Of a DNA stretch of 64,000 nucleotides, positions 1-64,000 are shown piece by piece. The position numbers and the translations under genes were made by a program. The stretch comes from Acarospora socialis (taxonomy: Eukaryota > Ascomycota > Lecanoromycetes > Acarosporales > Acarosporaceae): the NCBI GenBank assembly GCA_025617375.2, contig JAMYGW020000002.1, positions 992,001 to 1,056,000 on the forward strand. The letters are read 5' to 3'. The notes under the pieces are model-generated. The model was not told where the DNA came from. It saw nothing but the letters and a program-made list of their open reading frames with translations, and did not search any database. Each line of letters opens with the position of its first letter. Within the stretch, counting starts at the first letter, position 1.

Positions 1-1539
1 CTGAACACTATAATTTCAGTATTTTCAGTAAATATTTTTAAATTTAAACAGTTAGTTCTAACACTCATATTCTGATCTGTTTATAAAGAAATCTTTTATT
101 AATTAAATTAAAATTAAAACACATTAATTACAAAGACAGATCAAAGTTCAGAAGAAAGAAAATTGTGTAATTTTAAAAAAGTTTATGTTAAATAAATAAT
201 TGAAGAATTCAGCAAAGTTGTTTCAATACTAATTTTTACTTCACTTAAATTAATATATTGTTGCAGATTGAATCTGAAGACATTATGAGCAAGTTTAAAA
301 AAATATAAATTAATAATTTTACATTGATTATCAAGCATCAAAAATACATAATTAATTTGTGTAAAGAAAAGTTCTTGAAGACAGTCAAAAATAAGAATTC
401 AAAGAAGATAATGAGAAGATTTTGATTGCAGATTGAGAATTTAAAACACATTAAGTATAAAGAGTATGAGTAAGAATCAAACACATATCATATTGTTTAA
501 ATACATTTTTTTAAGACATCAAATCTCAGTATCAACAAAACTGATATATTTATAATTATGTTCTGTTATTTGCTGTAAAACAAAGAAATAAAAATAGAAA
601 AAGTATCAATGTAAAATTGCAAATTCATGTAAAGTTAAGTGATGATGAACAGTTTGACAGTACAATCTCAATAAACAATTTTCTTGTTAAGTTTTCAACA
701 GATACTTCTGAAATTGAAGAATTTTAATTTTTAATTTTAAGTTTTAACAGTGAAGATAAATATCAGAAAAATAATTTCAATGAAGATGAAATTGTTAAAA
801 ATAATGTGAATACAAAAGCAAATAAAAAGATTGAGATTAGAATTTAATTGAAGAAAGTGTGAAAATGAGAAGATGAAAGAAGCTGATATTGATGATTATG
901 CAAGAAAGAACTAATAATTGACTTAAAGAGTTAACTCAATAAAATGTTACATTTCATTGATCAGTAATACTGTAATCAGCTTGATTGATTTAATGTTTAT
1001 AGTGTTGAAAATAATTATTAAAATACTATCACTCTGATCAAATTATATGATAATTTGATTAAATAATTATTCTGTAATATTTATATTTATATTTTAAGAT
1101 ATTATGATTTCACAGAGCTCAATATCATATAAAGAAGAAACTGAATTAAATTAATAACTTAGTGAGTTTAGTGAAAGCTGAAGTTTCATGTATAACAGTA
1201 TTATTTAATCTTTTTACACAACAATTTTATTTACATGTCTAATTCAATCTTCAAAAGCAAAATTCTTATATTATGATTCAGACATCAGTGAAGAATTTTA
1301 AAATTAATGTAAGACAATATATTAAGCTGTTAAACATCTATCTAAAATTAATTGAAAGAAATTACTTCTGTAAAATAATGTTATATAAATTTTTAAAGTA
1401 TAATTCATCTTAAATCAGTTATCTCTATTATTAATAAAGAACTTAAGATGTTCTGCAAAAGATGTGAAATTTTGATGATATATTTTATTATAATAAATGA
1501 AGAAATTAGTTTGATGAAAAGACATCTGAATTGTAAAAC
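1..1539. other. AT-rich sequence, nothing recognised
   Basis: All six frames are broken by dense stops and no protein family is recognisable. It may be the 5' part of the hAT remnant that follows, but I see no terminal repeat to prove it. Confidence 0.5.
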
Positions 1540-2620
1540 ATGTTAAAGTGTGCAGCAGTTGTGAGATAAAAAGCAAAATGATTTAATCTCAGTATTTGAT
1601 AAACAAATCAGTCAATTACTTTATTTTTTTAATGCTGATTTTTAACATTCATATTATTAGAGTTCTGTCACAATCTTTACAAAAATATTATTATTTATAG
1701 TTAAAGCATTTAAATAATAACTATTTACAATCTGTCTTATACTTAACTGATCTTTTTAATCAGTAGAATATTTTTATTTCAAAAAACTTATTGAGATGCT
1801 TCATTCAGATACAAAGATTTCTGATTGCATAAAGATTGAAAATCTTTTGAAGAAACAATATAAAAAAGTGTGTATATTTGTTTTTGAAGAACTTGAATCT
1901 CATATTAAAGTTTTCATAATTTTGAACTATTGAATCAGTTCAAATAATCTTGCTTTTATGAAAATTACTGAGTATTTTATCAATAAAAACTGAAATTATC
2001 AGAAAGTTCTTCTTAACTTCAAAGAACTAGAAAAAGTACTGTCAGAGAATAAAAAGTATTTATTTATCATTATTATCTCAGACAATAATAATGCATCTAA
2101 TGAGTGTTTAAGCAATTTTTATGAGAAAAAGATGCATAAAGTGTTAAAAAAAGATATTGAAATGAGTTTTAACTTAAAAAATCTTGATTTGTTCAATACA
2201 AATATTAATGCTGTTATTATACAGTTATCATCAGCTGTTTAATCAATTAACTTCAAATTTTTTGTTATCACAACAGTCACAAATACTACTTAATTCACTA
2301 TTTCAAATTCTATCACTACTGTTTCAATATTTACAAATTAATTGTTTCTTAAATTATTATGAAGATCTATTTTTCTTTAAACATACTTATTAATACTGAA
2401 CATATTGTAAAATTAGCTGCTAAGTCTGATTAAATTAATAACAATATTTTAAAAACTCAAAGTAATGCAATATAGTTCTTAAAGTGAGTTAGACAAAGAT
2501 AGTGACTTTGATGAATTATAAGTTAAAAAATAATCTTGTTTGTGAACAGAATTTTAATGATTATTTTTAAAGCATGTGATATAATCATGAACTCATGATA
2601 AAATTGTGTCATCTTTGAAT
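1540..2620 (+). pseudogene. hAT transposase remnant (copy 1)
   Basis: Conceptual translation with stops gives a recognisable fungal hAT transposase core. The first part resembles the helical segment before the catalytic region (around 1790-1900, reading KKLIEMLHSDTKISDC). It is followed at about 1934-2035 by SNNLAFMKITEYFINKN, then a TGA where the family has Trp, then NYQKVLLNFKELE, and at about 2075-2100 ISDNNNASNECL, matching the family's 'TDNASNN' segment. Acidic residues and Trp positions are altered by C-to-T/G-to-A changes. The element is dead. Its ends are not defined, although a subterminal-type hairpin lies just downstream (2662-2750). Confidence 0.7.
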
Positions 2621-2661
2621 TTATTTAGAGTGATCATCAAACTGAGTCAAGCTCAGATTTT

Positions 2662-2750
2662 AAAACTCAGCTCAGCTCATCAGACTTAACTTTGCAATCT
2701 AATTTAACTTTAAACAAAGTCAAATTTCAGACAGAGCTGAGCTGAGTTTT
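2662..2750. repeat. Inverted repeat, 17-bp arms
   Basis: The arms 2662-2678 (reads aaaactcagctcagctc) and 2734-2750 are perfect reverse complements separated by 55 bp. Similar CTCAG/CTGAG words recur at about 7519-7600 next to another hAT remnant. The position just beyond a hAT core suggests a transposon end with subterminal repeats, but this is inference. Confidence 0.5.
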
Positions 2751-2779
2751 TCTTAACAGCTCAAACTAAATTAAATTTA

Positions 2780-5700
2780 ATTAGTATATGATAACTAAGC
2801 AGAATTTGATTGATAGATGTTACTAATGCAAAACTATTTGATGATAGTTTCACAAAGCACTTTTTGTTTGACTATGTGTTTGCAGCATATTTTGTGAGCA
2901 TTATATGTGAACATTATAAACTATTCATTACATCACATATTTAATACAGAGTTAAAGTACATTAATTAATAAAAAATTCATTTTCTTAATAGAGCTAAAA
3001 AGTATAAAACATCATTTTTGTCTTTCACAACTCTGCTGTCATAATCAAATTCTTTTTTTTATGTAGCATCACAACTATATAACATATAAGTCATAGAAGA
3101 GAGATTTTGATATGTGAGAATTTATACTTTTAAAATAAATACAAAAAAATGCTTCACTTATCTTCTGTAGACTTGTGATTACTGATTGATGTTATTTTAA
3201 ATTTTAATTATACTGAGTAATTATTTCTTTAATCAGAAGAGAGAATGCTGCTTGATTAATCTTAAAAAAGTGCAGTTCTTGTCAATATTGTCACTGCTAT
3301 ATAACAGAATTTTGTCAAAGAATATTAAAATTGAGCATAATAATATAATATGATTGCAGAAACTATATAACTCATTAGATTTTTTTCTTGCAGCAATTGA
3401 TTTAAATAAAAAAAAATTATTAAGAGTTCAGTTATCTTCTTAAAAGATGCTACATTTAATTGTAACTTCTTTACTCTTTAGTTATGATGTTATTTCTGTA
3501 TTATATATTTTCATCTTTTTTTTAAAGACAGTTCTCATCAAAGATTTCTTCTTAATTTCTTTGATCATCTCTGTTATCAGCTTGACTTTCTTTCTTGACT
3601 TTAATTTTTATTTTAATGTTATAATGCTAAATACATAACTTGAATATCAGTTTCTCTACTTTCATAATGTCTATATTAGAAAATAAAATTGATATTAATG
3701 TGATCTCTTTTACTACACTTTACAAACAGTACATAACATGTCTTAAAATCAAGTATGTAGTTGTCTGAGATAAAATGATCATGAGATAAACTTTTTAAAT
3801 AATTGTGTAGTTTGTTTTGAAGTTATTTACAGATTCACTCACAACAAACAACAATATTCATGTAAACAAATCATACTATGAGTACTTAATTAAATTTACT
3901 TTTTCACTTTCACAAAACTTCTGATCTTTTCTTTCTGAATTTTCAGTTCTTTATAGATTTTTTTTTCAAACTATTATATAGTCATCAATGTACTTGTGTT
4001 TTTTTTATGACACAACAATATAACATTATCAGATCAAGAGATTGAAGAAAGTTATCAGATATCACTTAAATATACTTAAAAGAGCTTAATCAGTTATCAT
4101 ATAAGTGAAGTTAATTATGAAGAGATAAAATGCTGAATTTCATTCTAAAAATACATTATCAGAATAGTGCAGAAAGAATGCTAAGATTATTTCTGTAAAT
4201 GTAGCAAAATTATAAACATCAAACTTATTTAACACAATGTTGAACACATCTATTCTTAAAAGAATTCACTTTATCAATATATTAAACTTATCATCTCAAT
4301 TTAACAAGAAGAAGATGAAGAAACAGATTGACAAAACTAATATATTCATATTATTTCAACTCAACAAGAAGAAGAAAAAGAAACAGATCAATGAAATTAA
4401 TATATTTATCTCAGACATTGTTGCACATCTGAAAAAAGAAAACTTTGCTGATCAATGAGAAAGAATAAAAGCATCTATCAATTATTCTGAAACAACATTC
4501 AATATTATATTTTTTAAAAATACTTTAGATATACTCAGCAGCTCTTTTACTGTGAAATTTTGTAAGTAACTTCTATGATTATAACACTCAATTATAATGC
4601 ACAAAGAGTGTACTAAATCAGAGACTAAATTATATTCAAGAATTGAGAAACTCTTCATTTCTTTTTAAATCAAGTTCTTCATTATCTAATACAACTTAAA
4701 AAATCACACTATCACAATTTTCAGTAGTTAATGTCTTCAGAGATGATGAAATAAAAGAAATTCATAATGAAGACAGCAAAGTACTGAATATAATAAATCA
4801 GAATTTTAAACATAATTCAGACTATAAAAAGCTCAAAGATGCTGTTTAAAAGATAAAGTATACAGTTAAGATTAAAGAGAAAATTGTGACTCAAAGATAT
4901 GCAGAGAGTGAATATGATGAATATTAATATACTATTTTAGTTTTATACAGTCTCTAACTTAATATATAACAATCTTTTTCATGAATCAGAATGCAATAGC
5001 TTAATAAAAGAAGAAAAATGACACTGTTAAGTACAGTAACTTCATCATACAAGTTAAAGAAATTCAAGTTCTACATAAGCTTCTTAAAGTAAAGAGTTCT
5101 TCTACAGTCTTTAATAAAGAAATATATCTTATCTGTTTGAATTTTAAACTGTACTGATGTGATTAAATTGCAAAAGTTCATCAAAATATTCAAGATCACT
5201 GAACAAAATCTTTACATACAGTAGTTAAACATCAAGAGTGAATCATTCAGTTCTATAATTATAAAGAGTTTATTGCTGCAGAAGACAAGAACTTAAATTT
5301 TATTATATAAGTTTTCAATAATATTGTACTTGATTCAGAACACATAACTAATAATAAAAATCATCAGTATGTATTTTAATTTTAATATTCATTTATAATG
5401 TTTCTCAAAACAGAAACTGATGCTGTTTCATTCTTTAAAAATTAACTATCAGTGATTTTCAATACTTCTGTAGATGAGAATGCAGAAGTGAAAGTAATGT
5501 TGAGTGAAAATAAAAAAATAACTACAGTAGTTGTTTCTGAGTGAATTGTGCTGAATAAAAATATTGATGATGAATGCATCTTTTTTAAGCTCAGTGAAGT
5601 TGCACTAACAAACATTAAGAAAACAGTTTTAGAAAAAAACAAGATATATCAATTCTGTGCTGTTTTAGTATTAAAACTCTCACTAAACAAATGAACTTCA

Positions 5701-5837
5701 CAAATTACATCTTTAAAGTCAAAAAGTGAGAAGATTGATGTACACAATGATCAGATATGTTTATATTGCTTAATTATAATGTTTTTACAATTATCTATCA
5801 AGTTCTTACTAATTTAATGTATCTATAGATTAAGACA
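2780..5837. other. AT-rich sequence, no identified gene
   Basis: Only short Lys/Asn/Ile-rich frames are present. One frame over about 5440-5650 is open on the + strand sense, but no family is recognised. The stretch probably derives from transposon sequence. Confidence 0.5.
4300..4426 (+). repeat. Two-copy 63-bp tandem repeat
   Basis: A segment beginning aacaagaagaagatgaag at 4301 recurs at 4364 with several substitutions, giving two Lys-rich peptide units of the form NKKKxKKQI. It lies within a short open frame (4237-4458) of unknown origin. Confidence 0.6.
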
Positions 5838-7497
5838 GAATTTAAAATTCAATCATCAATAAAACAGACTCTGTTCACTGCAGATAATGCTGATGAAAAA
5901 ATAAAAGTTTCAGAAATAAAAGAAAACATACAGAATGATGATGAGAAAGAGAAGAAGAAAGATCATTATAATGATGATAAGAATGAAAATAATGAAAATG
6001 TGAAACTAGACTGAACTATGATGTACTGAGTGAAGATTAAAGACTTTGAAAATTATTGTTGTTGATGTGTAAGCAAGTTTAAGTCTAATATTTTACTCAA
6101 AGTTAGTTTCATAAGTGTATTTTTTCTTTTTGTATGTACAATACTGTGAATTTGAAATGTAATTGTTGTTCACTATAAAAAACTCAACAACATTACTCTT
6201 TTAAGAATTGCAGAGTATAAAAATATATTTACATATATGTGTATGACTTAATCTGTCAAACATAAAAAGTATGAAGTCATGAGTTAATTTAAAGAATGCA
6301 GCAAAAATGAAAGTTGTGACAAGACTGTGTAAAATAGTAAATATAGAAATGAGATCACTGCAAATTTATGAAAACACTGTGCATGTATTTTGTTTAAAAT
6401 TCACAATAATTTCATGATGTGCTCAACAACAAAACTCTTTGTTTGTAATGTTGCTTCACACTTTAGAAAAAAATGAGACAAGAGTTTACTGAGAGTAATG
6501 TCACTTAAATTTATAAACATTAACATTATCTTCAGATGAAAATGAATATATTTTTTTTGATTTTAAAAAATTACTGATGTGACTGATATGTGAAAGATTA
6601 AGTGTTTTGTATGATCTTAATATTGAAGCAGTAATGATCTTAAAATGTAGTGTCTGTACTTTTGTCTGTAAAAGTGATGTTTTTGATAGTTGTTTACTTC
6701 ATTTATAAAGAAGACTTCTGTCTCTTGACTGATGTGATGTTGTATTTAAAATTGTATATATAATGACAGTAAAAATACTCTGAACAAAGTTGTTTTAATT
6801 AATGTTTTGAATAACAGAACTGATAATAGTAAAATCATTGAAGATAAAGTTAATAATTGAGACATTAATTGCTGCAAATAACATATTCAATAAAGAAGTT
6901 CTGTGCTCTTTTTCTGAACTGATATTTATTGATTTATGACTATAGTTGTTGTTGAAGATTGTATGTCTTGATGTTGCATGATTTGTGATATTTATAATGC
7001 TTAAATATATCACTTCAGTGTTTAGATTTTAATTTTAATCACTGTTGTAAAGTTTAAAGTCAATGTTTTCATCTTAATCACTGTTGAAAAGTCTGAAGTT
7101 ATTGTTGTTTTCTTAATTACTATCATCATAAAAATCATCATCAATGAAGAGTTAATTCAATAGCAGCTTTATATGAAATTTAATTACTTTTCAATCTAGT
7201 TCATCTGCTGAAAATTTCTATTCATTATTGTTGACAATTATTGTTAATGCAGATCTCTTCTCAAGATTCTTTATTAATTCTGCTGTAAATGTGAATATAT
7301 TATGATATTTAGTCAGCATAATTTTCTCAATGATTTCTGAATTTAGTTGATTTCAACAATATATGATGACATCTCAAATCATATTGAATAAACATTCAAC
7401 ATCAACATCTACTGCAGAAATCACAAGTATATTCTTTGCAAATTGAATTATCACTGATTTCAACTTCTTTATCAGCTTTCAGTACTTAAGAATTTAA
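5838..7497 (-). repeat. Large inverted repeat, left arm
   Basis: This arm is the reverse complement of 13,937-15,596. Coordinates map as x to about 21,434 minus x. Identity is very high over about 6000-7050, where a 72-codon frame (6795-7013) encodes a peptide identical to that at 14421-14639, and lower near 7200-7497. The inner part encodes the C-terminal dimerisation domain of a hAT transposase. The arm ends abruptly at about 7497, whereas the right copy continues upstream into the rest of the transposase. Confidence 0.85.
7150..7497 (-). pseudogene. hAT transposase C-terminal fragment (copy 3)
   Basis: Read on the minus strand, this segment gives the hAT C-terminal dimerisation motif: tyrosine/Lys-rich start, FAKNILVISAVD, then VECLFNM, followed by the residues that precede the end of fungal hAT transposases. 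The same domain appears in the right arm with about one difference per ten bases. The N-terminal three quarters of the transposase are missing here. Confidence 0.7.
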
Positions 7498-8195
7498 AGT
7501 AATCATCAAGCTAAGTTAATTCTGACTGACCTGAATCAAGCTTCTGAGCTGAGCTGAACTGAATTGAGTTTTTGAGTCTGAAAATCTGAATTGAGTTTGA
7601 TTTAAAAGTCTGACTTGATCTGAACATTTAATCTGAATTTTAATGATTATAATTATAATTAGTAAGTGAACTCATGAATTAGAATTCAAGAGTTTAAATT
7701 GAAAGAGTGTGATACATGAGCATTATAAGTGAGTATTATATTGTGAACAAAGATATTGCTTTCATTTTAAAATTACTATTTATCACATCAAGAAGACAGT
7801 ATTTCTGAAGTAATTTTAATCACTTTTACTTCAATTTACATCTTTTGATGCAATATTTCAGTTATGCATATATCTCTTGATAAGAATCATGTTCTTTTGC
7901 TGAATAATAATTCACTTTGTGTAAATTGCAGCAAGATTAACATCTGAACAAATTAGTTTATAGTTTCTTAACAGTGTGTTCAACATACTTTCAAAAAAGA
8001 CAACAACATATACTTCTGCAGCTTCTTGCAGACTTTTTATGACTGAGATTTGAAATTAAAAGCTTTTGTCATAATATCAAATCTTTATTGAATAGTTCTG
8101 AGTGATTTTTCAACACAGTCACTGAAAGAAAACTTTTTTCATTAAGAAATCAGTTAATCTCTGATAGCAACATATTTCATGAAGAATAACAGCTA
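7498..8195. other. AT-rich spacer with CTGAG/CTCAG words
   Basis: No coding signal was seen. About 7519-7625 is rich in gctgagctgaa/gaattgagttt words resembling those at 2662-2750. The rest is featureless AT-rich sequence. Confidence 0.4.
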
Positions 8196-8845
8196 TAGAG
8201 TAGAATTGAGTGTTAAAATTGAGTGTTAAAATTGAGTGTTGAAATTAAGAGTTAGAATTAAGCAATAAAATTAAGCAATATCATAAGAATCATCATCAAG
8301 CACCAGAACAAAGCATCAAGACAGAGCATCAAAACTGAGCACTGAAACTGAGTGATAAAATTGAACAATAAAATTGAATGATATTATGAGCACTGAAACA
8401 AAGCACACAAAACTGAGCTTCAAAATTGAGCATTAAAATATAGCATCAAAACTGAGCACTGAAACTGAGTGATAAAATTGAACAATAAAATTGATTGATA
8501 TTATGAGCACTGAAACAAAGCACAAAACTGAGCTTCAAAATTGAGCATTAAAATATAGCATCAAAACTGAGCATCAAAACTGAGCATCAAAATTGAGCAT
8601 CAAATCTGAGCATAAAAACTGAGCAACAAAATAAAGCATCAAAACTGAACAACAAGATTGAGCATCAAAACAAAACATCAAAATAAAGCATCAAAATAAA
8701 GCATCAAAATTGAGTATCAAAACTGAGCATCAAGATTGAGCATCAAAATGAAGCATCAAAACAAAGTATCAAAATGAAGCATCAAAACAAAGCATCAAAA
8801 CTGAGCATCAAAATTGAGTAATAAAATTGAACAATAAAATTAAGT
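8196..8845 (+). repeat. 13-bp minisatellite array (unit gagcatcaaaact)
   Basis: About 50 degenerate units of 13 bp follow the consensus gagcatcaaaact. Part of it (about 8324-8555) is organised as a higher-order repeat of about 117 bp, i.e. nine units, present twice. Mutations in units are mostly C/T and G/A changes. The array has the reverse orientation of the one at 9430-10,110. Confidence 0.85.
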
Positions 8846-9429
8846 TTACTGTCTGACTTTCAGCAGTGAGCTGATCTAAATTTTATAGTGACTGTCTGAG
8901 TTTCTTCATCTTTATCTGTATTTACAGCAGTATTTGTTTCAATCTTCACTCATATCTCAGCAGTATTGTCTCTCATATTTTCTTCACTTTTTTTTTTTTT
9001 CTTTTCTTCACTGTGAGTTTTCTCACTCTTATGAATCTTTTCAGCACTCAGTGTCTTCTTTTCATTCAGTATCATCTTTGTAGCACTGCATTTTGTTGAA
9101 GATTTCTTGTTACATTTCATGATGTGAGATGACAATTTGATGAAGTTTTAAAATTGAGTTAATAGAAATGTTATAAGAGATCAATATAAAGATAAAAATA
9201 TCTTTAAATGACTATGAGTTCTAATGTATGCAGAAGACTGAGTTGATGAGAAAGTTATAATTTGAAGTTCATTGTTGAGAGATGTTATTAAGATGTTAAA
9301 AAGACTGAGATATTATGCTAGTAAATATCAGATTTACTTATGATATGTGTGTTAATGTTATGATGTTAGTAAATATCATATTCATTCATGATATGTGCAT
9401 CAATATTATGAGTAAATATATCAACACAT
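8846..9429. other. Spacer between opposed minisatellite arrays
   Basis: It contains a polypyrimidine tract (cttttttttttttcttttcttc, about 8987-9009) inside a Lys/Ser/Glu-rich minus-strand frame (8950-9135) of unknown origin. No other feature was seen. Confidence 0.4.
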
Positions 9430-10110
9430 CTATCTCTAACACTCAGTTCTTATGTTTACTTTCATTGCTCAGTCTCTATGTTCAATTTCTATACTCAGTT
9501 TCTATATTCAGTCTCTATGCTCAGTCTCTATGCTCAGTTTCTATGCTCAGTTTTTACACTCAGTTTCTACACTCAGTCTCTATGCTTAATATCTACATTC
9601 AGTAAGTCTATTATTTTGCTTTAATGCTTCATTTCATTACTTCATTTTGATACTTCATTTCAGTGCTTTGTTCTGATGCTTAATTTTGATGTTTTGTTTT
9701 GATGCTCAATTTATTGCTCATTTATATTGCTCAGTTTTGATGTTTTATCTCAATGCTTTGTTTCATTACTCAGTTTTAATGCTCAATTTTGATGATTTGT
9801 TCTGATTCTTAATTTTGATGTCTTGTTTCAGTGCTTAATATATTACTTACTTTTATCACTCTGTTTTTATGTTTCATTTTATTACTCAGTTTTAATACTT
9901 AATTTTGATGCTTCATTCTGATGTTTTGTTCTGATACTTTATCTTGATGCTTTGTCTTGATACTTTGTTTTGATGCTTCATTTTGATACTTCATTTTGAT
10001 ATTCAATTTTAATGCTTTGTTTTGATGTTTTGTTCTGATGTTTTGTGACAATGCTTAATTTTGATGCTTGATTTCATTGCTCATTTTATTACTCAATAAT
10101 AACACTTATT
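9430..10110 (-). repeat. 13-bp minisatellite array, opposite orientation
   Basis: Units of 13 bp of the form gctcagtttctat (about 9465-9605) and ttttgatgctcag/ttttgatgcttcg (about 9640-10,100). The latter are reverse complements of the unit in the array at 8196-8845. The two arrays therefore face each other across about 580 bp. The order of the variants suggests one ancestral array broken and inverted, or two arrays in the arms of an older palindrome. Confidence 0.85.
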
Positions 10111-11858
10111 TATAGTTTTCAAAGCTAACTTTACATTCTAGACTCTCACAATGACAAAATTCTCAAACACTAAACTTTCACTTCTCTCTATCAAACAACT
10201 TGTCTCTATTTTGTCAACAGATTTGAAAGATATTTCAAATGTTGACTTTAATTGTTATGATTGTTCTCACAAGTTGTTATATGATTCAAAGAAAACATTT
10301 AATGAATACTCAAACAACTTAAAGACTGTACAAACACAGAAAAAACATCAGAAATTTATGAAGAATGAAGACTTCAGATAAATTAAACATACAAAGATGA
10401 TAAATTACAGAGTTGTGAAATGAAAGAGAGACATCATGAAGAAATTAAAAGAATATAAAACTGCAGATTCTGCTGTACAGAAAATCATAAAAGAGAAGAT
10501 GAAGAAAAAAGTCTTGAAGAAACAATATAATTCTGAAATATCTGATAGATTTCAAGAATTATAATGTTTTGTTATAATACTTCTAACTATCTGCAGCTGT
10601 ATATTATGAAGATAAATTTAGAACTTGTTTGATGAAGCAGAAAAATCAAGCTTGAATTGATAAGAAGACTGAGAAAAAAAGATTATTTGCTGATGCTTTG
10701 ACACTAAAAGAGAAGTATGAGTTTAAAAAATTACAGCAAGAAATATGCTCTATATCAGAGTTTTATAGTTTCTCTGACTTTCTTTAAAATGTTGACAAAA
10801 ATGTCATCATCAATAAAAAATACAGCAATATCAATCAGCAGATTGACAAGTGTCTTGCTGTTATGATAAAACATCAAAAAAAAAATCATTGATCTCACAG
10901 AAGAGCAGAAGCTACATAATGCTGAGAACTTTGATTCTGCAAAGACAATGTATCTTTTTTGTAGTAATGTTCTTGATCTTGAGCATATTGCTGATTATGA
11001 TCATTCATGAATATTATATTGCTCAGTTATAACACTTTGTACTTTTAACAGTGACTAAATACATTTAAGAGTTCATAGTTGATCAAGAAGAAAAGAAGAA
11101 AAAGAGTGTTGTTGAAAATTTTGATAAAGTTTGTATGATGAAGTTTGAAGATGAAAAGTTCTTGAATGATGATTTAATTGATGAGTTTATTATTGATGAA
11201 ACAATTGCTGATGTGAAAAATGATGAGAAGAAGAAAGATAAAGCTGAAAATGATGAAGATGATGAGAGTATCACAAATGAAAACAGTGATGAGAAGAAAA
11301 ATAAATAGTAAAGTAATACACAGTTTTGTGATGACTAAAGCTGTAAAATAGTAAGAGAATAATCAGAGATGTTTAATAAATTATTTATTGTATATTCTTG
11401 ATGATCAATTATCTGATTATGAATATGAATTGTTAATAATAAGTTATTTCTCTTTGAAATATTGTGTCTAATATTATCACATGACATAGTATGAAGTTGT
11501 AGTATAGAATTTTACATTAAATTATCTATTTCAATAAACAATTATTGTTAACTCAATAACATGTTATACAGAGTAACTTTCTCATTAATTAAATATATAT
11601 AAATTATATGAGTTCTGTCTTTTACTTGTGTAAATTTTGAGATTACATAACTACATTCATATAAAAAAAAACTTACTGAGTCTCACAACACTCTTTATAT
11701 CTTACTATTGTTATATTACAACAAAACATCATCTACTCAATCAGCTTACTCTGAGAAATCATTATTATATCTTTATACAGTTCTTTCTTCAGTTAATTGA
11801 CAAGTGACTTAGAAAGTTCTTTTATAAGTGTTTTCATTAATAAAGTTCAATCATCTCA
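10111..11858. other. AT-rich sequence with short unidentified frames
   Basis: Short + frames at 10151-10381 and 10850-11032 and an acidic Asp/Glu/Lys-rich frame near 11,040-11,310 could be pieces of one decayed protein; none shows a motif I recognise. It sits directly upstream of the longest hAT remnant and may belong to it or to another element. Confidence 0.4.
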
Positions 11859-14230
11859 ATGAGTACAATTACTTTCTTCAACTTTAACAAATGCACTCAA
11901 CTCAGAGTATGTTCTTTGAATCTTTGTGATGAAGTAAGAATTTTAAGAGTGATAAAAGATAATTATATGAAGTTAAGACACAGTTGTAAAAGTCAAAAAA
12001 TATGTTTCAATGCTGTAAAACAGTTTAAGTTGCTCAGCAAAAGTTTGAAAGTCTTTTGCTGAAGTAGTCAGTAAATGTGATAAAAGACTTAATGTAATGT
12101 GTGTTAAGTGTTATAATATTATAAATTATTCAGCATCAAATAATGATAAAACAACAATCATAAAATATCATCTGAAAAACAACAGTTGTCAAAATGCAAG
12201 AAAATCATCAGAAAAACAGATTTCAATTTTTGCAGTACTGAATATCACTGTATGTTATGTTTTTCAATTATAATGCTTTAATATAATACTCACATCTGTG
12301 CAGACAACTTAAAAAATCATTGTTAAATCACTTAATTTTACTTCTGAAGTCTTTGATCAGCAGATTTTTCAATTCATTATAATATTTAATCTGTTCTTTC
12401 ATGCTGTTAAACATTTAAAGTTTTGAAAATTCATCTGAATATATTATGCTGAAATTAAGATCTCAGATTAAACAAAAGTTGCATAACTTCTTAAATATTG
12501 TGTTGTGAAAGTTCAAAAAGAAATTCTTGCAGCACTTAAGCTGCAGATTAAAGTTTTTATTGTATTTGATGAATAAATCAGTTTTAATTATCTTGCATTT
12601 TTAGACATCACTGCATACTTCATCAACACTGAATAAAAGTATAAAGAGATTCTTCTAGCATTCAGAGAGTTAAAAAGTCAATATAGTGATGAAAATTTAG
12701 TTGAGTATGTTCTTGAAATGTTGAAGAAATAAAATCTGACATATTAATTGTTAATGATTATAACAGACAATGCTTTCAACAATTGTACTCTAAGATGTTA
12801 TCTCAGTCAACTTTTGAGTGCAAAGAATATAATTTAAAGTGATGAAACTGAAATTATAAATTGCATAATACATCTTATTCAGCTTGCAGTCAATCAGCTA
12901 TTTACATATTTGAAAGTTGATGTCAAAAATGATCATTTTACAACTATATTTGATGACAATGAGTTACAAAAGTTCACATTTGAAAAGAACTACTTCTTTA
13001 ATATTATACTGAAAAAGATCAGTAAATCTTTTATAACATTTCATTATAATGTTTTATTTCAGTTCATCATTATACTAACAACATATTGATGAAGATTCAT
13101 ATGTTTGCTATTGCAATCATGACATCATCACAGTAACTTAAGCTGTTCAAAAAATTGCAGAAGATAAATTCTTGAAGTATGATTAAAAATGTAAAAATTC
13201 AATGAAACTCATCTTATGATATGCTGAACAGAATATATAAGTTATAAACTAAATTCTTTCAATAAATAAAGCATTTAATTAAAACAATAAGCAGAATGAA
13301 GTTTCTCAAGTATAATATAAGAAAGTGACAGCATATCAAGTACATACTGCATCTTCTAAAACACTTTAAAAACTGAACAGAGATCATAAATATTATTAAT
13401 GAATCAATAATTTACAAGTTTTGATTCACATACAATAATCTGTTTAATCATCTTGAAAATCAAAACAAAATAATTAAAAAGTTTAAATTATTTTTCAATT
13501 CTGAGTTGCTGAATGCTATTGATGCATATAAAAAAAAACTAACTCAATATTATAAAAAGATAAAAGTTAATCATGAATTGTTCTGTAATCTTGAAACAAT
13601 ATTGAATTTATGTAACAAGTTTGACATGTACAATATAGACATTCTTCAATCTTCAATTCAAATAATATATCAAGATTGACATGTTTTTGTACAGAAAGAT
13701 GACTGAGAAAATTTAAATGTAATTTATAAATTTGAATTTCAAAAATATTACAATGTCAACTATCAGCATCTGAAAAATGAGTCATCAGATTAAGATTTGA
13801 TTATACTTGATTTTAAAGAAAAAAAGACAATAATTATAATGAATCACATGAAGAATATAAAAAAACATCAAGATACATCTGTGAAAAAAGAACTTGCAGA
13901 TTATTTACAAAAGTCTTCAGTATCTGATGTGAATATTTTAATTTTTGAGTACTGAAAGTTGATGAAGAAGTTAAAATCAATGATGACTCAATTTGCAAAG
14001 AATATACTTGTGATTTCTGCAGTGAATATTGATGTTGAATATTTATTCAATATGACTTAAGATATCATCACATATCATTGAAATTGATTAAATTCAGAAA
14101 TCATCAAGAAAATTATGCTGATCAAATATCATAACATGTTCATATTTACAGCAAAATTGATAAAGAGTCTTGAGAAGAAATCTGCATTGACAATAATTGT
14201 CAACAATAATGAAGAAGAATCTTCAACAAA
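11859..14230 (+). pseudogene. hAT transposase remnant with BED finger (copy 2)
   Basis: This is the most complete hAT remnant. A BED-type zinc finger is visible at about 12,100-12,235 (CVKC, then YHLKNNSC, i.e. C-x2-C and H-x4/5-C spacing). It is followed by the helical region, the LAFLDITAYFINT segment near 12,595-12,640, the MIITDNAFNN segment near 12,755, an IIHLIQLAVNQLF segment near 12,860-12,905, and the C-terminal dimerisation domain at about 13,940-14,120 (FAKNILVISAVN, then VEYLFNM). Frames shift and stops occur at former Trp and Gln/Arg codons. It is non-functional. Confidence 0.8.
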
Positions 14231-15596
14231 TAAATTAAATTAAAAAGCAATTAAATTTTGTACAGAGCTTCTATTGAATCAGCTTTTCATTAATAATAAT
14301 TTTTATGATGACAGTGATTAAAAGAACAACAATAACTTTAGACTTTTTCACAGTGATTAAGATGAAAACATTGACTTTAAACTTTACAACAATGATTAAA
14401 ATTAAAATTTAAACACTGAAGTGATATATTTGAGCATTATAAATATCACAAATCATGCAACATCAAGACATACAATCTTCAACAACAACTATAGTCATAA
14501 ATCAATAAATATCAGTTCAGAAAAAGAGCACAGAACTTCTTTATTGAATATGTTATTTGCAGCAATTAATGTCTCAATTATTAACTTTATCTTCAATGAT
14601 TTTACTATTATCAGTTCTGTTATTCAAAACATTAATTAAAACAACTTTGTTCAGAGTATTTTTACTGTCATTATATATACAATTTTAAATACAACATCAC
14701 ATCAGTCAAGAGACAGAAGTCTTCTTTATAAATGAAGTAAACAACTATCAAAAACATCACTTTTACAGACAAAAGTACAGACACTGCATTTTAAGATCAT
14801 TACTGCTTCAATATTAAGATTATACAAAACACTTAATCTTTCACATATCAGTCACATCAGTAATTTTTTAAAATCAAAAAAAATATATTCATTTTCATCT
14901 GAAGATAATGTTGATGTTTATAAATTTAAGTGATATTACTCTCAGTAAACTCTTGTCTCATTTTTTTCTAAAGTGTGAAGCAACATTACAAACAAAGAGT
15001 TTTGTTGTTGAGCACATCATGAAATTATTGTGAATTTTAAACAAAATACATGCACAGTGTTTTCATAAATTTGCAGTGATCTCATATCTATATTTACTAT
15101 TTTACACAGTCTTGTCACAACTTTCATTTTTGCTGCATTCTTTAAATTAACTCATGACTTCATACTTTTTATGTTTGACAGATTAAGTCATACACATATA
15201 TGTAAATATACTTTCATACTTTGCAATTCTTAAAAGAGTAATGTTGTTGAGTTGTTTATAATGAACAACAATTACATTTCAAATCAACAGTATTGTACAT
15301 ACAAAAAGAAAAAATACACTTATGAAACTAACTTTAAGTAAAGTATCAGACTTAAACTTGCTTACACATCAACAATAATGATCTTCAAAGTCTTTGATCT
15401 TCACTCAAAACATCATAGTTCAGTTTAATTTCACACTTTCATTACTCTCATTCTTATCATCATTATGATGATCTTTTTTCTTTTTTTTTTCATCATCATT
15501 CTGTATATTTTTTTTCATTTCTGAAATTTTTATCTTTTCATTAACATCATTTGCAGTGAACAGAGTCTGTTCTGTTGATAATTGAATTTTAAATTC
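13937..15596 (+). repeat. Large inverted repeat, right arm
   Basis: It pairs with 5838-7497 in opposite orientation. It contains the hAT C-terminal domain, about 1.3 kb of downstream sequence, and the 72-codon frame 14421-14639 whose peptide is identical in both arms. The distal end stops four bases before the Copia 5' LTR (15,600), so the LTR element inserted at, or truncated, this arm. Confidence 0.85.
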
Positions 15597-15599
15597 TGT

Positions 15600-15807
15600 T
15601 GTTAAGAAGTGCAGTGTTTTAGCTGCTTTCATAGTTTTAGTTGAAACTAGTGTCAGAAACTACTCATTACTCATATAATCTGTGTGACAAAGCATGTGAA
15701 TTGACAATCTTTACAATTCACATTGATCACAATCAAATCAATGATGTATATTTCACTAGATAGACAGTTAGTCAGCAGTATAGCATGAGTATTCTTTTTA
15801 TCTTTCA
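15600..15807 (+). repeat. Copia 5' LTR
   Basis: It begins tgttaagaagtgcagtg and ends ctttca (possibly extended to caata). About 208 bp. Similar to the sequences at 20,860, 22,929 and 23,803. Confidence 0.8.
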
Positions 15808-16199
15808 ATAAATTCAATAAATTATGAGTTCAAGTTAGCAAAAAGCTTTTCAGAGAAAGTACATACTGTTCTAATATCTTAATAGCTTAATACAGAGACT
15901 CAAAGATTAAGTAAAACAAATATTATCAATCATTGATACAGAGCTTTAAAATTGAGCAAAACAACATTTTTGACAACTTAATACAAGATTAAAACAAACA
16001 CTCTTGACTGTCAATACAGAGCTTAAAGATTGAGCAAAATGACATTCTCAGCACTTAATATGAAGCTCTAAGATTGAGCAAAACAAGACTTACTGACAAC
16101 TTGATACAGTGCTCAATGATTAAATAAACAAGCACACATGCTTTTTCTTTCTCTTATTTACATTATCTTCTTTCATATATCTTAATACTTCATTTTATT

Positions 16200-17330
16200 C
16201 ATTTCTTACACTACATACTGACTGTCATCAAAAGCTACATTATGAATTTCAACAACTTTTTCATGAAGTAATAACTCATCTCAATTCTCAGTTGCAAGAA
16301 ATGCAATCAATGATTTACTTTTATAAGAAGATGACTGATAAATGAAGATCTGTAATATATTGTTGAGATCTCAGCAGTTAATACTTTTATTAGTGACTTT
16401 TTCTTTTTACTCAGTAATTTTGATTTTGAAAGTCAGAAGTTTGACACAAAGATTTTATACTGACTCAACATTTACATTAATGCAGATGATTAAAAGTACA
16501 TTACAAATAAAATTAATGCAAAGAATGCTTAAAATATCTTGAAGTTCAAATACAAGAAAAAGTTGCAGATCACTGAAAAACAATATTTAACAGAGTTTAT
16601 TGAATACAGAATGTTAACAAATGTGTTTATTAATGAAATATAAATATATCTCAGCAAGCTGAACAGAAAAATTGCTGCAACTCAGTTTGATATAACTGAT
16701 CTATTCAAGTCTGAGTAACAATTTCAGATACTTCTTCAAGCATTATTTAAGAACTACACAATGATTTACAACACAATTAACATTCAAAACATCTCAAACA
16801 TCAAAAAAAGTCTGCAGAAGCTTCAAGAGAAGAAAATACAATTAAAGACTGTTGAGACTATTTTGTAAACAGATTAATGCAAAGAGAAACACTCAACATA
16901 CTTATATCAACATGATGTGAAATATCATTATTGAAGATTGTCAAGCTTCAATAATGATCATTTTTCTCAGCATAAATCAGTCAAATATCTTCTCTACTGT
17001 AATTCTCATCACATTTAAAACTGTGAATATCTTTCTGCTGCTTGTAAGAACATTAAGTTAAGAAAGTTATTTGTTTTAATTGTGATTAAGTCAGTTAAAA
17101 AGTTAGACAAGTTGTCTGCAGACAATTTACATCATAAAGATAAGATAAAATTCAAGAACAAAAACAGAAAGCATAGAGTTTTTGATGCTGAGACTGAAAA
17201 AAACAATAACTCATTCTTATCTGAGTCTGATGCAGAGAAAAACAATAAGATTGTTACTTTATTTAAGAAAGCTGTCAGTAAGATACTCAGCTCTGAATAA
17301 ATTATGAATTCTGAATATTTTATACACATA
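16200..17330 (+). pseudogene. Copia gag-like region
   Basis: Interrupted frames between the LTR and the integrase, including the Lys/Asp-rich frame 17082-17300. A Cys/His-spaced segment near 16,975-17,055 is consistent with a damaged CCHC knuckle. Assignment rests mainly on position within the element. Confidence 0.55.
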
Positions 17331-20300
17331 ACTGATCAATATTAACTCTTTAATGACTCTTTAATATGTATATGATGTTGAAGAATTAAAGTTGAAGAAA
17401 AACACTTATACTCTCACTACTATAAAGTAATTATGATGCAAGACAAATTCAAAAACTTTGTAAAAATAAATTTAACACTTTATATGTCTGAACTAGAAGT
17501 TAATCTTCTATCAGAAAAGTAAATATGCAAAATGAAATTGTAGAAAAGTTTTAATCAGCACAGTCTTTACATGCAGAATAAACATGACAATGTCATAATA
17601 GAAGTGTCTGAGCAGAACAGTGTCTACATAATTAAATACATTGCAAAAAAACTGAACAAGTTCATTCTATTATCTGTCATATATGTATTATTCAATTCAG
17701 AGATGACTCTTTTAGTCACAGTACTGAATGTGAACCTTTAGACACAAATTAACTCATTAAACTCTGCTGACACTTCATTTTCTGCTGACATTTCATTTTT
17801 AAATGAAAAGATCAAGATCTACAAGCTGTAACACTAACAGCTTGTTCATCTTGACTCTGCAAAGCTTTGCAATCTTTATAAAGTTATGATTCTTGAGAAA
17901 TCAATTTTCATTGTTGAAGACAAGAAGAACATATGTAAAATTTGTGTCATCATCAAATTTGTCAATCAGCAAAAGTACACTGTAAGTGAACAGAAGATCA
18001 ACATTCTTGTTTTAATTTTCATTAACATATGCAGTTTCTTATCTCTATCATTTACTGAACATCAGTACTTTCTGAAGATTGTGAACAACTATTTTTGAAA
18101 GATATAAATAATATTGCTGAAGTGATGTGATAATGCTTCACAAAAACTGTAAGAATAATGATTAAAGATTGAGCTTCAGATCAATATGAAAGTGCTTGCT
18201 GTATAAAGTGACAATATCACAAAGTTAAAATCAACTTTGAATGATTGATGCAGATTCTTTGACATTACACTGCAGTATATTGTGTTTTACATGTTTATTC
18301 AGAATAATGTTGCTGAAAAAGTCATTTATATCACTGAGAATTCAGTGTACATCATAATTAAAAACACAGAACTTTCAATAAAGTTCTGAATAAAGATAGC
18401 ACAAATAAATGTTTATCTTTGCAACTGAACAGCAATTAATTTTTTGATTAATAACAGACAAATAACTTTAAAAAAGATCTTCATCAATGTGCAGTCATTC
18501 ATTGATTACATTTATGTCTGAAATTGCAAATACTACTTCTATATTGACTTCAAGTCATTGCTGAAGAGCAGACAGAATAAGTTTATGAATTAAGAATGAG
18601 TAAAAATCTTCATGAATTATACAGATAAAATCATAAAGCAGTATCTGTTTTAAGTCTCAGATCTTAAGTAGATCATCAAGAGTTATGCTGTGAAGTTTGT
18701 TGAGAATGAGAAAAAAAACAGTGTTAATCTTAAACTACAAAGATAAACACTAAACATTTTGTCTGAACAAAAATCAGTTGAATAATCACAAAAAAATATA
18801 GTCATCACAGATTTTACAGCATCTACAACTCTGTCTACTGTCTCTGAACAGATTTACAAACTTAAATTTAAGAGTTCAGACAACAAAAAAGAATTTAAAT
18901 TAACTGCAGATAATCTCAACACATTTTCATTAGACATTCATATGATGAATAAATTAATCATAATCAACTCAAACAAATCACAGACAAGTGAACAGAGTGA
19001 GATTAAGCAGTTTTTACATATTGAAGTTTCTGTCAGCAAAGCATCAAATATTTTAACTGAGAAAGTCAAGACATTCTTGTGCATTGAGATTTTGAAGAGA
19101 AAATAAAACAGTGATAATAAAGACTTTAATGAGTTTATGATTAAGATATCATGAACTATGTTGATGTTCACAACATTTATTATAAATAATGAGAAAGATA
19201 CTGAGAACATTAAATCTGATATTTTTATGTTTGTCATCTATATTAAAGCAGTGAGAGACTCAGTCTGAAGAAAGATGTAAAAAAATGCTATTTATGCAAA
19301 ATTATCAGTTCTGACAGTCAACAGAACATAAAAAAAGATGATATCATCAAAGAATGCAAATATAATGATCAGCAAGTAAATATTCAAACTTAAACTGAAC
19401 AGTGATAAATTTCTGAACAAATTTAAGACAAAAGTTATGACAAGAGATTTTTCACAGATGTATAACATTGATTATGAAAACATCTTTACATTTACAGTCA
19501 AGTTCAACACTCTTTGAGTTTTTCTTGTCATCATTGTTCTTGAGAATCTTAAATGTCATCAAGTAAATATCAACAACATCTTCACAAAATTCTTTTTTAA
19601 AAAGATCATCTATATGACAGTTTTTTCTAAAGTTCAAATTGCATTTAACTGTGCACTATGTATACTGTATAGTCTTTATGATCTGAAGTAAATTGTGTAA
19701 AATTGACATAAATGATGTGTCATTGATCTGTGCAAACTAAACTTTCATTAAAATAATGTTAATTCATGTTTTTTCATCAACAGCATCAAAAGAATCATGC
19801 TGCTTCTCTATGTAAACAATATAATTGTGATCTCAGTAAATCTGATACATGTTCTTTGATTTAAGAAAGTTTTTGTGAAGATGTTCAAAGTTAAGAATTT
19901 AAGAAAGACACAGAAAATTCTTAACATACAAGTCACATGTAACTGCAAAAGAAGAACTCTATGTTTAGATCAGACTCACTATGTAAATAAAATGCTGAGA
20001 AATCTTCATATGCAGTTTGATAAGCATAAGATCATGACAATTTTACTTAATGAATATGATGCTTTTTATCTCATCAATTCAGTTAATCAAAGAATAGATT
20101 AAAGACAGTATTAACATGCAATTAAAAGTTTGATATACACAGCAATTCATACTTAACTGAACATCATCTTTGTTCTAAATCAATTAAATCAGTATTTTAG
20201 TGATTTCACAGAGCATCATAAATATGTGTTTAAGAAACTGCTGCAATATGTGAAATCAATTATTAATTTTTATATTGTGTATAAATTCAGTAAAAGTCAA

Positions 20301-20859
20301 GTCATACTTAAATACTCTGACTCTGACTATGCATCAAACAAATAAGATTGAAAGTCAATTCTGAAATATGTGTACATGCTTGAAAATAAATCAGTATTAT
20401 CAACAAGTTAAAAGCAAAAGTCTGTTGTCATTTTAATTACAGAGACTGAATACATAATTATGTCAATATATGTAAAGATTGAGATCTGACTTACACAGAT
20501 GCTGTAAGACATGAATATAAATAAGTATCTTGAAGACAATTCATATCATGTGAACATCAAAAAGAATAAAGCTCATTAAGCAGTTTTATTTCTTTAACTC
20601 AAAAAAGACAATCAGACTGTTTTGATTCTGATTAAGAATGCACATGTGTATAAACAATTAAAACATATTAATATTGTCTATCATCATATCTGTGATCTGC
20701 ACAAGCAAAATCAGATTGATGTGAACTTTGTGTTCAGTCAAGACATGATGATTGATGAATTAATTAAGTTTTTATTTAAATGAATCTTTAAGTGCTTTGT
20801 TGAACAACTGAAACTTGCTGTTAATGAAAGTCAATAGATGTAACATCATTAAGTAAGAA

Positions 20860-21070
20860 TATTGAGAAGTGCAGTGTTCTAGCTGCTTTCATAGTCTTAG
20901 TTAAAACTAATGTTAAAAATTACTCATTATTCATATAGTCTGTGTGACAGAGCATGAGAATAGACAATCTTTACAATTTACATTGATCACTGTCAAGTTA
21001 ACAGTGTATGTTTCACTAGATAAACAATTAGTCAACAGTATAGCATAAGTATTTGTTTATCTTTCAATAT
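20860..21070 (+). repeat. Copia 3' LTR
   Basis: About 85-90% identical by eye to 15,600-15,807: agaagtgcagtgttctagctg near the start and tttatctttcaata at the end. Its 5' dinucleotide is mutated (TA instead of TG). Confidence 0.75.
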
Positions 21071-21545
21071 ATTTAAACTAAAACTAAATACTGATGAATT
21101 TCTGAACAAATTTAAAACAAAAGTTATAGTGAGAAAATTTTTTCAGATGTATAACATTGATTATGAGAACATCTTTGTTTTTACAGTTAAGTTTGATACT
21201 TTTTAAATCTTTTTAATTATTATTGCACTCAAGAACTTGAAGTGTCATTAAATAAATGTCAATAATATTTTCATGAAATTCTTTCTCAAAGAAATCATCT
21301 ACATAACAACTTCTCTTAAAGTCAAAGTTACATTTGAATTGTGCATTGCACATACTGCACAGTCTTTATGATCTTAAGTAAATCACATGAAATTAACATA
21401 AATAATGTGTTGATGAGCTAAAGAAACTAAACTTTCATTAAAATAATGTAAACTCTTATTTTCTTATTCACAGCATTAAAAGAATCATGCTGCTTCTTTA
21501 TGTAAATGATATTATTTTGATTTCAGTAAATTTATCATACATTTT

Positions 21546-21720
21546 TGTTGAAAATGAAACATTTTTATTACTTAATATTAAATGTCTTAATTATCTAGAA
21601 GACTAAAATACACAAAGAATAACTTTTATACATAATGACTAAGTGATATCATGTGACACAGAAGATTTCAACACTAGATTAGATAGAGTTGAACTTCTAA
21701 AAAGTCTTTTAATTTCAATA
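21546..21720. mobile_element. Nested 175-bp solo-LTR-like insertion
   Basis: It is absent from the paralogous position of the first Copia copy (about 19,845). It starts TGTTGAAA and ends TTTCAATA (one C-to-T from a perfect inverted TTTCAACA end). It is flanked by the 5-bp direct repeat ATTTT (21,541-21,545 and 21,721-21,725). These are the hallmarks of LTR integration by a family different from the host element. Confidence 0.65.
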
Positions 21721-22275
21721 ATTTTTTAATTTAAGTAAGTTCTTCCTGAGATGTTTAAAGTTAAGAACTTAAGAAAAAAACTGAAAATTTTTGACATTCA
21801 GATTACACATAACTGCAAGAGAAAAATATTGTATTTGAATCAAATTCATTATGTAAATAAGATGTTAAAAAATCTTCATATATAATTTAATAAGTACAGA
21901 GTCATTTCAATTCTGCTCAATAAATATAACACTTTTTGTTCTGCTAATTCAGCTAATTAAAAAATAGATTAAAGACAGTATTAGTAAGCAATAAAAAAAA
22001 TCTAATATATGCAACAATTTATATATGATCAGATATCATCTTTATTTTAAATTAATTAAGTTAATATTTTAATGATTCAGCAAAACATCATGAACATATA
22101 CTTAAGAAACTGCTACAATATGTTAAATTAATTATTAATTTGATATAGTATATAAATTTAATAAAAGTCAAGTTATACTTAAATACTCTGACTCAAACTA
22201 CATATTAAACAAGTAAAATTGAAAATTAATTTTAAAATACATTTACATATTTGAAAATAAATCAATTTTTTGAAT

Positions 22276-22454
22276 AAGTCAAAAATAGAGTGATCACACA
22301 GATCAGTATTAATCAGTGTATTATCTGTAATAAAAAAATAAACTACATAGATTATATGTAATTTACCATTTTCTGGTTGTTCTAAACATAAAATCAAAGT
22401 GTGTAATTTATTGTCTCAAAATGATTTAGCTTCAGGTCAAACAAGTCAAAAATA
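22276..22454. mobile_element. Nested insertion flanked by 12-bp direct repeats
   Basis: Compared with the first Copia copy (about 20,395-20,420), this copy has extra sequence flanked by aagtcaaaaata at 22,276-22,287 and 22,443-22,454. It holds several of the few surviving CC/GG dinucleotides of the whole block (near 22,365, 22,375, 22,434), so it may be younger than, or have escaped, the mutation process. No family was recognised. Confidence 0.5.
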
Positions 22455-22928
22455 CTGACTTATGCAGTTACACTAGTTAAAAACAGAAGTCTGTTGTTAT
22501 TTTAATTACTGAGACTAAGTATATCATAATGTTAATATGTATAAAGACTAATATTTAACTTATTTAAATGCTGAGAAATATGAACATGAACAAGTATCTT
22601 GACAATAATTCATACTGTGTAAACATCAAAAAAAATAAAATTCATCAAGCTGTTTTATTTTTCAGCTCAAGAAAAACAATTAAGTTGCTTTAACTTTGAT
22701 TAAGAATACATATGTGTATGAGTGATTAAAGTATATAAATGTTGTTTATCATTATATTTAAAACTTACACAAAAGAAATCAGATTCAGATAGACTTTGTG
22801 TTCAGTTAAAATATGATGATCTGTGAATTAATTAAGTTTTTGTCTCAATAAATTTTTGAGTGCTTTATTAATCAGTTGAAACTTACTGTCAATGAAAGTC
22901 AATAGATGCAGCATCATTAAGTGAAAGT

Positions 22929-23155
22929 ATTAAGAAGTGTGATGTTTTAACTGTAATCATTGTTTTAGTTAGAATTAATGTCAAAGAATTGTCAATATTC
23001 ATATACTCTGTGAAGCAAAGTGTGTATACTGATAATTTATACAATTTATGTTGATTACAGTCAAGATAATTGATTCATATTGACTGCAGTCAACTTCAAT
23101 AATGTATATTTCACTAAATAGACAGTATAACATGAGTATTCTTTTATCTCTTAAC
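22929..23155 (+). repeat. Copia LTR (third copy)
   Basis: More diverged than the others, with a small internal duplication around 23,055-23,100. It ends the truncated element. Confidence 0.65.
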
Positions 23156-23802
23156 AATTATAAACATATTAGTATTGTATAAATAAGTTTAAATAAAAAA
23201 ATATTTACACATCAGCAAAATATCTGACTTTTTATCAGTTGAAATCATCAACTCTTAATGTGTTGATTTGCAGTATTTATTTTATAGTAAGAATAATCTA
23301 TCAAATCAACATCAAACTATATTATATAATACAGTATTGTTATATGCACAAAGCATGAAGTGAAAGAAGAATGATATTTTCTAAGTTATGAAGTCAGCTA
23401 GATATAAATGAGAAGTAAGCTTTATAGCAAGATAAATTATGATGTAACATCAGTGACAGCAAGATAAGAAAAACATACTTATTAAAAAGCATGTTGAGTA
23501 AATCTGTAACAAACATTATGTGTATTTTAGCATATAAAGTTGTTTTCTTTTCATGATTAAATTATAAAATTTATGAATGAAATTTAACTGTTTTAATTAT
23601 CTTTAGATATTTATATATCACACTGACTTTTGTATGATTTGAAATGTCAATATAGATTTATAAAATATATTAAGAAAATGTATCTATTTAACATAGATTT
23701 GAAATCTTTATATACTCAACTTATTATAATCATCAATTAATTAAATATAATTAAAATCTGAAATAATGTATTTGTTATGACAATATTGCAAATTATTTAT
23801 AT
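23156..23802. other. AT-rich sequence, nothing recognised
   Basis: It lies between two LTRs. No coding signal or repeat was identified. Confidence 0.4.
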
Positions 23803-24012
23803 TGTTAAGAAGTGCAATGTTCTAGCTGCTTTCATAGTCTTAGTTGAAACTAATGTCAGAAGTTACTCATTACTCATATAGTCTGTATGATAAAGTATGT
23901 GAACAGACAATCTTTACAATTTATGTTGACTATGATAAAGTTAACAGTGTACATTTTACTAAATAGACAGTTAGTCAGCAGTATAGCACAAGTATTCTTT
24001 TATCTATCAAAA
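23803..24012 (+). repeat. Solo Copia LTR
   Basis: It begins tgttaagaagtgcaatg and is very similar to 15,600-15,807. No internal element sequence follows or precedes it directly. If the end is taken at 24,012 it is flanked by TATAT on both sides (23,798-23,802 and 24,013-24,017), a plausible 5-bp target-site duplication. Confidence 0.7.
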
Positions 24013-25075
24013 TATATGATAATAATGATTTTTTAAATTGAGCTCTTAGATTATAGAAAAGAAATAATCTCTGTTATTATATTAATTATTGAAAACAAAA
24101 ATATGTATAATATATAATTTAAATATAGTATCTTGTGACAAGATATTCTTTTATATGAAAGTATGTGTACAGTATGTTTTTTTTATAATCATTAATAATC
24201 TCTATATTTAGTTCTTTAAAAACTATTCTTATCAGATTTTCATCTATTTCTGCTCAAATAAAAACAGAAACTTTTTGAATTAATTTCAATCTTTTGCATA
24301 ATTATGTAAGATCTATAAATTTTAAATTATATTCTTCTTGTTTCACAATATATAGAATAGTTTTATCATTAATGTGAAAAACAAAGAAAAAAACAGTCAC
24401 ATAAAAAACAAATTAAGAAGAATCATTTATTTTAATTCTTTTCAATATCTATTAATCTTTGAATCATCAACAAATTATATAATTGTTACACACAATATTG
24501 TAATATTTCTTGAGTAGCTGAGAGATTTTTTGTATGATGTGATTTTTTTGAAAAAGCTTAATAATTTAGTTCTTATAAGAGATAAAATCAATAATATATC
24601 TATCATCTTTCATTTTGATGACTTCATACAATAATGTTTGATTATTGAATATAGTATAATGATAATAATTTGTGTGTACATATATTAGTGCAGTTTTATA
24701 AGTGATGATTCAACATAAAACATAAAATTCTAATTATAACTCAACATTTTTCAGAGTTTTATATCATATAACATATCTCTATTACTAAAATATACTTAGT
24801 GAAACTGTGTTGTACAATATCATTTATTTATAAAAACTATATATATATTATGCAATTCACATCAACAGATTCAGTGATATAATAATAACACATAAATTAT
24901 GCAGTACTGCATCTTCTAGAATCTGAGTTTAAATTTTAACTAAATCATTTAAAAAACAGTGAGTACAAGTTTCACATTGTGAAACTTGTACTTGCTGTTC
25001 TTGATTTTATTATTTTGTTGTATGTTATGAAGTTCAGAAAATTTTTCTTGATTGTTCTTTAGTCAGTCTTAGTTG
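24013..25075. other. AT-rich edge of the transposon block
   Basis: No gene was seen. It carries a perfect 14-bp stem hairpin at 24,962-24,992, about 80 bp before the composition switch. Confidence 0.5.
24962..24992. repeat. Perfect palindrome, 14-bp arms and 3-nt loop
   Basis: The left arm agtacaagtttcac and right arm gtgaaacttgtact are exact reverse complements around att. In a mutated block a flawless 28-bp pairing is notable. It could be a transposon end, a transcription stop or a regulatory site. Confidence 0.8.
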
Positions 25076-25428
25076 CCTGTAGCTAAACTTAAACTGATAT
25101 GGATAGGGTGCAATTGTGGTCCAGATTGCCATCACAACGCTATCACTACCGTATCTGCACTGGGTGGCTCGAGGCGGCTAGATTTGATGTCGCCAAGACA
25201 TGGAATGGGTAGCATGGAAGTAAGTCATCGAAGGTAGGATAGGTCAAAGAACAGAGATGATTACAGTTGAAGCAGAGAAGAAGCAATGAAGACGGGCAGG
25301 TCGTCAATTGCGTTGTAATGATCTTATATATGCTCTACAAGCATCAGTACTCTTATACTCTCTGGTCGTTTCTCACAGGCATCATCTTGACCCTAGCAAG
25401 AGCTCTTCCAAGTACTCAGGACCAGCAC

Positions 25429-25671
25429 TTATGCTGCCACGGTGTTGTGTTGTACATCATCTTTCCCGCGCACAACTATAAGGTCCTCGCCTTCAAATCC
25501 ACGATCAACAGTGTCTCCGAACGTGTTCTTCCACGGCTGCGCCCGGGTATCTGTAGCGAGTTGCTTCTGCGTCTTTGCAATCCACTCCGCGAAGCCGGTG
25601 GTCCTGTTCTCTTCGACCGCATCGCTCTTCGTTTTTCCGCTCGCTTCACTTTTGTCGTTTATAGAAGTCAT
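25429..25671 (-). CDS. Small hypothetical protein (80 aa)
   Basis: It encodes a hydrophilic 80-aa protein starting MTSINDKSEASGKTKSD, with a central FAEWIAKTQKQLA helix and a conserved-looking GFEGEDLIV segment near the C terminus. An in-frame ATG 60 bp upstream (25,731) would add a Lys/Arg-rich extension; I prefer the internal start because it has a typical fungal N terminus. No domain is recognised. The opposite strand has a longer open frame (25,267-25,713), which looks like an antisense shadow with Cys/Leu-rich, unstructured content. It is the first gene candidate after the transposon block and lies in the composition transition zone. It could also be a fragment. Confidence 0.4.
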   Translation of the reverse strand: MTSINDKSEASGKTKSDAVEENRTTGFAEWIAKTQKQLATDTRAQPWKNTFGDTVDRGFEGEDLIVVRGKDDVQHNTVAA

Positions 25672-25731
25672 CGTGTGGACTTGATCCTGCCTGCGTGCCT
25701 GCTTGCCTGCTGATAACTTAGTTAGCAGCAT

Positions 25732-26366
25732 GGTATGGCGGAGAGACTAAGAGTGTATTAACAAACAGGACGGGGGAATTATGCGATGCTAATATCCTTC
25801 TACTGTGGGTCGATTGTCGGGCAAGACCGGTTCGTAGATGTCTATGAACCCTGACACCAATTCCTTTTCAGCTTTTGGTCTTTAAAGGGTTACCCCGCTT
25901 CGTCATGGACAAGTGCTCAATGAGGCTACCCAGTGACTGAATTCCACATATGGTCGCTTGTGGTTTTATGAGGGGTCATTGAGGTGGACGAAGTCTACTG
26001 GATGACACAGACAGCATGCATTGGGGCCATGGCTCCTGCAGTTGCAACTGGCTGTCTATTGTGGCAGAAGCGGCACAACTGATGTGATGCACCAATCCAA
26101 TTTTGGCTCTTAAGCAAAGGGTAATCGACGCACGGACTGAGAGGTTGTCAAGCTTTCCATATCAGATATTCATCCAATCTTTCACTCTCGTATACAGTGC
26201 ATGCGAATGTAACTCCGAATCCTGAGGCTGCTGAAAGCTAGCTGTAGGGTTAAATTTACCCTAGCATTTACGCTTTAAAACATGATAACTAGCTACAAAA
26301 TCTGCGCTTCCTAATATTTCAAGGTCCTTTCATTTTCCACGAGACAACAAAAGCTACCTTGTGCGT
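25732..26366. other. Intergenic, nothing seen
   Basis: No coding signal, repeat or RNA was recognised. Confidence 0.5.
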
Positions 26367-27446
26367 TTACGGCAGAGTGAATACGAGTGCTCGCACCTCG
26401 ATGCTTTCTCTCATTGGGATGTCTGGGCGAGCATCGCGCTTCTCAAAGGATGCGTGCGGACAACCTACCAAATCAGCGTTTGGGAACCCAGAGACCGCGT
26501 GCAAGAGGCTTACAGGTAGCTTTGACCGTCGAACTTGAATCAAAATTCTTAAGGAGTAAGATCTCATCCTTGGTCTGCTTGTTCAGATAATACCATTCAT
26601 ACCCTGGACGGTGCACGAGGTTCATGGTTGATCCCGTGTATTGCCGGCGAACATGGTCAGTTTCTATGAGATCGTCAATTTTGACTTTGCTTCCATCGCA
26701 AATGGCAAGGGGCCAATTTTCGACGGGCGTTCTCAGGGGCCTCCAAACACTAATGGTGCTGTTAGTGATCCACCATCACGAAATGAAAAAGGGGCCCGAC
26801 TTGATCACTCTAACGCGTCCATGAAGAAGATGCTCCGCTTCGTTCGGGAGTTGCATTTGGATCCGATTGAACACTGCTCCGGGGGCTTGGTCTAGATCAC
26901 ATGGTCATCAATGATGAGGTGGGCCACGCCTTCAAGTCCGATAGCATACCGACATGTGCATGCAGAGACGGTCGCAACCAGTCGGTGGGTTTATTAAGGT
27001 CGATGACGTGTCCTTCTTCAACCGGTGCACTATTTCTGAGCTGATAACCTCATCAACCATGGGTAAAAGAAGCGGAGATAGGCTTTCCTTACCCGCCAGT
27101 CAAAGATGAACACTTTGTCTGCTCCATCCACTTCTGCTTTGATTAGAAGTTCGACTTCTGGCAGATACGTTTCTTCCACAGCTTGCAGGTTATTGAAGTC
27201 ATCAAAATCGATTCGGTAATGACGAAATGTAAATCCATGATCGTCCAAGTCGAATGAAGTCTCATTGCCGCGAATATCGTGGAACAGCTGACTTTTATCC
27301 TCATAGACCAAGTTGGTTGTCCGTTGGTCTTTTGCATCTCTAGGAGGGGCTATGAAGATCTGAAAGGGTTTCTCAAGCTCATACAGTGGCTGCCACTTGA
27401 GAAACTTGATGCTGGCAACGACATCTTCAGCATCAAGTGGGGCCAT
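26367..27446 (-). CDS. AsaB/CmcJ-like hydroxylase/desaturase (292 aa)
   Basis: Five exons give an intact 292-aa protein of the fungal AsaB/CmcJ/GA4-desaturase-like family, 2-oxoglutarate/Fe-type oxygenases often found in secondary-metabolite loci. Introns on the plus coordinates: 26465-26513, 26759-26800, 26892-26949 and 27041-27092. Spliced hallmarks are LFHDIRGNETSFDLDDHGF in exon 1, a metal-site-like HVDQ created across the third splice junction, ISVWRPL, and a C-terminal RESIEVRALVFTLP. The intron 26759-26800 is only 42 bp with a weak GTCGGG donor but a good CACTAAC branch. The start MAPLDAEDVV is chosen because upstream residues are hydrophobic and not family-like. It is divergent from the NLR gene at 28,133. 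Confidence 0.8.
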
Positions 27447-28132
27447 CTTAAGAGTATCCAGAAAGAGTTGACTCCCAGTGTATATTACAAGCAACCCACT
27501 AGGCCAATAGAGATGTACCAACTCCAGAGGTATTATCAATTAGCTTATGATTGTATTTGTGACTCGTTTGAGTGAATGATACTAGTACCTTTGAATGTCG
27601 GTGGGTAGCCAAGTGAGAGCCAAGCCGGTGTTTAGATAGCCCAGTTTTGCAACGGGGCGCACTTGATGAGGCTTAAAGAATGAACTGCACAAAGCTGCAC
27701 AAAGCAGCACAAAGGGAGCTAAAGATGATAGACGCCTGAGGGAAGGGTCAATGGATTGCCTCCTACTCTCAGAATCAAAAGGTGAGGCTTGAACATCAGC
27801 AGCTGCCTGCTGAGAGGGGCATTGAACATGGGGTAACTCAAAGCTTCGGCTAGTTCATCGTATCAGGTCTCGACCTGTCGATTGCGTGATGCCACCCTGG
27901 TTGCTTTCAAGGCTGCTCTCAATGCTTGACAACTTCAATGATCTGTGGCCGCTGATGTTTTCGGCTTAGGCTGCAACCTCACCCGGCATGATCCAGCGAT
28001 CGTGATTCAATTGGCCGCCACCCATGAAGTAAAGTCACGCAGCACCTGGCTGCTGCCTTGCTTGCATTTCCACCTTATGGGAGAGGGCTTTCGCGACCCT
28101 CAACTCACCTAATCGAGATATATCTTGTCATC
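27447..28132. promoter_or_regulatory. Divergent intergenic region
   Basis: About 690 bp between the divergently transcribed hydroxylase and NLR-like genes, so it should hold both promoters. A three-copy gcacaaag repeat occurs at about 27,688-27,716. No specific factor site can be named. Confidence 0.4.
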
Positions 28133-31100
28133 ATGTTTCGTCGTTGCATCCCATGGTTTTTTTCCGATAAAGGCATCCTTGTTGATGATGCTCTCTCGGG
28201 AGAGAAGAATGGATCGGAACCTTCAAATCGCGAGAAGGTAGACCTGCTGAGCGATGAAGGCGCTACGCTTCAGGATGATCTTTGGCGACTGTCCCTCCAA
28301 GAGAAGCTTCATGAGACAAAATCAGGCGCCAGTGCCTTTTACCAGGAGCTTGCAACTGAAGCTACGTTCAATAGTTCACTGCAATCATTGACCGAACAGT
28401 ATTCTAAACATGGATTTTCTAAGAAGCTACCACGAGTGAAGACAATACTTGCGAGTATATCACCTTTCACCGCCGCTATTACGACCATGGTTCAGTCACA
28501 TCCGGAAGTCGCAGCACTTGTTTGGGGCAGTGTTCAGCTCGTATTACAGGTGGATTTTTACGCCGCCCGAGCTGTATTTTCAAAAGCGATGGGTTTGCTG
28601 ACTGTATGTGTAGTGTGTCATGCGATTTACCAGCATATTCGACGAGACTGGCCATATGCTCCATGAGCTCTCCAAAGCGCTCCCGCGGTTCCAAACTTAT
28701 GTGAAAGTCTTACATACTCCTCGTCTTCACCAAGCACTTAGAGAGGTCTATGGGGCGTACATTGAATTTTGCTTTGCGGTCATCAAATTCATACGGTCAA
28801 ACACATGCTGTAAGGCAATCAGGATCTCACATCGTTGAGCATCACTACTAATCCGTTTAAGACGCCTTGGTTAAAGTACAGTGGTGTGGAATTGGTCGCA
28901 AATTCGATGAAACCAAAAATGGGCTGAATGCCACACGATGCAACTTTGAAGCCGAAACGCATCTCGCTGATGTACAAGTGCAGGCTAGGAGACATCGCGA
29001 GATCCTGAATAAGTTGCCAGTCCTACCGGTTGCTGTGAACGGCGATCCTGTCACCACTGGTTTGGCCGCTCGAAACGTTATGTTCACCGGAAGAGACGCA
29101 GTATTATCTCAACTCCATTTGATACTTGAGCAGAGCTTCAAGGCCCCCGAAGTAGCACAGAGACTACGTCGCTCATGTGTGCTACATGGCGTTGGAGGCA
29201 TGGGCAAGACAGAGACCGCTTTAGAGTATACTTACAGATACAGGGTTTGCTACTCACACATCTTCTGGCTTCACGCTGAATCGAATGCTGTCTTGTTAGA
29301 CTCATTTCTAGCTGCAACACGAGGGCTTGGTCTCGACCAGGAAGGTACTGACATTAATAAAACGATCCAAATTGGTCTCGAGTGGTTTCAGTCGACCGGT
29401 GAGTGTAGAAGTTCCCCATGAAAGGCTTTGCTGATGCTAGCTAGCGGATCCGTGGCTTCTGGTATTTGATAATACCGAGGAAGCATCGACTATCCGAAAG
29501 TTTTGGCCAGCTGGAGTTCGAGGGGCTATCATTGTGACAACTCAGAATCCAGCCTTGGTCAATATTACCGACGACGCAATACACCTGCAGCCAATGCAAG
29601 CACAGGAAGGAAGCTCGTTGATACAGCGCTACCTGCGTCGGGGTGGCTCAGAACAAGCAGCTGCGGAGGCACTATCCGAAGATCTAGGAGGGTTGCCCCT
29701 AGCTATTGCTCACTTTGCTGGCTACGTCGCAAGGTCTCAGTGCACTATCAAGCACATCTCCGAGAGTCTTCGCGAACGCTTTAAGTCGAGTCAAATCTGG
29801 AACTTGGATGGCGTGGCATCCATCAGTGCAAACGTGCACACTTTGGCCACTGTGTGGGACCTTGCTTGGCAAAGATTGTCGAGTGACTCTCAAAAGCTTC
29901 TAAGCCTTATTGCTTTCCTCAATCCGGACTCGATACCAGAAGACCTCTTCGTTGGAGATGATAGTGACATGGACCCGCAAGGTTGGCAATACTGGGACAT
30001 TCACAGGTAACAATACCATCAAAATGATCAGCATCGATACTCACATATATCAGATTCAACGAGGCGGTCAGAAATCTTTGCGAACGTCATCTCGTGGAGC
30101 GAGATGTGTATTCAAGCGGTGTCAGTCTAAGAACTCATCGAGCTCTACAACGCAGTATTCTTCACAGACTTGATGCCCATCCAGAACAAAGGCAGGATGT
30201 CTTTGACGAAGTTGTGAGTATAGTTCGGAAAGCCTATCCTCCACAGAACGTGGCAAAAAGGGGTGACTCCAGCCACTGGCGGTCCAGCGAGAAGTACTTA
30301 TCACAAGTCATCAGCATAAACACGGCTTTCGTGCAATCATCCCCAAAGATTTTTAACAATCTCGAGTTTGCGGCATTGCTTCGCGATGCTGGCTACTTCT
30401 TGCTGAACTATGGTGTCCAGGTCGACGCAGTAGCCATTTTGGAAACAGCCAGAGGCATCTGCTCTGAACTACTTCCCACTAGGCCTTGTGAAGCTCGCGC
30501 CATTCTTGCGGATTCTTTGGGCACCTTGCAAGTCTACTATCAATACATGGGTATCGATGGCAGACATCGTGCGTTGCAAACAACAACTCAAGCTTTAGAG
30601 TTGCGAGTAGAGCAGATGGCCAACATCCCGGATGATCAATGGACAAGGCTTGACAACATAAACTTTGCAAGATCGCTGGTTGATTTGGGGGTCACCTATA
30701 CTCAGCTGAACATGATGGAGGAAGCGAGCCAGGGCTTCCAGAACGCTTTGGAATACTACCACAAAGCAGGCACTGAAGAAACTCTAGCCGCTCGTTTTGG
30801 TCTGACATATTCATTCCAAATGTTGGTGTTGAGCACAAGACAAGAAGCCTCAGAAGCCAGGGAATTAGCACGTCGTTGCTACAAGCTTGTTGAACAGGCC
30901 GTAGGGGCAGAGAATCATCTGACACTACAGACTAAGTTCTGCACGGCTCTTGTTGCGTTCACCATTGGTGACACGGCCGAAGCGCTCCAACTGCATAAAG
31001 AAGTCTTCGAGAGTCGGTTCCGTCTTCGGGGTGAAGGTCATCAAGAAACGCTAGCAAGTCAGTACAACTTGGCTGTGGCGTATCAGGGCATTGGCGATCT

Positions 31101-31461
31101 AGAGAACGCTGAGTGTGTATCTGTACCTGAGCAAGAGTATGGACTCGGGCTGACTCTCTTCTATAGACGCTGTCTGAGAAAGGTGCTGGAGCATAGCTGT
31201 GTCACGCTGCAGTGGAGAGATGAGGATGTGGCGCGTACCAAGTTCCGGCTCTCGGTGGTGCTCCGTGCGCAAAACAGACCCTCAGAGGCCACTTCTTTTA
31301 GGGAAGAGGCAATCAAAATGCGCAAAGCATGGGCGCATCTGCTCCCAAACGTTGGCTTGACTACGTACACTGATGAGGATGACATGGAGCTTTTTGATAC
31401 TGGGGTTACTCTCTGGCATGGACGGACAACGAGCATCTGGAGTAATGGTAGGGTTTGGTGA
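28133..31461 (+). CDS. NLR-like STAND protein: DUF7708-like, NB-ARC, TPR
   Basis: Six exons give about 1,016 aa. Introns: 28550-28613, about 28810-28876, 29399-29444, 30007-30053 and 31113-31166. The N-terminal region ends exon 1 with HPEVAALVWGSVQLVLQ, typical of fungal DUF7708-type N-terminal domains. The NB-ARC NTPase follows: P-loop GVGGMGKT near residue 309, Walker B WLLVFDN near 382, IIVTTQNP, and GLPLAIAHF near 461. The C-terminal half (about 570-950) is helical with TPR-like repeats. Such proteins are fungal counterparts of NOD-like receptors, linked to non-self recognition and heterokaryon incompatibility; the role here is inferred. The intron 2 acceptor (AAAG) is the only phase-consistent choice I found and is uncertain; the intron 1 donor GTGGAT is also non-consensus. 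Confidence 0.8.
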
Positions 31462-32151
31462 CGAGGGTTGGATTTGTTGATTGGTGGGAGTTGTACAACT
31501 TTGCGCTCCATGGTTTCGTCTGTCTGTACCATATAAAGGTCCCCGTTGTTATGGTTTGCCACCCAATGGCATCATACAAGGCAGATCTTCTTTGGTTCTC
31601 TACGATGCGTAAACCCATCAAGAATCCCCTCCAGTGCGAGATTGATGATCTGCCGAATCGTTACAATCTTGAGGCCATAAGGCATCTACTACCATGATAA
31701 TCCCCGATCTGGACTAGGTTGTCAAATCCATCCTCTGCTGCTCCTCCTATGTCCGCCTCACTTTTTCGTCCGCCTCGTTTCTTCAACGATTCCTTGGCTT
31801 TCATTGGTACACATCTTCAATGAAAAACCATCAGACAGGCGATGCTCCCCAGAATTCATCAGAGTTGAATGATAGGATATTGGGTATTTACCTACATTAC
31901 TGCATTGGGCCTATTGAAGAGTTAATACTCATGTTCAGAGACAGTTCCCATCCGCCAGTCAAGTCGTAGCTGTGTCCTCAACGGTCTAGAGAAAAAAACT
32001 CTGGCATCTGAACTTACGGCCTTATCCTAGCATGGATGCACTGTATTGAATTACCGCAGCGCCTTGGGATATTCACCTGCATTACCATCGTCTTGGAAGA
32101 ATCCCGACCGGCGCCTGCCCAACCTGACAGACTGTCTGCGAGCTTGTCGTC
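31462..32151. other. Intergenic, nothing seen
   Basis: Short open frames only. It presumably contains the 3' UTR of the NLR-like gene and the promoter of the reductase. Confidence 0.5.
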
Positions 32152-33063
32152 ATGGTCATGGAGAGCACACCGCTTCCCATAGCCCTCAACATCCCGCCCC
32201 TTATCTACGGAACTGCAGATAGAGGCTCAGGCAAGCCTTCTCGCACCCACGCAGCCCTCTCAATGGGACACCGCGCGTTCGACACCGCCAGCAACGGTCT
32301 TTGCGACGAGAGTTCGCTTGGCGTCGATCTGCCATCCGTCTTCTCACGAGACCCCCTGGCTACCAACCTGGCCGAAAGCGTTTCAAGGCGAGAGCAGGTG
32401 ATTATCCAGGCAAAGTACTCGTCCACGGGTTTCTTCCGGAACCAACATCCACCCTACGCTCCCGACGACATTATCCCCCTGCAAGTCCTTAAAAGCATCC
32501 AGCAGACTATCACTCGGCTCCAGATCGACCATGTAGACGTCTACTTCTTGCATCGGCCATTTTCGTTACTTGGCCGGACATTTGCAGCTTGGGAAGTCAT
32601 GGAGGAGATTGTCCGACAAGGTGGCGCAAAATGCTTGGGCATCTCTCAGGTCAATCTCAAGACCCTTCAGACACTGTTTGAGAAAGCGGACATTAAGCCG
32701 GCGGTGGTGCAAAACCATTTCTCAAATCGCAACAACTACGACCGTGACTTGCGGCGATATTGCAAGGAAAAGGGCATCGTGTATCAGGCCTTCGGCGTCC
32801 TAGACCGGGAGAACCGAAGGCTGTTGAGCTGTCCAGCTGTCACAAGCTTCTCGGCGTCGCAGCGCGTGGGGAGGGAAGCGGCTTTGTTTGCGGTGCTTTT
32901 GGCTGCTGCGATCCATGATGGGGAGACGTTTTGCTTACTGGATGGGTCGAGGAACGAAGAACACATGGCGGAGAACTGGAAGGCGGTGAAGATAGTAAGA
33001 AGCCTGACAGCTGCGCAAATTGAAAGGATTGCGTGGACCTGGGAAGATGGTTTGAAGCCGTAG
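32152..33063 (+). CDS. Aldo/keto reductase family protein (303 aa)
   Basis: A single exon encodes 303 aa with the aldo/keto reductase (TIM-barrel, NADPH) pattern: catalytic Asp in AFDTAS (about residue 44), Lys in IIQAKYSS (about 88), His in DVYFLHRPF (about 129), then GISQVNLKTL and VVQNHFSNRN. The catalytic tyrosine normally found a few residues after the Asp (HY/AYGNE context) is not visible: the segment reads SNGLCDESSLG. Family members reduce carbonyls to alcohols; without Tyr this protein may be inactive or changed in function. It is co-oriented with the flavocytochrome gene 261 bp downstream. A second ATG (M3) is an equally possible start. Confidence 0.8.
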   Translation: MVMESTPLPIALNIPPLIYGTADRGSGKPSRTHAALSMGHRAFDTASNGLCDESSLGVDLPSVFSRDPLATNLAESVSRREQVIIQAKYSSTGFFRNQHPPYAPDDIIPLQVLKSIQQTITRLQIDHVDVYFLHRPFSLLGRTFAAWEVMEEIVRQGGAKCLGISQVNLKTLQTLFEKADIKPAVVQNHFSNRNNYDRDLRRYCKEKGIVYQAFGVLDRENRRLLSCPAVTSFSASQRVGREAALFAVLLAAAIHDGETFCLLDGSRNEEHMAENWKAVKIVRSLTAAQIERIAWTWEDGLKP

Positions 33064-33324
33064 ACGGACAGGTTTGGTGTCAGGAGCCTTTTTGCGTTGT
33101 ACTTTACTGATCCCTTTCTTCGGTCGCTTCGGTAGATTGAATGCCGACTATATACTGAACCCTCATTCCAATCTCTGCGATTACAGGGCTTATGACTATC
33201 AACATCTCCTAACTCGAAGAAAGTATCATCTACATTGGCTCGACCTGCATTGACTCCGTCCAAGTAAAATCTGCACCTGGTACAATCGCTTGTCTACACA
33301 GCATCTCGGGATCAAATCAGAACG

Positions 33325-35039
33325 ATGGCCGAAGAAGAACAACCCCTCCTCACCACCGCGCAGATCTCAGCGCACAACACTCCCTCAGATTGCTGGATCG
33401 TCGTTGACAATCAAGTGTGGGACATGACCGATTTCGCGCCCGACCACCCGGGCGGCGCAGACAGTATGCTTCCCTTGCGGTGAACCCCTCAATACGCGCC
33501 AACAGACGTAGCCAATCGCTGACCGCATTTCGCCAAGCAAGTCATCTACAAACACGCCGGCCGCGACGCGACAGCCTCCTATAGCAGCATCCACGCGCCA
33601 TCCCTCCTGCCCAGGAACTTACCGCCATCCGCTTTCAAAGGCACGCTCGACCGCTCCACCATCGACGACTCCTGGTCCGCGAAGCTGAAGCCCGAACCGG
33701 AGACCAACCCAACACTAGTAGCGGACAAAAAGAAGCCGGCTTTACACACACTGCTCTCGCTACATGATTTCGAGACTGTAGCTTCGCAGACGCTGTCGGC
33801 GAAGACGTGGGCGTTCTATTCGTCCGCGGCAACGGATTTGATCACGCGCGATGCGAATCGGTCGACGTTCGATCGGATCTGGTTTCGGCCAAGGGTGCTG
33901 AGGAATGTGCGGGATGTGGATACGAGGACCAAGGTGCTGGGCGTGAGGTGTCAGATGCCGGTTTTTGTGAGCCCGGCTGCGTTGGCGCGGTTGGTGCATC
34001 CGGATGGGGAGAAGGGGATAGCGAGGGGGTGTCGGGAGAAAGGCATAATTCAATGCGTACGTGTACTCTCGACACAGATGGAGTCTGATTACCCGGATGC
34101 GAGAAGCTGACGGGTCTGTGAGTAACAGGTCTCCACAAACGCAAGCTATCCGATCGAGGAAATACTGGCTTCATCGCCTTCCCATCCTTTCTTCTTCCAG
34201 CTTTACGTCAACAAGGATCGCCCAAAGACAGAAGCTTTACTGGCACAGCTTCGCTCCATGGACAGGATTGCCGCCATTTTCGTCACCGTCGACGCCCCCG
34301 TAGCCGGGAAGCGCGAAGCCGACGAACGTGTTCGCACGGACGAGTCGGTGAGCACACCCATGAGTGGCGCCAAAGCGGGCAATGACAAGCGTGGAGGAGG
34401 ACTCGGTAGGATTATGGGAAGTTACATCGACGCAACGCTCAACTGGGATGATCTAGCGTGGTTGCGGCGGCACTGGGATGGTCCAATTGTAATCAAAGGC
34501 ATCCAAGGTGCCGCAGACGCGAAGAGGGCGATGCTTGAGGGTGTTCAAGGTGTGGTGTTGAGTAATCATGGTGGTCGAAGTTTGGACACGAGTCCGCCTG
34601 CGATATTGATACTTCTGGAATTGCAGCGGTGCTGTCCTGAGGTCTTTGAGCGCATGGAGGTGTACGTGGACGGTGGCGTGAGGCGCGGGACGGATGTTCT
34701 GAAGGCGTTGTGTCTTGGCGCCACGGCTGTGGGAGTTGGGAGGTCATTTTTGTACGCATTGAATTATGGTGAGGAGGGCGTGAAGCATATGATAGATCGT
34801 AAGTTCATCCCCATGGTAACATCCGCCTGCGAAGCGAGTTGTGCTGCTGTGGATCTGCGGCTAACGGTGACATGGACGTAGTTATGAAGGACGAGCTGGA
34901 GACGAGTATGCGCATGATTGGAATAACAGATCTCTCCCAGGTGCACCCAGGATTGGTCAACACGCTGGATGTGGATCCGTTGGTGCCTATGACTATGGAG
35001 CACCCCTACGCAAAGTGGAGACCCAAGCCTAGGCTGTAA
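33325..35039 (+). CDS. Flavocytochrome b2-like L-lactate dehydrogenase (493 aa)
   Basis: Four exons (introns 33464-33541, 34057-34128, 34799-34881) give 493 aa. The N-terminal cytochrome b5 domain has the heme ligands His41 in DHPGGAD and His64 in YSSIHAP. The FMN-binding alpha-hydroxy-acid dehydrogenase barrel follows, with FFQLYVN, TVDAP, VIKGIQ, the active-site His/Arg in SNHGGRSLDTS, and VYVDGGVRRGTDVLKAL. Such enzymes oxidise L-lactate to pyruvate and pass electrons to cytochrome c in the mitochondrial intermembrane space. No clear mitochondrial presequence is seen, so it may be a cytosolic paralogue. A second FMN enzyme of this superfamily lies at 62,864-64,000. Confidence 0.88.
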
Positions 35040-35233
35040 TTTCTGTAGCTTATGATATGATCAAGTCAGCCCAAGAATCAGGATACTGTTGCGTCGAATA
35101 TCATGCAGGTAGCGCCGCACCACATACCATTGTGATCTAAGACACATGTGCAGGTCAAGGTCCACAGATACTCGACAGCTACCAAGCTGAACCCAGTTCA
35201 TAAATCCCACCCTCATTAGAGTCGTGGAGTCTT

Positions 35234-38200
35234 TTACAACAAACTTGTACGCTTGTTGGAAAGCTTGGCGTACATCGACGCAACGGGACTCCCCTCTGCT
35301 TCAAACTGCAATTGCGACGGTCTCGAGATTTTACTCCGCCAATCACTCGCACTAGGCTTTCTACCGTTTTCAATGAACACATGATCCCCATCGACATTAA
35401 TGAACCAATTCACGTTGAGCTGATCCTTCTCAGGCCCACCACCACAGCTGCCCGCCAAGTGCCCACTCGGGGGCGAATTGATGGAGAGCGAGAACAGATT
35501 CTGAGGTTCGATGAAGTCGGTCACGAGCCCACCTCTGATGATGAAGTATATGAGACAGAAGATATTCATGGCGAAAACAAGAGCAAGGACAATGTAGAAG
35601 ACGCTCTGCCACGGCTGCGTGCCACCGGAGGCGTAGTCCTGGGTCTGAAGAGTCGCCTTGAATGCTTGATGTTGTGGCTCTGCCAGCGTTGGTACTGTAG
35701 TGGAATAATTCCAATAGTGGATGAATGGCGCATCTTGAGCACTTATGAGAAGAGTGCAGCCCGCCAAAACAGCTAATGCTTCGGCTATCGAGGGTAGGGA
35801 GGGATCCAATGCAGGAGTCACTGGGATAAGTTGCGTTAACAGCCTGGCATTGGCGGCTTTGCCGTCTGTGATACCGTTGTTCAAGCTGAGGGCGTTGCTC
35901 CATTCGGAGGCGATATTCTTCCAGTCGGATTCGACAACGCCCACGGGAGCCTCGGTGTGTGAAAAGCTATAAGGATGGCGATTATTGGGGTCATCGTCAC
36001 AGTACGCCCTCAACGAGCCCCCGCTCAAACTTGCATGATACCCGGTCGAACATTTGGGATACTGCGTAGCCCTCAGAGAGCATAGTACATACTCTGAGCT
36101 TGCGGAGGCTCCGAGCAAGTATATCGAGTCAGCAAACCATCCGGTTGTATTGAGGATGGTGTTGTAAGGCATTGGTAACTTGGGAAAGATAGGGTGTCGA
36201 CGACCGTATTTCTTCCCGAATTCAAACAGATCGTCTACGTTGGTCGTGTTTAGCCACTCGTTTTGACCGTAATTTGGAATGAACGGAGGCCCGGGAGGAT
36301 ACGCGGACGCGTTGAAAGGCCGGACTGCGTTAGGCCATTCCGTGTAGACCATAGGTTCCATATCTTCCTTCGTCATAGTGGCGCAAAGAACATCGACTGC
36401 CGGCGACGGAATCGATGCAATGATATTATACTCCCCGAGACCCTGCAGGCGCGTTGGTTAGGAACCCAGCTTGAAACGGAAGATTCAAGGTAGATACAAA
36501 CATCTAGAGTCTCGGGCTGCATAATTTGGTTGAGGGGGTCCCTCGCCGCCGTGAAAACACCCGAGTGAGGCATGGCCATGGAGACGTTATTGATAATCCT
36601 CTGTCCATATCTGGATGACAATTCAGTCATATTTTGTATGTTAATCCACGTACCCTGGACAGTTGTATTGTCGTAGAGCATTCCGACCGGAGGTGGTCGT
36701 TGGCTCAGCTCAGTATAACTACTGCCCGTGGCAATTAGCTCTGTCCACGTCGACAACCATTGTTGGTAGTTGTGAAATCTGTAACTTCAGCTCAGTATAT
36801 TTACGTTTATACTTAGGTTTCTAAGTTGGAATTTAACTGACGCTTGTCCGGCGTGTTCAATATCCAGGCAAGTTGTGCCTGCGTTGTCATCATTGCCAGC
36901 TTGAATTGGAGTTTGACACTTGGAAGCCACATATTTTGGGTTCGCAAACTTGGTCGCTACTCGTCCGTATAACGTTGTGTCTTGCAGCTTGCCGAGCTTG
37001 AGCTTCGGGGAGACTGGAGTTCGTCATAAGCTTACATTCTGAAGCATTGGCTGAGGGACCCCCAAATAATGATGTCGTAATGCGGAATCTTCACTTTGTC
37101 CATATGGAGACCAGAAAGACTATCCTCGAGTTGTCAAAGGAGGTCCCTGTACGATGACATGGGTTCCTCATAGATAGATGGAGGAAGGATGAGAAGGAAC
37201 ATGACATCCGTCACAAAATGTTTCAATGGGATATGTGAAGGGGCTAAAGGGCTAGAGATTCGAAAGAATACGCACCTAGTGCATCAGAAGCAGTAGTATA
37301 GAGCATCGCAAGGAACGTCGCGGTAAGGGCTACCATGCCAAGGAAAGTCCATGCCGCGTAGCGGACGCTCTCCCAGTGTGTGATCATCGTACCAGGTTGC
37401 ATAATCCAAGACCTCAAAGACATCTCGGCAATGGTGATACCTTTCGAATTCTTGATGAAAGCCCGTCGACTCAGTACCTGGCCCAAGAACGCCACGAAGA
37501 CCGTGACGAACGACAGTTCAATGGTCTTGGCGAAAAGAGCGCAGAGCAACGATGCGTTGGAGGGAGCCAAACCTCCGACTGGTTTAATGCTTTGTCCGTA
37601 CCGCGGCTTGACCATGGCGATGATTAGCCAGACACCGGAAAGGATCGTTGAGTATATAGCCAGTATCAATATCGTCACGGACAGCCAATTCCCTCTACCC
37701 TCGTAGATGTTCTTCTTTGAGGGGCACCGGACAGATGAGTCGTGATCTAGCACAGCCTGTATTAGTCAATAGTGCTTTAGTACTTGACGGGTATTTCACT
37801 TGCCGTTATTCGATGCATTATTTAACGTCGAGAAACTCTTGTGCAGAAGCCTTTCAGTATCGTGAGTCGGAATGGGGGTCTGAAATGTCGAAGACGGTTT
37901 CGAGCCGTAAGCACTTCGATCTTCCGACGGCACCCCCCACAGTTGAGCTGCCTCGGTGTCCTGTAGCGAGAAGTCCCTCGATACGTTATGGGGAGTTGCT
38001 GGTGAGACCGTTCTATCATTTGGGTTCGACGTGAGGTTTGTCTGCTTGCTACCTACGGGCACTCGAGCTATCGAGTTTCGTTCATTGCGTCCCGAGCTTG
38101 TTGCTATTCCCAATCCGTGGCTGGCCAAACCTTCCTCTATCATATCCCCAAGAGCAGCACCGTCGTAAGAGGGTGTGGCATGATACTGGACCTCACCACT

Positions 38201-38359
38201 AGCTGACGAGGTTGCGCGTCGGTATCCAGGGCGGTGATGCGCATTTGGAGAGGGTGAACCGATGATGGTTGGACTCGAGCCAATGCTATAATCGGATACT
38301 GTTGAAAGTTCTTTCTTGAGGAGCCCCTGACGAACCTCGGGACTCGGATTCGAATCCAT
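35234..38359 (-). CDS. Multi-TM surface protein, 'Mcm2 3 5 family' type (894 aa)
   Basis: Five exons add up to 894 aa in frame. Introns: 36443-36501, 36779-36841, 37014-37275 and 37747-37803. A 185-residue Ser/Pro-rich cytosolic N terminus is followed by three membrane segments (WLSVTILILAIYSTILSG; LLCALFAKTIELSFVTVFVA; AAWTFLGMVALTATFLAML), a roughly 430-residue probably extracellular domain with many N-glycosylation sequons (NTT, NMT, NAS, NYS) and paired Cys, a final membrane helix near residues 770-794, and a cytosolic tail. The layout fits the large fungal transmembrane family annotated as 'Mcm2 3 5 family protein', unrelated to replication Mcm helicases; function unknown. The 37747-37803 intron uses a GC donor (GCAAGT). 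The 262-bp intron 3 is long for this genome and could hide a small exon near 37,040-37,100. Confidence 0.82.
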
Positions 38360-39843
38360 CCAGAACCTGAAACTTACCTTCGTGGTTCGGCCAGCGCAGT
38401 CACTATTTAGTCAGTCTGCGCCGCTTCGCTGTGTACGGACAATAATCGAGTATAAAACTCCTGTCGATTCACACAATGTCAGAGTAGAGAGCAATGGAAT
38501 ATAGCAGATCAAAGCCTTGCTATTTTAGGACCAACGCCCAGAATTGTCCAACAACAAGTGGATAAGGACATCTGTAGCAAAAGCAACACGTAAAGTCAAT
38601 CAGAGTAGGATCCTGAGCCGGAAGCAAGTTACGCCTGTCACCAAGATACGAGGATTGCAACAGTTGCACAGCCGGAAGATTTCCAGACTCTACTTCGGGT
38701 TTACAGTGCAGATCTAGCGCAATGTCGCTTCGGAAGGGCCAATTGATTGAGATGAAGTGGCTGTTCTGTCAGCCTTGTGGCTGGCTTCCCGCATGGATTT
38801 TGGGAGGCTCAATGGGGCAAGTGTTCTCCTTTCACCGATTGCGAGTGGCCTGAGGTTGAACAGACCCTCCACAATCGATCGAAATTCGTTCAATTTGCCA
38901 CTCTGCTAATCTAAGGCAGAGAAAGGATGTTCAGGCAGGCGTCACAATGCGGTGTCGTTCACAGCGTGGCTTGTCTCATCACTGCCGGCGGTTAATTTAT
39001 ATCGTTTGATTGGGCCGTCCAGCAAGCGTCTTTACGCGTGTGGAAAGCTTGAGGGCGGTCCCCGTAACATTTCTCTAGATGAGATCAAATTTAAGCTTGA
39101 AATTACTGTCCGATTGGGGGTGATCTACGATTAGTATGCGTAAGTTAGTGGTCTACTCTGTATGAATATGAATTGTGGTCTACCGGAATCACGGCCTTGA
39201 AAATATCGTCGCACCCCTACCTTAGGTAATTGCACTAAATCTCGGAGCACCTCGCCGAGCTTCCCAAGGCCTACCTTGCAGACGGGGACATGTTTTCACG
39301 TGAGGCTTAGGTAAGGACATACAACTATATGGGTAGTCAGACCACCTATTCTAGGGTTAGAGGTTAGTGTTAGGTGTCAGAGAGGTGTTAGGAATGTTAC
39401 GGTCAGCAATGCGTATAGGTAGGTAACCTAGGTAGTCTCAAAGTGTTCTACGAGTAGTACTAATAATGGGTTAATATTCTGGGAAATATGGTAAAAGCAG
39501 CATGCTATTTTCAAGGTGCCCCGAGTACTCCGAGATTTTAGTGCGGCCTTCCGAACGATATACTCTGTCGATGAGCTGTTAATCGGATGATACCTGTGGT
39601 TACTGGGCCCGGAGCACGTCTGGCGCTAGACACGGTTAACAACATGAGCCCAGCCTCTTCTACCGCGACCAGAGCAGGCTGCCCGAGGCCGAGGTCATGT
39701 GCAAACCCATCCAACACCAGCTCTCTACCTTACTAATGTCCAGGCGAGCGAGCTATCCTAATGGCATACATCCTTGGCAGGTGATGTGGTCGATGATTTC
39801 GGTTTGCTATTGAGAGCAGGCATAGTTTCACAATCTCGTGTGC
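38360..39843. other. Intergenic, 1.5 kb
   Basis: No gene was seen. Around 39,220-39,450 it contains many TTAGGT/CCTAGGT words and a degenerate TTAGGG-like tract (39,351-39,395). It lies upstream of the 894-aa protein gene, so it carries that promoter. Confidence 0.5.
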
Positions 39844-41959
39844 TCAAGATGACGAGCGTCCTTTCTCGCGCGGTTTTACTAGTAGAGTTGTCCTGGCCCG
39901 AGGCACCGAACTCGTACGCCACGTCATCGTTAATGGCGCTTTCTCGTCCTGAAGCTTGAAGTCGTAGTTGAGAAGAAAGTGCGCGACGATCAGCTTAGTT
40001 GCCACCGAAACGTAGTATCTGCCTGGGCTGATGACGGGTCAGGTTTCCAGATCGACAAGTTTACAGCATATTACTTGCGCCAAAAGCTCAAGGCTACTGC
40101 CTGGGTCGTTTAGCTTACCAGGCTAGCTTCTGTGAGCCCCAGTACGGCCACTGATGAGTTGAATCGGTGAACTTGGAGGGTTTCCCATCATGATTATTGG
40201 CAAATCGGAATCCGTCAAACTGCAATGGGTCGTGGTAATGCTGAGTACTTTGCACGATTTGCTGAAGTGGAGCTGCAACCCATTCACCCTTTTGTACTGT
40301 AAGGCCGCCAGAGAATTTGAAAGGTTGGAGAGCTATACGACGATGGCTCACTTCGGATGACTGTGAGCTGTTGTGCGAAATCTAGAGAGAAAGGATGGGC
40401 CCAAGGCTTACCGCAATCCAAGGCGTTTATGCGAGCAGATTCCTTGATAAAGCTGTCAAGTAGAGGCAATGCCTCGAGCCGTCCTGTGGACGTATCGGAC
40501 CAACTTTCTAGTTCGCAGCGAAGAGGTTCGATGTATTCACGTCGAACCGCAAGGTCTTGGAGCACTTGGGTTATAAGCTGCCATCTGGGACTTAGAAAAT
40601 CATGCTCTAATCGAAGTAAGGACTTAAGCTTACCACAATGGTGGAGATCAGACTGCCGTAGAAGACTGTGTTGATTTCAGACACAATTCTTTGAACTGTC
40701 CAGATCTTAGGACAATATTCAATCAAGCCATGTGTGACATCGAACTGAATACTATGAGCATATGTTCAAACCTCCAGCGCAGAGTGATCATATTCCTACT
40801 AGCTGGCCTGGTGGTGGGTTCTCGCCATTACTTCGTCGTTTATCAAGGCGCTGCTCGATGTTGGAAGCGAGCAGACAGTAGACAGCTTTTCGGGGAAGAT
40901 CTCTTCCTTTGATAAGGCTTGCTATAATTCTATGCACCAATATCAGCTACTAGCTATTGAGATTGTTCACCAAAGCTCACGAAGCTAAGAATCTCGGAAC
41001 AATGCGCACAGCTTCACTTGTCAAGAGGCCGACTTTGACATAACCCAAAACCGCTTTAGTGAAATCTGGATTCTTAGCTACCCAAAGGTTAATGATAATC
41101 AGTGTCAGACGTCCCATTACTCACATAGCTCTTCTCCATAGCAAACAAGCGTACTAAGCCTTGTCACCAATGTCTCCATTGTCTGGTACGCTGCAACCTG
41201 CTTGTAGCCTTTGTGGTAGGCCTTAGCCTTACCGCAGGGCAGTATTGGGTTTGCAATACTTGCCGTTAGCATCATGAGATTGTACAAGTGTGCGCTCAAT
41301 CTCTTCCTTCACGGCATGTTGCAAAAGTGGGATAAAAGTTGATAACCGACTAGTCATGGATCGTATAGAACGAACGAATATGACACCCTCGACATCTCTC
41401 TGGTCTGGCCACCCGAATCCATTCATCGTAAACTTCGGCTGGAACATCTAGAATAGATATGTCAACATATATCCCTTAACCGTACGAGGAGCCTGGAACT
41501 ACCTCCTTTGCAGCAGCGTGCATCGACAGTTGACTCGGAAGCGCCTGATTCAGCTCGGCTATATGCTCCTTGGACGAGACGAGGTGAAGCTTAGATCCTG
41601 GGATTGAAACCGTGAATGGTGCTCCCATGGCCTGCACCGCTATCAGAACGGGCTATGAGTTCTGTTGGTAGCAACACACTGACCTCTCTAAAGCCATCTC
41701 GAATCATCAACTGCCCATACAACAGGAAGCGCAAGCCGAGAAACTTGTCTTTCACACGATGAACAACCTTTAAAAGGACAATTTCTTTCGCGCTCTGTTT
41801 GGTGGTCAGATGGTGGAGTGAAGAGACAGGAGGGACATCTACTGAGTAAGTGCTTCTCAAAGATATCCGCATAAGGTAAATAACGACAACGATAGGCAAC
41901 ACAGCAAGAAGCTTGAGATTGAAACACTCTAAAAGCATACTTCGAAGCATCCTGTCCAC
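39844..41959 (-). CDS. Cytochrome P450 (multi-exon)
   Basis: Pieces on the minus strand assemble, with small introns, into a complete microsomal P450 of about 500 aa. An N-terminal membrane helix (LLAVLPIVVVIYLMRIS) opens the protein. Exon 1 is 41959-41684, with introns 41632-41683 and 41448-41502. Next come SSKEHIAELNQALPSQLSMH and MFQPKFTMNGFGWPDQRDV. Later pieces are AVLGYVKVGLLTSEAVRIVP, NIEQRLDKRRS, an I-helix region without the usual AGxDT, ExxR in FIKESARIN, and the heme-Cys segment formed by splicing across 40028-40118 (WGSQKLA joined to CPGRYY). The heme loop departs from the usual F-x-x-G-x-R pattern. Splice choices between about 40,411 and 41,380 are approximate. It is divergent from the P450 at 43,141. 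Confidence 0.7.
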
Positions 41960-43140
41960 TTATGAAATAATGAGTCAGAGATAGTTAGAATTCTGGGACT
42001 CGACAGAAGGTCGCTGGCAGAAACCTGAGTTCATATCCCAAGCCAGGAGGGCCGAGAGTATGAGAACTAGGTTTAGTTGCCACTGCCTCTTTGCACGAGC
42101 TCAATCTAGCGTCACGCCATTCAACTTGAGTGTGGTTACATATACACGCAATGCTCACAATGCTCGAGACACTGTAGAGATTTCTCACCTAAAACAGCAC
42201 ATTGCATGTACAGTCCTGTAGGCCAAATGACTTACATGTCTGCCTTGCTGCGCTAAGCTGACAAGGCAAATTGCCTTCGATTTTTAGCCCCTTGGGCATA
42301 CTTTGTACGAGGTATGTGCATAGGTTGGATGTAGTGTCGCTTGCTGCCACAGTCACACAGCTTCAACATGAAGTTGATTGAACATCTGTTGTGATGATCT
42401 GTCTGGACTTCTGGCCCTAGCCGATCACTACTCTGCGGAAGGCAAACTGCAGAAATTTGGGGGCCACAAGAGTGCACCTCAGCTTGATCCATTTGTGGAA
42501 CCTGAGACACAGTTTGCATGTCAACCTGCATGTTGTACAACCTTTGTCACACGATTTTAGCCTTATACGAACGCGTCAGCATATGTAGATATGCAACACC
42601 TCCCTATGTCTTGCAACCTGACTCTGAGATGAGATAGCCCTACCACTGATAGCAACCTGTCAGCGTGGTATAATGTAACAGCTATAATATAAGACACTTC
42701 TACATACCAGAGCTTTGACTTGAGGGAATTGGTTCGCTTGGGTGCGGCCCGTGCCGTAGCTTACAGCGATGATTCCACATAACACCACAAAGCTCTATCT
42801 CAGCCCCAATAATATCAACAGCCAACAAAGTCGATGTCCACTAACTTTGAAATAGTAATCGCTTGCAGATGAATAGAGTGTAACAAGTACTTCTAGAAAA
42901 ATTAGGTTGCATGCTGAATTTAACCATCACAATGGTGTCTCTTGTTTTATTTGAGCCAATTATTTCGCGATTGAGGTGTGGTTGTGTGAGAATTCATTGA
43001 GGCGCCACAGGCCCAGCAGATTTACTGTTGATATATCACACCATAAGTAGGTCGTTGTGTTCTCAGTAAGCCAGCCCATCTTATGCATTTCTTCATAATC
43101 TGTTCGTTCATAGAAGATACTACTGGAGTGCCTTGAAGTC
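41960..43140. promoter_or_regulatory. Divergent intergenic region between two P450s
   Basis: About 1.2 kb without a convincing gene. It should contain promoters for both P450 genes. No recognised factor site or repeat. Confidence 0.4.
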
Positions 43141-44922
43141 ATGCTGTTCAAAGCTTTGTATCAATCTGTATACGTTGTGGACCTGGCTATTTGTGTTCAA
43201 AACCATCCATTGCTTGCAGGATCACTGGTTTGCGGTGTACTTCTGATACTATGGCGACTTTGGGCTTTTACCCTTGTCCCCTTGACTCGACCTAACGCTC
43301 CAAAACAGCTCCCCTATTGGATCCCCTGTGAGTGTGATACGCATTGAATCAGGCTTCAGTTGGATGTTTACGCTGACAGGACGTCTTAGACTTGGGTATA
43401 TCCTATACTTCAAATCGACGAGATTAACAGCTAACCTAATTGTATCTCATAGGTCACACAGTACCCTTTCTGAGAAATTCAGAGGAGCTTCTGACGTATG
43501 CAAGGTATAGCACTTGTTTCTTTCCCCATGAAGTCGAGACTGACTCTTTTCAAGACACTTCTTTGGCAATAAGAGAGAGCCTTTCGCAATCACCTTAGCG
43601 GGATCCACGTTCTACGTCATCAGTGACCCACACGACGTCACGGCCGTGTACAAGGCCTCGAGCACGCTGTCCTTCGATATTTTCCTTCACAACATCATGG
43701 CAGAATTCGGCTCAACGCGTTCGGCAATCAAGAGGATATTCCAAGTTCCCAAGCATCACCCACATAAGAACGTCTCTCAGTTGGCACACGACTTCCAGCT
43801 ACGTCAGGCCCGCGGTCAAGAGCTGCAGATATTGGGCATTTATATCAGGGAGTTCTTTCAAGATAACCTCTTACTCGATAGGATGCCGCATAGTTATCAG
43901 CGTTCTTTTATTGTGCAAGAGAAGGAGCCAGAATGCATTTTATCTCTTAAGATGTGGACGGCAGAAGTGTTCATCAATGCCGGCCAGATGGCTTATTTTG
44001 GAAATCGCCTTTCGGAGGTCGACCCCACTCTGCCTCACGCTTTGATGGAATTAGACGATCTTAGCTGGCAGGCCTTCTATCGATATCCTCGACTTCTCAG
44101 ACCGAAGCTGAACCGCGTCAGCGAACACATTCGCCAGTCTCTGACAACTTATTTTGATATACCAATGAACGAGCGACGTGGAAAAGCATGGTTCACTCAA
44201 GCTCTGGAGACTGAGTACAGACGTGTCGGCCTAAGTAATGAAGATATTGCTGCTCAGATGTTGTTTTTGTATTGGGGGTGAGTCGTGTTCCATGAGGTAA
44301 GCGGCAATTATACGTTCTGATCACAATCTCAAGGATCAACACGAATGTATCAAAGGTCTCCTTTTGGATCATTGCACACGTGCTTTTCACACCTGGTTTG
44401 ATCGATATGATCCGTGCAGAATCAGAGCCAGCATTTCAGGCAGATGGTTCTCTTGATAATGAGTATGTCTATTGTTCTTGCTCAGGCTTGAATGGCCTAT
44501 GGCTCGAGGCTTTACGATTATCTGCAGCTTCGACGGCACTCCGGTTCACCACAGAGGACACCTTAATCGGCGGAAAGATACTTAAGAAGGGCAACACGCT
44601 GATGGTTTCTGCTCGACAATTGCACTTCAATGATACAGCATTTGGAGAAGACGTTTGCCAGTTTGATGCAACAAGGTTTCTCAAGGACCCTACGTTACAG
44701 CACAGTCCAAGCTTCCGACCTTTTGGAGGTGGTGGAACATTATGCCCTGGGCGATCCTTAGCGAAACTGATGGTCTTGACCTTCATCACTCTGATTTTCC
44801 GTCGATTTGATATCAGTCTTGCTAGTTTGCAGACGTTTCCAAGATATGAAGAGAGTAAGCCAGCGATAGGCATTACGACGGGGAATGACAATCTCATTCT
44901 ACGGCTAAGAAAGAGGAACTGA
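43141..44922 (+). CDS. Cytochrome P450, CYP7/CYP8-like fold (516 aa)
   Basis: Four exons (introns 43328-43452, 43505-43554, 44278-44333) give an in-frame 516-aa protein. An N-terminal anchor (LLAGSLVCGVLLILWRLWAF) is followed by a Pro-containing hinge, REPFAITLAGSTFYVISDP, an I-helix MLFLYWGINTNVS lacking the classical acid-threonine pair, ExxR in WLEALRLS, and the heme motif FRPFGGGGTLCPGR. This arrangement resembles the prostacyclin-synthase/CYP7-like group common in fungi; substrate unknown. The downstream SAT4 gene is co-oriented. Confidence 0.88.
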
Positions 44923-45808
44923 TGAACCTTCAAGATATCTTGGTTGCAATTGGCAATCAACAAAGCATTCTTAGACAACAGGGTTTGGACCTCTTGTGAC
45001 ACAGGTTCCGCTTACATTGAGCCAATTCGTTGATAGACTTCGTATCAAACACAAGCGGGTATAAAGTAATTAATAGCATCGCTCGCCCAAACAAGCGGGA
45101 GGCATCTTCTATGCAAACAACCTGCTATCAATGGAAATAGGATGAGCAAAGAGACATTCTGTAGTCAAAAAAGAAAAGACTAATGCTGTCCTGCCGCTTC
45201 TGTGTTACATACTTCTGCTTTGTATAGCTGGTTCATGAGCTATTTGGCCGAGTAAAGTAGGGTGTCACCATCAGCCTGGTGGTAGTACCTCGAGCGGTGT
45301 TTGTGGAATGTTCAACGACCCGTCTTCAAGTGACACTGCTTGAGCTATCAGGTGCTCAATTCCACTCTTTGATGATGCAATGCAGGCATCAGAAAGTGTC
45401 AGGATGAGGGGAAGCAACCCATTCACCAAGATCAGAAGTTGTTTCGAGATCTTCTAAATCTGAATTAGCATATCTCTGCAACTATGTGGCCTGTATTGCA
45501 GGCGTATCACTTGATGCCTTGGGACTCTGAGAAACAAGTGGGTGAGGAAACACTTGACCTTTGAGGGCCAAGTGTTTCTCATGCATGTATCGTGCTGGTT
45601 CATGCATCACTCACACCAACAACCATTAAGCTACCTCGGCCACCCTGCATGCTCCGAGATATTCTGTCATCAGCGGTTTACTGCTATTGAGGCACACGAT
45701 TATCATTAATAAGCCTGACGGTTCTCATGGGTTGTCTCTTTGATGGTTTTCCATTACTAATACATTCTTCTCGCAAGTGACCCTCCCATTTCTGTCTCAT
45801 TTGACAAA
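44923..45808. other. Intergenic with a 10-bp stem hairpin
   Basis: No gene was seen. A perfect hairpin (gaaacacttg at 45547-45556, caagtgtttc at 45569-45578, 12-nt loop) lies about 230 bp upstream of the SAT4 start and could be a protein-binding or RNA element. Confidence 0.5.
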
Positions 45809-47294
45809 ATGACCACTTCACTACCACCAGGTGTTGATCTGAGCAAAACCCCTGCTCAAGCACCTCCACCAGGTGTGACTTCAGATCTTGTCAGCCCTCC
45901 TGCTGCAGCGCCCGCAGCTACTGCTATTTGTGTTCTTGTGATATTGCTTGCAGTCTTCTTTGTGACGATTCGTTTGTATGTCAATGCTTGTTCTCATCGG
46001 AAACTGGGAATTGACGATGGTATATCTTCAAGCATGGTTGAGTGTGAAGTGAAACCAACGCTTACCTGCGATAGGGTGTGTGATTTGTGCTACAGTTTTT
46101 ATGTTTGGACTTACGTTCTGTGTACTTTACTGTATGTTGCCCTGCTCAATCTTCCCTTGGTCATCTGCTTACTGTTGCTACAGTGAGACCGCTTGCACGC
46201 CATACCTGGGATCTACCTATCGCGACAGTTACTCCTGCTCTAGAAAAGGTAAGATCAAGGGCCGCTATGGGAGCCACACTGCTTACAATTACTATGCAGG
46301 TAATCTTCACCGAGGAGATGCTTCTGGGACCATCGTCATTTTTCGGCAAATGCTCATTGCTATTGTCGTACTACCGGATTTTCTCTCCAAATAAGGCCTT
46401 CAGATACAAGATCTATGCTGCCTTGGTCTTTGCTGCAGTATCACAATTATCTATGATACCTATTCATGCAGTTCTGTGCACACCACCTCCAGGGATGAGT
46501 TGGGGTGCTTCGAATCCAAACTGCTCGAAGGCCTATAGCTACGCGCTTGTGCAAGGTCCATCTAATATCCTTCTTGACCTCATTATATTTTACTTGCCAA
46601 TACCAATTGTCTGGCGTCTCAATTTACCAAAAAGAAAACGCATAGGAGTCCTTGCAATCTTCATGACCGGTTTCATGTAAGTACACATATATACTCCTAC
46701 CGTACAAGCTTACTAAAAGTTCACAGCGCCATTGTTGCCGGTATTGTCGCCATGGTCTATCGTGTTCAACTGTGGCAGACTAAAGATATCAACTGGGTTG
46801 GTTATTTGACTGTCCTTTGCTGGTATTGTGCAATTACCCATGATATGCCAGCTTGAGCTGACTGTGCTAGTGTTGTGCAAACTGGAATCTCCATCATCTG
46901 TAGTTCAATGCCTGCAATGGCCGCCTTTTCGAAGTTACATGTTCTGCAGACAGGTTATTTCACCTCTCTTCGCTCCCGCCTCTTTTCACGTTACGGTCCT
47001 TCTACCAGCGGAATTTCGGGTGATCGCGCACATACAACAAGAGAGGGACTACCTGTTTCTAAACCATATGCGTCTCGTCCGTGTGAGAACGATTCGATAT
47101 CACGCCTGCATGACAACGGCTACATCGAACTGAGCGACCATATTAACCTTGACGGGAGACCAAGAACTGAAATCAAAGGGGCTGCATCTCAAGGGAGTCA
47201 TGAAAGGGTGGGTATTCAAAGGTCTGTCAGCGTGGAACAATCATGGCATTGGTTACTGAACGCTCAGCATAATTCGAATATCCAAGGAGTTTGA
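45809..47294 (+). CDS. SAT4-type rhodopsin-domain membrane protein (409 aa)
   Basis: Six exons (introns 46020-46074, 46132-46183, 46249-46299, 46677-46726, 46823-46870) give 409 aa in frame. After a Pro-rich N terminus come several membrane helices (ATAICVLVILLAVFFVTIRL at the start) and the family signatures LARHTWDLPI, FTEEMLLGPSSFFGKCSLLL, YRIFSPNKAFR, LLDLIIFYLPIPIVWRL and ISIICSSMPAM. A hydrophilic tail contains RSVSVEQSW. This is the fungal seven-helix 'integral membrane / SAT4' family, of largely unknown function and distantly like Pth11-type receptors. It lies about 890 bp after a P450 in the same direction, an arrangement repeated at 50-54 kb. Confidence 0.85.
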
Positions 47295-47689
47295 TCGAAA
47301 GTTTGAAGCTCTGGGTGACAGAGTCCTTGCTCAATGCAAAATGTAGCTGTACTTGGCGTTCCGGGAAATTAGTATCTGGCGCTCGATCGTGTGCAGCCAG
47401 CATCGCCTTGGTGATTGACAACAACCTCAGTTTACTGGTATGGTAGTCTTGTCCACCTAGAAATTTGTGCAACCCTTTTCAGCTCCCTCAACATGGATGA
47501 ACCCTACTGGAAGGCTCACTGAGGTTATCCTAAGTTGATAGTCATGCGTTGAATAGCAACTGCAAGACATGGTTTTTATTGCTGCTGCGGTAAAGCTTGC
47601 ATGGTGGACATGGACCTGTGATGTTTTGCATATTCTAGAATGCAAGTAAGATTTAAGGACCTCCTTCTTTCTCGGCTCCTTCACATACC
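47295..47689. other. Intergenic, nothing firm
   Basis: It may contain the lost N-terminal part of the P450 pseudogene, but I could not recognise it. Confidence 0.3.
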
Positions 47690-49044
47690 CTATAACAATC
47701 ATGCGGAACCCACTCACGTCCCTGGTCATGCAAGTAACACTGTCCATGAACTAGATGTACGTGGCAGACGCGAAATTGGTGAACAAAATCTTTCATCGAC
47801 AGGAAGACTTCCGCCGACCTGTTTAGTTATATTGTATGTAGATTACATCTCTTATCACACTATCTCCCGTTCTGACTGTCTGACTAGCTAGGCTCAATAT
47901 ATTTGACACCAATCTTGGAACTGTAGAAGGACAAGATTGGCAGAGACATAGGAAAACAATGAGTGCTGCTCTTAACGACAAAAGCTACAAGATTGTATGA
48001 AGTGAATCTCTTTACCAGGCCGATGGGATGCTCCAATGATGGACATCACTAGGATCAAGCCCAATAACTACTACAGCAAAGGACGTCAGAGCGCTTTCGT
48101 TGAATGTGCTTGCTCACGTCGGCTTTCGAAAAAACTATCCATTCAATGAAAAGACCGAGAACAACAATACCCAGGAAGCGCTGTCGTTCCGTCAGACACT
48201 GTGTTGGACAATGCGTTACTGACAATGGTTGTGCCTGCAAATTTTCTACGACTTCCTTTCTTACCCTTCAAATGGAGACAGGTCGGTGAAGCGATTGACA
48301 TATGATGGCTCTATATAACGAAGAAAATCGAACTCTGTTCAGAACTCACGAGAGCCCGCGAACCTCATGAGACCAATGGTCCAAGCCTCTGAGCAAGCAA
48401 TTTACAAAGCAAGTACAGAAGCAAAGAAGTCCCATGCCACTGATTTGGCACCGAAGCGCGTAGGACTTACTATGAACGAGATCTTCGGTAATATCTTCGT
48501 CTACTATTTCGCAGGCCACAACACCAATTCCTAGCTCGAAACCCTCCGCCTCTACGACACGATCCCGGGCCTGCCTAAGTGGATAGGAGACTCGGACCGT
48601 TAGATCTAATATAACGACCAGTCTCTAGTGATACCCGCCCGAACCTTTGTCTTACCAAGCCTGACGGCCGTGCACGCCTACCCGCGCTACTGGGGCGCCG
48701 ATTCTCTCTCGTGGCGCCTAGCGCGCTGGATAGTACTCGATCCCTTGGGCGGTAAGGCCGGCTTGGACGCGGAATCCCTCGTCATAGTAGTACAAGGCAC
48801 GTACTTCCCGTGGTCGGACGGGCAGAGGAATTGCCCGGGCAAGAAGTTCGCGCAGGTAGAGTTCGTGGCTGTGATCGCGAACCTGTTCCACGGGCACAGA
48901 GTGCTACCCGAGCGGATGGTGGGGGAGAGCGAGGAGGGGGCACGGCGAAGGGTGCTTGAGACTGTGGATGATAGCGCGGTCAAGATGTTGTTGCAGATGA
49001 AGGATCCAGCGCGCGTCAGTGTGAGATGGATGAGGAGGGAGTAA
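47690..49044 (+). pseudogene. Cytochrome P450 pseudogene
   Basis: P450 segments follow in order but with stops and losses. VADAKLVNKIFHRQEDFRRP is at about 47,765. EGQDWQRHRKTMSAALNDKS is at about 47,925-47,990, after a former intron and followed by a TGA. LSLNVLAHVGFRKNYPF is near 48,100. The I-helix YYFAGHNT (about 48,500) is followed at once by a TAG and then LETLRLYDTIPGLPKW, so the roughly 50 residues normally separating I-helix and ExxR are deleted. Two more stops lie at about 48,600-48,612. The heme loop FPWSDGQRNCPGKKFAQVEF is intact near 48,810-48,870. The last 500 bp are markedly more GC-rich than the rest. I judge it non-functional. Confidence 0.8.
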
Positions 49045-50116
49045 TCGCGAGTGGGAAGGGCGGCAAGAGGATTTGCTGCACAATACTCAACCCAGTACCG
49101 AATTGCGCATGAATATTGTCGATCTATATGCCTATCCTAGTATTGGCCCAACAGAGGAGGCGAGTCAAATATGGCCAGATATGATCTGACAACAGGTTGA
49201 CTCTCAAACTGTAAAGGCTGCAGCAGAGTGAGCAAAGCCACCAGGTAAGACTCTCAGGATACAGGTATGGGAAAGGTATGGTGTGCTTCATTCATGAGTG
49301 GCATTGTTGAAGAAACTATCTACGTGGTGTGGTAGACATTGGCGTGTGCAAAATGCTTGCGAATCCGCCGGGTGCACATTGGCTGTTTTCCATACCTAGG
49401 CCACCTCAGGGCCACTCTCCAATGTTAGCGCTAACATACAATCTTGTTAACTCGAAATGGCCATCTCTGCGACAATATCACAGTCGCATCGTTATCAACG
49501 CTATCATCATTATCGCAGCGCACAGATATCCATCGACATCTAACTCGAACTCCTAACCCAAAGCCTAACCCCTAGCCAATGCCTCTAGCAGGCCTTCCGG
49601 GGGACAACTACGTTGAGCCCACTCTAATGCTAAAAAGTGTTTGCGATGTGGTCAGCCTGCACAAAGTTGTTGGTGTTGCTCAGGGGGTGGATGTTCTGAG
49701 GAGAGAAAATCCATCTACAAAAACAAGCGCGTACTATAAGGTTATGGGCACAGCGGGTGGATAGCCGCATATGGGAAAATCCTCTAAAGTAGCCCTGTAA
49801 AAACTCCGCTCTCATACAAAATCTGTCCTGGACTTGCTCTTAGATAGTGGTATTTTAATATGCGGCTATCCACCCGCTGTGTCCATAACCTGTACAGGAA
49901 AAGCCGATGCTGACTTAGCCGCGGAATTGTCTGGAGACCACGCGACTTTTGTACCTGGCAACCTTTGTTGCTTCACTTCATGCTGCATCTTCTCCATCAT
50001 CACCCTCTCAATTGCAACAAAACTACAAAACTCTCCACGTCGACTCCCACATCGACAGCATGCACTCATTAATAATAGATCGTATTTTCCATCCAACGCG
50101 GCTACCTTCTGCTGTT
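49045..50116. other. Intergenic with MITE-like palindrome
   Basis: No gene. It contains telomere-like CCTAACCC words (49,551-49,577) and the 34-bp inverted repeat described separately. Confidence 0.5.
49739..49891. mobile_element. 153-bp MITE-like inverted repeat
   Basis: Arms 49739-49772 (starts aggttatggg, ends gccgcatat) and 49858-49891 are reverse complements with one mismatch in 34, separated by 85 bp. There is no coding capacity. The structure fits a miniature inverted-repeat transposable element or a foldback RNA. A clean target-site duplication is not evident. Confidence 0.65.
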
Positions 50117-51918
50117 ATGGAACGCTTAGCCTCGTCGCTCAACGTCCGGTCGCTACTCGCGGCGGGCGCGATTGGTCTTCTTAGCTTTGCGGTCATAGCC
50201 GCGTATAGAGCTTTTGATATTCACCAACGAACGATCAAGCTGCGGAAAAAGGGTCTTGTATAATCATCATTTCCGGCGTCTCAAAGATCCCCAAGCTTAC
50301 CGCTTCCAGTCTTTTGCGCCTTACCATCCCATCTTCGGAAGCCTGATGGCCGTGAAAGAAATCATGGCAGACCTTCCTCCAGACGTGAACCCGCAGTACA
50401 TACCGATAGCAATCCGACGACGATATCCGCTCGTTGGCAACGTCTTCTATTCTGACAATTGGCCCTTCATAGCTCCCATACTCGTCACAGCATCTCCATC
50501 TACGGCCAAGCAAATCACTCAAGAGCATAGCCTGCTCAAGTTCCCGGCGCTAAGAAACTTCTTCAAACCCATCGCTGGGAAATATGACCTCGTGACGATG
50601 GAGGGCCCACTGTGGAAGAAATGGCGAGGCATCTTCAACCCTGGTTTTGGCGCGGCATACCTCACCACGCTGGTCCCGGAAAATATCGAAGAGGCGTTAG
50701 TGTTTTGTGAAATACTAGAAGAGCGAGCGGCATTCGGAGCCATGTTCCAGCTGAAGCCTTTGACTGACAACTTCACGGTGGATGTTATTGGAAAACTTGT
50801 TCTGCAAGCATTGACTCCAATGAAAGAAGGGCTTGATCTAATCTACTAGCAACGTCAATTTTCACTGTCAGAGAACCCCTCACCCAATGATCACTGCTCT
50901 TAGACGGCATGTTCAGTGGGTAAGTCGTCCACAGTAGCAAGGAAAGAGCTCTGTCTCTGACAAGTAACAAGCTTTCCCTTGGAACAGAGCTTAACCTGTG
51001 GGAGCGATGGCATCCTGTGCGTCCTTTCATGCATTGGTACAATGCTAGAATCATGAACGATACATCAACAGAGCTCTCCAGGAGCGTTTTGAAGCGTACA
51101 CTCAGCAACCAAATCACACGAGCAACAAGTCCATCATTGATCGCTCTATTCAGACATACTTAAACGACGTGTCTGACAATTCTGCCACACCACAGAAGAC
51201 AAGGTCCATGGACGCGGCCTCCAGAGAGCTCATAGTGGGGCAGATCAAACTCTTCATGTTTTCAGGTCACGATACCACAAGCGCTGCGGTCTGCTATTCA
51301 TTCTATCTGCTCTCCAAGAGCCTCAAAGACTTGGACCGCATGCGTGCCGAACACGACGAAGTGTTTGGGACTAGCTTGGATCGAGCTCCTGCGATGATCT
51401 CGGAAAACCCACACATTCTCAATCAACTCTCATTCACACTTGCGGTGGTAAAGGAGACGCTACGGCTCTTCCCTGTTGCATCAAGTACGAGACTTGGCGA
51501 GCCTGGCGTCTCGGTGGTGGCGGAGGATGACAGGGTCTACCCCACAGACGAGTGCCTTGTATGGTCAAGTCCTCACACGATTCAACGCTCGCCAGACTTC
51601 TGGCCACGTCCAGACGATTTCATCCCAGATCGCTGGCTGGTGCAGCCTGGTCACGAACTATACCCAATCAAGGGAGCATGGAGGCCCTTTGAGTTTGGAC
51701 CCCGGAACTGCATCGGGCAAGAGCTCGCTCTTCTCGAAATGAAGACAGTGCTCGTGCTAGCCATACGACATTTTCATTTCAGTATGCCATATGACGAGTG
51801 GGATCAACTGCATCCTAAAAAGGTACTGAGGCATGTGGCTGGCGAAAGAGCTTACCAGGCTCTCAACGGTGGGCCGAGCGAGGGGATGCCATGCCGTGTC
51901 AAGCTTCGCGATGTTTGA
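50117..51918 (+). pseudogene. Cytochrome P450 with apparent one-base frameshift
   Basis: The exon structure is otherwise good: introns 50258-50309, 50804-50849 (GC donor GCAAGC) and about 50920-50989. Features are an N-terminal anchor (LLAAGAIGLLSFAVIAAY), PLWKKWRGIFNPGF (C-helix), HPMITALRRHVQW, WERWHPVRPFMHWYN, I-helix FMFSGHDTTSAAV, ExxR in VKETLRLFP, and heme loop FEFGPRNCIGQELAL. Between IMN (about 51,057) and the following YINRALQERFEAY the frame changes by one base, and total exon length is one short of a multiple of three. This is either a recent inactivating deletion or a sequencing error; the rest of the ORF shows no decay. Fungal relatives hydroxylate lipophilic metabolites; substrate unknown. 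Confidence 0.75.
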
Positions 51919-53140
51919 ACAATGGCTGCATGATATCAAGTGGCGCGGGTTTACTGGATTCAGCATGTTATTACAGCGAATTCATGCATCTAATCTGATG
52001 TCAGCAATATGGTTCGAGTGATGTTCAAGGAATAGAATGGTGTGAGGGAATTAGAGATGCGCACCGATCTGCCTTCTCCGCCCGCTGTAAGTAATTCGGT
52101 AGCGTTTCAGCACCGTATGCACGGGACGGTTGCCTTGTTCGCCTTGTTTGCCTCATACGGTAAGTTAAAGAATAAGTGTTGGTTGAGGCTCCAGATGTGC
52201 ATCTGCAACGAGGGTCATTGTACATGCATATAGGATAGGGCAACTGCGATTCTCTTAAGCGCACGAATTGAATGAGGAGGCACTGTGAAGCCTTAAGGTT
52301 GTCATCTGTGCTTATTATCATTGCAGCCTATGTGTAAAGCAGGATGAGCAGAGGGTCATGGGTCTCTCCCGCATGCATTTAAAGCTGCTTTAGTTACACG
52401 CATTTTACTTACACCAACGCCGGGACGGGGCGCAGCCACGCGAAAGTGGAGCCCGCCGCCGGGCCCGGAAGCTAAAGTTAGAACTAAATTCGCGAATTTG
52501 AAACCCGGAATGGTCAAACATCTGAGCATGCACAAGCAACACTTTCTGCTAAGGTACGTGAAGTCACATTAGTCTCCACTCGCAGACGAAGTTGACAGAA
52601 GTGGTCTTTTTAGCCAGTTGCAGTCGGTATCTCGTGTTGAGGTGGATGAAGAGGGCCGTGAAACCATATCAATGTAGCATCAGCGGCAGCAAGAGCAGCA
52701 GCATTACTCTTATTGGTGGCTTATGATATCACGTGATACAGCTATGTTTGAAGGTGACTGCCTTTCTCTGCCCTTCTGGCCCCAAGCTGTCAGCTTGGGC
52801 AATGGCTATCATTATGCAGGCACTTCCGCCAAATTTGACCGGTGAGTCCTCTCCCATGCAATCCAGGAGCCGAGCCTGTCGAGCTTCTTCCTATTTCAAG
52901 GTGCACTCTGATGCGCACTGTACTTTGTAACTTAATGGGGGCTGCGAGAAGGTGTCCCTCAGCCTTGCGGCGAGACGGTATTAAAACCAGTACAGCGCAC
53001 TGTCACGTATCTACGATGCTCCCTTATGAGGATTACCCTTCTAAAAGGCCAATTGCGCATCATCCAACCTCTGCATAAGCATTTCCCCTTTCGGTTTTGG
53101 ATAGCTTGCATTCGGTAATTAGGAAGTATGGACAGCGACT
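51919..53140. other. Intergenic, 1.2 kb
   Basis: No gene. A short GC-rich patch (about 52,425-52,480) is followed by a perfect 14-bp palindrome AAATTCGCGAATTT (52,486-52,499), a candidate factor-binding site. Confidence 0.4.
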
Positions 53141-54483
53141 ATGGCCGGATCCATCGCGTTGCCTTTAAGGTCTGTCTCTCCAGAACGTCAAAGCGTGCAC
53201 GATGCTGAAGCACAACAGGCAGTTGTTTCGGTGCTCTTCACCGCAGCCATGCTCGCGACCATCGGCCGGCTCGCCATCCGGTTCCGTTACCAGAAGCGCC
53301 TCTTCGCCGACGACTACGCCCTGCTGTTCGGCTGCTCTTCGCTGATCGCTGCCTTCACGCTCACCAACGTCATGTTCGAGGATATTTACTTCACCATGGG
53401 CCTGATCATAGGCCCAGGCGAACTCGTGCTGCAGGAGGCCGCGTCTGCGGACTTCGTGAACCATATTCTTAAATACCAGCAGTTGGCCATCTCCACAGAG
53501 ATCATATGTTGGGTCACCATCTTTGCCGTCAAGATGTCCTTCCTGCTCTTCTTCCGCCAGCTGACCGATCGGCTGAGATCCTTCTGGACTTATTGGATGG
53601 TGACCGTGGGGATCGTCGTTGTTTCCGGGATTTTTTGTATCTGTAGCATCGTTATCTCCTGTCCGCATTTCGGCCTTTCCTCGAGTGAGTACCTCGGTAT
53701 TTGATGCAATCCTCAATTCCGCACTGTGCTGATAGATCATGCCCAGTCCAATGCGTCCAAGGGCCAGGCCTCACGAGAACGATCGTCACCGCGCAGCTCA
53801 CAAACGCCCTGAACATGCTCACTGATCTCCTCAGTTCGTAAAACAATTCTCACTCTACATTCCTCCACAATGCTAATCCTCCTCCTCCTCCTCCCGAAGT
53901 CATCGCAGTCCCCATCAGCATCCTCTGGAAAGTCAAGATCCGGCTCAGCCAGAAGATCATCCTTGGCACCTTCCTCTGCCTCTCCGTTTGCATGTTCGCC
54001 ATCTGCCTCGTGCGCTCGGTGGGCACGACCATCAACGGTAACACCGGCACCGCCGTCGACGTCCAGTGGAACGTCTTCTGGCATATCATTGAGGCCAGCG
54101 TCGCGGTGACGGTCGTCTCGCTGACCGCCTTTCGGTCGCTCTACCGCATCAAGACACTACAACAAGAACAGAAGAACAAGAAGCACAACGAGCCCTGGCT
54201 GTCTTCGTACCGGAAGAACATGTTCAATCGCAGGAAGCAGCGCAGGGTCGACGAGTTTGGGGATCCAATCTCGGAAAAGCATTACTCGTTGCCGAGTATT
54301 CCAGGCGCGACGCTGACGGGCATACGCACAATTATTGGCGGTGAGACGGTGAGGTCGACACAGGCGCTGTCGACGCGCGGTGGCCTACTCTCTGTCGACG
54401 AGGCGCAGAAGGAGGAGGAGCCAGGCTTGATCAGGGTCGTTAATGATTTTGATATGCATGAGTCTGTTAAGACCTACGTTTGA
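53141..54483 (+). CDS. SAT4-type rhodopsin-domain membrane protein (404 aa)
   Basis: Three exons (introns 53685-53746 and 53834-53899) give 404 aa in frame. Membrane helices run through exon 1 (AVVSVLFTAAMLATIGRLAI; LFADDYALLFGCSSLIAAF; ITFAVKMSFLLFFRQLT-like helix) and exon 3 (IILGTFLCLSVCMFAICLV). Family signatures are ADDYALLFG, the KMSFLLFFRQL helix, a Cys-containing extracellular loop CVQGPGLTRT, and LLIVAVPISILWKVKI formed by splicing. The long basic/acidic tail ends in HESVKTYV. It is only distantly similar to the SAT4 protein at 45,809 (different splice sites), so this is not a recent local duplication. Function unknown. Confidence 0.88.
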
Positions 54484-56331
54484 TGATGGCATGACAAGGT
54501 CGGCTGCAGGGAGCGGAAGGTCGCAGTCAGGAAGAGCTCGCATGAAAAGCTTTGCCTCGTGCCGGGAGCAGATGATTGAGTTGGAAAGGGCTCCTATGGA
54601 AGCTTGGTCCAAAGTAGTGGCAGTCATCCCGCGGTCACACTATGGTGGCTATCCACTTTCAAATTCCACCGGGAGTGCTTCACACGAGGTAAAGGTAGTT
54701 AGTCTATATGGCAAACCTACGAGAACACGAGCTTCTCGACTCCCCACTAGACTGGAGCACCGTTTGCCGTTGCCATAGCCATAGCCATAGCCAAAGCCAA
54801 AGCCAACTACTCCTAATTACATACCAGTCATCATCACCTATCAATCAACACGCTAAGCTAGGGTTAGGGCCTAGAACACCTTCTGGTGTTTCTTAGATCG
54901 AATAAACTCACACAATTCAAGGTAACTTACACCGCGCATGGACCACACACGGGTCTTTCTGGTAGAGGGGGGTAAGTACTAAGGTACACGTCGCTCCACC
55001 CTTGGCCTCAATCCTTCATCCTTCCTCCTTCCTGGCGGCTGCAAAACCTCATTAATACCGAGCCTGGACTTTGGTAAAGCGGGCTGAGTAAGGATCTTGA
55101 AATGGATTGGTTCAGGAGGCAAGCAGTAAGGCAAGATTCTTGCTCTTCCTAGGCCAGCCAGGACGTCTGAGGCGTAACGTAAGGTAAGGTAAGATTACGA
55201 CTCTGGTTTTCTACGTACGTTCTTTGGTGGAGGCACTACTTTTTCTAACCTTACCTTATATACATAAACGGCTCTCCCGTGCGTGTCCCACCTTCCACGG
55301 AACTGAGGTCACACAACTTATTGGCCTAATTCTGTTAGGCGTAGTGTAAGTGACGATGTACGCAAGGGAAGAAGCCGAGTTATGGCTGGCTACAGTCTGT
55401 CACATCGGCTGCACCATAGCCGCCTAGTTCTCATGGGATAGCCGGACCCCGTAACAAAGGACTGATCCACAGTGCACGTCTCTCTCTCGAACCTCGTCTC
55501 TTCACGCCTGACAGTAACTACTAAGCAGGGGCTAATACTCTCACAAACATCCTTGCCCTCATGGAAATGGACATTGGCATCATCGTTGCCAGCTTGGTCG
55601 TCATGCGTCAATCTTTCCAGGCTAATCACGACACCATTTTCAACCGCAATGGCCCACGCACCATCAGTTCCAAGCAAAGCAGCTTTTACCGCCCCCTTTA
55701 CCCTTGCAAGGTGGCAACATGGCAACAAGATTACGCGAACAGTTGACATCGAGCTGGATAGCCATTCGGTGTCGATGTAAGACATATTGCCAGGTCATGA
55801 TTGCTACCACAGGGGCAATTGAGAAATGTAGCTTGGGGCTCAGTAACAGGCATCTCTGAAATTGCAGCAATGGCAAGTTCATACAGAGGTTGAAAACGGA
55901 GTCAAAGACGAATGCTGCTGATGGTTTGGATACCCATATGAGAAATGAGGATCACCGACGCCATGTGTGCTACTGGTGAATGAGCTTACGTTGAGATGCT
56001 CTAGGGACGAACAGTCTTCACTTATCCTTAGTTATGTTGAATTAGTCCTTATTGTTAGGGTCCTAGGAATGGGCAGTCACTATCTTATTTTATGCTCGTC
56101 TCGAGAAGTCGAACATATAGTCATACATGAAAATATACGCATGCCCTGCACCACATCTCATAACCATCAGTCATGAGGTACCCTTGAACTCCATTACAAC
56201 ATCCAAGGTCTAAAGTCGAAAACCTCTAAATTACTTCCTCTTACAAGGCCAGACATCTCCAGCTGCTCAGTAGCGTATGATCTCCCCCTATGTATGTATT
56301 CCGTAATGGGTATCTATGACACTGTTAGCCC
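54484..56331. other. Intergenic, 1.85 kb
   Basis: No convincing gene. It includes a hexanucleotide repeat at 54,772-54,804, a TTAGGG-like word pair at 54,857-54,869, and TAAGGTAAGG words near 55,175-55,195 and 55,245-55,260. A weak peptide LMEMDIGIIVASLVVMRQS at about 55,558-55,615 faintly resembles a SAT4 helix and could be a relic. Confidence 0.4.
54772..54804. repeat. Hexanucleotide microsatellite (gccata)/(gccaaa)
   Basis: Three gccata units followed by gccaaa units in tandem. Confidence 0.8.
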
Positions 56332-58150
56332 CTATTTCAAGCAATCATATAGAACGCAGTCGCCTGACCGGCAGTGTCGGCGCTGAAACGCTGCTCCGAG
56401 TGCCACAGTATCATTTACAAACTTTGTCCCCTGTATTGTGTCAGGCGCCAGTCCATGCTCAACCCATGCCACCAAGGCCGCCAGCACATTATTCGCCCTA
56501 TCGAACGGTACTCCGATAGCAACACCTCCACCACCTTGGCCAAACGCCCAAGCCCCCGGCCCTGAGCTACAATGAAACATGCCTGAAATGCGGAAGAAGC
56601 GAAAGAAATGATCAAGCTCGTGTGCGGGAGCCTTCATGCCGAGTGCAAGGTGATTGTAGAATCGTTCAGTATTGAAGCTTGTGATTTGATTGTCTTGACC
56701 GCCGTGGAAGCTGATGATCTTACCGCCTATATCACGGAATGTGGTGAGGTCGTCCGGCCATGTCCTGATGTTCGAAGGGTTGAGTGCATTGGCCACGGCA
56801 GCGTCGTGGATGGTGAAAGTAGAAGCATTCCATGCTGAATTGTTGTAGACAACGTATCTGAACCAATCCTATTATTGTTGATATCAGCAACGAAAGCACA
56901 AGAGGTTTGAAATGGTCATTACCTCAGAGTAACTAAATGGCTTCCCCGCATAGAGCTTCTGAACCGCCAAGACTTCGCTACCAGGCTGCATTGCCGGGTA
57001 AATCAATCTGCCATCTTCTCCAATCAGAGGACTGAAAATCTCCCGGACCTTTCTGACCTGACCAAGCGTCAGACAATGGGTAGTCGTGCTGTTAGTGCAC
57101 AACAATGCTTCAAGGCAGAAGTCACACAAGCCAGGGTCCTCGATGATACCGTCGGTAACGCCATCAAGACCATCGCATTGATATAATATCTCATCATGAA
57201 TCAGAGTCGTCCAAGTCGATGGTGTAATGAATTCTGACGAGTAGACGGAGCCAGTAATAGGAAAGAAGCTTGCTCGCCAAGATATCAGATTGTTGAAGTC
57301 GAGAGCCGGAGACCCTGCCACTATACCGTCGAAATCGTGGGGAAAGATCTCTGCAGCTTTGATGCCTTGACGTCCACCAAGGGAGCAACCTAAGTAGTAG
57401 GACTTGTCATGAGCTTTATTATAGAAGAGCTTGGCCAGTTCCTTGCCGGCAAGCACACTCGTATGAAGACTTTAACGTGATGAACAAAGTCAGCATTTCT
57501 GGAAATTTGTGTTTTTCTGTGCAAGGACACAGCGGTCGAAGACGAAAGAAGGAGGTAGGATAAAACGCACGCCCTCCAAGCAAAGTCGGTAACAACGTCC
57601 GGATTCTGGCTGAAAGCCACACCTGTAGTGCCATTATGACCATTGTTGGATCCGAATGACGCGAACCCATGCCCGGTCGTGTATGCTAGATCCTCATACT
57701 TGATACCTATGAATGACCCTCGTCAGTAGTGCTGGTTCTTGAAATCAACTGGTATCATCTGCCGTGTCATGTGCTACTTTCAAGATTGAGGAAACAGTAC
57801 GGACATCCGTTTATGCCTCCATTGCCCGTACCCAGCAGCCTCCCGCTCCACCGCACCGGGAGCCACATCTCAAACGTGAAGCTCGATCTCTCAGACGTCG
57901 GGATCGAAAGTGCGACTCGGCACAGATTGACCGAGACGATTTGACTAGGCCGCGCACATGTGGGGTCATTGTCAGGGAACAGGAGGTTGGTGCCGGCCGG
58001 AACGTACTCGAGAACGTGGCGGGTGCTGTTGGAAATGTAGAATTCGGGCGTGAAGGACAAACACCTTTTCTCGAACTTGTTGCCCAATGTCTGCACGGAG
58101 AGGAGGAGACATATTGCCACACACACCAGAAGGCCGATGCAGAGACCCAT
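56332..58150 (-). CDS. Secreted tannase/feruloyl esterase family protein (521 aa)
   Basis: Four exons (introns 56869-56922, 57470-57570, 57707-57804) give 521 aa. A signal peptide (MGLCIGLLVCVAICLLLSVQ, about residues 1-22) is followed by LLGTGNGGINGC, YTTGHGFASFGSNNGHNG and the nucleophile motif GCSLGGRQG (Cys189-Ser190). Downstream are EIFPHDFDGIVAGSPA, the catalytic Asp in GGQDNQI (about 402) and the catalytic His in MFHCSSG (about 442). The Cys next to Ser and the Cys after His form the family's characteristic disulfide-linked triad. The enzyme hydrolyses gallate or ferulate esters of plant polyphenols or cell walls outside the cell. It appears intact. Confidence 0.9.
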
Positions 58151-58895
58151 TGAAGCCGAACGCGGAGAGAGCGTTGCAACCGGTTCTCAGAATCGAAGTC
58201 GAACCAACGTTGCCGACACAATGTGTGCAAAGGAGGTTGGAAACAGAGAGCTCATCTATGACAATCTTTCAAACACAAGGATTTGGCGATGTTAGCACTC
58301 CGCAAGGTGACCGATTTGTGCGCTCAGAACAAGGGCGACCTGCATTCAATACGTACTTCACGCTCATAGTGTTTACGAACCTTACTCTTTCTATTACCAT
58401 TTTTGTATTTAGTGCAGTCTTTCCTGAGTGAAGTGGCCAGGCACATGTGGATAAGGCTGTATAACTTAACATGCGTAGGTTGGTGATGTACGAGTATGGC
58501 AGGAGATTACCACATAGGGCCTGCCTGCAGAGATTCTCGCAGAGACTTTTGTTCTACGAGTACTAGGTAGGTCGTGAAAATTTGCCAATAACTTTTGAAA
58601 CGCATCAAAACACCGACGGAACGTGATTCCTGCGAAGAGCTGTCTGTATTACATGGAGGTCTCCTCAATACCAAACTCTTATGGACCACAAGAATTTGTT
58701 TGACAAACGATGCATAGGGTTGCGGAGTACTTCATCTATACATTATCTTGGCGATGAGCTCCGACGGCATTCATTTATGACTCGAAACCGTAGCACTCTA
58801 ATTTCTCTAAATAAAAGGCTTTTTCTGCATCCATCATGTGGGGGGGTTGCGGTCCCGTGCGTGCAGCCTACACTAGGTACCTTAGGTATATAGTT

Positions 58896-58934
58896 GCTTA
58901 GGGCTTGACCTCGCGGTCAGGCTGGTCTCTTGCC
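58896..58934. repeat. Dispersed hairpin element, copy A
   Basis: Starts gcttagggcttgacc. The stem cttgacc/ggtcagg encloses tcgc, with one wobble pair. It matches copy B at 59,546. Confidence 0.6.
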
Positions 58935-59545
58935 TTAATGACCTAAGAGCCAAACAAGACGCGCTCCTCAAATAAACAATCTTTGAGCGATGATGCAACA
59001 GCAGCAGTGATTATCATATATATGTATATATTGTGCCTCGTCAGGGTTCCTACTTTCCCAGCCCGCCAAGCCTTCTTCCAAGCCTGCCTACTGAAGAGTT
59101 ATTTTCATGAATTATTATATAGTATAGAGTTATGTGATATCTTTCCATTACGAGGGTAATGGGTTCTTCCCAGTACCTTAAGGTCGGGAACGGCCGAGGC
59201 CACGGAAGATAGTGCACCGAGATTCAGCACCATGGAGTATGGTTTTTGGTTGTAAATGAATGCTGTTGTGGCTCATCACCAAGGCAGAAAGTATGAAGCA
59301 GCCCTCGACGATATATGGATTTCGTTAAGTACGATCCTAGTTTTTCGGAACAGTGTAAGATGAACGCCCAGTGGGAAGAGTAAACAATGAAGTTAAGTAC
59401 CTTACTCCGTTAAAGAATGCTAACAACTGTGCTTAATGGAGCACTCCGCGGCCTTGAGTCACCTCTGAATGTAAGTCTCCACTCAAAGCTTTCTTTGTCA
59501 CATGGAGTCATGTTGTTGCGCGTGTGCCCTACACATTATCGAGCT

Positions 59546-59583
59546 GCTTAGGGCCCGACCTCGCAGTCGGGCTGGCCTTTGCC
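59546..59583. repeat. Dispersed hairpin element, copy B
   Basis: Starts gcttagggcccgacc. The 7-bp stem gcccgac/gtcgggc is fully paired. Most differences from copy A preserve pairing. Confidence 0.6.
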
Positions 59584-60268
59584 ATAGTGGTCTAAACATC
59601 CTAACATTAGAATCTCCCCAAAAAACTCTTGCTTTCTAAAGTATTTCAATGATGAGTTCAGTACTGACTGTTGAAGAAGCTTGGATTTTGAGCTCACAGC
59701 ATGTTCTGCACGAAAAGAAAGCAGTCAACCCGATCACCATCAACCGGTTACAACTCTCCCGTCACCTCCGCGTTCCCCACCTCCGCACTTTCGACCACTG
59801 ACGCCAGAACATGCGACCGATTGAGGGAATTCGTCCAACTTTTCCGGATCGGTCTGTTGCTATGACAGATCATTCTATCAGACTGTTTGACAGTTGAATT
59901 TGGTCGAGATCGAAGGTCGGTTTTCTGACAAAAAGAAACTTTTTCTTGAAGGCATGAGCCGCGAGGATTCTGAATATCGTTAGATGGGTTGTGGCTATGG
60001 AGTACCTCACCTAGTATATGGAAAATTGTAGGGTTTACGAACCATGTTGCTCTACCAATATAGGTGACCCTCTAGGGAGCTTCCATGAGTACTACGTAGA
60101 GTACTTTCCCAATATTTCAACATCAACCAAACAACATACTAAGTACTGTACAGAGGGCTTCAACAGTATCGTATCTCGACTGATGCCTCATTCAATATCT
60201 ATACACACACTGCTGGGGCGCTCCTCATGAATATATTCTTTGAGCGATGACACATCGGCAATCATATC

Positions 60269-60309
60269 CGGTATCACGTATCGTTGTGGTTTACTACTTC
60301 CGATACATC
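60269..60309 (+). repeat. Inverted 41-nt fragment of the tRNA-like gene
   Basis: Identical over 41 nt to the reverse complement of 60,698-60,738, covering D-arm 3' half, anticodon arm and variable loop. The acceptor and T arm are absent. Confidence 0.75.
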
Positions 60310-60672
60310 TGATCGAAAGGCCTTGCTAAACATGCCTACAAAAGAGCCATTATCAGTAGAATTAGGATCTCTGCAGTCACCTTGAGACGAAGTACTTGAG
60401 GAATGGCCGAGGCTGCAGGAAATGACTGAACCTAGCTTACTCATTGAGGTAGCATGCCCTATCCGCGCCAGCATCACGGAGTACCCCATGGTTACGTGAC
60501 TGCCAAAGTACTCAAAAACAGTCCAAGAAAGGGCCAAAAGAACCCTCTACTTCTGCGAGGTTTTGAACCAGCACTCATTGGCTTCATAGGACGATAACAA
60601 TACGTGGTTACCGCCGGACCTTCACTGCGGAGCCCTGAGGGGGTGATGGTATGGTAAAATGAGTCAAAAATG

Positions 60673-60753
60673 TGACAGGTCTGGGAGTCGAACCCAGGAT
60701 GTATCGGAAGTAGTAAACCACAACGATACGTGATACCGCTTCACCAACCTATC
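60673..60753 (-). tRNA. tRNA-like gene, probably tRNA-His(GTG), with short intron
   Basis: On the minus strand the parts are: acceptor GATAGGT/ACCTGTC (one G-U pair) with discriminator A; D arm GTG...CAC with A-box TGGTGAAGCGG; anticodon stem TATCG/CGATA around a 17-nt loop; T arm CTGGG TTCGACT CCCAG (B box GGTTCGACTCC); then a T5 terminator 3 nt after the end. Reading the loop as TT-GTG-G, a 10-nt intron (TTTACTACTT), then C gives anticodon GTG (His). Introns are unusual for this isotype, the D stem is short, and a partial inverted copy lies nearby, so it could be a tRNA pseudogene or a tRNA-derived repeat. Confidence 0.6.
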
Positions 60754-62863
60754 AATTGGTCGAATGTCATCTTCCAAGTTGATACAATACCATACTCTAG
60801 CAGACAGTGGTGTTATTGTGAAGAGAGCGCTTCAAATGATTATATATCGCTAATTTTGTCGCTGCGCTAATATTATAGCCGGGGCCCGAGCTCCAGCCCG
60901 CTGGTGAGACATTGGAAAGTGCAGGATATGGAAGGTGCACCTTCTACGTACGGAGTGGTACTATCTATAATCATCTACATTCATACCAGCAGGGGTCTGT
61001 AAGGCAGAAGTATCGAGCTTCTACCAATCGGGAAGATCTAAACAGTTACACCCACGTGGTGCCTTCCTGATTATTCTCGATTTGCCTAATCTGGAAGCAA
61101 CAGCGACGTCAGCAAGATAAGAGCCCCGTCCGAGACGCGACACACTCGCTAACCTTATTCTAACGAAGTAGCGTGACTAGATCTATATGGAACATGTGAA
61201 GACGATAATATTGCGCTCCAAGAGCTTGAGTCTGTTCTGAGCAACACCGCAGATTCCGACTAACCAATCTATCATATAATCCGACACCATATTCATAAAG
61301 TCGAAGCAGGGGAAGGCCTGCTTAGTAGTCACTGATGCAATATAATAAAAGACGAATTGACAGCAGTCAATTTCCTTATAATCACTATCGCTACCGGCTT
61401 TAAGAGGGCAAATACCCCATTTTCCTACGGTATCATAGACGTTCAACATGCAAACTAAAGACCTACAGACAGCCCTAGATTGCTCCACCAACCTCATAAT
61501 CTGAGACGTTCAACGGCCACCGAAAAACCAGGGCTGCAGTTACTTGAGGACTTCAGACCTTCTGAATTCCATACGACGTTCGACAAACATGCAGAAAAGC
61601 TGCGGTACCACTAGGAGGACTTTCCACTGACTTGGCTGACCTGAGACGTTCGACAGAGACGCGCTGTTAAACTCACATAAAGTCCAGAGGGGCCCCAGCA
61701 CCTCCAAACGGCCTGAGACGTTCAATGGCCATCCCTAATAACCCCCTAGCGTGCCTCGCTCTAAAGGTGACAAGGCCCTGCAGCGATATCAGACATCAGA
61801 CCCACGCTCGGCATCACAGTACTCTGACTGCCATCACGGAGCAATGAAGCTGCTGAGACGTTCGACGAGCAACTTGTTGGAGCCTTAAAATGACTAGCTC
61901 CATAAACTCGCTAGGGCAGAAGTCGCGCCTAGGTAGTAAGGTAGGGCAAAGCTCCCCTAAGCCCAGTGCCGTCATCCCTAAATCACCATCGTCATTCAAC
62001 TAGATCCCACCGATCTTTCAATTCTCTTCTTTTGTTATGTTGTATCACTCGCGCAATTGGCTGTGTATAGCAAACTCGCCCCAGGAGCTATTATCCAAAT
62101 CTATCCAACACAACAAAGCATCCTCGACCGAACAGTTGAGTGTACTAACAGCGCGGGGCATGAAGTATCATAAGCCACTATGCGTGACAGCTCATCACAG
62201 CCAGGGTGTGATTCCAAAGCCTTGGAGGTACTCTTTACTACTGCTACCAAGGTCATTCTCCTCGCCCGTCAGAAGATCGAAGAGAGGATTTGCTTGCCTA
62301 GCCGCCCTTCCAAACCGCCTCGTGTACCCACTGATGGATGAACCACAACCATACGGACAACACCCCTCGCCGGTCAGCAACTCTGTGTTATACTACAGTA
62401 GTAAGCTATCTCGTCGAATCACCTTCGAGGATTCTAGGCGGTAGTACTGTGCCCCTAGACTTATCGCTGTACAAAGCGCATTTCAGGCGGTCCAAGCGTG
62501 TCGAGAGCCTCCAGCAATCTGGTGTGGCAGATGGTGCTAGACGCCGAGATAGCTACACTCATCCGTACCCGGAGAGCTCCAGTTGTCATGTCTCTCGGGT
62601 CTTGTTCATGCAATGTCGGGGAGTGTTCTCGGTTTAATTTTCTATTCTACGGGCATGACTTGAAGCAAGTAATAGGCCCGTTCATTACTCGCATAAGTCG
62701 TCTGTATTCATCATCCAGATACAAAAGATCTCATTTCATAGCCATTGTACGCTCCAGCCTCGGGCTCACAGTTTGGATCTTTCGGCAATCATTGCGTAGC
62801 CCTTGGGATATGACTCTGCTCTCGCCGTTAGCATAATTGATATCACTGTCGGAGTACGGAGTG
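60754..62863. other. Gene-poor region with about 70-bp period repeat
   Basis: Apart from the GACGTTC array (61,438-61,870), no feature was recognised. A + frame at 62,037-62,444 is open, but its content (Ser/Leu/Arg-rich, no motif) does not look coding. Confidence 0.45.
61438..61870. repeat. Degenerate array, about 70-bp period, core GACGTTCRA
   Basis: The core gacgttc occurs at 61438, 61505, 61575, 61645, 61717 and 61857, spacings 67, 70, 70, 72 and 140 (two periods). Four copies share the longer ctgagacgttcraYRG form. Sequence between cores is largely unrelated, so it is the core and spacing, not the whole unit, that is conserved. Confidence 0.65.
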
Positions 62864-64000
62864 TCACCGACCTATAGCATCCCTCGTAATCTGCCCAATA
62901 TTCTGAAAACCACCGACATTCATCAAAATGTCAAAGTCCGCCAGCAGACTCTTCATCACATGCCGCACGCCCGGCTCGCCCATGATACTAAGCCCCCAGA
63001 TCCACAAGCGGCCCACGAAGACGAACTTCGCACCCAACGCCAGCGCCTTGAAGATATCCGCTCCGCCTCTGATCCCGGAGTCGTACATGATGTACGTCTT
63101 ATCGCCCACGGCCTCGACAATCTTCTCGAGCGCATCCAGCGACGCTATGGCGCCATCGACTTGCCGCCCGGCGTGGTTTGACACCACGATGCCATCGCAT
63201 CCAATCTCCACGCACTTCTTCGCGTCCTCGACGCTCTGAATCCCCTTAATGCAAAAGGGCTTCCCGCCGCTGATCCGCTTCCACGCCTCCATCAGCCAGG
63301 GCATGCGTTCCCAGCTCTGAGCGCGGCCGTGCCAGACTTTATCGATCCAGAGCGCCCCTGCGCGCTGCGGGTCCTTCTTGGGGTCGATACCTTCCTCCGC
63401 GAGGCGTTTCTGGAAGACGGGGTCGGTGAGACCCAGGTCGGCGCCGACGCCGCGGTAGAAGGCGTAGTTGCCCGTCGCGACGTCGTCGTGGCGCCAGCCC
63501 AGCTGCCAGGTGTCGGTGGTGAGGATGCAGGCGGTGAAGCCGGACTTGTGGGCGCGTTCCAGGAGCGAGATGGTTAGTTCGTCGTCGTGCGGCATGTAGA
63601 GTTGGAAGAAGCGCGGACCGGCGCCGTTGGCTTCGGCGACGGCTTCGATGGATGTCGAGCCGGCGGTGCTGAGGCAGTAGGGAAGGTTGAGTTCTTTGGC
63701 GACGGTCGCCACGGGGAGCTCGCCGAGAGGGTGGTAGATTTTGTTGATGCCAATTGGCGCAAAGCCAATCGGCGCAGAGACTTTGTGCCCGAAGATTGTG
63801 GTCGTGGTGTCGCGGAGGTTGGTGTCAACGAGTTGGCGGGGAATGATGCGGTGCCGGTAGAAGGCTTGGCGGTTGGCAAGGTGGGTGTAGGATTGGCCGG
63901 CGTTGGAGGAGGCGTAGAACCTAGTATAACAGGCCCATTAGTAAAGGTGATAGTATCAGAGACTAGGACGGGGCGAGATACCAGCCGCCTTGAGTGAGCT
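62864..64000 (-). CDS. FMN-dependent alpha-hydroxy-acid oxidase / lactate monooxygenase-like (partial)
   Basis: It runs off the right edge. Exon 62864-63920, intron 63921-63981, and the end of an upstream exon 63982-64000 are in frame (LTQGGW joined to FYASSNAGQSYTHLANR). The visible 359 residues cover most of the FMN barrel: FAPIGINKIYHPLGE, FFQLYMPHDDE, TTDTWQLGWR, FCIKGIQSVEDAKK, active-site SNHAGRQVDGA and YDSGIRGGADIFKALALGA. Sequence style matches fungal lactate 2-monooxygenase/oxidase-like proteins rather than the b2-type enzyme at 33,325, and no cytochrome b5 domain is in view. It oxidises a 2-hydroxy acid such as lactate; the exact substrate and product are inferred. The 5' end lies beyond 64,000. 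Confidence 0.88.

Follow-up and report, generated by a model that had tools for sequence, protein, structure and literature searches.

The AT-rich block and its missing dinucleotides

The window analysed here, a stretch of 64,000 nucleotides from Acarospora socialis, begins with an AT-rich block (positions 1–25,075, part of a longer one) that raises the question of which process mutated its cytosines, and whether that process is ordinary repeat-induced mutation (RIP). The GC content was 0.25 in the block versus 0.49 in the flank (25,076–64,000). CG, CC and GG occurred 0, 5 and 2 times in the block, where base composition predicts 393, 383 and 402, versus 2,034, 2,129 and 2,211 times in the flank. 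CA (1,811) and TG (1,710) were enriched, with observed/expected ratios of 1.50 and 1.49 (flank, 1.17 and 1.15), and the ratios for CT and AG were 1.15 and 1.18. These counts agree with the original prediction that CG, CC and GG are almost absent while CA/TG and CT/AG remain plentiful; CA/TG was not depleted in the way that CC and CG were. Codons for Gly, Pro and Trp were lost, as also predicted, a mechanical consequence of the lack of GG and CC. At the cut-offs commonly applied to them, the usual RIP indices flagged 0 of 25 one-kb windows of the block.

The right edge of the block is exact. After a GG at 22,435, no CC, GG or CG occurred until 25,076, and directly beyond it the density was normal, in an unmutated genic flank with a CG observed/expected ratio of 0.86. 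Leftward, the block continued across the whole 50 kb examined (C2:942,001–992,000). Three of the seven surviving CC/GG sites (22,366, 22,375 and 22,435) lie within 22,366–22,436, and the other four are at 7,530, 8,303, 17,735 and 21,745. Near the right edge lies a 43-base near-palindrome (24,956–24,998), which may mark where an element ends. Rfam models matched a tRNA in the flank of the window only, and none in four other loci. The nine frames scanned in the block yielded one weak relic of a Ty1/copia-type reverse transcriptase (RVT_2; 19,752–20,099, plus strand; E 1.6e-6 with TGA read as a residue), whose 28.4 bits are under the curated cut-off of 31.6, and the expected replacement of conserved Trp by TGA was therefore not demonstrated inside the window. 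Reading TGA as a residue was rejected as evidence of coding in the block, since the longest frame obtained (199 aa) was no longer than chance (Markov mean 155, maximum 230).

In silico saturation of CpS sites (C before G or C) in the flank, combined with removal of about 30% of the C left over (of three values tried, this one fitted best), came near the dinucleotide ratios of the block. Simulated saturation of CpA gave the opposite, with no CA/TG and CpG at 1.7 times expectation.

Mutation spectrum in transposon copies

An intact pogo-type element on C5 (1,813 bp) served as the reference to which mutated copies were aligned. The heavily mutated C4 copy differed from it at 308 positions, comprising 305 C-to-T changes on both strands (140 C>T and 165 G>A) and three T-to-C changes, with no transversion or gap, a burst-like pattern. 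Changes affected 56 of 57 CpG dyads and 177 of 220 CpC, 30 of 274 CpA and 38 of 260 CpT sites. The less-mutated C7 copy, a mosaic in which converted sites sit among unconverted ones, showed 112 differences (106 of C-to-T type, six others), affecting 41 of 57 CpG dyads, 61 of 220 CpC, 3 of 274 CpA and one of 260 CpT sites. With CpG counted on both strands, the per-site excess of CpS over CpW was 41-fold in C7 (p 9e-42) and 5.6-fold in C4 (p 3e-70). Mutation thus falls mainly on C before G or C and to a minor extent on CpA, the order of preference in Neurospora RIP being reversed. The original prediction had left two readings: either cytosines followed by G or C are what the mutator attacks, or ordinary RIP had run to another saturation end-point; the alignments decide for the former, because CpG and CpC were already mutated in the unsaturated copy while CpA was nearly intact. 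Its wording that CpA is not mutated proved slightly too strong: CpA is mostly spared, but the C4 copy lost 11% of its CpA and 15% of its CpT.

At CpC, the base at +2 mattered, with 146 of 156 sites changed in C4 when it was A or T and 31 of 64 when it was C or G. Such self-blocking would follow if a site could be mutated only while its +1 base is still C or G. The 5′ neighbour barely mattered, as 72–90% of these sites were changed with any base at −1.

Other copies were less clear-cut. In a 1,197-bp piece on C2, changes were found at 18 of 70 CpG, 26 of 141 CpC, 17 of 184 CpA and 16 of 175 CpT sites; the bias was only about two-fold and was accompanied by 28 T-to-C changes and 39 transversions, indicating that this piece diverged mostly in other ways. 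The C1 copy contained 60 transversions. RIP usually mutates both partners of a repeat, and the coexistence of the intact C5 copy, itself with three apparent CpC changes, with mutated copies counts against a RIP-type reading. In 17 LINE copies, C-to-T cells numbered 112 at 40 CpC sites, 13 at four CpG sites, 12 at 132 CpA sites and 12 at 92 CpT sites, with 44 cells of other changes.

Seventeen of the RVT_1 matches were examined at the DNA level. Among the 150 listed of 151 RVT_1 matches (435 candidates, 150 scored), in-frame stops consisted of 418 TGA, 60 TAA and 21 TAG (84% TGA). Of the 12 Trp positions aligned in the pogo relic of the C4 block, 11 were stops (six TGA, four TAA and one TAG), so that outside the window the predicted Trp-to-TGA replacement in transposases and reverse transcriptases held in part. 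The four TAA codons imply that CpA changes were needed too. Two further observations likewise run against CpS-directed mutation as the explanation: the 32 stops of this saturated relic comprised 15 TGA, 12 TAA and five TAG, and one reverse transcriptase match had four TAA and no TGA.

The same state elsewhere in the genome

AT-rich pieces totalling 202 kb, from the window locus and eight other places, shared the CpS-free state. Separate sampling of the genome covered 20 of 40 planned samples. They were chosen by a match to the first 2 kb of the window or by adjoining such a match, and omit L021 after 3,000, L024 before 8,100, L030 after 7,000 and L027 after 5,000; the omitted L027 stretch was CpG-free with 22 CC/GG. 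Six of seven block edges fell within about 300 bp, and the seventh, at L021, was graded over about 1 kb, which counts against a RIP-type reading.

The mutated elements examined, as distinct from every base of the blocks, were dispersed repeats. Bases 1–2,000 of the window had 17 genome matches including itself (76–100% identity), and the pogo element had 22 matching pieces, five of them only terminal repeats. Copies of the window-start repeat were rejected for polarising changes because they are saturated and too diverged; in 28 pairs, aligned at 66% identity and possibly with unrelated flanking sequence included, transversion cells numbered 19,379. The only CGs in the 202 kb were six, all inside one 289-bp insert in a saturated block, which also keeps 27 CC/GG. 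This MITE had ten matches. The two copies read each carried six CG and 24–27 CC/GG, and differed at three of six CpG dyads. RIP generally spares repeats shorter than about 400 bp.

Cytosine methyltransferase genes

The search for methyltransferases suggested by the original prediction found three genes with cytosine-methylase domains: RID-like, DIM-2 and DNMT5-like. The first (C2:1,420,221–1,421,136) has PF00145 in two exons and an SPPCQ motif, and is called RID-like on the basis of its motifs; the 665 aa read of its protein had no BAH domain match. Nine DNA-contact residues of Neurospora DIM2 were compared with A. socialis DIM-2, taking chain numbering as residue + 2. Six are kept (R1145, T1164, T1166, T1167, D1173 and R1175), K1143 and T1144 differ, and N1170 is replaced by arginine. 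In the available part of the DIM2 structure report, N1170 contacts the +1 flank, and what reads the +1 base is left open (PMC11315935). The arginine is a lead for a possible switch in +1 preference from W to S.

Origin of the CpS-free blocks

Judged from the sequence, these blocks are probably the work of a RIP-type, repeat-directed mutator that prefers G or C at +1. Mutation by RIP takes place after fertilisation but before meiosis, and requires RID or DIM-2. Of its features, C:G-to-T:A change on both strands with little else and a RID/Masc1-type methyltransferase gene were found; CpA as the preferred target, the rule in most cases described so far, was not. Such a genome defence would convert C to T on both strands of repeated DNA, at CpG first and CpC next, with CpA and CpT minor, and its main action would stop once CpS is exhausted. 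By then TGG and CGA would have turned into TGA stops, codons for Gly, Pro and Trp would have been lost, and the resulting AT-rich blocks would hold abundant CA/TG. A RID/Masc1-type enzyme may mark or deaminate the cytosines, with DIM-2 acting on older heterochromatic copies; homology would be the trigger, and the mutator would work before meiosis. Through contacts to guanine or the stiffness of the base pair, the enzyme could distinguish G:C from A:T at +1 while remaining blind to the strand that carries the G. We give about even chances to the proposal that it reads +1 as strong versus weak, through a target-recognition loop of RID or DIM-2 switched from W to S.

Slow deamination of CpG and CpC cytosines that are methylated in silenced repeats, without a burst mutator, is an unlikely source of this pattern, although methyltransferase genes are present and saturated copies also hold ordinary mutations, such as the transversions of the window-start repeat. 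Gradual decay would be accompanied by other kinds of mutation, and the nearly pure spectrum over the 1.8 kb of the C4 copy therefore speaks against it, as does the unconverted 289-bp insert, which may, however, simply be young. Methyl-CpG decay (MIP plus deamination) is confined to CpG, slow and mixed with other mutations, whereas CpC was mutated here too and the C4 changes included no transversion.

An AID/APOBEC-type cytidine deaminase acting on transposon DNA would account for changes that are nearly all C-to-T on both strands; the target of these enzymes is set by the 5′ neighbour, whereas here the 3′ neighbour decides, which makes this origin improbable. Still less probable is a sequencing artefact in which methylated CpG and CpC are miscalled as T. 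Fungal repeats tend to be methylated and the pattern does sit in repeats, but the C7 mosaic and the unconverted insert are at odds with miscalling, and self-blocking at CCG and CCC suggests that the base at +1 was genuinely replaced. Classical CpA-type RIP, different in look only at saturation, can be practically dismissed despite the RID-like and DIM-2 genes, given the shares changed in the unsaturated copy (CpG dyads 72%, CpC 28%, CpA 1%) and a simulated end-point opposite to the block.

Comparison with known systems

The proposed CpS-directed mutator resembles RID/DIM-2-dependent RIP of Neurospora crassa in its C-to-T changes on both strands, dispersed repeats, AT-rich blocks with mostly sharp edges, and RID-like and DIM-2 genes. 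It differs in that CpG and CpC are hit first and CpA and CpT are minor, whereas the portions of the literature consulted give CpA as the Neurospora context (PMC12543289), with CpT comparatively high (PMC5555474). CpG is likewise a strong target in the CpG-biased RIP-like mutation of Aspergillus MATE, Microbotryum, Tuber, Coccidioides and Rhizoctonia; in the available parts of those reports, however, CpG is named alone or with CpA, and CpC is not named as a preferred partner with CpA spared (PMC2621366, PMC4352252, PMC4014442). For R. solani, SNPs are listed there as most frequent in the CpC context, but no rate per available site is given (PMC4014442). The CpA+CpT RIP described in the corresponding excerpts for Botrytis, Magnaporthe and Anisogramma (PMC4352252, PMC10998396) also favours two contexts defined by the base at +1, but that base is A or T, the mirror image of A. 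socialis. Repeats of Monacrosporium haptotylum, in the text available, showed no CpA decrease, read as a different dinucleotide preference whose favoured context that text does not name (PMC3828140); the usual RIP indices are positive there and negative in A. socialis. Partial coverage of the literature on CpC-directed or unusual RIP gave no example in which CpC is favoured while CpA escapes, and an earlier report is possible.

Implications

RIP-like defences share a CpA preference in a 2025 survey of 1,239 fungi, as far as its accessible text goes (PMC12543289). A. socialis presents a saturated case with the opposite preference, and seems to cripple its repeated DNA by CpS-directed C-to-T mutation. 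Because the standard indices are blind to such blocks, similar fungi may be counted as RIP-negative. A natural switch of specificity would help to locate the part of RID or DIM-2 that recognises the +1 base, and a CpS mutator makes predictions about the codons that a surviving transposon has to do without.

Dinucleotide composition and extent of the block

The A. socialis genome comprises 31.1 Mb in 38 contigs, and the window lies at C2:992,001-1,056,000. In its AT-rich block (1-25,075), dinucleotide counts gave no CG (393 expected), 5 CC (383 expected) and 2 GG (402 expected), with CA and TG at 1.50 and 1.49 times expectation, bearing out the original observation that CG, CC and GG are almost absent over 25 kb while CA and TG are retained. 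After position 22,435, the next CC, GG or CG occurs at 25,076, the right edge of the block; leftward of the window, the block occupies all 50 kb fetched. A 43-base near-palindrome (24956-24998) lies about 80 bases inside the right edge. Another block edge, at locus L021 (about 3100-4300), is graded, with CpS (C before G or C) climbing over about 1 kb; the six other edges read differ from it.

AT-rich sequence was collected as 21 pieces, from the block itself and from eight further places, chosen through matches to the first 2 kb of the window; the set contained 6 CG, 65 CC and 61 GG in 201,975 bases. One 289-bp element accounted for every CG and for 27 of the 126 CC/GG. Among 20 samples of 600 bases, taken at hand-chosen round coordinates on contigs C1-C6, three were wholly CpS-free and 17 were not, a proportion (15%; 95% interval 3-38%) that serves as a rough guide only.

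The genic flank (25,076-64,000) was then saturated in silico at CpS, and 0, 15 or 30% of the leftover C was removed. With 30% removal, the flank reached GC 0.243, CA 1.49, TG 1.50, CT 1.16 and TA 0.76, compared with GC 0.250, CA 1.50, TG 1.49, CT 1.15 and TA 0.72 in the block. Saturation at CpA gave CA 0 and CpG 1.72.

Mutated context in transposon copies

A pogo-type transposon of 1,813 bp is intact on C5, with a 565-aa frame, and is matched by 22 pieces, five of them terminal repeats only. Four copies, named here by contig, were tabulated at full or nearly full length. The C7 copy differed from the C5 copy at 112 positions, with C-to-T changes at 41 of 57 CpG dyads, 61 of 220 CpC, 3 of 274 CpA and 1 of 260 CpT; three of the six other differences were apparent CpC hits in the C5 copy itself. 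The C4 copy had 308 differences, of which 305 were C-to-T and three T-to-C; transversions and gaps were absent. It was hit at 56/57 CpG, 177/220 CpC, 30/274 CpA and 38/260 CpT, and the changes on the two strands (140 C>T and 165 G>A) were intermixed. Because its 305 C-to-T changes came without any transversion, this copy was probably altered within one or a few episodes. The C1 copy, which is older and 74% identical, showed the same order of contexts (CpG 52/57, CpC 168/218, CpA 69/273, CpT 82/260), together with 37 T-to-C changes and 60 transversions. In the C2 piece (1,197 bases, 88%), which had 28 T-to-C changes and 39 transversions, the bias was only about two-fold, and this piece is either mildly contrary or uninformative. 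Two shorter transposase matches were also aligned; one belonged to the C7 copy, and the second was diverged (49-50%) and unusable.

CpC hit rates were 72-90% across the -1 bases, indicating little influence of that position. In the C4 copy, CpC was hit at 146 of 156 sites with A or T at +2 and at 31 of 64 with C or G. If the downstream C were converted first, the upstream C would then precede T and escape; the lower rate at +2 C/G may be explained by such prior conversion, which puts T at +1.

By codon logic, CpA-type RIP creates TAA and TAG stops, and CpS-type mutation creates TGA. Internal stops in 150 reverse transcriptase (RT) matches were 418 TGA, 60 TAA and 21 TAG. In one saturated pogo relic, located on C4, 11 of 12 Trp codons had become stops and none of 29 aligned Gly was kept; only 15 of its 32 stops were TGA (12 TAA, 5 TAG), and CpA was therefore also hit in this relic.

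The copy alignments support the proposal of a cytosine mutator acting on C before G or C, that is, a RIP-like mutator preferring G/C at +1. The CpS context is well established; its enzyme, trigger and timing we infer. A survey of 1,239 fungi concludes that RIP-like defences have a CpA preference in common (PMC12543289), and the signatures in PMC4352252 are CpA, CpT and CpG. A CpC-preferred, CpA-spared case is not named in the portions covered of these two or of PMC2621366, PMC5555474, PMC4014442, PMC10998396, PMC3828140, PMC11315935, PMC11969663, PMC12542154, PMC7882544, PMC7296669, PMC3248453, PMC3017866 and PMC9907504, a partial coverage of the literature.

An unsaturated short element

The 289-bp element (L023 977-1,265; C4:1,584,727-1,585,015) is a hAT-like MITE with 11-bp terminal inverted repeats, an 8-bp target duplication and 10 genome matches. 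Its C4 copy, within a CpS-free block, and its C7 copy each carry 6 CG and 24-27 CC/GG and are unsaturated. Between them, C-to-T changes numbered 4 at CpG, 0 at CpC, 1 at CpA and 1 at CpT, with six reverse transitions and two transversions, and three of the six CpG dyads differed. The MITE in L023 looks like a later insert, and the unsaturated copies fit, rather than prove, a length threshold.

Candidate methyltransferases and a LINE family low in CpG

A PF00145 profile search of the genome returned three genes above the cut-off: a DIM-2 orthologue (L009, C3:855,595-856,770), a putative RID/Masc1-like gene at C2:1,420,221, apparently interrupted by a single intron, and a putative DNMT5/Rad8-like gene (C8:614,409), the latter two labelled from their motifs. 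The DIM-2 orthologue matched PDB 9bap, taken from its length and residues to be Neurospora DIM2, at E 1e-191; its BAH and RFD matches were both under the cut-offs. Nine residues that contact DNA according to PMC11315935 were compared, with N1170 touching the +1 flank. Six of these are conserved here; Arg occupies the N1170 position, and K1143 and T1144 are also changed. These changes, including N1170 to Arg, may be a clue to specificity, as a lead and not a test.

Across 17 nearly identical fragments of a LINE, the cells with C-to-T changes numbered 112 at CpC, 13 at CpG, 12 at CpA and 12 at CpT, from 40, 4, 132 and 92 available sites, respectively; 44 cells had other changes. The CpG ratio, computed for three of the 17 copies, all with an open frame (L034, L036 and L040, on C1, C14 and C1, which we take to be Tad-like), was 0.04-0.13 of expectation. 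This LINE family seems to persist through loss of the mutator's target sites.
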